A program made the translations under genes and the position numbers. Below the pieces are notes generated by a model that made no database searches, was not told the origin of the DNA, and saw nothing but the letters and a program-made list of their open reading frames with translations. Of a stretch of 64,000 bases of DNA, positions 1 to 64,000 are shown one piece after another (position 1 is the stretch's first letter; every line of letters begins with the position of its first letter). Source of the stretch: Rhizobiales bacterium GAS188 (lineage in GTDB: Bacteria; Pseudomonadota; Alphaproteobacteria; Rhizobiales; Beijerinckiaceae); the NCBI GenBank assembly GCA_900104855.1, contig FNSS01000001.1:2232001-2296000 (forward strand). The letters run 5' to 3'.

Positions 1-1955
1 CACAGGCCCATGTGAGCTACCGGCGCGGCGAGCCGGGCGTCGTCGATTTGTGGCCGGTGGTGGCGGGCGATGAGAACGTCACGGTCGATCCGTTCCGCCG
101 GCCCGAGCTCGGCCCCATTCTGGCCAGCGCCGAGGTGAAGCTCGCGCGCCGCATCGCCGGCGAGATCCAGCGATGGACGGCGCAAGGCTGCGATCTCGGC
201 CGCGCCGTGCAGGCGGGCGACGTGCTGATCCTGGTGCGCCGGCGCGGCAAGATGTTCGAGGCGGTGATCCGGGCCTTGAAACGCGCAGGCGTTCCGGTGG
301 CGGGCGCCGATCGCCTGTCGCTCTCGACCCATATCGCGGTCGAGGATCTCGTCGCCGCCGGGCGCGTCGCGTTGCTGCCCGAGGACGACCTGACCTTGGC
401 GGCTCTGCTCAAATCGCCCTTCATCGGGCTCGACGACGAGGATCTGCTGCGGCTTGCGCCTTCCCGTCCCGGCAGCTTGCGCCAGGCCTTGCGCCAAGCT
501 GCGCTAAATGCCTCGCTTCAAGCAGGGCCCGGCGATGAGCGCCTCGCGGCCGCCGAGGCACGCATCGAGGCTATGCGCCGGACGGCGCGCGAGCATGGCG
601 TCTTCGGCTTCTATGCGCGGCTTCTCGGCCCGGAAGGCGGCCGCAAGGCGCTCGCTTCCCGCCTCGGCGCCGAGGCCGCCGAAGCGAGCGACGAGGTGCT
701 GCGCCTGGCGCTCGCCTATGAGCAAAGCGGGGGAGCCTCGCTTCCCCGCTTCCTCGACGCGCTGCAGACGAGCGGCGCCGATATCAAGCGCGACCTCTCC
801 GCGGCCCGCGGCGAGGTGCGCGTCATGACGGTGCATGGCGCCAAGGGGCTCGAGGCCCCGATCGTCATCCTGGCCGATGCCTGCGCCGCCTCCGACAGGA
901 CCGAGCGCTTCTTGGCGCTGCCGGCAGGCGATGGCAGCGAGATCCCCGTTTGGGTGCCGCGCAAAGAGCTCGACTGCGCCGAGAGTGCTGAGGCTCGCGC
1001 CGCCGAGGCAGCGAACCGGGCTCGCGAGGACCGACGGCTCCTTTACGTGGCCATGACGCGGGCGCGCGACCGGCTGGTCATCGCCGGCTGCCCGGTGCGA
1101 GGCAAGATCCCTGAGGCCTCCTGGTACGCTATGGTTGAGCGGGGGCTCGCCGCAGCACCGCCGCCCGGCCTCGTCGAGCTGGCGGCCCGCCCTGGCGAAG
1201 CCTCGGTCAGGCGCTGGCGGGGGAGCGGCTCGGTCCGAACACTGCCTCCTTCAAGCCCGGCCGGCCGATCACCGCCGGCAGGTGAGCCGGCCTGGCTGCG
1301 TCGCGACGTCGCGCCCGAGCCCGTCGCGAAGCCGCCCTTGCGGCCATCCAGCGCGCTCGACGCCGCCGATGGTGCCGCCTCGCCCGAGTTGCGCTTCGAT
1401 CGTCAGGCCTCGTTCAATCAGCAAGCCTTGCTCGCCGGGCGCTTCGCCCATGCGCTGATCGAGCAGCTGCCGCAAATTCCGCAGGATCGGCGCGCCGCTG
1501 CGGCCGAGATTCTTGCCGGGAAGATTCTTGCCGGGAACCGGGAGGCAGGGCTTGCCGCCGCACGCAAAAGCGAGATCACCGCAAAGGTTCTCGATCTGAT
1601 CTCCGCCCCCGCGACCTTGCCGCTCTTTTCGCCGGACAGCCTCGCGGAAGTGAGCGTCACGGGCGATATCAGGCTTGCGGATGGCAGCTCGCGCGCCGTG
1701 AGCGGCCGGATCGACCGCCTTTCCGTCACCAAGGAAGGGGTGCTGATCGCCGATTTCAAGACGAAACTGCCCGCGAGCGGCACGGCTCGCGACAGGGCGC
1801 TCGTTCAGCTCGCCATCTATCGCGAGCTGGTCCGCGACCTTTATCCCGGCCGGTCGATCGGCTGCGTCCTGATCCTGCTCGACGGTCCCTCCCTGATACG
1901 GCCGGGCGATGCCGAGCTCGACCGGGCCTTGAGGCTCCTGAGCAAGGATGCGTGA
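1..1955 (+). CDS. addA: Double-strand break repair helicase/nuclease AddA, C-terminal part
   Basis: The reading frame is open from the left edge, so the N-terminal helicase half lies outside the window. What remains ends a UvrD-like helicase: motif V (VMTVHGAKGLE, near base 825) and motif VI (LLYVAMTRARDRL, near base 1040). A RecB-type nuclease domain follows, with GRFAHALIEQ, a GRIDRL aspartate, and the DFKTK...QLAIY active-site block near 1750-1820. In AddAB the A subunit translocates on one strand and resects breaks for RecA loading. AddB would be expected just upstream. Residues around 1506-1535 hold a perfect-looking 15-bp tandem duplication (EILAG/KILAG) in the linker before the nuclease. 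The usual trxA does not follow. Confidence 0.95.
   Translation, partial: QAHVSYRRGEPGVVDLWPVVAGDENVTVDPFRRPELGPILASAEVKLARRIAGEIQRWTAQGCDLGRAVQAGDVLILVRRRGKMFEAVIRALKRAGVPVAGADRLSLSTHIAVEDLVAAGRVALLPEDDLTLAALLKSPFIGLDDEDLLRLAPSRPGSLRQALRQAALNASLQAGPGDERLAAAEARIEAMRRTAREHGVFGFYARLLGPEGGRKALASRLGAEAAEASDEVLRLALAYEQSGGASLPRFLDALQTSGADIKRDLSAARGEVRVMTVHGAKGLEAPIVILADACAASDRTERFLALPAGDGSEIPVWVPRKELDCAESAEARAAEAANRAREDRRLLYVAMTRARDRLVIAGCPVRGKIPEASWYAMVERGLAAAPPPGLVELAARPGEASVRRWRGSGSVRTLPPSSPAGRSPPAGEPAWLRRDVAPEPVAKPPLRPSSALDAADGAASPELRFDRQASFNQQALLAGRFAHALIEQLPQIPQDRRAAAAEILAGKILAGNREAGLAAARKSEITAKVLDLISAPATLPLFSPDSLAEVSVTGDIRLADGSSRAVSGRIDRLSVTKEGVLIADFKTKLPASGTARDRALVQLAIYRELVRDLYPGRSIGCVLILLDGPSLIRPGDAELDRALRLLSKDA
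1506..1535 (+). repeat. Two-copy 15-bp in-frame tandem duplication in addA
   Basis: Two adjacent 15-mers (GAGATTCTTGCCGGG and AAGATTCTTGCCGGG) differ at one base and encode EILAG then KILAG. They sit in a variable linker, so the reading frame is preserved. Confidence 0.85.
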
Positions 1956-2054
1956 ACCTCATAGGCTACCTACCCCATCAATTTACCCCGAAATGGGGGG
2001 CTCAGTTCTCGGAATGGCAGCTTGAATCTCGCCGATTTCGCTGCGATCACCCCT

Positions 2055-2083
2055 CTTGATCAGGCTCGCACCAGCTCCCATGT
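2055..2083 (+). promoter_or_regulatory. Possible heat-shock sigma (RpoH-type) promoter for hsp20
   Basis: CTTGAT at 2055-2060 and CTCCCATGT at 2075-2083, about 16 bp apart from the -35 box to CCCATG, resemble the sigma-32 pattern (CTTGAA then CCCCAT) about 85 bp upstream of the small heat-shock gene. This is a visual match only; the downstream gene type is what makes it plausible. Confidence 0.35.
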
Positions 2084-2169
2084 GAATTCTGCGGCATGGA
2101 GCGCCGGGAGTCGGGCTCCGCATCGGATGAGACCAGTGCAGCCGTGATGGGCGCCAGGAGAGGGCTCGG

Positions 2170-2601
2170 ATGATGTCGCGTCAAAATGGCCTGTCTTCGC
2201 CTTTCATGCTTGGGTTCGACGAGATCGAGAGAGCTCTCGACCGGGTCACCAAGGCCACAGGCGATGGCTACCCACCCTATAACATCGAGCGGATCGCGCC
2301 GAGTTCGGACGGACCGGAGAAATTGCGGATCACGCTTGCCGTGGCGGGCTTTGCGCGCAGCGACATCGAAGTGACGATAGAGGACAAGCAGCTTCTCATC
2401 AAAGGCCGCCAAAACGACGATAAACCGCGCCAATTCTTGCATCGGGGGATCGCGTCACGCCAATTCCAGCGGGCTTTTCTGCTGGCGGAGGGGCTCGAAG
2501 TGCTCGGTGCGGACCTCGCCCATGGGTTGTTGTCGATTGATCTCGTACGTCCCGTTCCTGAACGGATCACACGCCGGATCGCCATCGATGAACGCGAATA
2601 G
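2170..2601 (+). CDS. Hsp20/IbpA-type small heat-shock protein
   Basis: A 143-residue alpha-crystallin protein. The core has the expected strands: LRITLAVAGFARSDIEVTIEDKQLLIKGR (about residues 56-85), the hydrophobic swap loop with a FQRAF..AEGLEV segment, and LLSIDLVRPVPE near the C-terminus. Such proteins hold unfolding clients in the cytoplasm for refolding by DnaK/ClpB. An AGGAGAGGG ribosome site precedes the ATG at 2170; a second ATG follows immediately, so the start may be one codon later. The DUF1150 gene 68 bp downstream is its usual alphaproteobacterial partner, and a heat-shock-type promoter may lie upstream. Confidence 0.93.
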   Translation: MMSRQNGLSSPFMLGFDEIERALDRVTKATGDGYPPYNIERIAPSSDGPEKLRITLAVAGFARSDIEVTIEDKQLLIKGRQNDDKPRQFLHRGIASRQFQRAFLLAEGLEVLGADLAHGLLSIDLVRPVPERITRRIAIDERE

Positions 2602-2669
2602 AAGCTCGTGCGACAAACTCTTAACGACAAGGCACGACAATTGCTTGTCTGACTGACGGAGGTTTGGTC

Positions 2670-2930
2670 ATGAATACCACGCTCTCAACCACCCCTGCGA
2701 TCTCGCTCCAGGAACTTGCCGTTCTGGGCGAAGGGCGTATCGCCTATGTGAAGCCGATGCTGTCGGACGAGGTCAGCCGGGCCTTCCCACAGGCGCCAAA
2801 AATCCAGCCCGGCCTGCATCTCTTCGGGCTGTTCGCGGCGGATGGCTCGCCGATCCTGATCACCGATTCGCGTGAGGCAGCGCTCGTCAATGCGCGCGAC
2901 AGCGACCTCACCATGGTGAGCCTGCACTGA
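2670..2930 (+). CDS. DUF1150 family protein
   Basis: An 86-residue protein with the family pattern: ISLQELAVLGEGRIAYVKPM, then GLHLFGLFAADGSPILITDSREAAL and a closing VSLH. I chose the ATG at 2670 because GGAGG at 2659-2663 is correctly spaced; a TTG two codons earlier is unlikely. The function of DUF1150 is unknown. Its constant position after Hsp20 genes in Hyphomicrobiales suggests a shared heat-shock role, which is inference from context. Confidence 0.9.
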   Translation: MNTTLSTTPAISLQELAVLGEGRIAYVKPMLSDEVSRAFPQAPKIQPGLHLFGLFAADGSPILITDSREAALVNARDSDLTMVSLH

Positions 2931-3116
2931 TCCTCGGATCTGTCGCCGGGCTTCGGCCAGGGGGAGTTCGGCAGAACTGGGGCGTCCCATCTCCCGACAG
3001 CCGACCGAGCGGCAGGCGCATGATCCTGAAGGGTGGCTCCCTTCAGGAGGGAAATCATCCAATCTCAAAGAGATAGCGTTCTGCAAGGACCGGGCGCCGA
3101 ACGCCCGGCCGAGCGA

Positions 3117-3782
3117 TCAGCTCACTGTCACCATGCCGGCGGCACCTGCCATCACCACGGCCGAGCCGCGATTGACGGCTCTCATCTTGTGGGTGTCGCC
3201 GATCAGGCGCCCGGCCCGCGCCGCGAGCAGGGCGTAGCCCCACAACGCGGCCGTTATGATCACCACCATGGAGGTGGTGAGCTCCAGGAAGGTCCCTGCC
3301 GTCAAGGCATTGAGATCGACCACATGCGGCAGGATGGCCAGGAAGAACACCATCGTCTTCGGGTTGCCGAGCGTGAGCGAGAGGCCGGCCAAGACCTGCT
3401 TCAACCCCAAGACCTGCTTCAACCCCAAGACCTGTTTCAATCTGACTTGCTTGAGCCCCGCTCCACCCTGGCGCTCGTCTTCCGGAGAAGACTCGACGGG
3501 AGCGGCGGTCCAGAGTTTCCAGGCGATGAACAACAGATAGGCGGCGCCGGCATATTTCACCGCGACGAACAGGCCGTGCAGCATTTGCGCCATGGCGGCG
3601 AGCCCGAAGGCCGCAAAGCAGAACCAGACGAGATCGCCGAGCACCATGCCCCAGATGAAGGGGCCGGTGCGGCGGGCCCCGGTGGTGAGCGCCCGCGTAA
3701 CGACCGCGGCGACGCCGGGGCCCGGAATCATGACGGCGAGCGCATAGACGCCCGCGAAGACCAGAAGCGCAGCAAGGCTCAT
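3117..3782 (-). CDS. LysE/RhtB-family amino-acid exporter
   Basis: A 221-residue inner-membrane protein with about six hydrophobic segments. The opening SLAALLVFAGVYALAVMIPG followed by PG and VVTRAL is the LysE signature, and GNPKTMVFFLAILP is the second conserved block. Members export amino acids or homoserine-type metabolites. The ATG at 3782 is chosen because AACGGAGCG precedes it and the family starts here; an upstream in-frame start would add 33 atypical residues. The cytoplasmic loop before the third segment carries a LKQVLG tandem array (3391-3459), which lengthens the loop without breaking the frame. The substrate cannot be told. Confidence 0.9.
   Translation of the reverse strand: MSLAALLVFAGVYALAVMIPGPGVAAVVTRALTTGARRTGPFIWGMVLGDLVWFCFAAFGLAAMAQMLHGLFVAVKYAGAAYLLFIAWKLWTAAPVESSPEDERQGGAGLKQVRLKQVLGLKQVLGLKQVLAGLSLTLGNPKTMVFFLAILPHVVDLNALTAGTFLELTTSMVVIITAALWGYALLAARAGRLIGDTHKMRAVNRGSAVVMAGAAGMVTVS
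3391..3459 (-). repeat. 18-bp tandem array inside the LysE exporter gene
   Basis: AAGACCTGCTTCAACCCC occurs perfectly at 3391-3408 and 3409-3426. A diverged copy follows at 3427-3444 and a shortened one at 3445-3459. The protein reads as repeated LKQVLG in a hydrophilic loop. Decay of copies in one direction suggests stepwise duplication. Confidence 0.9.
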
Positions 3783-3877
3783 CGATCGCTCCGTTTGGCA
3801 ATGGGCTGCAACTCGCTTCTCCGCGATGCGGGCCGCCATGGCAAGGCGCGTCGAGCTGACGCCGACCGGGATTTGGC

Positions 3878-3903
3878 GCATCAGCTTGACGCATCAACTT
3901 GAC
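3878..3903. repeat. Two-copy 13-bp tandem duplication upstream of tRNA-Val
   Basis: GCATCAGCTTGAC (3878-3890) is followed directly by GCATCAACTTGAC (3891-3903), one mismatch. It lies between the LysE start and the tRNA gene. Confidence 0.8.
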
Positions 3904-3938
3904 GCGTCTTGGCGGCCCTCCTAGAAGGCTCGCCTCAC

Positions 3939-4013
3939 GGGCGCGTAGCTCAGCGGGAGAGCACTCCCTTCACACGGGAGGGGTCACAGGTTCAATCCCT
4001 GTCGCGCCCACCA
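3939..4013 (+). tRNA. tRNA-Val (anticodon CAC)
   Basis: A complete 75-base cloverleaf with encoded CCA. The acceptor stem GGGCGCG (3939-3945) pairs with CGCGCCC (4003-4009). The D stem is GCTC/GAGC and the anticodon stem CTCCC/GGGAG, with loop TTCACAC giving anticodon CAC at 3971-3973. The T stem is ACAGG/CCTGT with loop TTCAATC. It reads GUG valine codons. Confidence 0.97.
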
Positions 4014-4041
4014 TATTTACCAGTACATTTCAATAATTTGC

Positions 4042-4066
4042 CGGACGGTGCCTTTTGCACTGTCCG
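4042..4066 (+). terminator. Hairpin downstream of tRNA-Val
   Basis: CGGACGGTGC (4042-4051) pairs with GCACTGTCCG (4057-4066) around a CTTTT loop, with one G-U pair. No T-run follows, so it may be a processing or pausing hairpin and not a full terminator. Confidence 0.35.
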
Positions 4067-4209
4067 CTGTCCGCAGGTGAACGCCAGGCGAACTCGCCGC
4101 GCTTACCCATGGAGTATCCGTCGACTCTGTTGGCATCGCGTTCGCGCTCGACAGCCTCCGCCAATCGCGTGGCCGGCATGGCTGGCAAGCGAAACGGGGC
4201 CGGAGCGAG

Positions 4210-4620
4210 CTATAGCGCGGCGATCCGCGTGCGCGCCGCGGTGGCTAGGAAGGCGGAGCGGCTCTCCCCCAAGCGGGCTGCTGCCTTGTCGATGCGTACC
4301 AGTAGGCCCTCGTCAACCGTGATGTTGACGCGCAAACTCTTTCCGGACGCCTCGATCGGGATGAGCGCGATTGCCTTGGCGTCGCCCACTTCCTCGGCGA
4401 GATCGGTATCGGCCTTGATCTCGTCGACGCTGCGCAAGGCCGGCATGTCGAGTCCGGCTTCGATGCGTCCCTCGACATGGACGGCAAGATGATCCGCTGC
4501 GCGCTCCATCGCTTCCTGCAAAGTGTCGCCTCCAGTCCCGGCCCCAGGAAAATCCGGGAAGACGACAACATAGCTACCGGGCTCCCCCAAGATGAGTGCG
4601 ACGGCGTGATATTCGATCAT
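4210..4620 (-). CDS. hicB: HicB-type antitoxin
   Basis: A 136-residue protein. The N-terminal half has the partly degraded RNase-H-like HicB fold (MIEYHAVALILGEPGSYVVV, then FPDFPGAGTGGDTLQEAM). The C-terminal part (about 95-136) looks like a ribbon-helix-helix DNA-binding domain (LRVNITVDEGLLVRIDKAAA, then RLGESRSAFLATAAR). HicB binds and masks HicA and represses the locus. The ATG at 4620 follows AAGGAGGC. hicA lies 43 bp upstream on the same strand, the standard toxin-first order. Confidence 0.9.
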   Translation of the reverse strand: MIEYHAVALILGEPGSYVVVFPDFPGAGTGGDTLQEAMERAADHLAVHVEGRIEAGLDMPALRSVDEIKADTDLAEEVGDAKAIALIPIEASGKSLRVNITVDEGLLVRIDKAAARLGESRSAFLATAARTRIAAL

Positions 4621-4663
4621 AGCTTGAGCCTCCTTGCTCGTGATGGTCTTTCCGGACCAGGCG

Positions 4664-4867
4664 CTACCAGAGCCAGCCCGCAATCTTGTAGATGCGCTTC
4701 AGGATGGGCATCGGGATTTCCCGGCGTCCCATGTCGAGTGTGATGACCTCGCGCACGTCCGCCTTGTTGTAGTTCACATGGTCCCCCTTTCCACCGCGAC
4801 GCACCCAGCCGTCTTTCGTGAGCTTTTTCGCGACATCTGCAGGTGTTTCGGTCGAGCGGTTGCTCAT
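4664..4867 (-). CDS. hicA: HicA-type mRNA interferase toxin
   Basis: A 67-residue protein with a double-stranded-RNA-binding-like fold. WVRRGGKGDHVNYN holds the catalytic histidine (residue 30 from the chosen ATG) in the family's GSH-like context, and GRREIPMPILKRIYKIAGW is the conserved C-terminal helix. HicA cleaves mRNA when HicB is lost. I chose the ATG at 4867 because upstream in-frame starts would fall in the operator at 4887-4903. The locus borders a tRNA gene, a common landing site for mobile DNA, but no integrase is present. Confidence 0.88.
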   Translation of the reverse strand: MSNRSTETPADVAKKLTKDGWVRRGGKGDHVNYNKADVREVITLDMGRREIPMPILKRIYKIAGWLW

Positions 4868-4886
4868 CGCACGCTTTCTTATGTAT

Positions 4887-4903
4887 GTGTATTGCATACA
4901 CAC
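4887..4903 (-). promoter_or_regulatory. Palindromic operator of hicAB
   Basis: TGTGTAT-TGC-ATACACA is a perfect 7-bp inverted repeat 20 bp upstream of the hicA ATG, in an AT-rich pocket. A second palindrome, CGCATT-G-AATGCG, lies at 4932-4944. Both suit binding by the ribbon-helix-helix domain of HicB. Confidence 0.6.
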
Positions 4904-5132
4904 TTACGCCGCTCTTGTCAAAACCAACATGCGCATTGAATGCGTATGATCGGCCATCAAACCAGTATCATCACGATCCGTTGTGATCAGTTGCCAACCG
5001 CGAGGGGCCATGACGAATATTGCGCGAGGCCGGCGTCGCTCGTGAAGCCGAATGCGCTCTGGGGCGCCATTGCGCGGACGGGTCCTTTGCGAGAGCTTGG
5101 CTGCAGGTCCGAGAGAACCGATATAGTTGGCC

Positions 5133-5858
5133 ATGGCCGAGGAAGAAAAGCACCAAGACCAGCTTCCCACCGCCGGCAAAACGGCCGAGGTCGAGGCGTT
5201 CTTGAGCCAGGTGAAGGCGATGCCGTCGGCGAAGCCGGCGAGCGGGCGAGGCCGGCTGATCTTCGCGCTCGATGCCACTGCGAGCCGCGAGGCCACCTGG
5301 GACCAGGCATGCCGGCTGCAAGGCGAGATGTTCGAGGCGACGGCCGCAAAGGGTGGGCTCGACGTCCAGCTGGTCTTCTACCGCGGCTTTGCCGAATGCA
5401 AGGCGAGCCGTTGGTTCACGGCTGCGGCGGACCTGCATCGAGCCATGCGCAGCGTCTCCTGTGTCGGCGGCACGACGCAGATCGCCCGCGTGCTGACCCA
5501 TGCGCGCAAGGAGGCGCGCGCCAACAAGGTCAATGCGCTTGTCTTTGTCGGCGATGCCATGGAGGAAAAGGTCGACGAGCTGAGCCGCCTCGCAGGCGAG
5601 CTAGGTCTCTTGGGCGCCCCGGTCTTCGTCTTCCACGAGGGTGGCGACGAAATCGCCGGCCGCGCCTTCCGCCAGATAGCCAAGCTCAGCGGCGGCGCCT
5701 ATTGCCCATTCGATGCCGGCAGCGCGCAGCAGTTGCGCGACCTCCTGGGGGCGGTTGCGGCCTATGCGGCCGGAGGCCGGCCGGCCCTGCTCGATTACGG
5801 CAAGCGTGCCGGCGGCGCCGCGCTGCTGCTGGCGGGCCGCGTCGGCGACAGGAAGTAG
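5133..5858 (+). CDS. VWA-domain protein
   Basis: A 241-residue soluble protein with a von Willebrand factor A fold. LIFALDATAS (about residues 46-55) gives the metal-binding DxTxS variant of MIDAS, GGTTQI supplies the threonine, and ALVFVGDAMEE the downstream aspartate. There is no signal peptide. The next gene, nine bases later, is a membrane J-domain protein, and the two form an operon. A chaperone-adapter role is inference from this pairing. The ATG at 5133 is preferred over a TTG two codons earlier. Confidence 0.8.
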   Translation: MAEEEKHQDQLPTAGKTAEVEAFLSQVKAMPSAKPASGRGRLIFALDATASREATWDQACRLQGEMFEATAAKGGLDVQLVFYRGFAECKASRWFTAAADLHRAMRSVSCVGGTTQIARVLTHARKEARANKVNALVFVGDAMEEKVDELSRLAGELGLLGAPVFVFHEGGDEIAGRAFRQIAKLSGGAYCPFDAGSAQQLRDLLGAVAAYAAGGRPALLDYGKRAGGAALLLAGRVGDRK

Positions 5859-5867
5859 CGGAGCGCC

Positions 5868-6575
5868 GTGCCCGTCTATCTTGGCCTCGGCGCGGTGGTG
5901 TTGCTGCTTGTGCTGATGTTGCTGCGCGCCGTCGTCAGCACCAACCCGGCGAGGCTCGCGCGCGGCACGCAGATTGTTGTCACCGTCGTCGGCATAGGCG
6001 CCCTGCTCGTCCTGATCGTATTCCTGGCGATGGAGCGCCTCGGTCTGGCCCTTGCCGTGATCGCTGGTCTCGCACCATTGGCATTGCGCTTCTGGGCAGA
6101 ATGGCGCCGCCGCCAGGCAGCCAGCTCGCCGCCGCCGGGGCAGGCATCGCAAGTGGAGACGGATTATCTCCAGATGCGCCTCGACCACGATGCCGGCACG
6201 ATGACCGGCACCGTCCGGCGCGGGCGCTTCCAGGGCCGCGATCTCGGCGAGATGTCGCATGATGAGCTCGTCGAGCTCTGGCGCGAATGCCGCGTCGAGG
6301 ATGCACAAGCGGCAAAGCTCCTCGAAGCCTATCTCGATCGCTTGACGCCGGGCTGGCGCGAGGCAAGCCGGGCCGGGGCGAACGCCGCAGCCAACTCCGG
6401 CAGCACGATGACCCGCGAGGAAGCCTATGCCATCCTGGGTCTCGCCGACGGTGCGGGCGAGGCGGAGATCCAAGAGGCCCACCATCGCCTCATGAAGAAA
6501 ATCCACCCGGACCGTGGCGGTTCAACCTATCTTGCGGCCCAAATCAATCGGGCCCGAAAGCTGTTGCTGGGTTGA
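5868..6575 (+). CDS. Membrane-anchored J-domain protein, Tim14/Pam18-like
   Basis: A 235-residue protein starting at GTG. Two hydrophobic segments (about 3-22 and 37-70) anchor it. A polar linker includes SHDELVELWRECR, and the C-terminal 60 residues are a J domain: EEAYAILGLADGAGEAEIQE, then HHRLMKKIHPDRGG and STYLAAQINRARKLLL. The HPD tripeptide is intact. Membrane anchor plus C-terminal J domain, and the GGSTYLAAQIN ending, match the family that includes mitochondrial Tim14/Pam18, which stimulates Hsp70 at the import channel. The bacterial client is unknown. Confidence 0.85.
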   Translation: MPVYLGLGAVVLLLVLMLLRAVVSTNPARLARGTQIVVTVVGIGALLVLIVFLAMERLGLALAVIAGLAPLALRFWAEWRRRQAASSPPPGQASQVETDYLQMRLDHDAGTMTGTVRRGRFQGRDLGEMSHDELVELWRECRVEDAQAAKLLEAYLDRLTPGWREASRAGANAAANSGSTMTREEAYAILGLADGAGEAEIQEAHHRLMKKIHPDRGGSTYLAAQINRARKLLLG

Positions 6576-6582
6576 CCCGTAT

Positions 6583-9348
6583 CTAACGCCCGCTCGGGTG
6601 TCGCGCCAACTCCTCGAGCAGCGGTCGCAGCGCGCCGAGCTCCGCACCGAAGCCGGTCCAGTCCCCGGCCTTCAACCGTTCGATCGCGTGGTCGTAATGG
6701 CTGAGCGCCTCACGCGCTCGAGCGCCTGCAGATCCGCCGAGCACAGATCCGGGCGCTGTCGAGGAGAGCAGCGAAGCCGGGGCGGTTTCCTGGAAGAGCG
6801 CCGCCAGGGCCCCGGTGAGCGTCTCCTCCATGACCACATGTCCGCCATAGGACGCGATCACCCGCTTGAGCTCCGGGAGCTGGCCCGTCTCGGCACGGAG
6901 ATACAAGGGCGACACATACAGGATCGAGTTGTCGATCGGGACCACGAGCAGGTTGCCGCGGATGACCCGCGAGCCCATCTGGTTCCATAGGGAGATCTGC
7001 TGGGAGATCTCGGTATTCTGGTTGATGCGCGCCTCGATCTGGAAGGGCCCGTAGACGAGCTTGTCCTTGGGGAACTCGTAGACGATGAGCTTGCCGTAAT
7101 CGGGCGCGTCGCAGCGGGCCGCGAGCCAGGCGATCATGTTCTCACGCTGGCTCGGCACCATGGGGAGCATGAGGAAGAACTCGGCACGCGCCTCGCCGGG
7201 CAACCGCATATTGATGTAATAGGGAGGCATCTTGGTGCTGGCGCTGCCCCTGAAGCCGTCATTGCTGGCCGGCTCGCGCGGGAATTGCCAGAGATCTTCC
7301 CGGTTGTAGAAGACTTCCGCTGCGTCCATGTGGTAGGCGCGATAAACTTGCGCCTGGATGAGGAAGAGATCCTCGGGGTAGCGGATGTGCTTGCGCAAAT
7401 CCGGCGGCATGGAATCCAAGGGCTTGAACATCCCGGGAAACATGCGGCTGTAGGTCGCGACGATGGGATCGGAGGGGTCCGCCACGTAGAAATCCACGCT
7501 TCCGTCATAGGCGTCGATGACGACCTTGACCGAGTTGCGGATGTAGTTGGTTCCTCCGTCGGGAAGGGGCTGGGCGTAAGGGAACCAGTTGCTCGTGGTG
7601 TAGGCGTCTTGCATCCAGAAGAGCCGGCCGTCGCTGATCACCACATAGGGGTCACGGTCCAGGCGCAGGAACGGGGCGATCGTCCTCACCCTCTCCTGGA
7701 TATTGCGCCGGAACAGGATCCGGCTCGAGTCGGTGAGGTAGCTGCTGAGCAGGATGTTCGGATCGTCGAAATACCAGGCGAAGAGGCTCCGGCTGGCGGC
7801 GTCGCCGACGGAGACTCCCCCGGCGCCGTCATAGGCCGCGTAGACATTGTCCTTCCCCTGGGGAAAGTCGAACTCGGGCGTGCTGGTCTTGACGATCACA
7901 TAGGAGTCGGTCGCTTGCCCGAAATAGATGCGCGGCTCGCGGACCGCGGGGCCGCCGGAGGCGACCGGGGGAATGTCTTGCAGGTATAGGATCGGCAGCC
8001 CTTCCGGAGACTTCCGGGTAACGGGCGACATGACCACCCCGTTGCCATGAGTGAAGAGCAGATGGAGGTTGACCCATGTCTGGGCGTTGGGTGGGAGGAG
8101 CGCCGGCTCGAGCTCGCGGGGCGACAGCATCACCTGCTGATACGAGCCGCCGAGCTCGTAGCGATCGACGTCCACTTCGTGGAATTTGTAGTAAGTCCGG
8201 ATCTCCTGCAGTTGAGCGTAGGTGTCGATCAAGGGCTGCCAGTCCCAGAGCCGGATGTTGTCGATGGTCGCGCGGTTATCCTGCAGCGATTGGAAGGTGA
8301 GCCCCTCTTCGGCAGGAAAGGGCTTCACCGTGACACGCCGCAGGTTGTAGGCCTCCTGGGTGAGGGCGATGTTCTGCTGGATGTAGCGTGCCTCGAGCTG
8401 CAGCTCGTTCGGCTTCACGTAGACGCGCTGGAACAGCGTGGGATAAACCAGCGCCAGCGCGAACGAGCTTCCGAAGACCAGCGCCGCACCGGCCGCAGGA
8501 AGCTGCCACCTGCGCACCCAAATATTGGCGAAAGACGCGAGCGCCGCGACCGCGGCGAGCGCCATCAGCGCCCAGAGCACGGGCAACTCGACATGGATGT
8601 CGGTGTAGCCGGCTCCTACCACCACGCCGTTGTCGCCGTAGAGCAGCAGGAAGCGGTCGAGACCGTAGGACCAGGCCTTCAGCGCGAAATACAGCCCCAA
8701 CAGCACGGAGCCGTGCACCAGGGCCGGGCTCGATATCCATCGGCGTCCCTTATCGGGCACGATGTCGCCATGCACCCAATAGAAGGCGCCGGCGAGGATT
8801 GCGCTCAGCACGAGCGTTGTCAGCGCCCAGTTCTTGAGCGCCACATAGGCGGGGAGCGAGAACAGATAGAAGCCGATGTCCCTGCCGTAGAGGGGATCGC
8901 TCAGCCCGTAGGGCGCCTGGTGGATGAACCGAAGCGCGACGCCCCAATTGCCCGTCTCGCCGGCGGCAATCAGGGTCCCGAGGGCGGCAACACCCCCCGC
9001 TATGATACGCCATCGAACGCGCGAGGGCGCAGGCCCGAACAGCTGAAGCAACGCCTCGGGCAATGTCTGGCCGCTCGCGGTTCCTCCGCCCATGGCTGCC
9101 GGAAGCTCGGACCGGCGCAGCCCGGCGAAGCGGGACGCCAGCGCTGCATTCACCCCGAGCGCGAGTATCGAGACGACGAAAACGCTGAAGAAGAGGACGG
9201 CTTTGGCGCGGAAAATGACCCAGAAGACACCGAAATATCCGACGGCCGAAAACCACAGCCAATCGACCAGGAAGTCGGTCGCGAGTCCGAGCACATACAG
9301 GCCGGCCACGATGACGATGATCGCAACCGCAGTGCCTCTCCACCGCAT
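6583..9348 (-). CDS. UPF0182 family integral membrane protein
   Basis: A 921-residue protein. The first 300 residues contain about seven hydrophobic segments, beginning [21 protein letters not shown] large soluble region follows with family blocks such as [42 protein letters not shown] and [20 protein letters not shown]. The length is normal for UPF0182. The function is not established. An excellent GGAGGTGG precedes the ATG at 9348. It is transcribed towards the VWA/J operon and ends seven bases from the J gene stop, so the two are convergent. Confidence 0.93.
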
Positions 9349-9417
9349 ATCCCACCTCCGTCCGCATCGTCACGTTAATGCGGGAGCGTCGAGGCCGACC
9401 CAGTAAGGTGGTTGCAC

Positions 9418-9451
9418 GGCGACGATCTCATACGCTCGTCGCCGCCTTTTT
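9418..9451 (+). terminator. Rho-independent terminator with no obvious upstream gene
   Basis: GGCGACGA (9418-9425) pairs perfectly with TCGTCGCC (9436-9443), followed by GCC and TTTTT at 9447-9451. The T-run is on the plus strand, yet both flanking genes are on the minus strand. The rest of 9349-9602 holds the UPF0182 promoter region and nothing else I can identify. Confidence 0.6.
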
Positions 9452-9602
9452 GTGATCATAAGCCAACATTGAGCGTGTATCCACTTACGCTTCATCCCGA
9501 GCGATCACGATGCTGAGCATCGGCTCGCCGAGCATAGTCTTGACCCTTCCCCCGCGGGCCGCAGCAAATGGCTGACGATGCCGAGGAGGCCGATGCGCCG
9601 TA

Positions 9603-10712
9603 TCAGCCGGCCAGCGAAGCCGCCGGGGCAGTGCTTGGCGAGCTCGCGGCCGTGGTACCCGGCGAGGAGACTGCGACGCCGGACCGCGACTTGCGCGCAG
9701 CGATCAGGCCGGGAATGCGACGTCCCGGCACCTCGATATAGCGATAGGTCAATGTCGAGAGACCAAGCACGGTCGCGATCAGCGCGATCTCCCACAACGT
9801 GCGCCCCACGCCGCCGCGGATCGGCATCATCCGGGCCGGGAACCAGACTATGGCGGCGGTATAGACGATGAAGTGCAACAGATAAATCGAGAACGAGATG
9901 CGGCCGAGCCACAGGCATGTCGGCCGGCGGAGGAAACGCGCGACGACGCCCGCGTCGAACATCAGGCAAAAGAGAAGCAGAGCCGCAAACAGCGGAACCA
10001 TTGCAGGCATTCCGAGGAGGGCGGCGCCAACCATCCCGACGAGGCTCGCACCTTCGCCGAGCGATAGAAGCGGGGGGCGGATGTCGATCTCGCGTCCAAG
10101 GCGCCACAGCGCCATTCCGAGCAGGAACCCGACGAAGCCGCGCATGAGTGCGCCGACGCCATTTATCTGGCCGCCATGGTAGACCTGCACCAAGCCCTCC
10201 GCGCCGAGCAGCGCCACCACCAACGCCAGCTGGGCGAGACGCGATCGCACAGGGCGAAATCCGGCGATCAGAAGCGGGAACAGCAGATAGCAGGCAATCT
10301 CGACCCCGATCGACCATGAAGGCGGGTTGGCGAGCGGCCGCGCGGGCATCGGCGCGAAGGGGTGGACGAGCAGCAGCGCCGAGAAGATGTCCGTCACGTG
10401 GCTCGTGATGACCGAGATGTCCGGCAGCGCCAGGATCGCGAGCAGCGCCAGGCTCGAGACGATATGCAACGGATAGACGCGGCAGGCGCGCCGCAGCCAG
10501 AACATGGCAATGCCCGTGCTCGACAGTTCCGCATGGACATGCGCGAGGATCAGGCCGCTCAGGATGAAGAACAAATCGACGGCCGTGTATCCGGCGAGGG
10601 CCAAAACCCCGATTCCTCCGCTGGAAGGAGAGACGAGGTGAAGGGCGACGACCCATAAGGCCGCAAAGCCGCGAATAGAGGTGAGGGGCTTGTTTTCCCT
10701 TGCCATTTCCAT
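9603..10712 (-). CDS. OafA/YrhL-type membrane acyltransferase (acyltransferase 3)
   Basis: A 369-residue protein with about ten hydrophobic segments. It opens with TSIRGFAALWVVALHLVSPS, carrying the family's conserved Arg and the catalytic-type His. VDLFFILSGLIL and SWSIGVEIACYLLFPLL are the next conserved blocks, and RISFSIYLLHF lies late. Members O-acylate surface polysaccharides or lipids at the inner membrane. The target cannot be predicted, since no polysaccharide genes adjoin. The start is uncertain: a weak TTG lies two codons upstream of the chosen ATG. Confidence 0.9.
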   Translation of the reverse strand: MEMARENKPLTSIRGFAALWVVALHLVSPSSGGIGVLALAGYTAVDLFFILSGLILAHVHAELSSTGIAMFWLRRACRVYPLHIVSSLALLAILALPDISVITSHVTDIFSALLLVHPFAPMPARPLANPPSWSIGVEIACYLLFPLLIAGFRPVRSRLAQLALVVALLGAEGLVQVYHGGQINGVGALMRGFVGFLLGMALWRLGREIDIRPPLLSLGEGASLVGMVGAALLGMPAMVPLFAALLLFCLMFDAGVVARFLRRPTCLWLGRISFSIYLLHFIVYTAAIVWFPARMMPIRGGVGRTLWEIALIATVLGLSTLTYRYIEVPGRRIPGLIAARKSRSGVAVSSPGTTAASSPSTAPAASLAG

Positions 10713-10915
10713 GCGCAAGCCCGTAGAGCGGGCGCCCTGGCGCCGTCAACAAAATGTCGGGATTCGGACAAAATCGGTACCGCAGTGTTGCATTTAGAAC
10801 ACATGGGGAAGCCTGCCGGGGCGCCGGCGTCGACATCGATGCCCCATATTCGCTGCAGGCTGCCGCAGCGTCGTCATCTCCCGATGCCATGTTGGGTGAG
10901 AGTGAGGAGGTCGAG

Positions 10916-11635
10916 ATGATCGAGGCGGCTGGCAGGGCGATGACCGGAGCCCGAAACTACACGCGGGCAGAGAAACTTGCCGATGGCATCATCCACGTGG
11001 TCGGCCTCGCGCTTGCGGTCGTCGGTGGCGGGGCGCTCATGCTGCTGTCGAGCCGATTCACGAGCTGGCCCACGATCACGACGACGGCGATCTATGCGAC
11101 GAGCCTCGTGGTCGCTCTGGCATGTTCGGCCGCCTACAATATGTGGCCGGCCTCGCGCGTCAAAAACCTGCTGCGACGCTGCGACCAGGCGGCCATCTTT
11201 CTGCTGATCGGCGGAACCTACACGGCGTTCCTGACACGGGCCGTGAACGATCCCCTGGCGCTGTTCGTGCTGGTGGCGGTTTGGACCGTTGCGAGCATCG
11301 GCGCGCTCCTCAAGCTGGTTCTGCCAAACCACCTGGACCGAGTTCACTTGGGTCGAGTTCACTTGGGTCGGGTTCGTCTGGACCGGGTTTCGCTCGTCGC
11401 CTATCTCACTCTCGGCTGGAGTGGCCTCATCCTGCTTCCGAGCGCCATGAAGGCCTTGCCGTCGATGGCGGTGTGCCTGATCGCGTTGGGCGGTCTACTC
11501 TACTCGGCCGGCGTGATATTTCACATGTGGGAACGTCTGCGCTTCCAGAACGCGATCTGGCACGCTTTTGTGCTCGTCGCTGCCGGCTGCCACTATGGGG
11601 CGGTCCTCGACTGCCTGATCCTGACGCGATCATGA
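10916..11635 (+). CDS. Hemolysin III / PAQR-like seven-helix membrane protein
   Basis: A 239-residue protein of the YqfA/HlyIII family. EKLADGIIHVVGLALAVVG carries the conserved Ser/His-type first helix. CSAAYNMW and RRCDQAAIFLLIGGTYTAF are signature blocks, and the last helix ends IWHAFVLVAAGCHY. The two late histidines are the metal-ligand type known from PAQR receptors. I chose the ATG at 10916 because GAGGAGG sits five bases before it; upstream in-frame starts have no such site. A four-copy 15-bp array (11330-11389) lies in the loop between helices four and five. Confidence 0.88.
   Translation: MIEAAGRAMTGARNYTRAEKLADGIIHVVGLALAVVGGGALMLLSSRFTSWPTITTTAIYATSLVVALACSAAYNMWPASRVKNLLRRCDQAAIFLLIGGTYTAFLTRAVNDPLALFVLVAVWTVASIGALLKLVLPNHLDRVHLGRVHLGRVRLDRVSLVAYLTLGWSGLILLPSAMKALPSMAVCLIALGGLLYSAGVIFHMWERLRFQNAIWHAFVLVAAGCHYGAVLDCLILTRS
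11330..11389 (+). repeat. Four-copy 15-bp in-frame tandem array in the hemolysin III gene
   Basis: Units at 11330-11344, 11345-11359, 11360-11374 and 11375-11389 encode HLDRV, HLGRV, HLGRV and RLDRV. The middle copies differ by one base; the outer copies have drifted at three to five positions. The array sits in a hydrophilic loop. Confidence 0.92.
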
Positions 11636-11671
11636 GCTTCGTCAGCTCCCCGCTTCATGTCTCCGCTCCAT

Positions 11672-11697
11672 TCCTCTGCTTCACTCCTCTGCTTCTT
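11672..11697. repeat. Two-copy 13-bp intergenic tandem duplication
   Basis: TCCTCTGCTTCAC is followed at once by TCCTCTGCTTCTT, in the gap between the hemolysin III gene and the next minus-strand gene. Confidence 0.75.
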
Positions 11698-11721
11698 GGA
11701 GCGCCGTAACCTGCGCCTTCT

Positions 11722-12006
11722 TCAGGCATGGATGGCCCTCGGTAGGACCCGGATGGCGCCCCATTGCGGCAGGCCGAACCAGTGCTCATGCGCCGTCATG
11801 ACGGCCCGCATCTCCTCCGTCGCCAGCTCATAAGGGCTGCGCCCTTCGGCGATGAAGTCCATCTCCTCTGCCATGACTGTTTCGCCATAATCGCCGATCA
11901 GCGTGTCGACGATCTCGCAGAAAGCCCGGCGGAATCCGTCCTCCAGCAGGCATTGCAATTGTTCGGCCGTGAGTGTCAGCGGATCGGCATCGCCCATCGA
12001 GCGCAT
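11722..12006 (-). CDS. Hypothetical acidic protein
   Basis: A 94-residue, acidic, soluble protein with no recognised domain. It is rich in Glu and Met (VMAEEMDFIAEGRSPYELAT), has one Cys pair and no signal peptide. AAGGAG lies six bases before the ATG, which supports it as a real gene. It is the last gene before a candidate small RNA on the same strand. No function is offered. Confidence 0.6.
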   Translation of the reverse strand: MRSMGDADPLTLTAEQLQCLLEDGFRRAFCEIVDTLIGDYGETVMAEEMDFIAEGRSPYELATEEMRAVMTAHEHWFGLPQWGAIRVLPRAIHA

Positions 12007-12148
12007 GGTCGGCTCCTTTTGGAATAGAACATATCAAGAACACATCGCGCGACGAAAGTCCAGCGAGGCGGCGCCTGCAACCGAGTATCATTAGCCGGCT
12101 TTTGATAGCGCGGACGGTCGACCCCGCCTGATCCTCACAGCCGCCACG

Positions 12149-12240
12149 AAAAGGCCCCGGCCACTTTGCGGCGGCCGGGGCTGAGTCTGGGAGGAAACGC
12201 CCGAAGAGGGCAGCGACCCGAAGGGTATCCGGCCGCACTT
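12149..12240 (-). ncRNA. Candidate trans-acting small RNA with intrinsic terminator
   Basis: Read on the minus strand, the region folds into two short hairpins: ACCC-TTC-GGGT at 12216-12226 and GCCC-TCTTC-GGGC at 12199-12211. An unpaired stretch follows with CCTCCC (12189-12194), and then a strong hairpin (GGCCCCGGCC with its partner, 12153-12182) ending in TTTT. Stem-loops, an exposed anti-Shine-Dalgarno pyrimidine stretch and an intrinsic terminator form the layout of rhizobial Hfq-dependent sRNAs. No protein gene precedes this terminator on its strand. The 5' end is not defined; no clear promoter was found. Confidence 0.4.
12153..12182 (-). terminator. Strong intrinsic terminator on the minus strand
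   Basis: A 10-bp GC stem (one G-U) with a 10-base loop, then TTTT on the minus strand (AAAA at 12149-12152 as given). The rest of the 359-bp gap 12007-12365 holds the promoter area of the plus-strand exported-protein gene and the ribosome site of the minus-strand gene. Confidence 0.7.
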
Positions 12241-12365
12241 CGCATCAGCAACAACCGTGCCAACGTCCCTCGGCGGTCGTCACGCGTCATAAGTTCAACA
12301 CAAGGCGCGACCACGCTTATCTTGTAGGCCGCGTCAACCAAAGCTTGCCTCATCAAGAGGATTGC

Positions 12366-12986
12366 ATGAACCGCTTCACGATCCTTGCAGCTCTTGCCCT
12401 CTCGCTCGGCCTTGGCGGATCGGGTCCAGGCCGCGCCGCCGGATCGAGCGACGACGAGGCCTTCCAGAAGCGCATCTTCGGGCGCGTCATGGACTCGAAG
12501 AGGATCCATGCCTGCTTCAAACGCGCCTATGATGCGCCTCATCTCGCCCAGCACCCGCAGCAGAATGTGCGCACCATGCTGCTGCTCGTCACCGGCGAAC
12601 CCAGCGACGACAGCGGGCCGAGCTACGGGCTCGGCATGGGCGTGACCTTCCGCAAGAGCGGGACGCATTTCGAATCCGCCGGCAATTGCGGCGCGATCCA
12701 CGACACTTCCGGTGCCGGCGGCTCGGCCAACACGGCCCATTGCGGGGTCGATTGCGATGGCGGCAGCATCGATGTGGCGATCAAGGACGCGAACTCCGTC
12801 CTGGTCTCGATCCCGGAAGGGGCACGCATCTGGAAGGCCGGCGACACTGACGATCAGCCGGCGAGCGAAAGGCGGCGCTTCGGCGCCGACGACAAGGTCT
12901 TTCGCCTCGACAAGACGACGCTGACCGACTGCCTTCATCTTGCGAGCGACGACAAGGACAAATCCGCGATGCGCCGCGGGCAATAG
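12366..12986 (+). CDS. Hypothetical exported protein with paired cysteines
   Basis: A 206-residue protein starting at the ATG after AAGAGGA. Residues 1-25 form a Sec signal peptide (MNRFTILAALALSLGLGG then GPGRAAG). The mature part has several cysteines spaced as likely disulphides (ACFKRAY, GNCGAIH, HCGVDCDGG, DCLHL). It resembles no family I can name with confidence. Its location is presumably periplasmic. Confidence 0.75.
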   Translation: MNRFTILAALALSLGLGGSGPGRAAGSSDDEAFQKRIFGRVMDSKRIHACFKRAYDAPHLAQHPQQNVRTMLLLVTGEPSDDSGPSYGLGMGVTFRKSGTHFESAGNCGAIHDTSGAGGSANTAHCGVDCDGGSIDVAIKDANSVLVSIPEGARIWKAGDTDDQPASERRRFGADDKVFRLDKTTLTDCLHLASDDKDKSAMRRGQ

Positions 12987-13010
12987 GCGTGGCGGACGCG
13001 GAGGCGTAGA

Positions 13011-13077
13011 ATTTTGGATCAGTGAAGAACTTGGATCAGTGAAGAACCTGAATCGATGAAGACCTTGGATCGCCGCA
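13011..13077 (+). repeat. 17-bp tandem array running into the dsrE-like start codon
   Basis: Units at 13011-13027, 13028-13044 and 13045-13061, plus a partial fourth, share the pattern TTGGATCAGTGAAGA. The third unit supplies the ATGAAG start of the next gene, and the fourth encodes its residues TLDR. The second copy carries GTGAAGAA, which may act as the ribosome site. Confidence 0.85.
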
Positions 13078-13520
13078 ATATCTTCAGGTCCGCCCTGGCG
13101 CTCGGCGCCGGCCTCTTCGCCGCCAAGGCCGCGTCCGGGCGCGCCGCAGCGGCGCCAGCGCCGGACGGCGTGCCAAAGGTCGCCTATCATCTCGCAGATC
13201 TCGAAAAGGTCGTCTTCGTCCTCGGCAATATCCGCAACCATATCGAGGGCATGGGCGGACGCGACAAGGTGCGGATCGCCCTCGTCGTGCACGGGCCGGC
13301 ACTGAAATCCTTCCGCGCCGACACGCCGAATGCGGACATCAAATGGAGCCTCGGCGAGGTGCGCAGTTCCGGCGTCGAGCTGCATGCTTGCGGCCACACG
13401 ATGCAGGCGCAGAAGCTGACGCTCGGCGACCTCTTGCCGGGCTTCCTCGTCGCCGAGCAGGGCGGCGTGGTCAAGCTCGCCGAGCTGCAAGGACAAGGCT
13501 ACGCCTATCTGCGGCCGTGA
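13056..13520 (+). CDS. Exported DsrE/DsrF-like family protein
   Basis: A 154-residue protein. The start MKTLDRRNIFRSALALGAGL followed by FAA looks like a Tat-type or atypical Sec signal (RR before a hydrophobic core, Ala-rich cleavage zone). The mature domain (about 40-154) has the DsrE fold: KVAYHLADLEKVVFVLGNIR, RIALVVHGPALKSF, and LHACGHTMQAQKL with a conserved cysteine. DsrE-like proteins handle persulfide sulfur. This exported version is of unknown role. The start lies inside a tandem repeat, so its translation signal may be recent. Confidence 0.8.
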   Translation: MKTLDRRNIFRSALALGAGLFAAKAASGRAAAAPAPDGVPKVAYHLADLEKVVFVLGNIRNHIEGMGGRDKVRIALVVHGPALKSFRADTPNADIKWSLGEVRSSGVELHACGHTMQAQKLTLGDLLPGFLVAEQGGVVKLAELQGQGYAYLRP

Positions 13521-13530
13521 GGGCGTCGTT

Positions 13531-13616
13531 GGGACCGCGACCGTCTCGGTCGCCCTTCCTGCGAGCGGCGCAACAGCCTTACCGTTCCAAAGAGCGGGCG
13601 AGATGCCCGCGGTCCC
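13531..13616. repeat. Inverted REP doublet between convergent genes
   Basis: GGGACCGCG-led hairpins occur at 13531-13553 on plus (GCGACCG-TCT-CGGTCGC) and at 13594-13616 on minus (GCGGGC-ATCTC-GCCCGC). The two copies differ mainly inside the stems, with changes on both arms that keep pairing. The doublet sits between the convergent dsrE-like and recJ genes. Confidence 0.65.
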
Positions 13617-13626
13617 GGAGGCAAAA

Positions 13627-15426
13627 TCACACCTTCGCCGCGTCGATGATGCGCAGCTGGGCCCGCTCATTTCCGCCCCAACGATCGATCGACAAGGTCC
13701 CGGCGACATGCAGCTTGCCGCCGCGTGCCGTGAGCAGGGCCGCGCCCAGCGGTTCTTGCGCTGCCCGGAAGGCGATGGCGCCGAGGCTCGCGCCGTCACC
13801 CGAGCGCAGCCGTGCCCGCACATGCCCGCTGCCCACGATGGCGGCGTCGGCGATCATGTGAGCGCCGAGCACCACGACCGGCTCGGGCGACGCCGCCCCG
13901 AATGGACCTGCGCGCTCGAGCCCGGCGATCAGCTCCGTCGTCGCACCCGCAGCGGTCAGCACCGCGTCGACGAAGAGCGCGCTCCTGGCGCGCCCGGCAT
14001 CGACGGCTGGCCGCAAGGCTTCGGAGAGGAATGCGAGGAAAGGGCCGACGCCGTCAGCCGGAAGGGTCGCGCCCGCAGCCATGGCGTGGCCGCCACCCTT
14101 CAGGGCGAGGCCCGCCGCGACGGCCGCAGCCACGGCGCGGCCGAGATCGGCGCCTTCGATCGAGCGGCCGGACCCGGTCATGGTGCCATCGGCTCCGACC
14201 GCGAAGGCGAAGGCCGGGCGGCGATGGCGCTCCTTCAGCCGCGCCGCCACGAGGCCGACCACGCCCGGATGCCAGTCCGGCGCATGCGCCACGATCACCG
14301 GGGGATCGCCTTGCGCCAGCGTCAGCAGCGCCTGCGCCTGCGCCGCCTCGAGCGCTGCCGCCTCGATCACTTGCCGCTCGCCGTTCAAGCGGTCGAGCGT
14401 CGCTGCGATCTTCAGCGCCTCGTCTTCGTCGGCGCTCATCATCAGGCGCGCGCCGAGCGTCGCGTCGCCGATGCGCCCACCCGCATTGATGCGCGGACCG
14501 AGCAGGAAGCCGAGATGATAAGGTGTCGGCGCCCCGTCGAGCCTCGCCGCGTCGGCGAGCGCCCGCAAGCCGAGGCGCCCGCGCCCCTTCATCACCGCCA
14601 GGCCCTGCCGGACGAAGGCGCGGTTGAGGCCCTTGAGCGGCATGACATCGGCGATCGTCGCCAGCGCCACGAGATCGAGCATGGCGAACAGGTCGGGTTC
14701 CGGCCGCGCCGCGCCGAACCGGTTTTGCCGGCGCAGCTCGCGGTTGAGCGCCACCAGCACCACGAAGGTGACGCCGGCGGCGCACAGCATAGTGAGGCCG
14801 GAGAGATCGTCCTGGCGGTTGGGATTGACGAGGGCATCTGCGGGCGGCAGCGCTTCCGAGGCCTGGTGGTGATCGATGACGATGACATCGAGGCCGAGCC
14901 GTTTCGCCTCAGCCAGCGGCACGTGGCTCACCGTGCCGCAATCGAGCGTGACGAGCAGCGTCGCGCCCTCTTGGGCCAATGCCGTGATCGCCTCGACATT
15001 CGGGCCATAGCCCTCGGTGATCCGATCGGGGATGCGGAAGGAGAGCTTGCAGCCGAGATCGCGCAGATAGCTGCCCATGAGCGCCACCGAACAGGCGCCA
15101 TCGACATCGTAATCGCCGAAGAGAGCCACATGCTCGCCCTTCGCGACGGCCCGCGTCAGGCGCGCCACGGCGGTGTCCATGTCGACGAGCGAAGACGGGT
15201 CGGGAAGCAGGTCCTTCAGCTTCGGCGTGAGATAAGCCTCGGCCTCGCCGACCCCGATGTCGCGCGCCGCCAGCACGCGCGCCAGGAGATCGGGCAGGCC
15301 ATGCGCCTGCGACAGCGCCATGGCACGCATTTCGCCCGCCGCATCGAGCCTTGCCTGCCAGGGCCGGCCGAGGATCGAGGCGGTGATGCCGAGGACGGAG
15401 CGGGAAGCGAGGGGCGGCGGGTTCAT
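13627..15426 (-). CDS. recJ: Single-stranded-DNA-specific exonuclease RecJ
   Basis: A 599-residue DHH phosphoesterase. HVALFGDYDVDGACSVALMG carries motif I, VTLDCGT motif II, and VIVIDHHQASEALPPA the DHH motif. VNAGGRIGDA-type residues and a DHHA1 domain follow (GGGHAMAAGATL). RecJ degrades 5'-ended single strands in RecF-pathway recombination and base-excision repair. The length matches the family. The start at 15426 gives the family-like N-terminus (RSVLGITASILGRPW). Confidence 0.95.
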   Translation of the reverse strand: MNPPPLASRSVLGITASILGRPWQARLDAAGEMRAMALSQAHGLPDLLARVLAARDIGVGEAEAYLTPKLKDLLPDPSSLVDMDTAVARLTRAVAKGEHVALFGDYDVDGACSVALMGSYLRDLGCKLSFRIPDRITEGYGPNVEAITALAQEGATLLVTLDCGTVSHVPLAEAKRLGLDVIVIDHHQASEALPPADALVNPNRQDDLSGLTMLCAAGVTFVVLVALNRELRRQNRFGAARPEPDLFAMLDLVALATIADVMPLKGLNRAFVRQGLAVMKGRGRLGLRALADAARLDGAPTPYHLGFLLGPRINAGGRIGDATLGARLMMSADEDEALKIAATLDRLNGERQVIEAAALEAAQAQALLTLAQGDPPVIVAHAPDWHPGVVGLVAARLKERHRRPAFAFAVGADGTMTGSGRSIEGADLGRAVAAAVAAGLALKGGGHAMAAGATLPADGVGPFLAFLSEALRPAVDAGRARSALFVDAVLTAAGATTELIAGLERAGPFGAASPEPVVVLGAHMIADAAIVGSGHVRARLRSGDGASLGAIAFRAAQEPLGAALLTARGGKLHVAGTLSIDRWGGNERAQLRIIDAAKV

Positions 15427-15594
15427 GCGGCGCCATCATAGCGGGTTGCGCGAAAAGCGGCATCGGGGCTCGTCTAGCGATTTCAGCCGCCCGGGCGGTC
15501 ACGCAAGCGTGAGCGCAGGCGGTGCCGTCGCGTGTTGACCTCGGGAAGCCGGCGCGCCCACAATTCGGGCAATCCTGACATCCGGAGGTCCGCC

Positions 15595-15672
15595 ATGACA
15601 TATCCTGTCGCAATCGGCCGCCAGGAGCTCACGGCGACAGAGCTGCGCCAGCGTCTCGGTGTCGCTCAGTGA
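15595..15672 (+). CDS. 25-residue ORF translationally coupled to the nucleotide transporter
   Basis: A strong GGAGG (15584-15588) lies six bases before this ATG. The peptide is MTYPVAIGRQELTATELRQR plus LGVAQ. Its TGA overlaps the GTG start of the transporter (GTGA, 15669-15672). The transporter start has no ribosome site of its own, so ribosomes finishing this ORF probably start the next gene. It may be a functional micropeptide or a leader that sets the level of the transporter. Confidence 0.55.
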   Translation: MTYPVAIGRQELTATELRQRLGVAQ

Positions 15673-17039
15673 GTTTGGAAACAGACGAGACCTTGGAGGC
15701 TAGCGAGGCCTCGGGCGGGTCGGGGGACGTCGCCTACGGCCTCCTGCGCCTGGTGATGGACGTCAGGCGCAGCGAGGTCGCGGCGCTCGGCTGGTCCTGG
15801 CTCTACATCTTCGCGGTTTTGTCGTCCTATTACATCATGCGTCCGATCCGCGACCAGATGGGGGTCGCCGGCGGGGTCAACAATCTGCCCTGGCTGTTCA
15901 CCGGCACCTTGGCCGGCATGCTCATCCTCAACCTGCCTTTCGCCTATCTGGTGAAGACGCTGCCGCGCAGCCGCTTCATCCCGATCACGAACCGCTTCTT
16001 CGCGGCGAACATCCTGATCTTCGCGCTCGCCCTGCGTCTCGCCGATGCCCAGCAGACGATCTGGGTCGGCCGCGTCTTCTTCATCTGGATCTCGGTGTTC
16101 AACCTGTTCGTGGTTTCGGTGTTCTGGGCGATGATCGTCGATGTGTTCAGCTCAGAGCAGGGCAAGAGGCTGTTCGGCTTCATTGCGGCCGGCGCCACCA
16201 TCGGCGCCATCACCGGCTCGAGCGTGACCGCTTCGCTCGCTGAACATCTGCCGCCGACCTATCTGTTGATCGGCGCGGCGTTGCTGCTCGAGCTCGCGGT
16301 GTTCGGCGTGCGCCATTTGTCGCGCCTCTCGGCGCAGCTGCGCGCCGATCCCGTGGCCAATGGCGCCGAGCGGCCGATCGGCGGCAATGTGCTCGCCGGC
16401 ATCACCCAAGCCTTCAAGAACCCCTATCTCATCAACACCGCCGCCTTCCTGCTGCTCTACGCCATCACCTCGACGCTTCTCTATTTCCAGCAGGCCGGCA
16501 TCGTCAGCGCCAATTTCACCGATCGCGGCGCCCAGACGGCCTTCTTCGCGAAGATCGATCTCTACGTGAACGTGCTGACCCTCGTGGTGCAGCTCCTCCT
16601 CACCGGGCGCATCCTGCGCCTTCTCGGGGTCGGCCTAACGCTCGCTTTGCTGCCGGCGCTCAGCGTCGTCGGCTTCGGGGTGCTGGCGCTGGCGCCCACC
16701 ATCGCGGCCATCGTCGTTTTCCAGGTGATCCGGCGCGCCGGCAATTTCGCCATCGCGCGCCCGACCCGCGAGGTGCTGTTCACGGTGGTGCCGCGCGAGG
16801 ACCGCTACAAGGCCAAGAACTTCATCGACACCGTCGTCTACCGCACCGGCGACCAGGTCGGCGCCTGGTCCTATGCGCTGATCGGCGCACTCGGATGGGG
16901 CGGGGTGCAGATGTCCGCCATCGCCGTCGCGCTGTCGCTCATCTGGCTCGTCAACAGCCTCTGGCTCGGCCGTCGCCAGGAGGAGATCGCCGCCGCGCAG
17001 GCGCTGCCGGAACCGGACGCTGTGTCGGCGACGATCTGA
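15669..17039 (+). CDS. Npt1/Npt2-type nucleotide (ATP/ADP) transporter-like membrane protein
   Basis: A 456-residue protein with about twelve hydrophobic helices. SWLYIFAVLSSYYIMRPIRD is the entry signature of the NTP/NDP exchange family and its major-facilitator relatives. FWAMIVDVFSSEQGKRLFGF and FAIARPTREVLFTVVPREDR match later family blocks. True Tlc carriers are known from intracellular parasites and plastids; homologues in free-living proteobacteria have no proven substrate. Translation appears coupled to the 25-codon ORF upstream through a GTGA overlap. A later ATG at 15759 lacks a ribosome site. Confidence 0.85.
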   Translation: MSLETDETLEASEASGGSGDVAYGLLRLVMDVRRSEVAALGWSWLYIFAVLSSYYIMRPIRDQMGVAGGVNNLPWLFTGTLAGMLILNLPFAYLVKTLPRSRFIPITNRFFAANILIFALALRLADAQQTIWVGRVFFIWISVFNLFVVSVFWAMIVDVFSSEQGKRLFGFIAAGATIGAITGSSVTASLAEHLPPTYLLIGAALLLELAVFGVRHLSRLSAQLRADPVANGAERPIGGNVLAGITQAFKNPYLINTAAFLLLYAITSTLLYFQQAGIVSANFTDRGAQTAFFAKIDLYVNVLTLVVQLLLTGRILRLLGVGLTLALLPALSVVGFGVLALAPTIAAIVVFQVIRRAGNFAIARPTREVLFTVVPREDRYKAKNFIDTVVYRTGDQVGAWSYALIGALGWGGVQMSAIAVALSLIWLVNSLWLGRRQEEIAAAQALPEPDAVSATI

Positions 17040-17060
17040 AGAGGCCCCTCGGAAGTCCCT

Positions 17061-17540
17061 TCAAAAATCCTTGCGGTACTGGATGAAGCCCGAACGCGTC
17101 GCGACCTTGTCGTAGAGGGATTGCGCCGTCGTGTTCGTCTCATGGGTTTGCCAGTAGACGCGCGAGGCCCCGGCGGCGGCGGCGCGAACATAGACGGCCT
17201 CGATGAGGGCGCCGCCCACGCCCTTGCCCCGCGCCTTGTCCGCGGTGAACAGGTCCTGGAGATAGCAATTCGGCCCGACCATCCAGGTCGACCGGTGGAA
17301 GACATAATGGACGATGCCGATCAGCTCCTTGCCCTCCTCGGCGACCAGCGCATTCACCGGCTCGATGCCGTCGAAGAAGCGACCCCACAGCGTCTCCGTC
17401 ACCTGCGGCGAAAGCTTCGCCTTGTAGAAGGTCAGGTAGCCCTGCCAGAGCGGCTCCCAGCGTGGGCGGTCGGTCGGCTCGAGGGGCCTGATGACGAAAG
17501 AAGCGGGCAATCTGTCCTCCCTGGCGAATGATGTTTGCAT
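17061..17540 (-). CDS. GNAT-family N-acetyltransferase
   Basis: A 159-residue acetyltransferase. FVIRPLEPTDRPRWEPLWQG starts the fold, YLQDLFTADKARGKGVGGAL is the acetyl-CoA-binding block (RGKGVG), and YWQTHETNTTAQSLYDKVA ends it. The ATG at 17540 gives a normal-length protein; a much longer frame upstream has no ribosome site. The substrate is unknown. It is convergent with the transporter gene, 21 bp away. Confidence 0.85.
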   Translation of the reverse strand: MQTSFAREDRLPASFVIRPLEPTDRPRWEPLWQGYLTFYKAKLSPQVTETLWGRFFDGIEPVNALVAEEGKELIGIVHYVFHRSTWMVGPNCYLQDLFTADKARGKGVGGALIEAVYVRAAAAGASRVYWQTHETNTTAQSLYDKVATRSGFIQYRKDF

Positions 17541-17712
17541 CGCGCGCGAGGATCGGCGCTGAGCGGCTAACGCGCAAGTGCAAGCTCGGCCGGGCCGCGC
17601 ATAGACGAAATGCTTGGCACGCAGGGGAGGAGGTGCCGGGCTCGAGCCGGATGCAACCACGCTGACAGATGAAAGCCCGGCCATGGCGTATGGGGACACG
17701 TTTTGCGGTTTA

Positions 17713-17731
17713 CATAGGGTGGGGGGCTATG
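17713..17731 (+). promoter_or_regulatory. CsoR/RcnR-type operator of dmeRF
   Basis: CATAG (17713-17717) and CTATG (17727-17731) are a perfect inverted repeat flanking a G-tract (GGTGGGGGG). Inverted arms around a G-run are the operator architecture of RcnR/DmeR regulators. It overlaps a possible -10 region 17 bp from TTGCGG at 17704-17709 and ends 12 bp before the dmeR ATG. Confidence 0.7.
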
Positions 17732-17743
17732 CCAAAAGGCAGC

Positions 17744-18022
17744 ATGGCTCACACGATCCGCGAAAAGCAGAAGCTCTTGGCACGCGTCCGCCGCATCCGA
17801 GGCCAGGTCGAGGGCATCGAGCGGGCGCTCAATGAAGAGACCGGCTGCGAGCAGGTCTTGCATCTGATCGCCGGAGCGCGCGGGGCGATGGCCGGCCTGA
17901 TGGCCGAGGTCGTCGAGGACCACGTGCGCGAGCACCTGGTCGATGCCAGGAAATATCCGGATGCCTTGAACGGCGAGGCCGCGGAGCAGCTCCTCGAGGT
18001 CGTCCGCGCCTATATGAAATGA
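17744..18022 (+). CDS. dmeR: Nickel/cobalt-responsive repressor DmeR (RcnR/CsoR family)
   Basis: A 92-residue four-helix repressor. With the ATG at 17744 the protein starts MAHTIREKQKLLARVRRIRG, and His3, Cys35, His60 and His64 fall at the metal-ligand positions of E. coli RcnR. This alignment, and the operator at 17713-17731 overlapping an earlier in-frame ATG, decide the start. The apo form would repress its own operon, and Ni or Co binding would release it. The stop overlaps dmeF by four bases. The dmeRF pair is established in Rhizobium leguminosarum. Confidence 0.9.
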   Translation: MAHTIREKQKLLARVRRIRGQVEGIERALNEETGCEQVLHLIAGARGAMAGLMAEVVEDHVREHLVDARKYPDALNGEAAEQLLEVVRAYMK

Positions 18023-19287
18023 GCAGCGTCATGCTTGAGCGCAACAGCATTGCCCCTTCCGGATTCCACAGCCATGTCTTTCTTGGCGAGGGTCACGAAC
18101 GGAGCGAGCGGAAGACCTGGGCAGTGATCTGGCTCTGCGGGGCCATGATGATCGCGGAAATCATCGGCGGCCTCCTGTTCGGTTCGATCGCTCTCGTCGC
18201 TGATGGCCTGCATATGAGCACGCACGCAGGCGCTCTCCTGCTCGCGGCGCTCGCCTACACCTACGCCCGCAAACATGCCGATGATCCAAGCTTCACCTTC
18301 GGCACCGGCAAGCTCGGCGACCTCGCCGGCTTCACCAGCGCAATCATCCTGGCCATGATCGCATTGCTGATCGGCTACGAATCCGTCAGCCGCATATTTG
18401 CGCCGGTCCCGATCCAGTTCGGCCAGGCCATCCCGATCGCCTGTCTGGGCTTGGCCGTGAACATCGCGAGCGCGTGGCTCCTGAGCAGCGGCGGGCATCA
18501 CCACGGCCACGGTCATGATCACGCGCATGGGCATGACCATGACGAGGCGCACCGCATCACGACAGGAGCCGGGACAGTCGTCCTCGACGTGTTCGAGGAC
18601 GGCGTGCCGCCGCGTTTCCGCCTCGTCACCGAAGATGGTTCCGCGCTATCGGAGCAAGCCGTATCGGTTGAAACCGTGCGTCCGGACGGCACGAGACAGC
18701 TTTTCGCGATGGCGGATCGAGACGGCTATCTGGAATCGCTCGACGAGATCCCCGAGCCGCACGCCTTCACTGCGCATGTGCGGATCGGCCACCGGAATTA
18801 CCCTGTCGTCTTCGAGGAGCACGAGCACGCACAGGGAACGGCGGCCCGCGACAACAACATGCGCGCAGCCGTGATCCATGTCATCGCCGATGCCGCCGTG
18901 TCGGTGCTTGTGATCGCGGGCCTGCTGCTCGCCCGCACCTTCGGCTGGCTGTGGATGGATCCGGTCGCGGGCATCATCGGCGCCGCCGTGATCGCCAGCT
19001 GGTCTTTCGGCCTGATCCGGGATACCGGCGCCGTCCTGCTCGATATGAACCCTGACCCGCGCATGACGGGCAATCTGCGCCAGGCCATCGAGAGCGAGGG
19101 CGACCAACTCGCCGATCTCCATCTCTGGCGCCTGGGGCCGGGGCATCTCGGGGCAATTATTTCGGTGATCACGACGCAAGCGCGCGACTCGGACTATTAT
19201 CGCAGCCGGCTCGCCCGCTTCAGGTCGCTGTCGCATCTCACCATCGAAGTCTCGCACAGCTCCGGCGAGGTGTTGCACAGGCTTTGA
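18019..19287 (+). CDS. dmeF: Cobalt/nickel efflux transporter DmeF (CDF family)
   Basis: A 422-residue cation-diffusion-facilitator. Six hydrophobic helices carry HMSTHAGALLLAALAY in helix II and SVLVIAGLLLA/MDPVAGIIGAAVI in helices V-VI. A His-rich cytoplasmic loop (GGHHHGHGHDHAHGHDHDEA) lies after helix IV, followed by a domain of about 80 residues typical of DmeF. A cytoplasmic C-terminal domain (LADLHLWRLGPGHLGAIISV) follows. It exports Co(II)/Ni(II) in exchange for protons. Its translation is coupled to dmeR by an ATGA overlap. Confidence 0.93.
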   Translation: MSSVMLERNSIAPSGFHSHVFLGEGHERSERKTWAVIWLCGAMMIAEIIGGLLFGSIALVADGLHMSTHAGALLLAALAYTYARKHADDPSFTFGTGKLGDLAGFTSAIILAMIALLIGYESVSRIFAPVPIQFGQAIPIACLGLAVNIASAWLLSSGGHHHGHGHDHAHGHDHDEAHRITTGAGTVVLDVFEDGVPPRFRLVTEDGSALSEQAVSVETVRPDGTRQLFAMADRDGYLESLDEIPEPHAFTAHVRIGHRNYPVVFEEHEHAQGTAARDNNMRAAVIHVIADAAVSVLVIAGLLLARTFGWLWMDPVAGIIGAAVIASWSFGLIRDTGAVLLDMNPDPRMTGNLRQAIESEGDQLADLHLWRLGPGHLGAIISVITTQARDSDYYRSRLARFRSLSHLTIEVSHSSGEVLHRL

Positions 19288-19411
19288 ATTGGCAAGAACC
19301 GGCGATCGCCGTGCTGCAATGCGCACGGGATGACCCCCAATTCTGCAAGGGTCTCGGCTGCAGGGAGTCGCGCCAGGTTCTCGAGATATCCGAGCATTTG
19401 CGGCTTCGATT

Positions 19412-19891
19412 TCAGCGATCTTGAGAGGCTCCGCGAGCCAATGTCCTTCTGAGAGACTCGGTCCAATTCGGAATCAGCTGCAGCAACACATCACGCCAGC
19501 TATCGGCTTCATCCGGCAGGGCATCGCGGGTGACGGACCATTCGATGAAGCTGCGTGCCCCATCAATAATCGGCAGCAGGTGCATGGTGCCCTCATAGCG
19601 GGCGGGCGCAGGCGTTTCGGGTAAGAGCCCGATTGGATACGCGAACGGATCCATGCCGATATAGGTCAACGAGCGTTGCTCGTCGGAATGCGCACCAAGG
19701 CGCTGCCGGATCCAATTGCCGCCATAGAGGAAGCGACGGACAGCGCCGATCTCGTCGCCGCGCCTGTCATCCTCGACGATGCTTTCGGTCACACCTTCGA
19801 TGTAGGCGGGGTAGTTGTTGAAGTCGCGGATCAGCGGCCACACGGCTTCCACCGGATGGTCGAGGACGGTGCTGTGATAGGCGGTGATCAT
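19412..19891 (-). CDS. SRPBCC (START-like) family protein
   Basis: A 159-residue protein. MITAYHSTVLDHPVEAVWPL then IRDFNNYPAYIEGVTES is the first helix-grip segment of polyketide cyclase/Bet v1-like proteins. FIEWSVTRDA and a closing long helix (WRDVLLQLIPNWTESLRRTL) complete it. A ligand cannot be guessed. The ATG at 19891 follows GGAGGC. It is monocistronic or first of a minus-strand group; 124 bp separate it from the dmeF stop. Confidence 0.85.
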   Translation of the reverse strand: MITAYHSTVLDHPVEAVWPLIRDFNNYPAYIEGVTESIVEDDRRGDEIGAVRRFLYGGNWIRQRLGAHSDEQRSLTYIGMDPFAYPIGLLPETPAPARYEGTMHLLPIIDGARSFIEWSVTRDALPDEADSWRDVLLQLIPNWTESLRRTLARGASQDR

Positions 19892-20034
19892 CTTTGCCTC
19901 CGGACGTCGGAGGCCCCGTTTGGGCCCGCCCATGGCGGCTCGAAATCCGTTTCTTGCGTCCATATCTACGACGTAGCAACGATCGGCATCGTGCGGCACT
20001 CGCCTCACCCGATCGCGCACCTCCTTGCCGCGCC

Positions 20035-20475
20035 TCAATAGAGGGTGGCGACCGCCGACGCTGTCTTGAGGGGCTTCGAGGCGGATTGCGCATTCCGACG
20101 CGCAGGAGGCGCCGGCTTGGGCGTAGAGGCGGCGTGCTCAGACCGACGAATGATCACGGCCGAGATTTGCCCTTGCGGATCCGCGACGAGCTTCGTGTCA
20201 GGCCGCGATACCAATCCCGAGAGATTCGGGCCGGACGTCTCCGGTTGCGCCGCGCCGACGGCTACAGCCTCGGACTTGTTTCCATCCGACACAGAGATGA
20301 CGCGAACCGGCCTTCCCTCCGGCGACAGAGCGCGCGGGGCGGCGGTGAGGCTGTCGGTGGCGGACGCGGCCCGAATATCCGGCTTCGGCCCTGCTCCGAA
20401 GATCAACGCTGCCGCTGGAAAGGAGGCTGCCGACAGTGTGATTGCCGCCGCCGCACAAAGATAGGATCGCTTCAT
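20035..20475 (-). CDS. Hypothetical exported protein
   Basis: A 146-residue protein with a clear Sec signal peptide (MKRSYLCAAAAITLSAASFP then AAALIF). The mature part is Ala/Pro/Ser-rich with low predicted order, ending VATLY. GGAGAGC precedes the ATG at 20475. It may be a small periplasmic or cell-envelope protein. There is no recognisable domain. Confidence 0.6.
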   Translation of the reverse strand: MKRSYLCAAAAITLSAASFPAAALIFGAGPKPDIRAASATDSLTAAPRALSPEGRPVRVISVSDGNKSEAVAVGAAQPETSGPNLSGLVSRPDTKLVADPQGQISAVIIRRSEHAASTPKPAPPARRNAQSASKPLKTASAVATLY

Positions 20476-20588
20476 AGCCGCTCTCCAAATCGAAAATTCC
20501 AATCGAATGGGTAGGCAGGCGGCGATCGCTGGCCGGCGGTCCGGGGAAGTTCCGGGAAAGGGAATGGCCTCGCCGTGTCCGATAGAGA

Positions 20589-20681
20589 TCAGAGTTCACG
20601 CGGGGCCAGAAATTGCCATACCGCCATTCCGAGCATAAGCGGCAGCGGCACCAAGAGGATTGCAAGTAGCATAAGGCCCAT
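20589..20681 (-). CDS. 30-residue single-helix membrane protein
   Basis: AGGGAGA lies six bases before an ATG encoding MGLMLLAILLVPLPLMLGMA followed by VWQFLAPREL. It is one hydrophobic helix with a short charged tail. The upstream gap contains a palindrome (20803-20820) shared with the neighbouring receiver gene, which suggests it is a regulated micro-gene. No homologue is known to me. Confidence 0.45.
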   Translation of the reverse strand: MGLMLLAILLVPLPLMLGMAVWQFLAPREL

Positions 20682-20802
20682 TGCGGTTCTCCCTGACCAT
20701 TCGACCGAATTGCATTTCGATCTGTTATTTTGGAGAACTGTTAGGACAGCTAAATCGGCGACACCAGTGTACATGGGTAGTAGGCAGTTACCCTAACGGA
20801 TA

Positions 20803-20820
20803 CCTATACCGAGGTATATG
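20803..20820. promoter_or_regulatory. Palindromic regulator site, copy 1
   Basis: CCTATACC-GA-GGTATATG contains a perfect 6-2-6 inverted repeat (TATACC/GGTATA, 20805-20818). It lies in the upstream region of the 30-residue membrane gene and recurs almost unchanged at 21373-21390. NarL/FixJ-type LuxR regulators bind short palindromes of this kind, and such a regulator is encoded at 21395-22030. Confidence 0.6.
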
Positions 20821-20889
20821 GTGCGATCGCGTGTCGCGATAAAGATTGTCTTGCGGAACCAGGACGGAGTCGGGCCGGCCTCGAACAAG

Positions 20890-21282
20890 CTATCGTTCGA
20901 AGTGCGCTTCTCCCTGGTTCCCAAGAGCAATCTTGAGGCAGCTGATCAGGCTTTCCTCCTTGAAGGGCTTGCTCAGGAAGCCGATGGCTCCAGCATCGAG
21001 CACCCGCGCCCGGGCGCCCTCCTCCGGGAAGGCCGTGATGAAGATGATCGGCGTATTGACGCCTCGGGCTATCAAAATGCGCTGCAGGTCAGCGCCGCTG
21101 AGCCCCGGCATTTGCATGTCGGTGATCAAGCACGATGTGTCGCCAACACGATTGGATTCCAGGAATTCCTCGGCCGATGAAAATGTGTCGGCGTCCAATC
21201 CGAGCGACCTGATCAGCCGCCGGGTTGCCTTGCGCATGGAATCATCATCGTCAATAATCGAGATCATCGGAATTTTCGACAC
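20890..21282 (-). CDS. Stand-alone response-regulator receiver protein
   Basis: A 130-residue single receiver domain. The acidic pocket is DDDD at 11-14, the phospho-acceptor Asp55 lies in LITDMQMPGLSG, followed by the Thr of FITAFP and the Lys of SKPF. There is no output domain, so it probably acts as a phosphate sink or binds a partner. It follows the LuxR-type regulator on the same strand with a 112-bp gap holding palindrome copy 2, so it likely has its own promoter controlled by that regulator. Confidence 0.9.
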   Translation of the reverse strand: MSKIPMISIIDDDDSMRKATRRLIRSLGLDADTFSSAEEFLESNRVGDTSCLITDMQMPGLSGADLQRILIARGVNTPIIFITAFPEEGARARVLDAGAIGFLSKPFKEESLISCLKIALGNQGEAHFER

Positions 21283-21372
21283 GCCATTTTTCCTAGCTCT
21301 TGGAAAAAAGAATCAACACAGGATTACACCATCATATATAATTCGGCGGCTCCCAACAAGAAGTTAATGGAA

Positions 21373-21390
21373 CCTATACCTTGGTGTATG
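21373..21390. promoter_or_regulatory. Palindromic regulator site, copy 2
   Basis: CCTATACC-TT-GGTGTATG repeats the 20803-20820 site with one arm mismatch and a different 2-bp spacer. It lies about 90 bp upstream of the receiver-protein ATG and just past the stop of the LuxR-type regulator. Confidence 0.6.
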
Positions 21391-21394
21391 TGCG

Positions 21395-22030
21395 CTATTT
21401 CTTGGAGCCGCGCATTCCAAGGACTTCAGCCATGATCACCAGGTCCGCCAGCGACCTCGCCCCCATCTTCCGCATGACGTTGCCCCGATGCACCTTCACC
21501 ATGATTTCACTGACGCCGAGCTCAGCTGCGATCTGTTTGTTCATCAGGCCCGCGGTCACCAGGGATAGAACCTCATGCTCTCGCGGCGTGAGCGAAGCGA
21601 AGAGAGCCCGCAGATTCGAACCGGATTTCTCGGATTCGCGGCGCTTGCGATCACGTTCGAGAGCCACGCGAACGGCGTCCAACAAATCCTGCTCGCGAAG
21701 CGGCTTGGTGAGGAACTCGACCGCTCCGGCCTTCATGGCTTTCACGGACATTGGTATATCGCCATGGCCTGTCATGAATATGATTGGAACGCGTATATCC
21801 GCTTTCGCCAGTTCGGTTTGAAAGTCCAAACCGCTCAGCCCCGGCAGCCGGACGTCGAGCAAGAGGCAGCTCGTCACGTCGGGCACGGGGCTCCGCATGA
21901 ATTCGAGCGTCGAGCCGAACGTCTCGGCATGCAGGCCTACCGAGCGCAAGAGACGCTTGAGGCCGTCACGCAACGGTTCGTCGTCGTCGATGATGAAAAC
22001 GACCGACTGCAATTCTTGCCGGTCAATCAT
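21395..22030 (-). CDS. FixJ/NarL-type response regulator with LuxR HTH
   Basis: A 211-residue regulator. The N-terminal receiver has Asp59 in LLLDVRLPGLSGLD, GHGDIPMSVKAMKAGAVEFL is the FixJ/TtrR-type alpha4 region, and the conserved Lys lies in TKPLRE. The C-terminal GerE/LuxR helix-turn-helix is LTPREHEVLSLVTAGLMNKQ then IAAELGVSEIMVKVHRGNVM. It is translated from an ATGA overlap with the kinase gene, its evident partner. Two palindromes nearby are likely targets. Confidence 0.93.
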   Translation of the reverse strand: MIDRQELQSVVFIIDDDEPLRDGLKRLLRSVGLHAETFGSTLEFMRSPVPDVTSCLLLDVRLPGLSGLDFQTELAKADIRVPIIFMTGHGDIPMSVKAMKAGAVEFLTKPLREQDLLDAVRVALERDRKRRESEKSGSNLRALFASLTPREHEVLSLVTAGLMNKQIAAELGVSEIMVKVHRGNVMRKMGARSLADLVIMAEVLGMRGSKK

Positions 22031-23886
22031 TGCGCCCTCACGGATTCGGCATTCGGCAAGCTTATTTGAAATGCCGACCCGCCATCAATGCCGGGCAGCA
22101 CCGAAAGGCGACCGCCATGGGCCTCGACGATGGACCGACAAATCGACAATCCCATCCCCATGCCATGTGACTTGGTCGTAAAGAACAAATCGAAGATATG
22201 GTCGGCGTTCTTCGGATCGATCCCCGGCCCTGAGTCTTCAACGGTTACCAGCACATTATGGTGCTCACGCCGCTGCGACGTCACGCGAAGCAGTCGGGCG
22301 TGAAAATCTTTGGATGCCATCGCTTCGATCGCGTTCGTGAGCAAATTGAGAATGACTTGCTGCAATTGGACCCGAACTGCCGATACAGGTGGCAGCTCCT
22401 CGGTCAACTCGGTTTGTAGCGAAACGCTTTGGTTCTGCAGTTCACCTTGCACGAGGGCCAGGACCTCCCGAATGACCTGGTTGACGTCGAGCGGGGTGCT
22501 CTCCTGGCTGCCCTTCTTGAACATTGCCCGAATACCGGCGATCACTTCGCTGGCGCGATGGCCTTCGCGGACGACGTGCACCAGGGCTTCCTGCGCTTCG
22601 GCCAGGTCCGGCGTCTTGCTTCTGAGGAAGCGCAAACCCGCATTGCCGTTTGCGACAATCGCTCCGAGCGGCTGGTTGATCTCGTGAGCGATGGAGGCTG
22701 CCATTTGGCCCACAGTGGTGAGTCGCGTAACTCGCGCGAGCTCCGACTGCGCAGCCCGCAGCGCGTCCCGGGCCCGTTTGCGCTCCGTGATGTCCTGCAT
22801 GGTACCCATCAGCCTCACGGCCTCTCCTGCGCCACCGGGCTCCACCCTGCAGCTCACCAGCATCGAGCGCGTGTCGCCATCCGCACAGAGGATCCGGACG
22901 TCAAATTGACCGGGCCGGACGGTTTGCTCCGCTTCGAGCGCCTCCCGAATATAGGCCGCGAATGCCAGTGCATCTTCGGGTTGTATTAACTTCTGGAAGA
23001 CATCGTTGGCCTTTATTCGATATCCGCCCATATGCGCGGCGCTGGTCCGGTGAAGCGAATAGTATTGGTCGTTGAAAATAAACTGCCCCGGGGCCGAGTC
23101 ATATTGCCAATAGGCGAGCCGCGCGATTTGGAGAGCCTCGGAAAGATCACCCTCGGTCTTGGTCAGAGCAGCCTCGACCCGTTTCCGCTCCGCGATGTCA
23201 CGCAGCAATGCGCTCTCGACCTCGGCGCGCTCGTTGCGAAACCGGTTGATCGAGTCCACGAGAGTGTCGAGCTCGTCATGTCGAACTTTTGTGCGGCGCA
23301 GGGCGATTTGGGCGAGAGGCTTTCCCGGCACAAGGTTGGAAACGTCTCGCGCCAGGCCGTTCAGGTGGCGGGTGATCAGGCTGTAGATGATGACGAACAA
23401 CAATGCCGCCAGCCCGACGATTTTGGTCAGCTCGGCGACGAGGACGGTGGCAAGGCTTCCCGCCAGCAGATCGCGGACCTCACTGTAGGATTCCGCGATC
23501 TTCAACGTCCCGATCTGCTTTGAATTGTCGGGTCCCATGACCGGAACCTCCCACACAGATTCACGTTTCGAAGACTTGTCCTCCCTTGCGATTTCGGCAA
23601 CTTGCCGATTGAGATCCCGCACTTCGGCTCGGACAATGGAACCCGACTGGGTCAGTGCCAGCAGCGTGGCATTCAGTGCGGCCGTGTCGTAGTTCCATAG
23701 CCCGGTCGATATCGCCGCAATGTTGCGGGCGACGTTCCTGCGAGCGTCGTCCCGAGCGGCCCGGTACATCCGATCGCGCTCTTGCAAGACAGTCAGAGCG
23801 GTGACTGCGGCGAACATCAACACGCCTGCGACAACCACCCACACAAGAATTCGGGCAGTTAGCCGAGACCGTCCCAGAAAAGGCAT
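22027..23886 (-). CDS. Membrane PAS sensor histidine kinase
   Basis: A 619-residue kinase. Helix 1 spans about 13-35, a periplasmic region about 36-150, and helix 2 about 153-172, followed by a HAMP-like segment and a coiled coil. A PAS domain occupies about 250-368 (WQYDSAPGQFIFNDQYYSLH, closing MGTMQDITERKRA). HisKA has His401 in SIAHEINQPLGAI, the FixL/NtrY-like subtype, and HATPase has NLLTNAIEAM and DSGPGI. The ATG at 23886 is chosen; an upstream TTG would add 15 residues. It partners the overlapping LuxR-type regulator. Confidence 0.92.
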   Translation of the reverse strand: MPFLGRSRLTARILVWVVVAGVLMFAAVTALTVLQERDRMYRAARDDARRNVARNIAAISTGLWNYDTAALNATLLALTQSGSIVRAEVRDLNRQVAEIAREDKSSKRESVWEVPVMGPDNSKQIGTLKIAESYSEVRDLLAGSLATVLVAELTKIVGLAALLFVIIYSLITRHLNGLARDVSNLVPGKPLAQIALRRTKVRHDELDTLVDSINRFRNERAEVESALLRDIAERKRVEAALTKTEGDLSEALQIARLAYWQYDSAPGQFIFNDQYYSLHRTSAAHMGGYRIKANDVFQKLIQPEDALAFAAYIREALEAEQTVRPGQFDVRILCADGDTRSMLVSCRVEPGGAGEAVRLMGTMQDITERKRARDALRAAQSELARVTRLTTVGQMAASIAHEINQPLGAIVANGNAGLRFLRSKTPDLAEAQEALVHVVREGHRASEVIAGIRAMFKKGSQESTPLDVNQVIREVLALVQGELQNQSVSLQTELTEELPPVSAVRVQLQQVILNLLTNAIEAMASKDFHARLLRVTSQRREHHNVLVTVEDSGPGIDPKNADHIFDLFFTTKSHGMGMGLSICRSIVEAHGGRLSVLPGIDGGSAFQISLPNAESVRAQ

Positions 23887-23974
23887 GGTGCGCACGCCGA
23901 TCGCCCCACTCCTGCGCTCTTGACGCCTCAACTATAGCGTTTGCAGGGGATTCTGCACTATCGCCCTGGGGGAC

Positions 23975-24907
23975 CTAGCCGTCGCGCCTTGGATCGTACC
24001 ACAGCTCGGACCGGTTGAGTGGTGTCTCTGGCGTCTGCAGGGGGTTGTCGATCTGGATCAGCAGCCGGCTGCGAAAGCCGATTTCCTGCTCGAAGGGCTT
24101 CTTGAAAGCCTGGAACATGCGCTCGAAGCTGCCATTCTTCAGCATGCGCTCGAGCCCCTCGGAGATCCGGTGTGCCAGCGCGTCGCCACCGGGCGTGCGG
24201 GTCACGTAGAAATAGCGCGCCAGGGGGTAATACAGCATCAGACGGGGTTCGATCATGAGCTCCGGATGATCCGGTTTCTGCCGTGCCAGCTCCTCCCCGA
24301 CTTCCACGACGCCGCGCGAAAACAGCTCGAAACGCCCGGCTGCCAGCATGCCGAAGAGACCTTCATAGTTTCCCCCCTCCACGACGTTGAGGCCGGCATG
24401 CCTGAGGATGACCACGTCCCCCCACCCTTGTCCTTGCCCGATACTGTGCTGGCGCAATTGGTCGAGGTTGTGGACACCGTCCATTTTCGGTTGCGTGTCA
24501 CTGCGGATGAGAAATACCCGGTAACCGAGCAACCCCTTGTCGAGGGGGAACCGAATGGGCAATAACTCCTGTTCGTAATCGGCTACGTTGCCGTGCACCA
24601 TGACCGTGATGAGGCCAGAGCCGGTTTTCAGCTCTTCCAGTGCGCGGCGTTCGGTCATGGGTAATGCGGCCTGGCGCAGGGCATAGGGCCCGAAGTCCGG
24701 CTCCGTAACCGCCAGGGCCTGCCCCAGCAATTGCCAATAATAGTCATAGCGTGTGTCGCCCGGGGATTCCGGGGCCGGGTAAACCACCTCGAGCGTCCCG
24801 GCGAAGACCGCCGTTGCCTGCACGATGAGGGGAAGGACTGCCCATCCTATCCGGCGGACGGCCGCATTGAGACGAAGCCAGGGAGCCAATGGTGCCGATA
24901 CGGTCAT
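23975..24907 (-). CDS. Periplasmic solute-binding protein (SBP_bac_3-like) of a signalling cluster
   Basis: A 310-residue protein with an N-terminal hydrophobic export segment (about 18-36, ending VFAGTLEVVYP). The type II periplasmic-binding fold shows KGLLGYRVFLIRSD, then GWGDVVILRHAGLNVV, GLFGMLAAGRFELFSRGVVE and AHRISEGLERMLKNGSFERM. No permease or ATPase is nearby. It precedes the kinase by 88 bp on the same strand, so its likely job is to present a ligand to the kinase. GGGAGGA lies ten bases before the ATG. Confidence 0.8.
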   Translation of the reverse strand: MTVSAPLAPWLRLNAAVRRIGWAVLPLIVQATAVFAGTLEVVYPAPESPGDTRYDYYWQLLGQALAVTEPDFGPYALRQAALPMTERRALEELKTGSGLITVMVHGNVADYEQELLPIRFPLDKGLLGYRVFLIRSDTQPKMDGVHNLDQLRQHSIGQGQGWGDVVILRHAGLNVVEGGNYEGLFGMLAAGRFELFSRGVVEVGEELARQKPDHPELMIEPRLMLYYPLARYFYVTRTPGGDALAHRISEGLERMLKNGSFERMFQAFKKPFEQEIGFRSRLLIQIDNPLQTPETPLNRSELWYDPRRDG

Positions 24908-25233
24908 AGTGTCGGTCCTCCCAAGAGTTGATCAAAGGAGAAGTCACTGGCGAGCGAGAAGTCACTGGCGAATGATCCCGGTCGCGCGGCGGACCCTATC
25001 TTATTGTGCAGGAGATCGGGGCGCCAGTTCGCGAATCGGCGCCAGATTTGAAACGGCCGGCAATCGAGAGCCGAATGTTCGGCCGCCTTCGGCCCGGAGC
25101 CCGCCACGGCCTTCTTCCACGGTCAGCACCTCACCGGAAGGCGCCCTGAGGGAGCCGACCCCGCTCACCGGCGCCCCGCCCGCTCGGCGGCTGTCGGCAA
25201 GGGGCCATTGCGAAGACGCAGCCGGGTCGGTCG
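24908..25233. other. 326-bp gene-free region with an 18-bp tandem duplication
   Basis: GAGAAGTCACTGGCGAGC (24938-24955) is followed by the near-identical 24956-24973, in the promoter region of the solute-binding gene. The remainder, up to the stop of the signal-peptidase homologue, is GC-rich with short imperfect hairpins. I see no convincing gene or terminator. Confidence 0.6.
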
Positions 25234-25929
25234 TTACTCCTTCGGGAGCATCGGCACGGTCTCGCGCGGCACGAGCCAGCCGGCATTCGGCCGCAGCCGG
25301 TAGACGATCCTGCCGATCACGCTCTTGATCGCCACCGGTCCCCGCGAGGCGACGCGGCTGTCGACCGAGTTGTCGCGGTTGTCACCCAGAAGATAGAGAT
25401 GGCCCGGCGGCACAGTCGTCTCGGCGATATTGTCGAGGAATCCGCCGCCCGTGATCATTCGGGCGATCTTGTAGGGCCTGGCGCCCGGCAAGGTCTCGAC
25501 GAACAGGTCGCATCTCTTGAGCTGTCCATAATCGTCATATTCGAGCGTGCCGGCCGGTTCCTGGGCGATCTCCTCCCCATTGAGGATGAGATGGCCGGCG
25601 CGAAGGGCGATGCGATCGCCCGGCAGGCCGATCACCCGGTCGATATAGACCGTGTCGGCATCATACCAGGAGGCGATCGCCTCGCCGCGTGCGGGCTGCA
25701 CGCCTTCCTGGCGCAGATCGGCGAGCACCACATCGCCTTCGACCATGTTCGGCATCATCTTGGTCGACGGCTGCGAATAGCTCTTCGCCGGAATGCCAGC
25801 CGACACGAACAGCTTGGCGATGCGGGCGCTTTCGACCCAATCCGACAGTGTCGCCGCCGAGAGCCTGGATATGGCACTCACGAAGCCGGCCAGCGCCAGC
25901 CCGACCACGGTCCTGCGCCGAATGCTCAT
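25234..25929 (-). CDS. Catalytically dead signal peptidase I (S26) homologue
   Basis: A 231-residue S26-family protein with one N-terminal hydrophobic segment. Box D (YIDRVIGLPGDRI) and box E (LGDNRDNSVDSR, 181-192) are clear. Box B reads QPSTKMMPNMVEGD, so Lys57 occupies the position of the nucleophilic Ser of the usual SxSMxPT. In box D, Asp97 replaces the general-base Lys of YIKRVIGLPGD. Both catalytic residues are therefore missing while the fold motifs are kept. It probably does not cleave signal peptides, and a second, active LepB should exist elsewhere. It stands alone. Confidence 0.85.
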   Translation of the reverse strand: MSIRRRTVVGLALAGFVSAISRLSAATLSDWVESARIAKLFVSAGIPAKSYSQPSTKMMPNMVEGDVVLADLRQEGVQPARGEAIASWYDADTVYIDRVIGLPGDRIALRAGHLILNGEEIAQEPAGTLEYDDYGQLKRCDLFVETLPGARPYKIARMITGGGFLDNIAETTVPPGHLYLLGDNRDNSVDSRVASRGPVAIKSVIGRIVYRLRPNAGWLVPRETVPMLPKE

Positions 25930-26120
25930 GCGGCAACCTCCCTGACGAGTTCGACGCGCACACCGATCAGCGAGCCGGTGCGTCTTGAGGTTCGGGCACG
26001 ATCTTGTCGCAAAAATGGTGTCTACTCGTCCTCACCTTGCTCCAATTGAGAAGAACGGCAGCCATTCTTAAGATTATCGGGTCACCAGCACTGACGGCTC
26101 GCAGTGGCAGGTCACGATGC

Positions 26121-26564
26121 CTATCCGCCGGCGGCTCCGGCGACCACCACATGCTCTTCGTATTGGGGCAGATCGTCGGTGATGGTGAACCACGGCGCCT
26201 TGGAGCCGACGAAGATGTGCTTGGTCGGGCGGATGGTCGGATCGTCGACGAGGGTTCCCATGGTGACGTGGACAAAGGCGCCGTCGCGGACGACCGAATA
26301 GAGGAGCGAGCCGCACAGCTTGCAGTGCGCGTCGTGGCCGCTTTCGTCGCCAAAGATCATGAGGTTGCCCTCGCCTTTGGTGATGCCCAGCCTGTCGCGT
26401 TCGATGCCGGCGAACGGCTTGAAGGCCGAACCGGTCGTCCGCCGGCAGTTCGAGCAATGGCAGTTCGCAGCGTAGACGAATGCGTCCGCCACCGCGTAAT
26501 GGACCGCGCCGCATAGGCACTTTCCGGCAAGCGTGCGGTCGCTTGCTTTCTCCGGCTTTGTCAC
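26121..26564 (-). CDS. GFA/CENP-V family zinc-binding protein
   Basis: A 147-residue protein. The zinc-site cysteines are CLCGAVHY, NCHCSNCRRTTGSAF and CKLCGSLLY, as in glutathione-dependent formaldehyde-activating (Gfa) relatives. Most family members have no proven substrate. The GTG at 26564 is chosen because GGAGGAG lies five bases upstream and the protein then starts at the usual point. It lies between the peptidase homologue and the CoA-ligase gene with no tight linkage to either. Confidence 0.85.
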   Translation of the reverse strand: MTKPEKASDRTLAGKCLCGAVHYAVADAFVYAANCHCSNCRRTTGSAFKPFAGIERDRLGITKGEGNLMIFGDESGHDAHCKLCGSLLYSVVRDGAFVHVTMGTLVDDPTIRPTKHIFVGSKAPWFTITDDLPQYEEHVVVAGAAGG

Positions 26565-26708
26565 AGGCTCCTCCCTCTCGGCGGTTGACGGCTCGATTCG
26601 AACGAGGCGAGCGTATCTCGACAGTCTCCGCGACAAAAGAGGAGGCCCAGCGTGGTGAATTTGAAGTGCGCTTAGCGATCCACCTATCAGCCCTCTATAA
26701 TTTCCGGC

Positions 26709-28265
26709 CTAGTTCACCCGCCGCTCCTTCTCCTCCCAGGATGGCTTGCGCAGCTCGCGCTTGAGGACCTTGCCGGCCCCGGACATCGGCAGCGGGGTGT
26801 CGCTGATCTCGACCGAGCGCGGGCATTTGTAGCCGGCGATCCGCTCCTTGCAGAAGGTGATGATCTGCTGGCTGTCCAGCTGCGCGTCGGGCTTCCTGAC
26901 GACCACGGCGTGGACCTGTTCGCCCCACTCGTCACTGGGTACGCCGATGACCGCGCATTGCGCCACCGCAGGATGCTGCGCCACGATGTTCTCGACCTCC
27001 AGCGAATACACGTTTTCGCCGCCCGAAATGATCATGTCCTTTATGCGATCGACCACATAGACAAAGCCGTCTTCGTCCATGTAGCCGCCATCGCCGGTAT
27101 GCATCCAGCCATCGATAAGCGCCTGCGCGGTCTCTTCCGGGCGCTCCCAATAGCCCATCATGACATTGTCGCCGCGCGCCACGATCTCGCCGACCGTGCC
27201 GCACGGGACCGGCTGATCGTTGGCGTCGACGATCCTGACCTCGCAACCGAGCGTGGCGCGGCCGCCGGCGCGATGCCGGCCCTTGGCGCGCCCCTCGCCG
27301 ACATGCTCCTTCCAATGCAGCAAGGTCGCGATCGGCGACAGCTCGGTCATGCCATAGGCTTGGCAGAATTTGGTGGTGGGCAAGGCCGCCATGGCGCGGT
27401 CGAGCACGGCCTCGCTGATCGGCGAGGCGCCATAGATGATGCGCGTCAGGGAGGAGAGATCGTGCGAATTGAGGGCCGGATGGTCCACCAGCATCTGGAT
27501 CATGGTCGGCACCAGCAGCACCTCGGTCACCTTGTCGCGCGCGACCGCCGCCATCACCGCTTCAGGATTGAAGGCCTTGATGATCACATTGGAGCCGCCG
27601 CTGAGCAGCAGCGAGAACATCGCGGCGCCATTGGCGAGATGGAACATCGGAGCTGCGTGGAGATAGACGCAGGTGCCGGGGAATAGCCCTTCGCTCAGCG
27701 CGTTGAGCGCGTTGGCCATCAGGTTGTGGTGGCTCAGCATCACGCCCTTTGAGCGGCCGGTGGTGCCGCCGGTGTAGAAGATGCCGGCCAGGTCTTCGTC
27801 CTTGCGCATGGCATCGGGCATCGGCGCGCTGCGCGCCAGCAGCTCCTCATAATGTTCGGCGCCTGCAGGCGCGCCGTCATCATCGGCATAGACCAGGCGA
27901 AGCCCGGGCAGCGCCTTCACAAGGCTCTCGCCGACGCTCGAGAACATCTTGTCGACGATCAGCACGGCCGCGCGGCAGTCCCTGAGCGCCTCTTCGTTCT
28001 CCTGCGGCGACCAGCGGATATTGAGCGGCACGATCACCGCGCCGGCCCAAGCGGTCGCGAGATAGGCCTCGAGATAGCGATCGGAATTCAGCGAGAGGAC
28101 GGCAACCCGGTCGCCGGGCCCGACACCGAGCGAGGCGAGGCCGGCGGCCAGGCGGGGCACACGCTCGCCCAGCTCACGCCATGTGCGCCGCCGATTGCCG
28201 TGGACGCTGGCCAAGCCACCCGCATTGATCTGCAGCGCGCGCTTGAATCCGTGCGTGATGTTCAT
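26709..28265 (-). CDS. Fatty/aryl acyl-CoA synthetase (AMP-binding)
   Basis: A 518-residue adenylate-forming enzyme. FYTGGTTGRSKGVMLSH is the P-loop, YGMTELSP the A5 motif, and GDGGYMDEDGFVYVVDRIKD then MIISGGENVYSLEVE the hinge and C-terminal region. GKVLKREL holds the catalytic Lys. It makes acyl-CoA from a carboxylic acid, ATP and CoA. It follows the tetR gene on the same strand (72-bp gap) and is divergent from the beta-oxidation-like operon, so it probably activates that pathway's substrate. GGGAGGA precedes the ATG. Confidence 0.92.
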   Translation of the reverse strand: MNITHGFKRALQINAGGLASVHGNRRRTWRELGERVPRLAAGLASLGVGPGDRVAVLSLNSDRYLEAYLATAWAGAVIVPLNIRWSPQENEEALRDCRAAVLIVDKMFSSVGESLVKALPGLRLVYADDDGAPAGAEHYEELLARSAPMPDAMRKDEDLAGIFYTGGTTGRSKGVMLSHHNLMANALNALSEGLFPGTCVYLHAAPMFHLANGAAMFSLLLSGGSNVIIKAFNPEAVMAAVARDKVTEVLLVPTMIQMLVDHPALNSHDLSSLTRIIYGASPISEAVLDRAMAALPTTKFCQAYGMTELSPIATLLHWKEHVGEGRAKGRHRAGGRATLGCEVRIVDANDQPVPCGTVGEIVARGDNVMMGYWERPEETAQALIDGWMHTGDGGYMDEDGFVYVVDRIKDMIISGGENVYSLEVENIVAQHPAVAQCAVIGVPSDEWGEQVHAVVVRKPDAQLDSQQIITFCKERIAGYKCPRSVEISDTPLPMSGAGKVLKRELRKPSWEEKERRVN

Positions 28266-28337
28266 TGCGGTCCTCCCTGAGAGTTGATCTTGGCGGCGGC
28301 GTCTATCGCGACGTTCTTTCCGGGTTTCTCGGCCTGG

Positions 28338-28982
28338 CTATCTGGCTGCCAGCCCCTCGGTCAGCCTGAGTGCGAATTCATCGGCGATGGCTGCGGCCGA
28401 GAGCTCACCGCCTGGCTGATACCAATGGCCGATCCAGTTCAGCGCTCCGGCAATGGCGAGGGTCGCGAGCTTGGGGTCGCAGCGGCTGATCGAGCCGTCG
28501 GCGACGCCCTGCGCGATATAGGTTCGGAAGGCCGCATCATATCTTCGCTTGGCCTTGCGAACCTTGGCGCGCGCCTCGGGGGACAGCTCCCGGTCATCGA
28601 GGCGGACGAGGCACATGCCGAAATCCTCGGTCATGACACGAGCATAGGCGCGGATCAGCCGGCGCAGCTTGTCGAGGCCGTTGCCGCTCTCGCGCTCGAT
28701 GGCGGCGAAGCTCGCCTCGAACATCTCCTGGCCCAGCCGGTAACACTCGATGAGGATGTCCGCCTTGCTGCGGAAGTAGTTGTAGAGCGCGGGCTTGGTG
28801 ATGTTCAGCCGCGCCGCGACATCACTCAGCGTGGTCCGGTGATAGCCCTCTTCGAGGAACATCTGAACCGCCATGCGCAGCACGGCGTCGCGCTTTTCGT
28901 CGCGCGCCCGCCGGCGATCCTCGAACGGCACCCAGGGCGGCGCTTCAGCGGCTTTGCTTCGCTCGTTCATGGCTTCATCCAT
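28338..28982 (-). CDS. TetR/AcrR-family repressor of a CoA-catabolic cluster
   Basis: A 214-residue regulator. The helix-turn-helix is AVQMFLEEGYHRTTLSDVAA then RLNITKPALYNYFRSKADIL, followed by a TetR_C-type ligand domain. The ATG at 28982 is chosen since the earlier possible start at 29021 falls inside the operator palindrome; 28970 is an alternative. It is divergent from the thiolase-led operon and co-directional with the acyl-CoA ligase, so it likely controls both sides. Acyl-CoA esters are the usual inducers of such regulators. Confidence 0.88.
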   Translation of the reverse strand: MDEAMNERSKAAEAPPWVPFEDRRRARDEKRDAVLRMAVQMFLEEGYHRTTLSDVAARLNITKPALYNYFRSKADILIECYRLGQEMFEASFAAIERESGNGLDKLRRLIRAYARVMTEDFGMCLVRLDDRELSPEARAKVRKAKRRYDAAFRTYIAQGVADGSISRCDPKLATLAIAGALNWIGHWYQPGGELSAAAIADEFALRLTEGLAAR

Positions 28983-29012
28983 CACACGTTGACGGCTCGA
29001 TTGGATCCGTAT

Positions 29013-29028
29013 ATGACCCATTGGTCAT
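29013..29028. promoter_or_regulatory. TetR-type operator in the divergent promoter
   Basis: ATGACC-CATT-GGTCAT is a perfect 6-4-6 palindrome between tetR and the thiolase gene. A further half-site, GGGTCATTTA, lies at 29041-29050 just before the thiolase ribosome site. Position and symmetry fit the TetR protein encoded alongside. Confidence 0.7.
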
Positions 29029-29065
29029 TAAATGTCCAGCGGGTCATTTATGGAGGATCGCAGCT

Positions 29066-30262
29066 ATGGCGGATCGTTTGGCTTCTCGGGTCGTTGTCGC
29101 AGGCGTTGGCATGATTCCTTTCGCGAAGCCGGGCGCCAGCGCCGCCTATCATGAGATGGGCGCCGAGGCCGGCAGACGGGCGCTGGCTGACGCCGGCATC
29201 CGCTATGACGCCGTCCAGCAGGCTTATGCCGGCTATGTCTATGGGGACTCGACCTCGGGCCAGAAGGCCATCTATCCGCTCGGCCTGACCGGCATCCCGA
29301 TCATCAACGTCAACAATAATTGTTCGACAGGCTCGACCGCCCTGTTCCTGGCGCGCCAGGCGATCGCCTCGGGGGCTGTCGATTGCGTGCTGGCGCTCGG
29401 CTTCGAGCAGATGAAGCCCGGCGCGCTGGGCGCGGTATTCGCCGATCGGCCAAGCCCCTTCGAGGATTTCGACAAGGTGACCGACGCATTGGTCGGCGCG
29501 CCGGAGATTCCGCTGGCGCTGCGCTATTTCGGCGGCGCCGGCCTCAGCCACATGAAACGATACGGCACCAAGCTCGAGACCTTCGCCAAGGTGCGCGCCA
29601 AGGCGAGCCGTCACGCCAAGAACAATCCACTCGCCATCTTCCGCAAGGAGGTCACGGCCGAGGACGTAATGAACGATCAGGTCGTCTGGCCGGGCGTCAT
29701 GACGAGGCTGATGGCCTGTCCGCCGACCTGCGGCGCCGCCGCCGCGGTGCTGGTCTCGGAGGACTTCGCCAGGCGCAAGGGCTTGCGGACCGATGTCCGG
29801 ATCGCCGCCCAGGCGATGACCACCGATTTCGCCTCGACCTTCGACACCGACGACATGATCCGGGTTGTCGGCTTCGACATGAGCCGGGCCGCCGCGGCGA
29901 GCGTCTACGAGCAGGCCGGCATCGGGCCGGAGGATATCGACGTCGTCGAGCTGCATGACTGCTTCGCCCAGAACGAGCTGATCACCTATGAGGCTCTCGG
30001 CCTCTGCCCCGAGGGTGGCGCCGAACGCTTCATCGAAGACGGCGACAACAGCTATGGCGGCAAGGTGGTGACCAACCCCTCGGGCGGGCTCCTGTCCAAG
30101 GGGCACCCGCTCGGCGCGACCGGGCTTGCGCAATGCTACGAGCTGACACGCCAATTGCGCGGTTCGGCCGAAGCGACCCAGGTCGAGGGCGCCAGGCGGG
30201 CTCTGCAGCACAATCTGGGACTTGGCGGCGCCTGCGTCGTCACCCTCTACGAGCGCGCGTGA
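29066..30262 (+). CDS. SCP-x/lipid-transfer-type thiolase
   Basis: A 398-residue thiolase-fold protein. VVVAGVGMIPFAKPG opens it, NNNCSTGSTALFLARQAI holds the active Cys, and ELHDCFAQNELITYEALGL plus NPSGGLLSKGHPLGATGLAQ carry the histidine motifs. It belongs to the SCP2-thiolase/Ltp branch, not the FadA branch; relatives act as thiolases or as retro-aldolases on steroid-CoA side chains. The ATG at 29066 follows GGAGG. It is the first gene of a six-gene operon. No DUF35 partner gene is present. Confidence 0.9.
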   Translation: MADRLASRVVVAGVGMIPFAKPGASAAYHEMGAEAGRRALADAGIRYDAVQQAYAGYVYGDSTSGQKAIYPLGLTGIPIINVNNNCSTGSTALFLARQAIASGAVDCVLALGFEQMKPGALGAVFADRPSPFEDFDKVTDALVGAPEIPLALRYFGGAGLSHMKRYGTKLETFAKVRAKASRHAKNNPLAIFRKEVTAEDVMNDQVVWPGVMTRLMACPPTCGAAAAVLVSEDFARRKGLRTDVRIAAQAMTTDFASTFDTDDMIRVVGFDMSRAAAASVYEQAGIGPEDIDVVELHDCFAQNELITYEALGLCPEGGAERFIEDGDNSYGGKVVTNPSGGLLSKGHPLGATGLAQCYELTRQLRGSAEATQVEGARRALQHNLGLGGACVVTLYERA

Positions 30263-30270
30263 GGTTGATC

Positions 30271-30714
30271 ATGGTCGATCAATCAGCGGTCGGACACAGC
30301 TTCACCCCGGTCACCGCGCATGTCGAACCGGGTCGCCTGCGCTATTTCTTCGACACCATCGGGGAGCGCAACCCACTTTACCGCGATGCTAAAGCTGCCG
30401 AAGCGGCGGGCTATGCCGGGGTCCCGATCCCACCGACCTATCTCTTCTGTCTCGAGATGATGGATGCCGAACGGCCTTTCGAGTTTCTCGAGGCACTGAA
30501 CATCGATCTTGCCCGCGTCCTGCATGGCGAGCAGCGTTTCACCTATCACGCGCCGGTCACGGTCGGCGACACGCTGACATTCGAGTCGCGGGTGACCGAT
30601 GTCGCCGACAAGAAGGGCGGAGCGCTGACCCTGGTTATCGTCGAGACCAAGGTGACCAACGAGGCCGGGCTGCATGTCGCGGACACAGCGCGCACCATCG
30701 TGGTGCGGAATTAG
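30271..30714 (+). CDS. FAS1-like hot-dog dehydratase (MaoC N-terminal type)
   Basis: A 147-residue single hot-dog protein. RLRYFFDTIGERNPLYRD and AAGYAGVPIPPTYLF are the FAS1-like dehydratase blocks, with HGEQRFTYHAPVTVGDTLTF later. These subunits usually pair with a MaoC hydratase to make a heterodimer that hydrates enoyl-CoA, and the next gene, nine bases downstream, encodes one. Confidence 0.88.
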   Translation: MVDQSAVGHSFTPVTAHVEPGRLRYFFDTIGERNPLYRDAKAAEAAGYAGVPIPPTYLFCLEMMDAERPFEFLEALNIDLARVLHGEQRFTYHAPVTVGDTLTFESRVTDVADKKGGALTLVIVETKVTNEAGLHVADTARTIVVRN

Positions 30715-30723
30715 GAGGCGTCC

Positions 30724-31140
30724 ATGTCCACCCTGTCGGTCCAATCCGTCACGGTCGGCGAGCGGCTGGTTCACAAGACTTTCGCGCCGATCACCCGTCA
30801 CACGCTGGCGCTCTATTGCGGCGCTTCGGGCGACCACAATCCGATGCATGTCGACTTCGACTTCGCGAAGAAGGCGGGGTTTCCCGACGTGTTCGCGCAC
30901 GGCATGCTGGTCATGGCCTATCTCGGCCAGGCCTTGACCGAGGCGGCAGCGCCGAGCGCCATCCGTTCTTTCTCCACGCGCTTTGCCGCCATCACCCAGC
31001 TTGGCGCGCGCCTCACCTGCGAGGGCAGGGTCACCGAACTGTTCAATGACCAGGGCGAAAGGCGGGCGCGGCTCGCCCTGACTGCCAAGGACGAACATGG
31101 CGAGACGAAGCTCGCCGGCGAAGCCGTCATCGCTCTTTGA
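30724..31140 (+). CDS. MaoC-like (R)-enoyl-CoA hydratase subunit
   Basis: A 138-residue hot-dog protein. YCGASGDHNPMHVDFDFAKK carries the catalytic Asp and His, and FPDVFAHGMLVMAYLG the hydratase-2 overhang. An AGGAGG ribosome site precedes it. It probably forms a heterodimer with the FAS1-like subunit encoded just upstream. Confidence 0.9.
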   Translation: MSTLSVQSVTVGERLVHKTFAPITRHTLALYCGASGDHNPMHVDFDFAKKAGFPDVFAHGMLVMAYLGQALTEAAAPSAIRSFSTRFAAITQLGARLTCEGRVTELFNDQGERRARLALTAKDEHGETKLAGEAVIAL

Positions 31141-31156
31141 TTCGAGGAACCCTCAC

Positions 31157-31984
31157 ATGACCAAGCTCACTGGAAAAGTCGCGCTCGTATCGGGCTCCGG
31201 CCGCGGCATCGGCCGTTCGATCGCGCTGAAGCTCGCCCGCGAAGGCGCAAAGATCGTCGTCAACGATCTCGACGCCGAGCCGGGCAATGCCGTCGTCGCC
31301 GAGATCAAGGCTGCCGGCGGCGAGGCTGTCGCGGTCAATGGAAGCGTCACGGAGACGGGCTTCGCCGATCGCTTCGTCGGGGCGGCGGTCGAGACCTTCG
31401 GCGGCCTCGACATCATCGTCAACAATGCCGGCTATACCTGGGACGCCACCATCCAGAAGATGACCGACGAGCAATTCCAGGCCATGCTCGACGTGCATCT
31501 GGTCGCGCCCTTCCGCATCCTGCGCGCCGCGGCCGAACCGATCCGCATGTTCGCCAAGAAGGAGGCGGAGGCCGGACGGGAAGTGTTTCGGAAGGTCGTC
31601 AACATCGCCTCGATCGCCGGCCTCTACGGCAATGCCGGGCAGGCCAGCTACTCCTCGGCCAAGGCGTCGCTCATCGGTTTGACCCGCACCTTGTGCAAGG
31701 AATGGGGACGCTACAAGGTCAACGTCAATTGCGTCGCCTTCGGCCTGATCGGAACCAGGTTGACCCAGGCAATCGAGGCCGAGCAGAAGACGATCGACGT
31801 CGGGGGCCGCGAGATCAAGGTCGGCATCCAGCCGCAGCTTCTCAGCACCATGGACAAGATCATCCCGCTCGGCCGGGCCGGCACGCCGGACGAGGCGGCC
31901 GACGCCGTCTATCTCTTCTGCAGCCCGGAATCGAACTATATCAGCGGCCAGGTCGTCGTCTGCGGCGGCGGTCTCTTGATGTGA
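31157..31984 (+). CDS. Short-chain dehydrogenase/reductase
   Basis: A 275-residue SDR. KVALVSGSGRGIGRSIALKL gives the TGxxxGIG-type nucleotide site, NNAGYTWD follows, and NIASIAGLYGNAGQASYSSA then KAS supplies Ser, Tyr and Lys. The end (SNYISGQVVVCGGGLLM) is of FabG type. It probably oxidises a 3-hydroxyacyl-CoA in the operon's pathway. The ATG at 31157 follows GAGGAA; an upstream frame would add a non-homologous stretch. Confidence 0.92.
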   Translation: MTKLTGKVALVSGSGRGIGRSIALKLAREGAKIVVNDLDAEPGNAVVAEIKAAGGEAVAVNGSVTETGFADRFVGAAVETFGGLDIIVNNAGYTWDATIQKMTDEQFQAMLDVHLVAPFRILRAAAEPIRMFAKKEAEAGREVFRKVVNIASIAGLYGNAGQASYSSAKASLIGLTRTLCKEWGRYKVNVNCVAFGLIGTRLTQAIEAEQKTIDVGGREIKVGIQPQLLSTMDKIIPLGRAGTPDEAADAVYLFCSPESNYISGQVVVCGGGLLM

Positions 31985-31995
31985 GGCGGCAGACC

Positions 31996-32790
31996 ATGAC
32001 CGACGCGTCCGCCTATCTGACCTATGACGGGCCGATCGCGACGATCACGCTCAATCGTCCCGAACGCTTCAACGCGATCGACGAAACGGCGGCGGTCAGG
32101 CTCGCGGGATTCGCGCGCGAGCTTGCGGCGCGCGGCGATGTGCGCGTCGTCGTGATCCGGGGCGCAGGCCCGGCCTTCTGCGCCGGCGGCGACATCGACC
32201 ACATGGTCGCCCATCTCGACGACCCGGCGCCGATGGCGCGGGGCATCCTGAACCCTCTGCATGAATTCCTGATCGGCCTCAAGGCGCTTCCAGCCATCGT
32301 GCTCACCAGCGTCCATGGCGCGGCGGCTGGCGGCGGCTTCTCGCTCGCCCTCATGGGCGACCTTTGTATCGCGGCCGACACTGCGCGCTTCACGCCGGCC
32401 TATGCGCGTCTCGGCCTTTCGCCCGACGGCGGCGGCACGATCGGCCTGGTCCGCGCCGTCGGCGCCCGGCGGGCGCTGCAGATCTTCCTGATGGAAGACG
32501 GTTTCGGCGCGATCGAGGCGCAGGCCTGCGGCCTGGTCAACAAGGTGGTGCCCGAAAGCGAGCTTCAGTCGGCGACGCAGGCACTGGCCGAACGGCTCGC
32601 CGCGTTCAATCCGGCAGCGGTCGCGGCAACCAAGCGGCTCGTCTACGCATCCCATGACACGCCGATGGCGGAACAGCTCGATGCCGAGATGACCGAGCTG
32701 ATCGCCTGCATGCGCACCGAGCCGTTTCGTGACGCGGTGCATCGCTTCGTCGGCAAGACCAAGGACACGAAACCAGGAGAGTCGGCGTGA
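31996..32790 (+). CDS. Enoyl-CoA hydratase/isomerase family protein
   Basis: A 264-residue crotonase. ITLNRPERFNAID opens the fold, GAGPAFCAGGDIDHM and VHGAAAGGGFSLALMGDLCI form the oxyanion hole, and RLGLSPDGGGTIGLVRAVGA holds the second active-site segment. The usual catalytic Glu of the latter is Asp in this sequence, as in some isomerases or hydrolases of the family. It overlaps the next gene by four bases (GTGA). Confidence 0.9.
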   Translation: MTDASAYLTYDGPIATITLNRPERFNAIDETAAVRLAGFARELAARGDVRVVVIRGAGPAFCAGGDIDHMVAHLDDPAPMARGILNPLHEFLIGLKALPAIVLTSVHGAAAGGGFSLALMGDLCIAADTARFTPAYARLGLSPDGGGTIGLVRAVGARRALQIFLMEDGFGAIEAQACGLVNKVVPESELQSATQALAERLAAFNPAAVAATKRLVYASHDTPMAEQLDAEMTELIACMRTEPFRDAVHRFVGKTKDTKPGESA

Positions 32791-33931
32791 CCTATCGCTC
32801 GTCCTGGATGACGGAAGAACTCGATGCGTTTCGGGATCCGTTCCGGCGCTTTCTCGCCAAGGATCTGGCGCCGCACGCCGAGAAATGGCGTCACCAGAAG
32901 ATGGTGGACCGCTCCGCCTGGCGGGCGCTCGGCGAGATGGGCGCGTTGTTGCCCAGCGTGCCTGAAGCCATGGCGGGCTCGGCGCGACATTCGCCTATGA
33001 TGCCGCCGTGTTCGAGGACATGGCGAGCATCGTGCCGGAGGCGCTGGGCGGCGTCACCGTCAGCAGCGGCATCGTGGCGCATTATATTTTGAACTACGGC
33101 TCCGAGGAGCAGAAGCAACGCTGGTTGCCCGGCATGGCGCGTGGCGAATTGATCGGCGCCATCGCGATGACCGAGCCGGGTACCGGCTCGGACCTGCAAG
33201 GCGTGCGAACCACCGCGCGCCGGCAAGGCAACCTCTATGCGATCAACGGCCAGAAGACCTTCATCACCAATGGCCAAACCGCCGACCTGATCATCGTTGT
33301 GGCGCGAACGGGCGGGCCGGGCGCCAAGGGCCTCTCACTGATCATCGTCGAAACGCAGGGCAATGACGGGTTCCGGCGCGGACGCAACCTCGACAAGATT
33401 GGCCTGCACGCCTCCGACACGTCGGAATTGTTTTTTGAGGATGCGGTCGCGCCGCCCGAGAACTTGCTCGGCGGCGAGGAGGGCCAGGGATTCGCGCAGT
33501 TGATGCAGCAATTGCCGCAGGAGCGGCTCATCATTGCGGTCAGCGCCGTCGCCGCCATGGAAGAGGCGATCCGGGTGACCATCGATTACACCAAGGAGCG
33601 CAAGGCGTTCGGCCAGCCGATCATCGAGTTCCAGAACACGGCATTCAAGCTCGCCGAGCGCAAGACCGAAGCCATGATCGCACGGGTGTTCGTCGACTGG
33701 TGCGTCGAGCGCCTGATCGCCGGCGACCTCGACGCTGTGACGGCGTCCATGGCGAAATGGTGGTGCTCGCAGAAGCAGGTCGAGACTGCCGACGAATGCC
33801 TGCAGCTGCATGGCGGCTACGGCTACATGGAGGAATATCCGATCTCGCGCATGTTCGTCGACGCGCGCATCCAGAAGATCTATGGCGGGACCAACGAGAT
33901 CATGAAGCTGCTCATCGCCCGCTCGCTTTGA
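32787..33931 (+). pseudogene. Acyl-CoA dehydrogenase, broken by a single missing base
   Basis: The N-terminal frame (from the GTG at 32787) reads SSWMTEELDAFRDPFRRFLA and onward to LLPSVPEA, then leaves the family. The other frame resumes with GGLGATFAYDAAVFEDMASI and continues intact to the end, including IAMTEPGTGSDLQG, RKAFGQPIIEFQNTAFKLAE, LHGGYGYMEEYPI and IYGGTNEIMKLLIARSL. Inserting one T before A32970 (GAAGCC[T]ATGGCGGG) restores PEAYGGLGA and a normal 381-residue enzyme. No other damage is visible, so this is either a sequencing error or a very recent mutation. The role would be alpha,beta-dehydrogenation of the operon's acyl-CoA. Confidence 0.92.
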
Positions 33932-34062
33932 AAGGCGAGGAAAGGTAGCGACAGCGAAGACGCACAACTTCACGCCGGTTTGCCGCCTAAATCCCGCCGG
34001 ACTCGACGGGCACCCATGCATCCGCCAATATCGGGCTGGCTGACCGCGAAGGGGTGACGGGG

Positions 34063-35484
34063 ATGACGACAGGGCGCGCAACTTATCGGTCGGCCCTGGT
34101 TTTGGGAGCTGTGAGCCTGGTTTCGCCGGGGCTGTGGACGGTGACGCAATCGGCTTTCGCCCAAGCGCCGGCGGCGCCCGCCGCGTTGGCGGAAGCAGCA
34201 GCCGACGCGGCCGCCAAGGCTGCTTTCGAGGCCTTTCCCGAGGCCGATCGCAAGGCGATCCAGGACGCGCTCGTCTGGACCGGCGATTATGCGGGCATCG
34301 CCGACGGCACCTTCGGCAGGGGCACGCTCGCGGCGATCAAGGCCTACCAGGCGCGCACCAAGGCCAAGCCGGACGGCATCCTGGCACCAGCGGCGCTCAC
34401 AGCCCTGAAGGCCGAGGGCGCGAAGGTTCGCCAGGCCGCGGGCTTCGCGCCGGCCGACGATCCGAAAAGCGGCGTCCGCATCGGGGTGCCGCTCAAGCTT
34501 CTCGATCAGCGTAGCCCCGGCCGGAGCGGCACCATCTTCAAGGCGAAGGACAATTCGGCGAGCCTCGAAACCTTCACCGAGGATCCGACGAAGACCACGC
34601 TCGCCGAGATGTTCCAGCGCCTGATCACGGATCACGCGCGGCATGTCACCTACAAGGTGCTGCGGCCGGATTTCTTCGTGGTCACCCTCGAGGCTTCGGG
34701 CAAGCGCTTCTTCACGCGCGTCGCATCCGGCCCGGCCGGCATCCGCGGCTTCACCTTCATCTATCCGGCCCAACCCGGCTTCGACCGTTACAGCGTCGCG
34801 ATCGCCGACAGTTTTGCGCCTTTCCCCGACGCATCGAAGACCGGCACGGCAACGTCCGAGATCGCCGTCACGACGCCGGTCAAGCCCGGAGGACCAGCGC
34901 TCGCCCCGCGCCCGATCGCCCAGCTCTCGGCGATCGCGGTCGGCCCGAGGCAGGTCCTGACCGCTGCGCTGCCCGATGGCTGCACCGCCCCGCTCGTCGC
35001 CGGCGGTCCCGCCAAGGTGCTGCGCTCCGACACAGCCTTAGGCCTCGCGCTCCTCGAGCGCTCCGGCCCCGAGGCACAGACGCCGGCGATTTCGCTGCGC
35101 GCCTCCGAGATCAAGCCGAGCGAAGCCGTCGTCGTGCTCTCCGCGACCGCCGATGGCGAAGCGAATATCTCGGTCGCTACCGGCGAGGCGCCCACTGCCT
35201 CGCGCATCCTCGCACCCTTGCAGGCGCCGTCCGGCAGCCCGGTCTTCGACCGGTCGGGGGCGCTCGCCGGCCTCGTGACCTTCCAGGCGAATATCAAGCG
35301 CCTGCCGGGTGGCGTCGTGCCGGCGGCGAATTACCCGATCATCGGCGCCGAGGCGATCAAGCGCTTCCTCGCTTCGCTGAACCAGCCGTTGAAGGCGGCC
35401 GAGCCGGGCTCTACGGAGACCAGCGCCGGCACGGTCGCGGCGAAATATGGGCGCGCCCTGACCGCTGTGAGCTGCGGCAGCTGA
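34063..35484 (+). CDS. Exported peptidoglycan-binding protein with a degenerate trypsin-like domain
   Basis: A 473-residue protein with a signal peptide (SALVLGAVSLVSPGLWTVTQ, ending AFAQ). A peptidoglycan-binding domain spans about residues 50-125 (IQDALVWTGDYAGIADGTFG, then GTLAAIKAYQ). A middle domain follows, and then a C-terminal beta-rich domain reminiscent of trypsin-like folds (SGSPVFDRSGALAGLVTFQA). In SGSPVFDRSG the catalytic-site context GNSGG is altered, and I see no clear His/Asp partners, so activity is doubtful. The ATG at 34063 is chosen over a GTG three codons earlier. Confidence 0.75.
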   Translation: MTTGRATYRSALVLGAVSLVSPGLWTVTQSAFAQAPAAPAALAEAAADAAAKAAFEAFPEADRKAIQDALVWTGDYAGIADGTFGRGTLAAIKAYQARTKAKPDGILAPAALTALKAEGAKVRQAAGFAPADDPKSGVRIGVPLKLLDQRSPGRSGTIFKAKDNSASLETFTEDPTKTTLAEMFQRLITDHARHVTYKVLRPDFFVVTLEASGKRFFTRVASGPAGIRGFTFIYPAQPGFDRYSVAIADSFAPFPDASKTGTATSEIAVTTPVKPGGPALAPRPIAQLSAIAVGPRQVLTAALPDGCTAPLVAGGPAKVLRSDTALGLALLERSGPEAQTPAISLRASEIKPSEAVVVLSATADGEANISVATGEAPTASRILAPLQAPSGSPVFDRSGALAGLVTFQANIKRLPGGVVPAANYPIIGAEAIKRFLASLNQPLKAAEPGSTETSAGTVAAKYGRALTAVSCGS

Positions 35485-35491
35485 AGGCGCC

Positions 35492-35956
35492 TCAAACCGG
35501 CTGCTCCTCCCGCCAGGGGGAGCGTGCGCCGGGCGCCACCAGGAAGGCCTCGAGCGAGCGGATATAGGGGTCGGGGAGCCCCCAATGCCTCGCTGCCGGC
35601 AGCACGCAATCCTCGAGATAGCCCGGCCTCGCAAGCCCCGGCCTCGGATAACGCACGAAATAGGTCAGGGCGCGCAAGGTGCGCATGCCTTGGCGGACCG
35701 GCCTCTCATCACGGCCATAGAGGCCCGACGCGATATTCTCGTAGGCATCGAGCACCGCGAGGTCGCGGCTGGCGAGCCGCCACAACACGCCATGCACGGC
35801 CGAGCCCCGCGCCGCGATCACCGTCGCAAATCCCGGATGCACGATAGCGAAGCGATGATGGTCGAGCCGCGCCGCACCCAGCGCCTCAGCGCCCGGACAG
35901 CGCTTCGACATGCCCGCCACATCCATATTGGCGCCGAAGGCGAAATAGAGCCGCAT
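35492..35956 (-). CDS. Gamma-glutamylcyclotransferase-like protein
   Basis: A 154-residue protein. LYFAFGANMDVAGM is the GGCT P-loop-like entry (YGSNL type), LAVLDAYENIASGLYGR holds the conserved acidic residue, and CVLPAARHWGLPDPYIRSLE ends the fold. It may cleave gamma-glutamyl amides; substrates vary in the family. It is convergent with the peptidoglycan-binding gene (stops seven bases apart). A 21-bp tandem duplication lies upstream of the start (35987-36028). Confidence 0.85.
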   Translation of the reverse strand: MRLYFAFGANMDVAGMSKRCPGAEALGAARLDHHRFAIVHPGFATVIAARGSAVHGVLWRLASRDLAVLDAYENIASGLYGRDERPVRQGMRTLRALTYFVRYPRPGLARPGYLEDCVLPAARHWGLPDPYIRSLEAFLVAPGARSPWREEQPV

Positions 35957-35986
35957 GCGATAGGCTTTCCTGGGTCCTGGAGTGGG

Positions 35987-36028
35987 GATGCGCTCAAATC
36001 GAAGCGAGATGCATTCAGATCGAACCGC
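35987..36028. repeat. Two-copy 21-bp intergenic tandem duplication
   Basis: The 21-mers at 35987-36007 and 36008-36028 both begin GATGC and contain a TCAAATCGAA or TCAGATCGAA core, with about five differences. They lie in the promoter region of the gamma-glutamylcyclotransferase-like gene. Confidence 0.7.
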
Positions 36029-36146
36029 GATGGAGCAAGCCGCTGGCGAGCACCGCCCGGCTCGGAACCGTCGCCGGGCAGAGCGTCAAGTTACCGGACA
36101 AAACACGTCGACATGGGTCGATGCCCCAGGCAAACGCGCACATACC

Positions 36147-36476
36147 TCAAGCCGCTTTGGCTCTGGGTCGTCGTCCAGACGGCCTCTTTGCTCGGATGGG
36201 CTTTGCAGCAAGCCGAAGCCCGAGTGCCTTCATCACGCTGACGACTGTGCTGAGCTCCGGGTTGCCATCAGACGAAAGGGAACGATAGAGGCTTTCGCGC
36301 TTCAACCCGGCGTCGCGGGCGAGTTGGGACATACCGTGAGCCCGGGCCGCGACACCAAGGGCGTGCGCGATCAAGGCAGGGTCGCCATCCTGGAAAACCT
36401 CCTCGAGATAGGCTGCGATCTCGGCCTCGGTCTTCAGGAATTCAGCGCTATCATAAGGTCGCAGTTCGATAGTCAT
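36147..36476 (-). CDS. HTH antitoxin of a RelE-type module (HI1420/HigA-like)
   Basis: A 109-residue protein. YDSAEFLKTEAEIAAYLEEV opens as in the HI1420 family. The helix-turn-helix is MSQLARDAGLKRESLYRSLS, then GNPELSTVVSVMKALGLRL, and the tail is Arg/Lys-rich. It overlaps the upstream toxin gene by four bases (ATGA), the usual toxin-first order. It should neutralise the toxin and repress the pair. Confidence 0.9.
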   Translation of the reverse strand: MTIELRPYDSAEFLKTEAEIAAYLEEVFQDGDPALIAHALGVAARAHGMSQLARDAGLKRESLYRSLSSDGNPELSTVVSVMKALGLRLAAKPIRAKRPSGRRPRAKAA

Positions 36477-36778
36477 AGCTGCTGCTCCTTCAGTTCTCTC
36501 GCCATAGCTTTGGCGGTCTTGATGTCGCGCCGCTGCGACGATTTATCGCCGCCGCACAAAAGGATGACGAGCTCCTTGCCGCGTTGCACGAAATACACCC
36601 GATATCCTGGACCATGCTTGATACGAAGCTCGCTCACGCCCTCGCCGACCGGTCTGACATCACCGAGATTGCCGGAAGCCATTCGGTCGACCCGCGCTGC
36701 GATCCTGGCGCGGCCGACGCCGTCGCGAAGCTTCGTCAGCCATTCGGCGAACGCCGCGCTCAGGACGATTTCGACCAT
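36473..36778 (-). CDS. RelE/ParE-type toxin (HI1419-like)
   Basis: A 101-residue protein. MVEIVLSAAFAEWLTKLRDG is the family start, which decides the ATG at 36778. GVSELRIKHGPGYRVYFVQR is the RelE-fold core, and LLCGGDKSSQRRDIKTAKAM is the HI1419 signature. It probably cleaves mRNA at the ribosome. Earlier in-frame ATGs at 36787 and 36805 lie close to or in the operator-like palindrome. Confidence 0.9.
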   Translation of the reverse strand: MVEIVLSAAFAEWLTKLRDGVGRARIAARVDRMASGNLGDVRPVGEGVSELRIKHGPGYRVYFVQRGKELVILLCGGDKSSQRRDIKTAKAMARELKEQQL

Positions 36779-36792
36779 CCGAAACATGTAGC

Positions 36793-36803
36793 GTATATCA
36801 TAC
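36793..36803 (-). promoter_or_regulatory. Operator/-10 region of the RelE-type module
   Basis: GTAT-ATC-ATAC is a small palindrome; on the minus strand it contains TATGAT, a good -10 box. The block 36804-36953 is conspicuously AT-rich and holds no gene. Confidence 0.45.
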
Positions 36804-36953
36804 ACATGATCAAGGGGTTGTGTCTCTTATAAGCTACGAGGCGACACAGGTTTGCCGGATCGATGACGGCCTTTTAATCACTTTCTACTTAGCGCGTATT
36901 CCTGAACGGAGTCTGTTTTACTTTATTTTATATTGTGCAGTCCCGACCAAACG

Positions 36954-39026
<2,073 letters not shown>

Positions 39027-39117
39027 GGCGAACCCCTTAGCGCGCAATTGGTTTTTTGCGTTTAGGGGAGGTTTTGCCGCGCGTCCACCCGGAAAGGGGC
39101 GTAGGCGCGGCTCGCCG

Positions 39118-39582
39118 TCACATCACGAAATCGGCGGAACGCTCCCAGGCGGCCGTGCTCGGCCGCGTCCAGGACGAGGCGCAAGGCGTCGAAAGCGCAA
39201 ACAGCGAGAGCGAGGAATGCGTCTCCTCGGCCTGCGTGATCACCGCATGGACCACGCTCGCAGCGCTTGGTGCCGGCACCCCGGAGGGGCCACGCAAGGC
39301 CGCGATCAGCCAGGCGCTGGTCTCGGCCGTGACCTCGCCGAGCGGGCCTTCGACCCACACGACGAAATCGGCGATCGTCTCGCTGAGGAAATCGCGCCAT
39401 TCCGGGCAACCTTCCACGGAACGGTCGAGATCGATCAACGTCTCGATGATGCTACGGTCGGTGGCCACCTCCTCGTCGAGGACGCAGCGAATGGCCCGAA
39501 CATCTTCGATCTCGATGCGCCGAGCCTCGGCCAACGAGTGTAGATATTCTTCGAAATACGGGTACATCTTATCCCCAAGCAT
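39118..39582 (-). CDS. Hypothetical protein
   Basis: A 154-residue acidic soluble protein. DRSIIETLIDLDRSVEGCPE then WRDFLSETIADFVVWVEGPL is a strongly patterned amphipathic core, and the rest is helical. The ATG at 39582 follows GGGGAGGCG. I recall similar uncharacterised proteins in Hyphomicrobiales but no function. It stands upstream of pccA on the same strand, 91 bp away. Confidence 0.65.
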   Translation of the reverse strand: MLGDKMYPYFEEYLHSLAEARRIEIEDVRAIRCVLDEEVATDRSIIETLIDLDRSVEGCPEWRDFLSETIADFVVWVEGPLGEVTAETSAWLIAALRGPSGVPAPSAASVVHAVITQAEETHSSLSLFALSTPCASSWTRPSTAAWERSADFVM

Positions 39583-39765
39583 GTTCAACGCCTCCCCGGC
39601 TATGTTTTTGCCGGTCTTTTTCCCTGTCCGTGATTGATAATCCCATGGGGGGCATGCCAAGAAGTTAACGCGGAAACGTGAACGCGCGTTCAGGTTAAAC
39701 GGCCCTCAACAACTCGTATCGAAAAGATGAATTCGCCGGGGGGCGGTGCTGTTCGCGCGCCTCTT

Positions 39766-39976
39766 CCCTCTCCTGCGCTCTTCGCGCGGGAGAGGGTGTC
39801 CGAACGCAGTGAGGACGGGTGAGGGAGGATCGCGACTGCGCCCATCGGGAGCGATCTTCGGGCCGCGTACGGCAGCGGAGGCGGATGAAGACTATCGGAG
39901 ATGCGCTTCACCGATGTCCCTCATCCGCCCTCACTGCGTTCGGGCACCTTCTCCCGTCTCAAGTGACGGGAGAAGG
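39766..39976. repeat. Pair of inverted REP elements upstream of coaD
   Basis: A 60-bp unit at 39766-39825 (a CCCTCTCC.../GGGAGAGGG hairpin followed by TGTCCGAACGCAGTGAGGAC) recurs in inverted orientation at 39918-39976, with the same hairpin and the reverse complement of CCGAACGCAGTGAGG. About 92 bp separate them. The 463-bp gap 39583-40045 holds this pair, the promoter of the minus-strand gene and a short leader for coaD. No other gene is seen. Confidence 0.85.
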
Positions 39977-40045
39977 AAGAGCGCGCCCAAGACCGTGAGC
40001 GCGCCGGACTTGCCGCGCGAAAGGAAGCGGGCTAACGCAATCACC

Positions 40046-40543
40046 ATGTCGCGCACGGCCTTCTATCCAGGCTCCTTCGACCCGTTGACCAATGGGCATC
40101 TCGACGTTTTGCGCCACGCATTCCGCCTGACGGACCGCCTCGTCGTGGGCATCGGCTCGCAAGCCTCCAAGACGCCGGTGTTCAGCGTCGAGGAGCGCAC
40201 CGAGATGATTCGCGAAGTCGCAACCCCCCTCGCCGAGGCTGCAGGCGCCACGCTCGACGTCGTCGCCTTCGACGATCTCGTGGTGTTCGCGGCGCGGCGT
40301 CTCGGCGCCTCCATCCTGATCCGCGGCCTGCGGGACGGCACCGATCTCGACTATGAAATGCAGATGGCGGGCATGAACGAGGCGATGGCGCCCGACGTGC
40401 TCACCGTGTTCCTGCCGTCTTCTCCCATGGTTCGCCCCATCACGGCCACGCTTGTGCGCCAGATCGCTTCGATGGGAGGCGATATTTCCGGCTTCGTGCC
40501 GCCCTCTGTGGCGCGCATGTTACGGGAAAAGTTTCCCGGCTGA
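40046..40543 (+). CDS. coaD: Phosphopantetheine adenylyltransferase
   Basis: A 165-residue nucleotidyltransferase. [20 protein letters not shown] is the signature with the TxGH catalytic motif, [20 protein letters not shown] the conserved middle, and [20 protein letters not shown] carries the SSTxVR-type site. It makes dephospho-CoA from phosphopantetheine and ATP. The ATG at 40046 gives the exact family length. It heads the co-directional run ppi, TonB-C-like, ppi, queA, tgt. Confidence 0.96.
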
Positions 40544-40603
40544 ACGGTTGCTCAACTCTCGATTACTCGACTTCATGGCCCCCCATCACGAAAGGTTGCC
40601 GAC

Positions 40604-41164
40604 GTGATCCGCACGCTTGCCCTCGCCTTCGCCGTCTGCGCCGCCCTGATCGTCGCGCGCGATCCGGCCGCCGCCCAGACGAAGCCCGACCCGCAAAACA
40701 CCGTCATCCTCACCACCAAGGACGGCGATGTGACGATCAGGCTGCGGCCCGATCTTGCCCCCAAGCATGCGGCGCAGATCAAGGCCCTGGTGCAACGCAA
40801 ATTCTATGACGGGCTGACCTTCCACCGGGTGATCTCTGGCTTCATGGCCCAGACCGGCGACCCGCAAGGCGATGGCTCGGGCGGCTCGGACCTGCCCAAT
40901 GTCCCGGCCGAGTTCTCCTCGACGCCTTTCAAGCGCGGCACGGTCGGCATGGCGCGCGCCAGCGACCCGAACAGCGCCAATTCGCAGTTCTTCATCTGTT
41001 TCGCCGACGCCTCCTTTCTCAACAATCAATACACCGTGGTCGGCGATGTGGTGTCGGGAATGGAGATCATCGACAAGGTCAAGAAGGGCAGCCAGGCCAA
41101 TAACGGTGCCGTGACCGCGCCCGACAAGATCGTGAAGATGCGTCTCGCCACAGATCCGAAGTGA
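40604..41164 (+). CDS. Periplasmic cyclophilin-type peptidyl-prolyl isomerase
   Basis: A 186-residue protein. GTG start, signal peptide MIRTLALAFAVCAALIVARD ending AAAQ, then the cyclophilin core: [40 protein letters not shown] and VVGDVVSGMEIIDKVKKG. It catalyses proline cis-trans isomerisation on exported proteins. Its stop overlaps the next GTG by four bases. A cytoplasmic paralogue lies two genes downstream. Confidence 0.93.
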   Translation: MIRTLALAFAVCAALIVARDPAAAQTKPDPQNTVILTTKDGDVTIRLRPDLAPKHAAQIKALVQRKFYDGLTFHRVISGFMAQTGDPQGDGSGGSDLPNVPAEFSSTPFKRGTVGMARASDPNSANSQFFICFADASFLNNQYTVVGDVVSGMEIIDKVKKGSQANNGAVTAPDKIVKMRLATDPK

Positions 41165-41877
41165 AGGCGAAGACAACATCCCTTGACCACCTCGCGCACG
41201 CAGCCAAGACTTTGCGCGCAAACAAGACTTTGCGCGCAAATAAGTCGGGCTGCGTGCCCCATTGGCGGCGCGACAGCCGTGAGACGATCGCCTCGAAATC
41301 CCCATTGGCTGCCCGCAACGGGCGGTTCGCGAGGCGCGGCATCGGTGTCGCTGTCCTGCTCGCCGGGCTGAGCCCGGTTTTGCAGCCGGCACCGACCGCG
41401 CAAGCGCAACTCACCGAATTCTGCCAATTCACCGGCAATCCGGGCCCTTGCGGGCCTTACGACCAATATCAGGACGCGATCGGCCAGGATTTGCGCATGA
41501 CATTGGTGCTGCGCCCTCATGGCCAAACCGCGACCGTACCGCCTGCCGCGGCGAGGCCAGGCCCCCTCCCGGTGAAGCTCGACAGCATTCGCGACGTGTT
41601 CGCCGCCTTGCGCAGCTGTTTCGAGGGTGGGCTCGCGGGCAACAGCGCGCAGGAACAGTCCGCGACAATCCGCTTCAGTTTCGGACGCGACGGGGCTATT
41701 TTCGGCGAGCCTCGTTTCACCTATATCGAGCCTCGCATGCCGGCCGAGGCGGCGCGGGCTTTCGAAGGCTCCATCCGCCGCACGCTCGGCTCCTGCGTGC
41801 CCTTCCCCTTCACCAAGGGTCTCGGCGGAGCGCTGGCGGGCCGTCCCTTCATCATCCGCATCGTCAAACAGGCTTAA
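41161..41877 (+). CDS. Exported protein with a TonB-C-like domain
   Basis: A 238-residue protein. The GTG at 41161 overlaps the cyclophilin stop (GTGA). A hydrophobic export segment (RGIGVAVLLAGLSPVLQ, ending AQAQ) lies unusually deep, at about 58-82, behind a basic stretch that carries KTLRANKTLRANKS from an 18-bp duplication. The mature C-terminal part (FAALRSCFEG, ATIRFSFGRDGAIFGEPRFT, PFIIRIVKQA) resembles TonB C-terminal-like domains in fold pattern. The true start might be later. No function can be given. Confidence 0.6.
   Translation: MKAKTTSLDHLAHAAKTLRANKTLRANKSGCVPHWRRDSRETIASKSPLAARNGRFARRGIGVAVLLAGLSPVLQPAPTAQAQLTEFCQFTGNPGPCGPYDQYQDAIGQDLRMTLVLRPHGQTATVPPAAARPGPLPVKLDSIRDVFAALRSCFEGGLAGNSAQEQSATIRFSFGRDGAIFGEPRFTYIEPRMPAEAARAFEGSIRRTLGSCVPFPFTKGLGGALAGRPFIIRIVKQA
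41206..41241 (+). repeat. Two-copy 18-bp in-frame tandem duplication
   Basis: AAGACTTTGCGCGCAAAC (41206-41223) is followed by the same 18-mer with one final change (41224-41241). It encodes KTLRAN twice near the N-terminus of the exported protein. Confidence 0.92.
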
Positions 41878-41898
41878 ACCCGCCATCAGGAGTTGATC

Positions 41899-42375
41899 AT
41901 GGCTACCACCCCCGAAGATACCCTCATCCTGGAGACCAGCAAGGGCAAGGTCACCATCGCGCTGCGTCCCGATCTCGCCCCGAAGCATGTCGAGCGCATC
42001 AAGACGCTGACGCGCCAGGGCTTCTATGACGGTGTCGTCTTCCACCGCGTCATCGAGGGCTTCATGGCGCAGACCGGCTGCCCGCACGGCACCGGCACGG
42101 GCGGCTCCGATCTCGGCAACCTGCCGGCCGAGTTCAACAGCGAGCCGCATGTGCGGGGCGTCTGCTCCATGGCGCGCTCCTCGAGCCCAAATTCGGCGAA
42201 TTCGCAATTCTTCATCTGCTTCGGCGATGCGCGCTTCCTCGACAAGCAATACACCGTCTGGGGCAAGGTGACCGAGGGCATGGAGCATGTCGACAAGATC
42301 AAGCGCGGCGAGCCGGTGCGCGATCCCGACCGCATCGTGAAGGCGAGCATCGCGGCCGACGCCAAGCCCGCCTGA
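41899..42375 (+). CDS. Cytoplasmic cyclophilin-type peptidyl-prolyl isomerase
   Basis: A 158-residue cyclophilin without a signal peptide. [53 protein letters not shown] and [17 protein letters not shown] are diagnostic. The ATG at 41899 follows AGGAG at eight bases; a TTG two codons upstream is less likely. It is a paralogue of the exported cyclophilin at 40604, evidently an old duplication with one exported and one cytoplasmic copy. Confidence 0.94.
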
Positions 42376-42403
42376 CCGCTCTTGCGTTTGGCCTGAGGCG
42401 GCA

Positions 42404-43516
42404 TTGCGCGTCGACCTGTTCGATTTCGAGCTGCCGCCGGCGCTGATCGCGCTGCGGCCGGCCGTGCCGCGCGAGAGCGCCAATCTCCTCGTGGTGCGCC
42501 CAGGCGCCGATCCGGAACTCGACGACCGCCATGTCGGCGACCTGCCCGGCCTGCTGCGCCCGGGCGATGTGCTGGTCCTCAACGATACGCGCGTCATCCC
42601 GGCCCGGCTCACCGGCTTGCGGACCCGCGGCGAAGCGGTGGCGCGCATCGAGGTCCTGCTGCATCAGCGCCTTGCCGGAGAGCGCTGGCGCGCTTTCGCC
42701 CGTCCGGCGAAACGGCTCGCAATCGGCGACCGGATCGTCTTCGGCGAGACGTCCGAGAGCGTCGCCTGCGAGCTCGGGCGGCTGATGGCGACCGTCGAGG
42801 CGCGGGGCGCGGACGGTGAGGTCGATCTCGCCTTCGATCTGCACGGCGCCGTGCTCGACGAAGCGATCGAACGCTTCGGGCAGATGCCGTTGCCGCCCTA
42901 TATCGCCGGCAAGCGCCCCGAGGACGCGCAGGACCGCAGCGACTACCAGACGGTCTATGCGCGCGAGCCCGGAGCGGTCGCTGCCCCGACGGCGGGGCTG
43001 CATTTGACCGAAGGCCTGATGCAAGCGATCCGCGCCAGGGGCGTGGCGCTCGCGACCGTGACCTTGCATGTCGGAGCCGGCACCTTCCTGCCGGTCAAGG
43101 CCGACGACACGGCCGAGCATCGCATGCATCCCGAATGGGGCGAGATCGATGCGCAGGCAGCGCAGACGATCAATGCGGCCCGCGCCGCGGGAGGGCGGGT
43201 CATCGCGCTCGGCACCACCTCGCTTCGCCTCATCGAGAGCGCCGCGGCGCCGGACGGAAGCCTCGCGCCCTTCGCGGGCGAGACCGCGATCTTCATCACG
43301 CCCGGCTACCGCTTCAAGCTCGTGGACGGCCTCGTCAGCAATTTCCACTTGCCGCGCTCGACCTTGTTCATGCTGGTCTGCGCCTTTTCCGGCCTGGAGC
43401 GGATGCGGCGCGCCTATGCGCATGCGATCGAGCATGGCTATCGGTTCTATTCCTACGGGGATGCGAGCCTGTTGTTTCGCCAAGACATGTTGCACCAAGA
43501 CGGCCTGCAAGAATGA
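42404..43516 (+). CDS. queA: tRNA preQ1(34) S-adenosylmethionine ribosyltransferase-isomerase
   Basis: A 370-residue enzyme starting at TTG after [27 protein letters not shown] is the family start. [38 protein letters not shown] and [13 protein letters not shown] are hallmark blocks. It transfers the ribosyl part of SAM to preQ1 in tRNA to make epoxyqueuosine. It overlaps tgt by four bases (ATGA), so the two queuosine steps are coupled. Confidence 0.95.
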
Positions 43517-44643
43517 CGAGCTTCAGCTTCAAGATCGAGGCGCGTGACGGCGCGGCGCGGCAGGGCGAGATCGCGACGCCGCGCGGCGCCATCCGCACGC
43601 CGGCCTTCATGCCGGTCGGCACGGCCGCGACCGTCAAGGCGATGTATCCGGCCGAAGTGCGCGCGCTCGGTGCCGATATCGTGCTCGCCAACACCTATCA
43701 TCTGATGCTGCGCCCGGGCGCCGAACGAGTGGCGGCGCTCGGCGGCCTGCACCGCTTCATGAATTGGGAGCGCCCGATCATCACCGATTCCGGCGGCTTC
43801 CAGGTGATGTCGCTCGCCAATCTGCGCAAGATCAGCGAGCGCGGCGTGACCTTCCGCTCGCATATCGACGGCTCGGCCCATGAGCTCACGCCCGAACGCG
43901 CCATCGAGATCCAGAACCTGCTGGGTTCCGATATCGTCATGCAGCTCGACGAATGCGTGGCATTGCCGGCTTCCGACGAAGTCGCCGAAAAGGCCATGCG
44001 CCTGTCGCTCGCCTGGGCAGAGCGCTGCCAAAAGGCCTTCGGCAGGCCCGAGGGGCGGGCCCTGTTCGGCATCGTGCAGGGCGGTGCGAGCGAAAGCCTG
44101 CGCGTCGAGAGCGCGACCGCGCTCGCCGCCATGCAATTCCAAGGCTACGCCATCGGCGGCCTCGCGGTCGGCGAGCCGCAGGAGGTGATGTTGCGGATGA
44201 TCGAGGCGACCGAGCCGCATCTGCCGCGCGACAAGCCGCGCTATCTGATGGGGGTCGGCACGCCCGACGACCTCATCCGCTCGGTGGAGCGCGGCATCGA
44301 CATGTTCGATTGCGTCATGCCGACGCGGGCCGGCCGGCACGGCCTCGCCTATACGCGTTTCGGCAAGGTCAATCTGAAGAATGCCCGCCATGCGGACGAT
44401 CCCCGCCCCCTGGACGGACAATCGACCTCAGCGGCAGCGCGCGACTGGAGCCGCGCCTATCTGCACCACCTGACGAAGGCAGGCGAGATCCTCGGCATGA
44501 TGATGCTGACCGCGGTCAACATCGCCTATTACCAGGAGCTGATGGGCGAGTTGCGCGCGGCGATCGCCGCCGGCCGGCTCACTGACGCGATCGGCGAGAT
44601 CCGCGAAGGCTGGGCAAGGGGTGAGGCCGACGCCAAGGGGTGA
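43513..44643 (+). CDS. tgt: tRNA-guanine transglycosylase lacking the zinc-ligand cysteines
   Basis: A 376-residue TIM-barrel enzyme. [25 protein letters not shown] (Asp92), [14 protein letters not shown] and [17 protein letters not shown] are intact, so base exchange at G34 should be possible. In bacterial Tgt the zinc site is CxCxxC plus a His (pattern [18 protein letters not shown]). The aligned segment is [19 protein letters not shown]: Ser304, Ser306 and Ala309 replace the three Cys, while the His region is kept. The zinc site is therefore probably absent. Confidence 0.93.
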
Positions 44644-44658
44644 GGGACGCAGGGCGCC

Positions 44659-45756
44659 TCACGAGCCGCCGCGAACGACCCGGAAATCCGCCTGATCCAC
44701 GCCGTCCCGGGCCTGCCCCAATGCCTCGGCGACGCGCCGGGCGATCGGCAGCCGGAAATGCAGCGGGTCCCAGTAATTGGCATCCTCCCCGGTGATCGGT
44801 GAGGCGAAGCGGAAATCGACCGTCAGGCCCTGATGGGCAGCCGCAATGGCGGCAACGCGACCCCGGCATTCGGCCTCGAAGGCGGCCTCGGGCGAGCCCG
44901 GCACGGGCTGGATCGCCACATGCACCGGTGGGAAGAGAAGCTCCAGATGCGCGCCCTCGGGCAGCGCGGCGAGCGTCGCCGCCATCCGGTCGAGGGCCGG
45001 GAAGCGAAGGCCCGAGCGCTGCTCGGGCGACAGCACGAAAGGCGGCTCGACCGGGCGGATCTGATGCGGATTGCCGGACCAGATATGTGCGCGCGCTCTC
45101 GCGAGGTCGTAGGCGGCCTCGGGCGGCGTGAAGACCTCGTAGCCGTCGCGCGGCAGGCGCGCCTTCATCAGGCCGAGGCGGTTCATGACGACGCGCGTCG
45201 AGATCTCGAGCGTGCGCAGATTGAACAGATGCGGGATCGTCGCGAAGCCATTGCCGTCATAGAGCCAGGGCGGGAAGGCGCGCTCGGTCAGGCGCTTGTC
45301 GGGCTCGTCGGCGTCCGGAAAGCACCAGGAGGGGTCGATCCCCCACACCAGGGTCCGCAGCTTCGGCATATGGGCGAGATAGAGCCGCACCGCCTCACTC
45401 TGCTCGAAGGGCGTGCCGGCATTCATGCCGAAATTCGCGAAATGCCCACCGAAACCCTTTTCGAGATCGGCGGGCTTGAGCAACCTGATGGTCGATGTGC
45501 CGAACACCGCGCTGTCGAACTCGCCCGAGCGCAGCACCTGCGGATACATGAAGCGCTGATTGATATCCATCAAGGGGCGCTCGAAGCGCAGCCGCAGCGG
45601 ATTGGCGCCATAGGGGTCGACCAGGATCGCGAACAAAAAGACGCCGAGCACGAGCGCCAGCGCCGCGCCCACGAACCAGCGCAAGCCGCGGGCGAAGGCG
45701 GACGGCCCGATGGCGGCGGAACTGGCGGCGTTCTGTTGCGGCTCTCGCATCCGCAT
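44659..45756 (-). CDS. Membrane-anchored SGNH-like protein
   Basis: A 365-residue protein. One N-terminal helix (WFVGAALALVLGVFLFAIL) is followed by an extracytoplasmic domain. VFGTSTIRLL looks like the nucleophile block, and NYWDPLHFRLPIARRVAEAL like the Asp-x-x-His block of SGNH/DltD-like acyl-esterases and O-acetyltransferase partners. Assignment to that fold is inference from these two motifs. It may modify or move acyl groups in the envelope. It is convergent with tgt (16 bp). Confidence 0.6.
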   Translation of the reverse strand: MRMREPQQNAASSAAIGPSAFARGLRWFVGAALALVLGVFLFAILVDPYGANPLRLRFERPLMDINQRFMYPQVLRSGEFDSAVFGTSTIRLLKPADLEKGFGGHFANFGMNAGTPFEQSEAVRLYLAHMPKLRTLVWGIDPSWCFPDADEPDKRLTERAFPPWLYDGNGFATIPHLFNLRTLEISTRVVMNRLGLMKARLPRDGYEVFTPPEAAYDLARARAHIWSGNPHQIRPVEPPFVLSPEQRSGLRFPALDRMAATLAALPEGAHLELLFPPVHVAIQPVPGSPEAAFEAECRGRVAAIAAAHQGLTVDFRFASPITGEDANYWDPLHFRLPIARRVAEALGQARDGVDQADFRVVRGGS

Positions 45757-45871
45757 CGCTTGGCCGGCCAGCGCCCACGCGTCAAGTTCCTATGCTATGG
45801 GGTAGTGTCTCAGTGGCGCCAGGCAGGTCAGTGTTGGGGCATGATAGACACAGCCTGGTTTGGAGACCGGC

Positions 45872-46369
45872 ATGAGCGAAAATCGACCGATTGAAGGGAC
45901 GAACTGGTCGTTGCTGGACATCGAGGCCAAGATCCGCGAGATGGAAGACGGCTCTCCTGGACTTGACGTCCTGTATCGCGCACTCAAGCTCTTTGAGCAC
46001 GTCAAGCTTGATCTTGATATTCATCTTGAGGGGAGCCCGCCTCGTGTTTTGCGGACACGCAACAAGGCAGGCACATTTCACTCGGTGGTCTTCAAAGACG
46101 GGCTATACATAGACGATTATAGTCACGGTCCCGACTCTGGTATCCAAATATTTGCGAGCCTAGAAGCGCTCGCATGGCAGGTCGCGGAGCTCACGATACC
46201 CCGGATATACGCTCGAGCCTATAATTCGGCCGAACGCGAAGGAACGCTTTTGCGAGCCTGGAATTCCGAGACGATGGTGGTTTCGATAAACGCTGTTGGC
46301 GACGAGCATTCCAAAGAGTTTGAGAATGTCGATGGGGTGTGGCGGCGACGGGCCGAAATCGCGAAGTAA
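45872..46369 (+). CDS. Hypothetical protein of lower GC content
   Basis: A 165-residue soluble protein (VLRTRNKAGTFHSVVFKDGL then YIDDYSHG in the middle). GGAG precedes the ATG at 45872. Base composition is clearly more AT-rich than its neighbours and codon use is atypical, which suggests recent acquisition. It sits alone between the SGNH-like gene and recF. No domain is recognised. Confidence 0.6.
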   Translation: MSENRPIEGTNWSLLDIEAKIREMEDGSPGLDVLYRALKLFEHVKLDLDIHLEGSPPRVLRTRNKAGTFHSVVFKDGLYIDDYSHGPDSGIQIFASLEALAWQVAELTIPRIYARAYNSAEREGTLLRAWNSETMVVSINAVGDEHSKEFENVDGVWRRRAEIAK

Positions 46370-46426
46370 CGCCCGATCAATATTTTGAATTGACGCTCTA
46401 ACCCGTCACTTAGCGAGAGATGGGCC

Positions 46427-47569
46427 TCAGCTCGCTTCCGCCGCGACCTCGCCGGGAGTCACCTGGAACAGCTTCGCGCCTGCCGGCAGATCGCCGAACA
46501 AAGCGCGGTCGGCCCCGGTCATCCACACCTGCCCGCCGAGCTTCGCGAGCGCCACGAACAGAGCTTCACGGCGGCCGGGATCGAGATGGGCCGCGACCTC
46601 GTCGAGCAGCACCAGGGGCGCGATGCGGCTCATCTGCGCCACGAGATGGGCATGCGCCATGACCAGGCCGATCAGCAAGGCCTTCTGCTCGCCGGTCGAG
46701 GCGCGCGCCGCGTCGATGCCCTTGGGCCCGTGCCGCACGGCGAGATCCGAGGTCTGAGGACCGGTGAGGGTGCGCCCCGCGGCCCGGTCGCGGGCCCGTG
46801 TGTCCCTGAGGCTCTGACGCATGCGGTCCTCGGCCTCGATGGCCGAATGCGCGACGATCAGCGCATCGGTCTCGCCCATCAGCGCCAGCTCCGCGAAGGG
46901 GAAGAGCGAGTTGTCGTCGCGCCGCGCCGCGATCAGCGCCGCGAGACGCTCGATGGTCTCGCGGCGCGCGAAGGCGACCGCGATGCCGAGCTCGGCAATC
47001 TGCCGCTCCACCGCATCGAGCCAGGCCGCATCGGGGCGCTGCTCGTCGAGCAGCCGGTTGCGCGAACGCAGCGCCTGCTCCAGCGCCGCGGCGCGCGCCG
47101 CATGGCCGGGATCGATGGCGAGGACGAGGCGGTCGACGAAACGCCGGCGATCGCCGGGCGGCCCGTTGAACAGGCCGTCGAGCGCCGGCGTCATCCAGAC
47201 GATGCGCAGATGTTCGCTGAAGGCATTGGACGAGGACACGGGGGCGCCGTTGATGCGCGAACGCCTGACCGGATTGGGAGAACCCGGATCGCGCTCGCTG
47301 CCCGTCGCCAGCATGGTCTCGCCGTCGGGCCCGTCGAGATTGGCGACCACCGCGAAGTTGCCGGGTCCGCCGAGGCGCGCCATCTCGGCGAGCGAGGCCC
47401 GCCTCAGCCCCCTCCCGGTCGTGAGCAGCGACAGGGCTTCGAGCAGATTGGTCTTGCCGACACCGTTCTCGCCGCAGAGCGCGACCAACATCGGCCCGAA
47501 CTCGCAGTCGAGCGCCGCAAAGCTGCGGAATTCGCTGAGCCTGAGGCGCGCGATGCGGGGCGCGATCAC
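46427..47569 (-). CDS. recF: DNA replication/repair protein RecF
   Basis: A 380-residue SMC-like ATPase. RLRLSEFRSFAALDCEFGPM opens it, GENGVGKTNLLEALSLL is the Walker A, STGEQKALLIGLVMAHAHLV the signature, and LVLLDEVAAHLDPGRREALF the Walker B. RecF helps load RecA at gaps. It follows dnaN by 37 bp on the same strand, completing dnaA-dnaN-recF. gyrB does not follow here. Confidence 0.96.
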   Translation of the reverse strand: MIAPRIARLRLSEFRSFAALDCEFGPMLVALCGENGVGKTNLLEALSLLTTGRGLRRASLAEMARLGGPGNFAVVANLDGPDGETMLATGSERDPGSPNPVRRSRINGAPVSSSNAFSEHLRIVWMTPALDGLFNGPPGDRRRFVDRLVLAIDPGHAARAAALEQALRSRNRLLDEQRPDAAWLDAVERQIAELGIAVAFARRETIERLAALIAARRDDNSLFPFAELALMGETDALIVAHSAIEAEDRMRQSLRDTRARDRAAGRTLTGPQTSDLAVRHGPKGIDAARASTGEQKALLIGLVMAHAHLVAQMSRIAPLVLLDEVAAHLDPGRREALFVALAKLGGQVWMTGADRALFGDLPAGAKLFQVTPGEVAAEAS

Positions 47570-47606
47570 GTCATCCCCCTCGCCTCGGGCGAGGCGGGCA
47601 GGCCTG

Positions 47607-48725
47607 TCACACGCGCATCGGCATCAGCACATAGAGCGCTGTAGACCCCTCGCGCTCCTGCATCAGCGTCGGAGAGCCGGGCTCGGCGAGCTTGAGAACC
47701 GCGTTCTCGCTGTCGAACTGGCCGAGCACGTCGAGGAGGTAGCGGGCGTTGAAGCCGATATCGAGGGCCGGAGCATCATATTCGGCTTCGAGCTCCTCGG
47801 TGGCGCTGCCGGCATCCGGATTGGTGACCGAAAGAGTGAGGCGCCCGGAAGTGAGCGAGAGCTTCACGGCCCGGCCGCGTTCGCTCGAAATGGTCGAGAC
47901 ACGGTCGACGGCGCGCTCGAAGGCCTCCTTGTCGACCAGCAGGATGCGATCATTGCCGGCCGGGATGACGCGCTGATAGTCCGGGAAGGTGCCGTCGATC
48001 AGCTTCGAGGTGAGCACCACCGAGCCGACCGAGAGACGGATCTTGGTCGCCGACAATTCGACGCCGACATCGCCTTCCTGGTTCTCCAGCAGTTTCTGGA
48101 TCTCGGCCACTGCCTTGCGCGGCACGATCACGCTCGGCATGCCGGCAGCGCCCGCCGGCGCCTCGGTCTCGATCCGCGCCAGGCGATGGCCGTCCGTCGC
48201 CACGGCGCGCAGCACGGGGCCGTCCGGGCCCGTCATCTCATGCAGGAAGACGCCATTGAGGTAATAGCGCGTCTCCTCGGTCGAGATGGCGAAATGCGTC
48301 TTGTCGAAGAGCCGCTTGAGCGCCGCGGCGCCGATCTCGAAACGGTGCGGCATTTCGCCCACCGAGATGTCCGGGAAATCCGTCTCGGGCAGCGTCGAGA
48401 GCATGAAACGCGAGCGCCCGGAGCGCAAGGTCATCTGGCCGGCCTCGCCGGTCACCTCGAAGGTCACCTGGCTGCCCTCGGGCAGCTTGCGCACGATTTC
48501 GTAGAGGGTATGCGCGGGCGCCGTGACCCCGCCCCCCTGGATGATCTCGGCCGGCACGGTCTCGCTCACCTCCATGTCGAGATCGGTCGCCTTGAAGGTC
48601 AAGGCGCCGTCGACGCTGCGCAACAGCACATTGGAGAGGATCGGGATGGTATTGCGCCGCTCCACCACGCGGTGAACATGACCGAGGGACTTCAGGAGCG
48701 AAGCCCGTTCAAGGGTGACTTTCAT
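47607..48725 (-). CDS. dnaN: DNA polymerase III sliding clamp beta subunit
   Basis: A 372-residue clamp. MKVTLERASLLKSLGHVHRV then VERRNTIPILSNVLL is the classic start and decides the ATG at 48725 over a GTG three codons earlier. RYYLNGVFLHE, DGHRLARIE, VIVPRKAVAEIQKLL and the C-terminal VLMPMRV are conserved. It encircles DNA and tethers Pol III. A 259-bp gap with a hairpin separates it from dnaA, so it probably has its own promoter. Confidence 0.97.
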   Translation of the reverse strand: MKVTLERASLLKSLGHVHRVVERRNTIPILSNVLLRSVDGALTFKATDLDMEVSETVPAEIIQGGGVTAPAHTLYEIVRKLPEGSQVTFEVTGEAGQMTLRSGRSRFMLSTLPETDFPDISVGEMPHRFEIGAAALKRLFDKTHFAISTEETRYYLNGVFLHEMTGPDGPVLRAVATDGHRLARIETEAPAGAAGMPSVIVPRKAVAEIQKLLENQEGDVGVELSATKIRLSVGSVVLTSKLIDGTFPDYQRVIPAGNDRILLVDKEAFERAVDRVSTISSERGRAVKLSLTSGRLTLSVTNPDAGSATEELEAEYDAPALDIGFNARYLLDVLGQFDSENAVLKLAEPGSPTLMQEREGSTALYVLMPMRV

Positions 48726-48934
48726 GGTGGGCACTCTTCGACGACCGGAACATTCGCGAGAACAGCCGGTTGTGAGCCGCCCGCCCCCGTTTCAAGGTCA
48801 GCGAATTTGGACGAGCCAGCGCCGAGACGCAAGCGCCAGGGCCGGTTTATTCAGGGCTGTGAGCCCGATCGGCGCCGCCAGAGCCGGCGCTGCCCCTCTC
48901 ACCCGGCTTCTTTTCGCTTCCCTCATCGAAGCCG

Positions 48935-48967
48935 ACCTCTCCCGCAGGGACCCGCAGGGGGAGAGGT
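48935..48967. repeat. REP-like hairpin in the dnaA-dnaN gap
   Basis: ACCTCTCCC (48935-48943) pairs with GGGAGAGGT (48959-48967). It shares the CTCTCCC/GGGAGAG core with the REP pair upstream of coaD, and lies 17 bp past the dnaA stop, where it could also slow transcription into dnaN. Confidence 0.6.
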
Positions 48968-48984
48968 GGGCGCCGGCGCTAAAC

Positions 48985-50538
48985 TCAATCGGTCAGCATG
49001 CGCTTGAGCAGCACGACCTCATCCTTGAGGGCTGGGTTCTCGCCGATCAGGCCTTCGATCTTGCGCACCGCGTGCAGCACCGTGGTGTGGTCGCGGCCGC
49101 CGAAGCGTCGCCCGATCTCGGGCAATGAGCGCAAGGTCAGCGTCTTCGACAGATACATGGCGATCTGGCGCGGGCGCACCACGCTCGCGGTGCGGCGCGA
49201 CGACAGGAGGTCGGCGCGCGTCACGTTGAAATGCGCCGAGACGAGCTTGAGGATCTCCTCGACCCGGACCCGTTTCGGCTCGCGCGCCCGGATCAGGTCG
49301 CGGATGGCGGTCTCGGCCGAATCGAGCGTCACATGCGCGCCAGCGAAGCTCGCATGGGCGAGCAACCGGTTCACCGCGCCGTCGAGGTCGCGGCCATTGC
49401 TGGTGATCACCGAGGCGACGAAGTCGATGACCGTGTCCGGCACCTTGAAGGACGGGTCGCGCTCGCGCGCCGCCGCGATGCGGCGCTCGAGGATGCGGCG
49501 GCGCAGATCCTCGTCGAAGGCTGCGATCTCGACGCACAGCCCGCCCGCGAGCCGCGACTTGATGCGTTCGTCGAGACCCTCGAGCTCGCCCGGCGGACGA
49601 TCGGCCGCGACCACCATCTGCCGGCGCGAATCGGCGAGCTGGTTGATGATGTGGCAGAACTCCTGCTGCACCGTCTTGCCTTGCAGGAACTGCACGTCGT
49701 CGACGATCAGGAGATCGATATTGCGCATCTGATCCTTGAACTGGATCGCGGTCTGCGAGCGCAGCGCCGACACGAATTGATGCATGAAGCGATCGGCCGT
49801 CAGATAGAGGGCGCGCTTGCCCTCGGACTCGCAGGCATGCGCCATGGCTTGCGACAGATGCGTCTTTCCAAGACCGACCGCCGCATGGATGTAGAGCGGG
49901 TTGTAGACGGCCTGGCCACCGATCGTCTCGGCCACCTTGCGGGCGGCAGCGCAAGCAAATTGGTTGGAGCGGCCGACCACGAAATTGTCGAAGGTCAGCT
50001 GGCGATCGAGCGCCGCGGCGATCGACAGCGGCATCGGGACCTCCTGCTTCTTGTCTTGCCGATTGTCTTGCCGGGGCGTGCCATCCGATGGGGAGCGCGG
50101 ATCGATGCGCAGATAGGGAGCCGCGATCTCGCACGGCGCCTTGCCGTCGCCGACCCGCCCCTGAATACGTGTGGTCTGGGCACGCGGCGGCATGGCGCCG
50201 CGCACGCTCACCTCGACGCTGACGGCGTTGCAGTCGATCGCGAAATGCTTGCGCAGCCGGTCGGCGTAATGGGTGTCGATCCAGCTCTTGAGGAAGCGCG
50301 TCGGCACGCTCAACTGGGCGATGCCGCCTTCGATGCCCGCGAGCTCGAGCGAACCGAACCAGCTCGCCACCACATCCTCGCCGAGCTCGGCGCGCAGCTT
50401 GCGCCGCACCCTCTCCCACAGCTCTCCGAGCGCGGGCCCGCCAGGCACAGCTCTTGCGACCACGCCAGTTTCGTCGGTGACGATCGAGGCTCGGTTGAGC
50501 AATTCGCCGCTTTGGGTCTGGGGGGTGTTTTCGAACAT
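48985..50538 (-). CDS. dnaA: Chromosomal replication initiator DnaA
   Basis: A 517-residue initiator. Domain I is LGELWERVRRKLRAELGEDV, followed by a linker. The AAA+ core has VGLGKTHLSQAMAH (Walker A), NIDLLIVDDVQFLQGKTVQQ (Walker B), and domain IV ends with GGRDHTTVLHAVRKIEGLIG, the DnaA signature. The ATG at 50538 (MFENTPQTQSG) is preferred over a start 62 codons upstream that would lie in the leader. A 12-bp duplication (50051-50074) places RQDNRQDK in the linker. Confidence 0.97.
   Translation of the reverse strand: MFENTPQTQSGELLNRASIVTDETGVVARAVPGGPALGELWERVRRKLRAELGEDVVASWFGSLELAGIEGGIAQLSVPTRFLKSWIDTHYADRLRKHFAIDCNAVSVEVSVRGAMPPRAQTTRIQGRVGDGKAPCEIAAPYLRIDPRSPSDGTPRQDNRQDKKQEVPMPLSIAAALDRQLTFDNFVVGRSNQFACAAARKVAETIGGQAVYNPLYIHAAVGLGKTHLSQAMAHACESEGKRALYLTADRFMHQFVSALRSQTAIQFKDQMRNIDLLIVDDVQFLQGKTVQQEFCHIINQLADSRRQMVVAADRPPGELEGLDERIKSRLAGGLCVEIAAFDEDLRRRILERRIAAARERDPSFKVPDTVIDFVASVITSNGRDLDGAVNRLLAHASFAGAHVTLDSAETAIRDLIRAREPKRVRVEEILKLVSAHFNVTRADLLSSRRTASVVRPRQIAMYLSKTLTLRSLPEIGRRFGGRDHTTVLHAVRKIEGLIGENPALKDEVVLLKRMLTD
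50051..50074 (-). repeat. Two-copy 12-bp in-frame tandem duplication in dnaA
   Basis: TTGTCTTGCCGA and TTGTCTTGCCGG are adjacent and encode RQDN/RQDK-type residues in the variable linker before the AAA+ core. Confidence 0.85.
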
Positions 50539-50990
50539 TGCGCTCAAGGCCGCTGGTAATGGGCTGCAGACATGCGTTCCCGTTGCCCGGCCCGCACAAG
50601 GCGGCAGCGGACGACGAACGCGGTGAAAATAAATGCGTCGGAAGGCGAGTAGCGAAGCTAGGCGAGGCTTACCTGATTGCGCGAACTCACGGCGTACTCG
50701 GGAGCAAGAAATAATGGACAGCATTGGAGTCGAGGCATGAGGGCCGTGATCCCAATTGATCGCTTGTCGTCATTGCCCACTCCAGGTCGCGAGTGCTTCT
50801 CATGTTTCTCGCTGAGCGACAGCGCCTGCCGCCGCCCGCCCGTCTCGCTGGGATCACGTAAGCATCTCGACGGGCGCCCCGCAATCGACTCAATTCGACA
50901 TGGCCTCGTGATTCGTGTCGCTGCATCGAGCGGGCGATCAATCACGGGTCCCCAAACCGTTGCGCTTGATCATTTTTTCGGTATCAAGCC

Positions 50991-50999
50991 TGTGGATAT
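50991..50999 (-). promoter_or_regulatory. DnaA box, one mismatch
   Basis: TGTGGATAT is the complement of ATATCCACA, one base from the TTATCCACA consensus. It lies 13 bp from the CtrA box. Confidence 0.5.
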
Positions 51000-51012
51000 T
51001 TAGGGGACGACA

Positions 51013-51028
51013 TTAATCGAAAATTAAC
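51013..51028 (+). promoter_or_regulatory. CtrA binding box
   Basis: TTAATCGAAAATTAAC fits the alphaproteobacterial CtrA consensus TTAA-N7-TTAAC exactly. CtrA represses initiation and controls cell-cycle promoters in this class, so its place between dnaA and rpsT is meaningful. Confidence 0.75.
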
Positions 51029-51261
51029 GGCCGGACCGAACCGGAATCGAGCGGCGAGGGCAGCTTGCCGCGGAGTGTCCGAGCCCTTGGCGAGCAAGCT
51101 CATGACTCAACTCAAATTTCCGTGATCAAATAGCCGGCACATGATATTGATGCGGCTGTTCGGCTGATTCAGGGGTGTCAGATTTGCGACAGAATGAGGC
51201 GAGACCAGGGCACGCGCAAAATCGCGACGCCGGACGCCTTGGCGCGCAACGCAATCTAAAT

Positions 51262-51270
51262 TGTGGATAA
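51262..51270 (-). promoter_or_regulatory. Perfect DnaA box
   Basis: TGTGGATAA is the exact complement of TTATCCACA. On the minus strand it directly continues the T-run of the rpsT terminator (TTTTTTATCCACA). Confidence 0.75.
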
Positions 51271-51293
51271 AAAATGGGGGCCTCGCGGCCCCC
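51270..51293 (-). terminator. Intrinsic terminator of rpsT
   Basis: GGGGGCC (51276-51282) pairs perfectly with GGCCCCC (51287-51293) around a four-base loop. On the minus strand a T-run follows (CATTTTTTATCC). It starts 23 bp past the rpsT stop. Confidence 0.85.
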
Positions 51294-51315
51294 TGTGTGT
51301 CGCCTGAGGAAAGAC

Positions 51316-51579
51316 TCAGCCGACCTTCTTCACGCGTGCCGCGAGCCGCGAAACTTTGTTCGAGGCCGTGCGCTTATGCAGCACACCCTTCTGGGCAGCC
51401 CGCATCAATTCGGGCTCGGCGGCCTTGAGCGCGGACTGGGCCACAGCCGCATCACCGGAGGCGATCGCCTCCTCGACCTTGCGCACAAAGCCACGGAAGC
51501 GGCTCTTGCGGGCCTTGTTGACCTCGGCGCGACGGAGCGCCTGGCGAGCGGCTTTCTTGGCCGAAGATGTATTGGCCAT
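51316..51579 (-). CDS. rpsT: 30S ribosomal protein S20
   Basis: An 87-residue basic helical protein: [20 protein letters not shown], then [19 protein letters not shown] and [18 protein letters not shown]. It binds 16S rRNA early in assembly. It is co-directional with dnaA, as often in Hyphomicrobiales, but is cut off from it by a strong terminator. Confidence 0.97.
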
Positions 51580-51752
51580 CGGAGTTCCTTAGAGGGACGC
51601 ATCCCTTCATCGAGAGGCTGCGTCTTCAATTGACGATGCGGTGAGGCAAAAGCCGCGACTGGCGCAAAGCTTCGCCGGAGGCGGGCTTATAATGTGCGAC
51701 CGGGGCAGCGTCAATGACAAGAAGAGGGATGAAACAAGAAGGGCGCGCCGTC

Positions 51753-52322
51753 TTACCGCTCCCCTTGCGGCAGGGTCCCCGCCAGGCGCTGCAGGCTCTC
51801 GATCGGAAAGGTGAAGCACATTTTGTGCTGCACGACGCCGCCGAGCGCGGCATAAAGACGCTGCGCCCCGCTATTGCTGACCGGCGTCGTGAGATCGATG
51901 CGCCCGAGGCCTTGCTCGATGGCGAAGCCGGCGAGGAAGCGCATCAGCTTCGTGCCGATGCCGTGACCCTGCGCCTCCTGGCACACGAAGACGTCCTTGA
52001 CGAAGACGAGCCCTTTCAGGTCGCGCCCGGGGCGCAGCACGCCGATGCAGGCGACGCCCAGAGGCTCGCCCGCCGCAAGGCACAGGACGAAGCGGGTTCC
52101 CTCCTTCGCCTCGAGGGTGCGGGTGACGCTCGCCGTGTATTCGGCGGCCGGCGGCAAGGCGTCGCCCGGGCGATAATGAGTATCCATGGCCCGCAGCAGC
52201 GTCGCGACCGCGGACGCGTCCGCGGCCTCGGCGAAGCGGATCTCGGGTTCGGGCATCTTGCCAGGGATCACTTGTTCAGGGATCGATTGTTCAGGGATCA
52301 TTTGCGCGGCAAGCTCGCTCAT
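51753..52322 (-). CDS. GNAT-family N-acetyltransferase
   Basis: A 189-residue acetyltransferase. IRFAEAADASAVATLLRAMD opens the fold, VFVKDVFVCQEAQGHGIGTK contains the QGHGIG acetyl-CoA loop, and NSGAQRLYAALGGV ends it. The N-terminal 22 residues include IPEQSIPEQVIPG, made by a three-copy 15-bp array, and precede the domain proper. GGAGGATG lies about ten bases before the ATG. The substrate is unknown. Confidence 0.88.
   Translation of the reverse strand: MSELAAQMIPEQSIPEQVIPGKMPEPEIRFAEAADASAVATLLRAMDTHYRPGDALPPAAEYTASVTRTLEAKEGTRFVLCLAAGEPLGVACIGVLRPGRDLKGLVFVKDVFVCQEAQGHGIGTKLMRFLAGFAIEQGLGRIDLTTPVSNSGAQRLYAALGGVVQHKMCFTFPIESLQRLAGTLPQGER
52262..52306 (-). repeat. Three-copy 15-bp tandem array at the GNAT N-terminus
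   Basis: CAGGGATCACTTGTT, CAGGGATCGATTGTT and CAGGGATCATTTGCG lie end to end. On the minus strand they encode repeating IPEQ-type units outside the catalytic fold. Confidence 0.92.
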
Positions 52323-52446
52323 GGGTCATCATCCTCCGACCGTGATTCACATCGGCCGGCATGGCGACGCGGTGTGACGCGCCGGCAAACAAGCCGGCCT
52401 TCGGTCTTGCGTCAAGAGAAAGGGTCTTGCGTCTGGAGGACTTGCT

Positions 52447-54690
52447 TCAAGAAAAGCGGTTCGACTTCGGGAAGCCCTTGGGCGGCAGGCGCCCGGCATC
52501 GCCGCGATTGCCGATCCAGTCGCCGAGATCGGCCTTGCCCACCGTCCAGGTGCGGCCCGAGGTGTCGGTCCAGGTGAGCCCGTCCTCCATGCGGAAGACG
52601 CGCGCATCCGAGATGCCGCCATCGCGATAGCGCTGCAGCCGAACGCCCGAGCCGCGCGCCATCTCGGCGACCTGGCGCATGGGGAAGACGATCAGCTTGC
52701 GGTTCTCACCGATCGCGGCCACATGGTCGCCCTCGGCCGGCATCAGGAGCACGGCGCGGGCGGGGCTGCGGACATTGAGGAGCTGCTTGCCCTTGCGCGT
52801 CGAGGACACGATCTCGTCGGCCGGCGCGAGGAAGCCGCGCGCATCCGAACCCACCACCAGAAGCTTGCTGCCCGGCCGGTAGGGCTCCGCGGTGACGACA
52901 TCGGCGCCCTCGTCGAAATCGACCATCAGCTTGACCGGATCGCCAAAACCGCGCCCTCCCGGCAGCTTGCCGGCATCGAGCGTGTAGAGCTTGCCGTTCG
53001 AGGCGAGCAGCAAGATCTTCGCGGTCGATTCCGTGAAGAAGGCGAGCTTGAGGGAGTCATCGCCCTTGAACTGCAGCGCCGACAGATCCTGCACATGGCC
53101 TTTGAGCGTGCGCACCCAGCCCTTGTCCGACAGCACGAAGGTCAAGGGCTCGCGCTCCATGATCGCTTCGGCGAGGTCGACATCGGCCATGGGAACGACT
53201 TCGGAGAAGGTGGTCCGGCGCTTGCCGAGCTTGGTGTCGGGACCGAAGGCCTTGCGGACCTCGCGGATATCGGCCGCGAGCACCTTCCATTGACGTGCCT
53301 CCGAGCCGATCAGGCGCTCGATCTGCGCCTTCTCCACGGTCTGGGCGTCGAATTCGCGCTTCAGCTCCATCTCCTCGAGCTTGCGCAAGGAGCGCAGCCT
53401 GGTGTCCAGGATGGCGTTGGCCTGCAGCTCGCTCAGGGTGAAGACGCGCATCAATTCGATCTTCGCATCGTCTTCCTCGCGGATGATGCGGATCACCTCG
53501 TCGAGATTGAGATAGACGATCAAGAGGCCGCCGAGAATCTCGAGGCGGCGCTCGATGGCGGCGAGCCGGTGCCTGGAGCGGCGCAGCAGCACTTCGCGGC
53601 GATGGTCGAGCCAGGCGAGCAGCACCTCGCCCAGCGAGACGACGCGCGGGATCTGGCCTCCCATCAGCACGTTCATGTTGAGCGGGATGCGGCTCTCGAG
53701 ATCGGAGAGGCGGAACAGGCTCTCCATCATCACGGCCGGATCGACCGAGCGGTTCCTCGGCTCGATGACGACGCGCACATCCTCGGCACTCTCGTCGCGC
53801 AGATCGGCGACGAGTGGCAGCTTCTTGTTCTCGAGGAGCTCGGCGACGCGCTCGATCAGGCGGCCCTTGGCGACCCCATAGGGGATCTCGGTGACCACCG
53901 CGACCCAGGTGCCGCGCCCTTGATCTTCCTTCTCCCAGCGGGCCCGCACGCGAAAGCTGCCGCGGCCGGTGTCATAGGCTGAATGAATTGCTTCCTTCGG
54001 CTCGACGATGATGCCGCCGGTCGGAAAATCCGGCCCTTGCACGAAGGTGAGAAGCTCGGCCGTCGTCGCCTTGCGATGCTCGATCAGATGCAGCGCCGCA
54101 TCGCAGAGCTCGGCCGCGTTGTGCGGCGGGATCGAGGTCGCCATGCCGACGGCGATGCCTTGCGAGCCATTGGCCAGGAGGTTCGGAAAGGCGGCGGGCA
54201 GGACCACCGGCTCCTGGTTCTCGCCATTATAGGTCTCGCGGAAATCGACCGCGTCCTCGTCGATGCCCTCGAGCAGGAGCCGCGCCACCTCGGTGAGGCG
54301 CGCCTCGGTGTAGCGATAGGCGGCGGGGTTGTCGCCGTCGATCGAGCCGTAATTGCCCTGGCCGTCGACGAGGGGATAGCGCTGCGCGAAATCCTGGGCG
54401 AGCCGCACCATGGCGTCATAGATCGCGGCATCGCCATGCGGATGGAACTTGCCGATCACCTCGCCGACGACGCTCGCGGATTTCTTGAAAGCCGAGCCCG
54501 GCTCGAGCCGCAAGAGGCGCATCGCATGCAGGATGCGCCGATGCACGGGTTTGAGCCCGTCGCGCGCATCGGGCAGCGCCCGTCCCATGATGGTCGAGAG
54601 CGCATAAGCAAGATAACGCTCCTCGAGCGCGCTCTTGAGGTCGACATTCTCGATATTGCCGTCTTCCGGCGGCTTGACCGGCTTGCCCAT
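52447..54690 (-). CDS. parC: DNA topoisomerase IV subunit A
   Basis: A 747-residue type IIA topoisomerase subunit. [20 protein letters not shown] and HRRILHAM are conserved, followed by [18 protein letters not shown], and [14 protein letters not shown] carries the catalytic Tyr. The C-terminal beta-pinwheel is short and lacks a clear GyrA box, which favours ParC over GyrA. It decatenates daughter chromosomes with ParE, encoded elsewhere. The ATG at 54690 follows AGGTGA; a GTG three codons earlier is possible. Confidence 0.93.
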
Positions 54691-54828
54691 ATTCGTCACC
54701 TGCGGCGCGGCGATCCTGCGCCTCGCTGATTCGTTTCAGGCCCGATCTGAGGGCGGAAGGGGGGCGGGCGCAAGGGCTGCGGCCTAGCGCCGCGGCTGGA
54801 GCCTAAGAAAACTGCCCGGCGGCGCCGT

Positions 54829-55032
54829 TCAATCGGCGGTGTCCCTCCGGCGCTCGGGCCTGGCGATCATGTCCACGCTGCGCTTTTCCTGGAGGTTGGC
54901 ACGGGCCGCCCACGCCCTGGCGTCATCCTCGGTGGTGAAGCCGATGATGGTTCGGACGCTCTTGCCGACATCCATCTCGACGCCGTAGCTCAAGTCTTTT
55001 TGAAGGACGACGCGGCAAGTTGTTTTCGACAT
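54829..55032 (-). CDS. Small conserved-looking hypothetical protein
   Basis: A 67-residue protein: MSKTTCRVVLQKDLSYGVEM then DVGKSVRTIIGFTTEDDARA and WAARANL. The pattern of a beta-strand pair plus an amphipathic helix (I-GF-TEDDARAWA) recurs in many small alphaproteobacterial proteins that I recall without a function. No strong ribosome site is visible. It is monocistronic, downstream of an AT-rich gap. Confidence 0.6.
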   Translation of the reverse strand: MSKTTCRVVLQKDLSYGVEMDVGKSVRTIIGFTTEDDARAWAARANLQEKRSVDMIARPERRRDTAD

Positions 55033-55197
55033 GCAAGCAGCATGGCACGCTTATGGTGAGTCTTCAAAGCAATAAGGTCGGCGACTTGGCCACCGACACT
55101 TCATGCGATCGCGACAATCCGCACCGGATGGGGCTCATATCGAGGGCGACCCGACGGTCGCCGTCGAAGGCTATTTCATGACAACATGATAGGTCGC

Positions 55198-55228
55198 AGG
55201 AGAGGCGGATCTGAAATCCGTCTCTCCT
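55198..55228 (-). terminator. Terminator-like hairpin after the membrane-protein gene
   Basis: AGGAGAGGCGGAT (55198-55210) pairs with ATCCGTCTCTCCT (55216-55228), with one G-U pair and a five-base loop. No T-run is present. It lies 38 bp past the stop of the minus-strand operon. Confidence 0.45.
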
Positions 55229-55266
55229 TGGTGATGCTGGAGGTTTCGCTCGAGCGCCACGCCGCG

Positions 55267-55662
55267 TCAGGCGGCGAGCCGTCCCACCTTGCGCAAGCCC
55301 AGATACTCGGCTTCCGCGATGATGGCGACGATCACCGCCTGGGCGATGACGAAGGCTTTACCCAGAAGGGTTGGGGAGACGAAACCGCCCATCAGCAGCG
55401 AGATGCTGGCGAGCACGAAGGCGATATTGCCCGCGATGACGATCCACACGCCCGTAAGCGAGATGGTCTCGCGGGTCGCGAGCACGGCGACCAGTGCCGC
55501 GAAAGGCAGGAAGATGATGCCTGTCTCGCGCAGCAGCGCCGCCGGCAGCCCGAAGAGATCGGCGAAGAGCTGCGTGTCGATGAGGAGCAGCAGCCCGCAA
55601 GCCGCGCTGGTCGCGGCATCGACGATCAGGACGCGGCGCAGAAAGAGTGAGCGATGATCCAT
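55267..55662 (-). CDS. Small integral membrane protein
   Basis: A 131-residue protein with four hydrophobic helices (VLIVDAATSAACGLLLLIDT; TGIIFLPFAALVAVLAT; WIVIAGNIAFVLASISLL; FVIAQAVIVAIIAEAEYLG). GGGAGGTCG precedes the ATG at 55662. It is 17 bp downstream of the SnoaL-type gene and evidently in its operon. It resembles four-helix proteins of unknown function common in Hyphomicrobiales. Confidence 0.75.
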   Translation of the reverse strand: MDHRSLFLRRVLIVDAATSAACGLLLLIDTQLFADLFGLPAALLRETGIIFLPFAALVAVLATRETISLTGVWIVIAGNIAFVLASISLLMGGFVSPTLLGKAFVIAQAVIVAIIAEAEYLGLRKVGRLAA

Positions 55663-55679
55663 GACGACCTCCCGGGCGC

Positions 55680-56057
55680 TCACTCGGCGGCCGGCATGGC
55701 AGGCGCCTGGTCGATGAAGCCAGTGATCGCCTGCAACCGGCCATCGGCCGCGACCACGCCGAAATCGATGCCGCCGGCGAAGACCGGGCCGCCCTCCGGC
55801 GCCAGCTCCCAGGTGAAGCGCAGGCGGTCATGGTGCTGGTCGATCTGACCTGTGCGGCGGAACTTGTAGCCCGGGAAGCGCTCATGCACCGAGGCCACCA
55901 TGGCGTCGATGCCGTCGCGGCCCTCGCCTTCGAGCATCGGGTCCACATAGCTTGCGTCCTCGGTCCAGGTCCTGGCGATCAGGTCGCGCCGGCGTTCGGC
56001 ATCGGTCTCGTTCCACATGGCGAAATAGCGGTCCACGAGCTCGGTCTTGTTGGTCAT
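55680..56057 (-). CDS. SnoaL/NTF2-like protein
   Basis: A 125-residue cone-fold protein. ELVDRYFAMWNETDAERRRD then LIARTWTEDASYVDPMLEGE is the nuclear-transport-factor-2 entry, and FTWELAPEGGPVFAGGIDFG the sheet. Members bind or isomerise small hydrophobic ligands. Two ATGs are adjacent; the one at 56057 has the better spacing from GGAGAG. It is divergent from an XRE regulator 144 bp away, which likely controls it. Confidence 0.85.
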   Translation of the reverse strand: MTNKTELVDRYFAMWNETDAERRRDLIARTWTEDASYVDPMLEGEGRDGIDAMVASVHERFPGYKFRRTGQIDQHHDRLRFTWELAPEGGPVFAGGIDFGVVAADGRLQAITGFIDQAPAMPAAE

Positions 56058-56201
56058 CATCTCTCTCCAGTGCTTGCGGCGTCTCGCGCATCGGCCCTCT
56101 CGCCTTGCGCCGCCGGTTCGCAGAGATCGCGCCGCCGCAGCGTGAAGTCGATTACGCGGCAGGTAATTGGAAGCCGCAGAAGGCTGCGCTACACCGCCCC
56201 C

Positions 56202-57035
56202 ATGATCAGAACCGCACGACCTGTCGGCGACCATCTGCGCGAATGGCGCCAGCGCCGCCGCTTGAGCCAGCTCGACCTCGCCTTGGAGGCGGAGATCTCG
56301 ACGCGCCATCTGAGCTTTCTCGAGACCGGGCGCTCGACCCCGTCACGCGAGATGGTCCTGCACCTCGCCGAGCAGCTCGACATCCCGTTGCGCGAGCGCA
56401 ATGTGCTGCTCAATGCGGCGGGCTACGCGCCGGTCTTCCTCGAACGGCCGATCAGCGATCCGGCGCTGCAGGCTGCCTATCAGGCCGTCGACCTCGTGCT
56501 GAAGGGCCATGAGCCCTATCCGGCGCTCGCCGTCGACCGGCATTGGAACTCGGTCGCGACCAACAGCGCCGTCGCGCCGTTGATGGCAGGTGCCGACCCT
56601 GCCTTGTTGCAGGGGCAAATCAATGTGCTGCGGCTCAGCCTGCATCCCAAAGGCATCGCGTCACGGATCGCCAACCTGCCCGAATGGCGCGCCCATCTCC
56701 TGGCACGGCTGCGCCGCCAGATCGAGCTGACCGCGGACCCTGACCTCGCCGAGCTGATGCAGGAATTGTTGGATTATCCGGTCCCGCACGAGGATCGTGC
56801 CGCCAAGCGCGAACCCGACGGCGAGCATGGCAGCGTCGTGGTGCCGTTCCAGCTCATCACCGAGAACGGCATCCTTTCCTTCTTCTCCACCACCACCGTG
56901 TTCGGCACGCCCGTCGACATCACCCTGTCAGAGCTCGCACTCGAATGCTTCTATCCGACCGATCAGGCGACCACGGAGGCGCTGCTGCGCCTGGGCGAGG
57001 AGCGCAGGCGAGAGTCCTCAGGCTCGGCCCCTTAG
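56202..57035 (+). CDS. XRE-family regulator with MmyB-like ligand domain
   Basis: A 277-residue regulator. The helix-turn-helix is LREWRQRRRLSQLDLALEAE then ISTRHLSFLETGRSTPSREM. The C-terminal MmyB-like, PAS-type domain includes YPALAVDRHWNSVATNSAVA. In this family the second domain binds fatty-acid-like ligands. It is divergent from the SnoaL-membrane protein operon, the probable target. Its stop overlaps the convergent PaaI-type gene by four bases. Confidence 0.9.
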   Translation: MIRTARPVGDHLREWRQRRRLSQLDLALEAEISTRHLSFLETGRSTPSREMVLHLAEQLDIPLRERNVLLNAAGYAPVFLERPISDPALQAAYQAVDLVLKGHEPYPALAVDRHWNSVATNSAVAPLMAGADPALLQGQINVLRLSLHPKGIASRIANLPEWRAHLLARLRRQIELTADPDLAELMQELLDYPVPHEDRAAKREPDGEHGSVVVPFQLITENGILSFFSTTTVFGTPVDITLSELALECFYPTDQATTEALLRLGEERRRESSGSAP

Positions 57036-57514
57036 AACAGGGCGACCGTGACCAGGGCCTTGGCGACGAGGCCCGTCTCCGCGAGGACCGAGACATCGAC
57101 GACCGCCTGGCGACGCCCGCGGCGCAGCACCACGGCCTCGGCTCGCAGCGCCACGGCCTCGGCGGGCGCGAGGTAGCTGATGGAAAGCTGGCTCGTGGCG
57201 CTGCCGCGCAAGCCCTCGACGGTTGCGCCTGATAGCGCCGCCGCCACACCTGCGATATCGATCACCGCGGCGATGACCCCGCCATGCACGATATCGCCGA
57301 CCGTCACATTCTCCGGCTTGAAGGGCAGGACCGCCACGGCGCGGTCGACCGCAAGCGTTTCCAAGACGACACCGAACGCCCGCGCCACCGGAGATCCGAA
57401 CAGGACGAGGCGGATGCGCTCGGCAAGCCTCGTATCAACAAGCCTCGCATCCACGCCCTTTTCGTCCCCAGCGCGCGTCGCGCCGCTCTCTTCGCCACCC
57501 GCCGCTGCACCCAT
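57032..57514 (-). CDS. PaaI-type hot-dog thioesterase
   Basis: A 160-residue hot-dog protein. VLPFKPENVTVGDIVHGGVI then AAVIDIAGVAAAL carries the HGG active-site loop of PaaI thioesterases, and SISYLAPAEAVALRAEAVVL the back strand. It hydrolyses acyl- or aryl-CoA. GAGGAG precedes the ATG at 57514. The N-terminus includes DARLVDTRLAE from a two-copy 15-bp duplication (57424-57453), ahead of the fold. Confidence 0.85.
   Translation of the reverse strand: MGAAAGGEESGATRAGDEKGVDARLVDTRLAERIRLVLFGSPVARAFGVVLETLAVDRAVAVLPFKPENVTVGDIVHGGVIAAVIDIAGVAAALSGATVEGLRGSATSQLSISYLAPAEAVALRAEAVVLRRGRRQAVVDVSVLAETGLVAKALVTVALF
57424..57453 (-). repeat. Two-copy 15-bp in-frame tandem duplication in the PaaI-type gene
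   Basis: CAAGCCTCGTATCAA is followed directly by CAAGCCTCGCATCCA, three differences. On the minus strand they encode DARLV and DTRLA. Confidence 0.85.
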
Positions 57515-57813
57515 CACCCACTCCTCACGGCTTCTTGATCTTACGCTCTTTCGACCCGATCGGGTCACGACTGCTCGCCGGCGCAACGCGCAAATACGAG
57601 CGGAAATGCCACTCTTGGCTCACGGCGGCGCCGACGCAATGACCTTCGACGTCATGGCGCGCAAGCAGGCGCCTCCGGCCAGCGAGGCGACCAGAGCGCA
57701 GAGGCGCAAAGCGCTCACGCGAATGTGCTCGCTCAAGCCCCGCGGGGCGCTCGCCTCGCAACGGCCGCAAATGCTTATTTGGCGCCGACGCAGCTCATTC
57801 CGGGGGGTCTCCC

Positions 57814-58452
57814 ATGATCTTTTCCACGCCGAAATCTCTTGTACGCCTCGCGGCTGTCGCGCCGGCAATCGTACTCCTCGGGTCGATGCTCGCTCCGTCC
57901 GCGAGCTTCGCCCAGACACCCGAATTCGTCCGCGTGCGCGGCTCGATCGTCGGGCTCGACGGATCGGCCCTGACGGTCAAATCGCGCCAGGGCACTGACG
58001 TCACGGTCAAGCTCGCCGAGGACCTCCGCGTCAGCACCGTGGTCAAGGCCTCGATCTCCGACATCAAGCCCGGCGTCTTCATCGGCACCGCGGCAGCGCC
58101 GAAGGACGGCGCCTCGCATGCGATCGAAGTGTTGATCTTTCCCGAAGCCTTGCGCGGTGCCGGCGAAGGGGACCGCCCTTGGGATCTCACACCCAACAGC
58201 ACGATGACGAACGGCACGATCGGCTCTGCCGTTGAGGGCGTCGACGGCCCGACCGTCACCGTCGCCTATAAGGGCGGCGAGAGGAAGGTCACGATCGGTC
58301 CGGACACGCCGGTCGTGACGCTCGGCCCGGCCGACAAATCGGATATCAAGCCTGGAACCGTGGTCTTCCTCACGGCGCGCAAGCAGGAAGATGGCAGCCT
58401 GAGCGCGAACTCGGTGACCGTCGGCAAGAACGGCGTCGTGCCGCCGATGTAG
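57814..58452 (+). CDS. Exported beta-rich hypothetical protein
   Basis: A 212-residue protein with a signal peptide (LVRLAAVAPAIVLLGSMLAP, ending SFAQ). The mature part has two OB-like repeats: VRVRGSIVGLDGSALTVKSR and later VTVAYKGGERKVTIGPDTPV, each followed by SDIKPG (SDIKPGVFIG; SDIKPGTVVF). It resembles DUF5666-type periplasmic proteins. No function is known. The 299-bp gap before it (57515-57813) holds the promoters of this gene and of the divergent thioesterase and nothing else that I can see. Confidence 0.75.
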   Translation: MIFSTPKSLVRLAAVAPAIVLLGSMLAPSASFAQTPEFVRVRGSIVGLDGSALTVKSRQGTDVTVKLAEDLRVSTVVKASISDIKPGVFIGTAAAPKDGASHAIEVLIFPEALRGAGEGDRPWDLTPNSTMTNGTIGSAVEGVDGPTVTVAYKGGERKVTIGPDTPVVTLGPADKSDIKPGTVVFLTARKQEDGSLSANSVTVGKNGVVPPM

Positions 58453-58458
58453 TCACGA

Positions 58459-58502
58459 GCGCTCCTCCTTCTCGCGCCCCAGAGCGGGAGAAGGAGGAGC
58501 GC
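58459..58502 (+). terminator. Long perfect hairpin after the exported-protein gene
   Basis: GCGCTCCTCCTTCTC (58459-58473) pairs at all 15 positions with GAGAAGGAGGAGCGC (58488-58502). It begins seven bases past the stop. No T-run follows. The CCTTCTC/GAGAAGG core resembles the REP hairpins at 39766-39976. Confidence 0.6.
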
Positions 58503-58630
58503 CGAGCGCTGGTCACTTTCGCGGTCAGCGTTCGATAGAACCTGAGGTTGCGCAGAAACCCTTGCCAAAAGGCGCGAAGGCGATTATTTGAGCCTCTGAG
58601 CTTTTCAGCGTGCAATCGAAGAATACATCG

Positions 58631-58662
58631 AGAGCGGGGTCCGCTGGGGGCCGCGCTCTTTT
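58631..58662 (+). terminator. Attenuator-like terminator before rimP-nusA
   Basis: AGAGCG-G-GGTCC (58631-58642) pairs with GGGCC-G-CGCTCT (58648-58659), eleven pairs with one internal G/G mismatch, followed by TTTT at 58659-58662. It lies only 18 bp before the rimP ATG, in the leader of the nusA operon and not behind any plus-strand gene, so read-through control is likely. Confidence 0.55.
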
Positions 58663-58680
58663 CGTTTGATCGGACGTTGG

Positions 58681-59367
58681 ATGGAGCAAGAAGGCGATAT
58701 CGCCGAGCCGCGCCTCGTCGCGGAAACAGGGCTTGCGGCGCGCGTTGCGGCCATGGTGGAGCCGTCGCTCATGGCGGCGGGCTTTCGTTTGGTGCGCGTC
58801 AAGGTGTCGGGCGAGGCCGGCTGCACGGTGCAGATCATGGCCGAGAAGCCGGACGGCTCGATGAGCGTCGAGGATTGCGAAGCGGTCAGCCGTCTCGTCT
58901 CGCCGCTTCTCGATGTCGAGGACCCGATCGGGCGTCCCTATCGCCTGGAGATTTCCTCGCCAGGCATCGATCGGCCGCTGATGCGCCGCTCGGATTTCGC
59001 CCGCTGGGCGGGCCACCAGGCCAAGGTCGAGCTCACTTTGCTGGTCGCCGGCCGCAAGCGCTTCAACGGCGTGCTGCTCGGCGTCGAAGGCGAGGAGACG
59101 CTGTTGCGCCGCCTCGATGCCCGCGAAGGCGAGGAGACCGAGGTGCGGCTGCCGCTCGCCGATATCGGCGAGGCGCGGCTCGTGCTGACCGACGATCTGA
59201 TCAGGGAATCGCTGCGCCGCGGCAAGCGCGCCGCGCGCCAGGGTCTTGAAGACGAGGCCGATACACTGCCCGATGCCGACCTCACGCCGGCGCAGCCCCA
59301 TGCGACGCAGCCCCGTGCGAAGCCGAACGGGCATGCGCCTCAGAGGCGCTACTCGAAACACCGATAG
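58681..59367 (+). CDS. rimP: Ribosome maturation factor RimP
   Basis: A 228-residue protein. [20 protein letters not shown] then LVRVKVSG opens the KH-like N-domain. [20 protein letters not shown] then [11 protein letters not shown] is the signature, and an Sm-like domain follows ([20 protein letters not shown]). RimP assists 30S assembly. The tail is extended, and a 15-bp duplication at 59292-59321 contributes [12 protein letters not shown]. It heads the rimP-nusA-ylxR-infB operon. Confidence 0.95.
59292..59321 (+). repeat. Two-copy 15-bp in-frame tandem duplication in rimP
   Basis: GCAGCCCCATGCGAC and GCAGCCCCGTGCGAA are adjacent and encode [10 protein letters not shown]-type residues in the C-terminal tail. 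Confidence 0.85.
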
Positions 59368-59400
59368 ATCATCCGATATTAATCCCGGAGTGAATGAACC

Positions 59401-61002
59401 ATGGCCGTCAGTGCAAACAGGCTGGAGCTTCTGCAGATCGCCGATGCCGTGGCGCGCGAGAAGCTCATCGACCGCCAGATCGTCATCTCGGCGATGGAGG
59501 AATCGATCGCCAAGGCGGCGCGCTCGCGCTACGGGCTCGAAACCGACATCCATGCCGAGATCAACCCGAAGACCGGTGAATTGCGCATCGCCCGCCACCT
59601 TCTGGTCGCCGACGCGATCGACAATCCATCGACCCAGATCAGCATCGAGGATGCGCGCAAGCGCAACCCCGCGGCCCAGGCCGGCGATTACATCTCCGAG
59701 CCGTTGCCGCCCTTCGAATTCGGCCGCGTGGCGGCGCAATCGGCAAAGCAGGTCATCGTGCAGAAGGTGCGCGAGGCCGAGCGCGACCGCCAATATGACG
59801 AGTTCAAGGACCGCATCGGCCAGATCGTCAACGGCACGGTCAAGCGCGTCGAATATGGCAATGTGATCGTCGATCTGGGGCGCGGCGAGGCCATCGTGCG
59901 GCGCGACGAATTGATTCCGCGCGAGACCTTCAAGCCCGGCGACCGCATCCGCGCCTATGTGCTCGATGTGCGGCGCGAGCAGCGCGGACCGCAGATCTTC
60001 CTGTCGCGCACCCATCCGCTGTTCATGGCCAAGCTGTTCGGCCAGGAAGTGCCCGAGATCTATGACGGCATCATCGAGGTGAAGGCGGTGGCGCGCGATC
60101 CGGGCTCACGCGCCAAGATCGCCGTCATTTCGCGCGATTCCTCGATCGATCCCGTTGGCGCCTGCGTCGGCATGCGCGGCTCGCGCGTCCAGGCCGTGGT
60201 CGGCGAGCTGCAAGGCGAGAAGATCGACATCATCCCCTGGTCGCCGGACGTCGCGACCTTCGTGGTCAACGCCTTGCAGCCGGCCGAGGTCGCCAAGGTG
60301 GTGCTCGACGAGGAGAGCGACAAGATCGAGGTCGTGGTGCCCGACGAGCAGCTCTCGCTCGCCATCGGCCGGCGCGGCCAGAATGTGCGCCTCGCCTCGC
60401 AACTGACCGGGTGGGACATCGATATCCTGACCGAGGACGAGGAATCGGAGCGGCGCAAGCAGGAATTCGAGCATCGCTCGACCTTGTTCATCAACGCCCT
60501 CAACGTCGACGAGACGGTTGGCCAATTGCTGGCATCGGAAGGTTTCCGTTCGGTCGAGGAGCTCGCCCATGTGGATCAGTCCGAGATCGCCGGGATCGAG
60601 GGCTTCGACGAGGAGACCGCCGAGGAGTTGCAGAACCGGGCCCGCAACTACCTCGCCACGATCGAGGCCGAGCACGACGCCAAGCGCAAGGAGCTCGGCG
60701 TCGAGGACACGCTCTTGACCATCAACGGCGTGACCATGGCGATGCTGGTCAAGTTCGGCGAGCACGACGTCAAGACGATCGAGGATCTGGCCGGTTGCGC
60801 CACCGACGATTTGACCGGCTGGACCGAGCGCAAGGACGGGCAGACGACGCGCCATCCGGGCGCGCTCGACGGTTTCGAGGTCTCGCGCGAGGAGGCCGAG
60901 GCCATGATCATGGCGGCCCGCGTCGCGGTCGGCTGGATCGAGGCGCCGGCGCCGGCCGAGGGGGCTGGCGAGGCCGAAGCGGAGACCGGCGCGGCGCATT
61001 GA
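59401..61002 (+). CDS. nusA: Transcription termination/antitermination factor NusA
   Basis: A 533-residue factor. The N-terminal domain is [20 protein letters not shown] then [13 protein letters not shown]1 is [22 protein letters not shown]1 holds [20 protein letters not shown] and KH2 [20 protein letters not shown]. Two C-terminal helix-hairpin-helix repeats follow ([40 protein letters not shown]). NusA binds RNA polymerase and modulates pausing. GGAGTGA precedes the ATG. Confidence 0.97.
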
Positions 61003-61038
61003 GCGCCACGCGGATGACGAGGATGGGCAGGTACCGGC

Positions 61039-61809
61039 ATGGCGCAAGATGCGCTTGATCGAGAGCCGAGTGGCGTCGCGACAGCGCCCGTCGCGGCGAT
61101 CGACGACGCGCTCGCCGCTGCGCCGGCCCTAGAGGCCGGCCGCAGCCGCAAGGCGCAAGAGCGAAGCTGCATCGTCACAAGGCTGGCGCAAGCGCCGGAG
61201 AAGCTCATCCGCTTCGTGGTGTCGCCGGAGGGCGTCGTCACGCCCGATATCAGGCGCGCTTTGCCGGGCCGCGGTGTCTGGGTGACGGCGAGCCGGGCCC
61301 GGATCGCGGAGGCCGTCAAGCGCAAGGCCTTTGCGCGGGCCTTCCGCAAGGAGGTCGCGGCGCCGGTGGAGCTTGCCGATACGGTCGGCGTCCTGCTGCG
61401 CAAGGACGCGCTGCAGGGGCTTTCGCTCGCCAACAAGGCAGGTGCCGTCATCGCCGGCTTCGAGAAAGTGCGCTCGGCGCTTGCCGCCGGCGAGGTCTTG
61501 GCCCTCATCGAGGCGAGCGACGGCTCGCTCGAGGGACGCAGGAAGCTCGTCGGCGCCTCGCGACCCGATGCCGGAGCGGACCTTGCCGATGCGGCCGGCG
61601 CTGCGCCTGTCCTCATCGATTGTTTCGCTTCGAGCGAGCTGGATTTGGCACTTGGGCGTCCCCATGTGATACATGCAGCATTGCTCAAGGTGCCGGCGAG
61701 CGGCTTCGCCTTGACGAAGTGTCTGCGCTTTCACCGTTTTGAATTGACCGAAAAACACGCTAGTGGAGGCGCCGAGCGTCGCGCCGCCGCCCAAGAGGAT
61801 ACCCGTTAA
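61039..61809 (+). CDS. YlxR (DUF448) and L7Ae-like RNA-binding protein
   Basis: A 256-residue protein. The first domain is YlxR/DUF448 ([20 protein letters not shown], then [10 protein letters not shown] and [12 protein letters not shown]). The second (about 105-215) is L7Ae-like (LGLANKAG-type segment [20 protein letters not shown], ending [15 protein letters not shown]). This fusion between nusA and infB is normal in alphaproteobacteria, and it probably binds RNA in the translation/transcription machinery. Confidence 0.92.
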
Positions 61810-61814
61810 GCCGG

Positions 61815-61876
61815 GATACCGGTTGAACCGGACCGCCCGTTGAACCAGAACACCCTTTGACCGCCATTTGAACCGT
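61815..61876 (+). repeat. Diverged TTGAACC tandem array before infB
   Basis: Between the ylxR-like stop and infB, the sequence reads GGTTGAACCGGAC, CGTTGAACCAGAA, CCTTTGACCGCC, ATTTGAACCG, at a period of about 16-18 bp. It looks like an older member of the tandem-duplication class seen elsewhere in the window. Confidence 0.6.
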
Positions 61877-61904
61877 CGGATCGAGCCGCAGGACAGAAGT
61901 CTGA

Positions 61905-64000
61905 ATGAGTGACCTTAAAACGCCGGGCGACAAGCCGCTGAGCATGCCGACCGGCAAATTGAGCATCAAGAGGCCTGCCGAGCAGGGGACCGTGCGCCAG
62001 AGCTTCAGCCATGGCCGCTCGAAGACCGTGGTCGTCGAGAAGGTCAAGCGCCGCGCCGGAACCGATGCGCCGGCACCGGTACAGGCGCCGGTCGTGAAGC
62101 GCGTCGCCGCGCCGGCCGTGGCACGCAGCGCCCAGCCGGCTGCACCCACCGCGGCGCGCAGCCCGGCAGCGGCGCCCTCGGCGTCCGCCCCGCAACCTGC
62201 GGCGCGCGCACCGGCGCCGCGTGCACCGGCGCCGGCCGGCCAGAAGGCCAGCATCGTGCTGCGCACCCTCACCGATGAGGAGCGCAATCGGCAAGGGACC
62301 GCCCTCGCCGAGGAACTCCGCCGCGAGCAGGAAGAGCGCAAGCACGCCGAGGAAGAGGCTCGCCAGCGCGCCCTACGCGATGAGGCCGAGCGCAAGGACC
62401 GCGAGGCAGCGGACGAGCGCAAGCGCGACGAAGAGGGTCGTCGCCGCTCCGAGGATCAGGCCAAGAAGAAGGCCGAAGAAGAGGCGCGCCGGCGCTTCGG
62501 CGACACGCCGATGCCCTCGCGCCCGCCCGGATCCCCGATCCCGAGGCTCGATCCGCGCCCGGCGCCGTCGGCGGCCGCGAGCGCGATCGCGGCCACGACG
62601 ACCGCCTCCGCGTCGCCGTCGGGAACCGCAACGCGCGCTCCGGCGCGCTCCGGCGCCAGCCCGTCGCGCCCCGGCTTGAGCGGCGCCACCCCCACCCGCC
62701 GGACGCTGACGCCCGAGAACGAGTCGGGTCCGCGCCCGGCGATCCGCCGGCCCGGCGGCGGCATGGTCGCAAGACCGGCGCCTGCGCCGAGGACCCCGAA
62801 AGGCGGCGAGCACAAGCAGCGCGGCCGCCTCACCCTTTCAAATGCGCTCGCGGGCGACGATGAGCGTATGCGCTCGCTCGCGGCGCAGCGCCGCCGCCAG
62901 CAACGCATGAAGGGCGGCGCGGGCGAGCAGAAGGAAAAGATCCAGCGCGAAGTCATCGTCCCCGAGACGATCTCGATCCAGGAGCTCGCCAACCGCATGG
63001 CCGAGCGCGCCGTGGACGTGATCCGGCTTTTGATGGCCCAGGGCCAGATGCTGAAGATCACCGATGTGGTCGACGCCGACACCGCGCAGCTCGTCGCCGA
63101 GGAAATGGGCCATACGGTCAAGCGCGTCGCCGAATCCGACGTCGAGGAAGGCCTGTTCGACACGCCCGACCTTCCCGAGGATCTGCTGTCCCGCCCGCCG
63201 GTCGTCACCATCATGGGCCATGTCGACCACGGCAAGACCTCGCTGCTCGACGCCATCCGCTCCGCCGATGTGGTGAGCGGGGAGGCCGGCGGCATCACGC
63301 AGCATATCGGCGCCTATCAGGTCGTCAGCCCGCTCGGCGGCAAGATCACCTTCATCGACACGCCCGGCCACGCCGCCTTCACGGCGATGCGCGCTCGCGG
63401 CGCCAAGGTGACGGATATCGTGATCCTGGTGGTGGCGGCCGATGACGGCGTCATGCCGCAGACCGTGGAGGCCATCAGCCACGCCAAGGCGGCGCATGTG
63501 CCGATCATCGTCGCCATCAACAAGATCGACAAGCCCGACGCCAAGCCGGAGCGGGTGCGCAGCGAGCTGCTGCAATACGAGATCCAGGTGGAATCTCTCG
63601 GCGGCGACGTGCTCGAGGTCGAGGTTTCGGCCACCAAGAAGACCAATCTCGACAAGCTGCTCGAGGCGGTGACGCTGCAATCGGAAGTGCTCGACCTCAA
63701 GGCCGATCCGAACCGTTCCGGCGAAGGCGCGGTGATCGAAGCGCGTCTCGACCGCGGCCGCGGCCCGGTCGCCACGGTGCTGGTGCAGCGCGGCACGCTG
63801 AAGGCCGGCGATATCGTGGTCGCCGGCTCCGAATGGGGCCGCATCCGCACCTTGCTCGACGACAAAGGCCTGACGCTCGCCTCAGCTGGTCCCTCGACGC
63901 CGGTCGAGGTGCTCGGCTTCAACGGCACGCCGGATGCGGGCGACCGGGTCGCTGTGGTCGAGAACGAGGCGCGTGCCCGCGAGGTCACGGCCTATCGCAC
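61905..64000 (+). CDS. infB: Translation initiation factor IF-2, N-terminal and G-domain part
   Basis: The frame runs off the right edge after 698 codons. The start is [21 protein letters not shown] long Ala/Pro-rich then Lys/Glu/Arg-rich coiled region (about 60-330) precedes the IF2_N domain ([20 protein letters not shown]). The G domain has [20 protein letters not shown] (G1), [10 protein letters not shown] (G2), [10 protein letters not shown] (G3), NKID (G4) and SATKKTNL (G5), and beta-barrel domain II begins before the edge. IF-2 places initiator tRNA on the 30S subunit. Confidence 0.97.

What the first reader, a model, noticed from the sequence alone, without database searches (positions are those of the whole stretch)
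1506..61876. Recurrent short tandem duplications (12-21 bp) across the whole window
At least fourteen places carry adjacent near-identical copies: 1506 (15 bp), 3391 (18), 3878 (13), 11330 (15 x4), 11672 (13), 13011 (17 x3), 24938 (18), 35987 (21), 37435 (15), 41206 (18), 50051 (12), 52262 (15 x3), 57424 (15) and 59292 (15), with looser cases near 52404 and 61815. Inside genes the unit is always a multiple of three and lies in a loop, linker or terminus. The sequences are unrelated from site to site, so this is not one mobile element. Fresh copies differ by 0-2 bases and older ones decay. This density in ordinary chromosomal DNA, including dnaA and rimP, suggests a lineage-specific duplication process such as replication slippage, a repair defect, or an error-prone polymerase copying short stretches twice. 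I know of no named system that explains it.
Basis: partly seen in the sequence, partly recalled or inferred. Interest (0 to 1): 0.75.

Follow-up and report, generated by a model that had tools for sequence, protein, structure and literature searches.

The report
Chromosome-wide short tandem DNA duplications
The chromosome of this bacterium is sprinkled with tiny side-by-side copies of its own DNA, 12 to 21 letters long, several times more than in relatives and with a shared sequence preference; this resembles a known laboratory mutator and could show how new tandem repeats are born in nature.

Summary
All 14 listed duplications are present; shuffled sequence gives almost none (17 in the window against 0-2 in each of 20 shuffles). 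The excess extends over the sampled chromosome: 75 arrays in 1,024 kb, against 6 in 206 kb of three congeners, 14 in 1,120 kb of twelve other genomes and 0 in 400 kb of more distant DNA. The two smaller contigs have 1 in 200 kb. Unit length is tightly bounded: 46 exact duplications of 12-21 bp, one of 27, none of 28-300. Two sites are shown to be gains, single-copy in relatives. The units share a preference: CCAAG/CTTGG occurs in 19 of 74 units against 3.2 expected, first of 512 five-mers. Junction microhomology is slight, though above chance. The closest known process is the E. coli topA R168C mutator, which makes repeat-independent tandem duplications of 2-19 bp (PMC6954433). I favour a nick-based, perhaps topoisomerase I-linked, duplication process followed by slippage and decay. 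A cleavage-rule test (C at -4) gave p = 0.02 but did not replicate, and this genome's topA was never read.

The parts
1506..1537 (+). 15-bp tandem duplication in a UvrD_C/PDDEXK nuclease gene (ORF 12-1955); single copy in G001, G002 and G003
3389..3440 (-). 18-bp unit, 2.9 copies, in a LysE-type ORF (3117-3881); contains CCAAG
3873..3905 (.). 13-bp tandem duplication between the LysE-type ORF (may touch its start) and tRNA-Val (3939-4013)
11330..11389 (+). 15-bp unit, four copies of differing decay, in a HlyIII-family ORF (10754-11635); contains CTTGG
11669..11695 (.). 13-bp tandem duplication, outside my predicted genes
13011..13071 (.). 17-bp unit, 3.4 copies; start of a predicted ORF at 13056 overlaps its end (uncertain)
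24935..24973 (.). 18-bp tandem duplication (16/18), outside my predicted genes
35987..36032 (.). 21-bp duplication, older (16/21), outside my predicted genes
37435..37464 (-). 15-bp duplication, older (12/15), in ORF 36954-39047
41205..41244 (.). 18-bp exact duplication, outside my predicted genes; unit found elsewhere in the genome only with 3 mismatches; no tandem repeat at the corresponding place in L072 (G003)
50050..50074 (-). 12-bp duplication in dnaA; two copies in the paralogue at C1:4.44 Mb, one copy in the C3 paralogue and in G001-G003
52262..52306 (-). 15-bp unit, three copies, near the N terminus of a GNAT-family ORF (51753-52322)
57122..57163 (-).
57424..57453 (-). 15-bp duplication in the thioesterase-family ORF 57032-57586; G003 has a different 12-bp duplication at the same place, G001 and G002 none exactly there
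59291..59320 (+). 15-bp duplication near the C terminus of rimP (ORF 58666-59367)
61797..61860 (.). decayed 17-bp array; not present in the three congeners

Best explanation
The chromosome of this lineage (Hyphomicrobiales) undergoes a process that copies 12-21 bp of unrepeated sequence head to tail at scattered sites. Inferred mechanism: a strand-breaking event prone to CTTG/CAAG-containing sites, most plausibly an unusual topoisomerase I (type IA) cleavage or religation activity, leaves two single-strand breaks, or one break plus limited 3' extension, 12-21 nt apart. The intervening stretch is copied and the ends rejoined, giving a duplication that needs almost no pre-existing repeat. Established duplications then grow by ordinary slippage to three or more copies and decay by point mutation; in-frame or intergenic ones survive selection. 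Shown: the excess, the length limit, the motif bias, the direction of change at two sites, the weak microhomology and the contrast between C1 and the smaller contigs. Inferred: breaks as the cause, topoisomerase I as the agent, the later slippage and the role of selection.
For: Density: 75 arrays in 1,024 kb of contig C1 (76 in 1,224 kb in all) against 14 in 1,120 kb of twelve other genomes (p = 1.3e-10 for the whole own sample) and 0 in 400 kb of E. coli, AM1 megaplasmid and pSymB. Length limit: 46 exact cases of 12-21 bp, one of 27, none of 28-300; with up to 8% mismatch one each at 27, 30, 32 and 34. Gains: dnaA repeat single in the C3 paralogue and three congeners; 1506 repeat single in three congeners; G003 has its own 12-bp duplication at the 57424 site. 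Motif: CCAAG in 19 of 74 units against 3.2 expected with length-, GC- and class-matched windows, first of 512 five-mers, enriched only within about 20-40 bp of the arrays; CAAG in 37 of 76 own units against 1 of 14 in the other genomes (p = 0.003). Slight microhomology: 22 of 37 exact arrays have 0-4 nt overlap, 11 of them 0-1 nt. Known precedent: E. coli topA R168C makes tandem duplications of 2-19 bp independent of existing repeats, at hotspots (PMC6954433; part of results and the discussion read). E. coli topoisomerase I needs C four bases before the cut, a rule its authors think likely for the family (PMC9352719, passages); at the ends of 22 clean exact duplications C is commonest at -4 of all positions examined (0.46; 0.56 in the 8 unambiguous ones), and same-strand C(-4) at both ends is possible in 14 of 22 against 9.0 in about 400 simulations (p = 0.022).
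Against: The C(-4) signal did not replicate in 24 duplications with one mismatch (outer 0.35, inner 0.28) nor clearly in 11 exact ones from relatives, and I had looked at some cases by eye before counting. E. coli topoisomerase I cuts at TA in AT-rich sequence, which CTTGG does not resemble. The topA paper found no cleavage motif at its hotspots. By eye, CTTG/CAAG sits at no fixed distance from the ends. Mean microhomology, 1.5 nt, exceeds the null of 0.80 (p = 0.003), so slippage is not excluded.
Confidence: 0.33

Rival explanations
1. Classical replication slippage: the nascent strand misaligns at very short direct repeats (1-4 nt) 12-21 nt apart, at a raised rate because of a polymerase or repair difference in this lineage.
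For: Overlap at clean junctions averages 1.5 nt against 0.80 expected (p = 0.003), and 15 of 37 exact arrays have about 2.35 or more copies, as expected of later slippage.
Against: 8 of 22 clean junctions have no overlap and 11 of 22 at most one base. The upper limit near 21 bp is sharp and the CCAAG preference is not explained by slippage. RecJ, ExoVII-L and a PolA exonuclease domain with its conserved acidic residues are present. Polymerases and mismatch repair were not examined.
Confidence: 0.3
2. Ku/LigD end joining: two nearby nicks on opposite strands leave 5' overhangs of 12-21 nt that are filled in and joined, duplicating the overhang, as reported for plants.
For: Ku is present in the window's genome (1 match) and in the three congeners (3-4 matches each). 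Slight microhomology fits. The plant precedent is cited in PMC6954433.
Against: The window's genome has fewer Ku matches than its congeners, which have fewer duplications. Among sampled other genomes, five with Ku hold 8 arrays in 500 kb and four without hold 3 in 400 kb, too few to separate. No motif is expected. LigD was not searched.
Confidence: 0.2
3. Loss of a second flap nuclease: congeners have an extra stand-alone 5'-3' exonuclease that the window's genome lacks; uncut 5' flaps are ligated and leave duplications.
For: PF02739 finds one gene (PolA) in G000, but an extra gene of about 300 aa in G001 and G002 and a partial one in G003. That loss of the flap nuclease causes duplications in yeast rad27 mutants is recalled, not from a call.
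Against: PolA's exonuclease domain keeps the acidic residues shared by all eight aligned proteins (that these are the catalytic ones is recalled). Relatives with a single PF02739 match (G008, G011, G012) hold 0, 2 and 4 arrays per 100 kb. CAAG orientation showed no clear replichore bias, but the replichores are poorly defined.
Confidence: 0.1
4. The repeats are kept by selection as binding sites or peptide repeats, not made by an unusual mutation process.
For: Shared motif; density 15.1 outside against 2.9 per 100 kb inside predicted genes; by eye, a few arrays in L093 and L097 look like low-complexity peptide repeats.
Against: The motif bias is found inside and outside predicted genes and in both orientations; unit sequences differ from site to site; about half the arrays are exact (39 of 76).
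Confidence: 0.05
5. Assembly artefact.
For: None found; reads were not available.
Against: Copies diverge gradually, units inside genes are multiples of three in 24 of 26 cases, and separately assembled congeners carry the same kind of repeat.
Confidence: 0.02

Closest known systems
E. coli topA R168C mutator (Bachar et al. 2019, PMC6954433)
   Same: De novo head-to-tail duplications, short (2-19 bp there, 12-21 bp here), with little need of existing repeats.
   Different: A laboratory allele; no common motif was found there, whereas CCAAG/CTTGG is strong here. Duplications under 12 bp could not be told from chance here. The topA gene of this genome was not read.
[quoted passage not shown] cited in PMC6954433, original not read)
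   Same: Duplication without need of direct repeats; length set by nick spacing.
   Different: Eukaryotic; no sequence motif known to me; bacterial Ku is present here but was not linked to density.
Minisatellites and slippage-driven variable repeats of bacteria (recalled)
   Same: Tandem units of this size, copy-number growth and decay.
   Different: Here hundreds of mostly unrelated loci are inferred across one chromosome, with a shared short motif and a sharp length limit.
Heptameric short tandemly repeated sequences (recalled from cyanobacteria)
   Same: The same genome also has 7-bp arrays.
   Different: Those were filtered out and treated as a separate class.

Membership tests
topA-type duplication mutator | Tandem duplications independent of existing sequence repeats | tested here: inconclusive
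   8 of 22 clean junctions have no overlap and 11 of 22 at most 1 nt, but the mean exceeds the null
topA-type duplication mutator | Length range up to about 19 bp | tested here: met
   46 exact duplications of 12-21 bp, one of 27, none of 28-300; lengths under 12 cannot be told from chance
topA-type duplication mutator | Hotspots | tested here: inconclusive
   G003 has its own duplication at the 57424 site; other recurrences are weak
topA-type duplication mutator | Altered conserved residue in topoisomerase I | not tested
topA-type duplication mutator | Ends obey the rule of C at -4 (not a feature of the published mutator; expected if the enzyme cuts there) | tested here: inconclusive
   p = 0.022 in 22 exact cases, not replicated in 24 one-mismatch cases
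Slippage at direct repeats | Direct repeats at the ends of the duplicated stretch in the precursor | tested here: inconclusive
   Mean overlap 1.5 against 0.80 nt; the two polarised cases have 0-1 nt
Ku/LigD fill-in | Dependence on Ku | not testable with these tools
   Presence only; density of sampled genomes with and without Ku not separable
Mobile or dispersed repeat family | Units related to each other or dispersed in the genome | tested here: not met
   One unit (41205) searched in the whole genome: elsewhere only with 3 mismatches; pairs among 74 units barely exceed controls

The most novel reading that the evidence does not exclude
A natural bacterial lineage lives with a sequence-directed duplication mutator: a topoisomerase I or other nicking enzyme with a CTTG preference writes 12-21 bp tandem copies into the chromosome but hardly into the smaller contigs, making hundreds of new repeat loci and steadily lengthening proteins and intergenic DNA.
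Probability: 0.2. Interest if true: 0.8.

Novelty: new variant of a known kind. Interest (0 to 1): 0.55.

Why it matters
How tandem repeats form from non-repeating sequence is called unknown in the discussion of PMC6954433. A natural lineage with an estimated 600 cases on one chromosome (75 per 1,024 kb scaled to 8.2 Mb; inference), about half of them exact, with a motif and a length limit, turns that into a question that sequence comparison and mutation-accumulation lines can answer. It also shows a route by which proteins gain 4-7 residues without frameshift.

Tried and rejected
Dispersed repeat or mobile origin: the 41205 unit, the only one searched genome-wide, occurs elsewhere only with three mismatches; pairwise unit similarity barely exceeds controls. 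Hairpin-driven duplication: units with a 4-bp stem 8 against 6.4 expected. Motif as an over-represented word of the genome: CCAAG is at its Markov expectation. Okazaki or primase origin: CAAG/CTTG 12/16 in samples up to 4.1 Mb and 6/4 beyond (counted by hand), no clear bias; but GC skew is flat between about 1.3 and 4.0 Mb, so the test is weak. Fixed motif distance from the ends: not seen by eye. Common-consensus search: weak motif only. Loss of RecJ or ExoVII-L: both present. Degenerate PolA exonuclease domain: acidic residues conserved. Target-site duplications of insertion elements: long-range 14-24-mers were listed, output partly cut, no clear pattern by eye. CCAAGN10CCAAG across 248 family genomes: 201 in the window's genome (22 per Mb) against 5-8 per Mb in the three congeners, but some other genera reach over 20 per Mb, probably because AAG is a common codon, so it is not used as evidence. 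Rfam on four repeat-rich loci: one tRNA only. A protein search for the 11330 gene in congeners found nothing and that for the 3391 gene only matches of 27-38% identity. Dropped before counting: four contigs of G030 under 1.6 kb, heptamer arrays, and the 37 of 74 arrays with a mismatch. Papers: ten searches, of which 51, 55 and 83 found none; no paper on a natural lineage with this pattern appeared in the rows listed.
Full report
WHAT WAS CHECKED. The window is G000:C1:2232001-2296000 of a 9.09-Mb genome in three contigs. All 14 listed repeats are present. At period 12-21 and identity >=86% the window has 17, twenty dinucleotide shuffles have 0-2 each. Exact duplications of 10-30 bp number 6 against a mean of 0.4.

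HOW FAR IT EXTENDS. I sampled 1,224 kb of the genome: the window, 20-kb stretches spread over C1, C2 and C3, stretches around the other dnaA copies and three stretches beside the window and a repeat-rich stretch, so not all random. Congener samples were the dnaA contigs plus low-numbered contigs. Counting arrays of 13-21 bp with >=92% identity, heptamer arrays removed: window 9 in 64 kb; rest of C1 66 in 960 kb; C2 and C3 together 1 in 200 kb; congeners 6 in 206 kb (G002 4, G001 1, G003 1); eleven other genomes of the family and one of the order 14 in 1,120 kb; E. coli K-12, AM1 megaplasmid and pSymB 0 in 400 kb. Own against the other genomes p = 1.3e-10; own against congeners p = 0.039; congeners against the other genomes p = 0.078; C2+C3 against C1 p = 3.3e-5. 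The window is richer than the rest of C1 (p = 0.044), but it was picked for its repeats.

SHAPE OF THE PROCESS. Exact duplications have periods 12 (7), 13 (2), 14 (2), 15 (21), 16 (1), 17 (6), 18 (5), 21 (2) and 27 (1); none from 28 to 300; periods of 7 or less and multiples of a shorter unit were filtered out. With up to 8% mismatch there is one each at 27, 30, 32 and 34 (looked at up to 60). Longer ones would be easier to see, so the limit is real. In the sample 48 of 74 arrays lie outside my predicted genes, at 15.1 per 100 kb against 2.9 inside; the predictor is crude and calls only 74% coding, so some of these are probably coding. Of the 26 arrays well inside predicted genes, 24 have periods divisible by three. 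39 of 76 arrays are exact.

DIRECTION OF CHANGE. The dnaA repeat (50051) is double in the window and in the paralogue at C1:4.44 Mb, but single in the C3 paralogue and in G001, G002 and G003. The 1506 repeat is single in G001-G003. None of the congeners covering them shows the window's repeat at 41205 (one contig), 57424, 59291 or 61797 (three contigs each), though the 41205, 59291 and 61797 regions align poorly. At 57424, G003 has a different 12-bp duplication (11/12) of the same spot, and G002 has a 15-bp one some tens of bases away, beyond the aligned stretch; at the 61797 site G001 has a weak 12-bp one (10/12). The process may therefore be shared by the genus but has left more repeats here.

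A SHARED MOTIF. Units are not relatives of one another: best 12-base matches between units barely exceed controls. But they prefer CCAAG/CTTGG: 19 of 74 units against 3.2 expected from windows matched for length, GC and gene class; CAAG in 36 against about 12; the reversed word 3 against 2.4. Over all 512 five-mers CCAAG ranks first with z = 8.6, the next is 4.8. It holds outside (12 of 48) and inside (7 of 26) predicted genes. CCAAG density is 9.1 per kb within 20 bp outside the arrays, 3.7 at 21-40 bp and near the genome level (2.5) beyond. In the other genomes 1 of 14 units has CAAG, in own 37 of 76, in congeners 3 of 6, all in G002.

JUNCTIONS. Of 37 exact arrays, 15 have overlaps of 6 nt or more, that is partial or whole further copies. 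The other 22 have overlaps 0 (8), 1 (3), 2 (5), 3 (4) and 4 (2); mean 1.5, null 0.80, p = 0.003. So microhomology is slight but above chance, and slippage remains possible.

CANDIDATE AGENTS. Ku: one match in G000, three or four in congeners. Stand-alone 5'-3' exonuclease: no match in G000, present in G001 and G002, partial in G003. PolA's exonuclease domain keeps its acidic residues. RecJ, itself inside the window (13627-15426), and ExoVII-L are present. None of these correlates cleanly with density. The best precedent is the E. coli topA R168C mutator: its galK insertions were entirely de novo tandem duplications of 2-19 bp; tandem duplications there are independent of existing repeats and fall in hotspots; no cleavage motif was found (PMC6954433; outline, part 1 of 5 of the text, part 1 of 2 of the results and the discussion read). 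E. coli topoisomerase I requires C four bases before the cut, thought likely for the whole family, and cuts at TA in AT-rich DNA (PMC9352719, passages); the first point fits, the second does not. In 22 clean exact duplications C is commonest at -4 of the positions examined, and same-strand C at both ends is possible in 14 of 22 against 9.0 (p = 0.022). I had looked at some cases by eye before the count. In 24 one-mismatch duplications the signal is absent, and in 11 from relatives it is not clear. I treat it as inconclusive. The topA gene of this genome was not reached. From memory only, mycobacterial topoisomerase I prefers sites containing CTT/G, which would fit CTTG; no call supports this.

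VERDICT. I put a nick-based, possibly topoisomerase-linked, duplication process slightly ahead of plain slippage.

Noticed in passing
window 48984-51127; G000:C1:4442676-4444403; G000:C3:95661-97310: dnaA occurs three times in this genome (99% and 96% protein identity to the window copy); only about 2.1 kb is duplicated. Congeners have one apparent gene (G003 in two overlapping contig pieces). The window copy is the one in the gene order shared with congeners.
   Followed up: partly
window about 13530-13616; about 50 further matches in G000: A 70-90 bp interspersed element with terminal inverted repeats (CTGGGACCGC...GCGGTCCCAG) and internal hairpins, sometimes in pairs about 90 bp apart; no match in the three congeners in the same search.
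   Followed up: partly
L169 12373-12540, L178 1012-1090, L180 4562-4660: Heptamer arrays such as CTCACTC and AATAGTG, a separate class from the 12-21 bp duplications.
   Followed up: no
G000 whole genome: The genome is 9.09 Mb against 4.7-4.9 Mb in its three congeners at completeness 92-100%; the 0.97% contamination estimate does not suggest general doubling.
   Followed up: no
G000:C2 and C3: The two smaller contigs carry almost no such duplications (1 in 200 kb sampled) although 45% of their sampled sequence is outside my predicted genes.
   Followed up: partly
G001:C39:4702-5610; G002:C123: Congeners have a stand-alone 5'-3' exonuclease of about 300 aa with no match in the window's genome.
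   Followed up: partly
L097 3150-3240 and window 11330-11389: Two 15-bp arrays can be read as similar pentapeptides (VYLGG-like and RVHLG); L097 was translated by eye and this may be chance.
   Followed up: no
window 51716-52443: Between rpsT-side and the next shared gene the window has a GNAT-family ORF and several repeats in about 730 bp, where congeners have about 80-230 bp; the name rpsT is recalled, not from a call.
   Followed up: no
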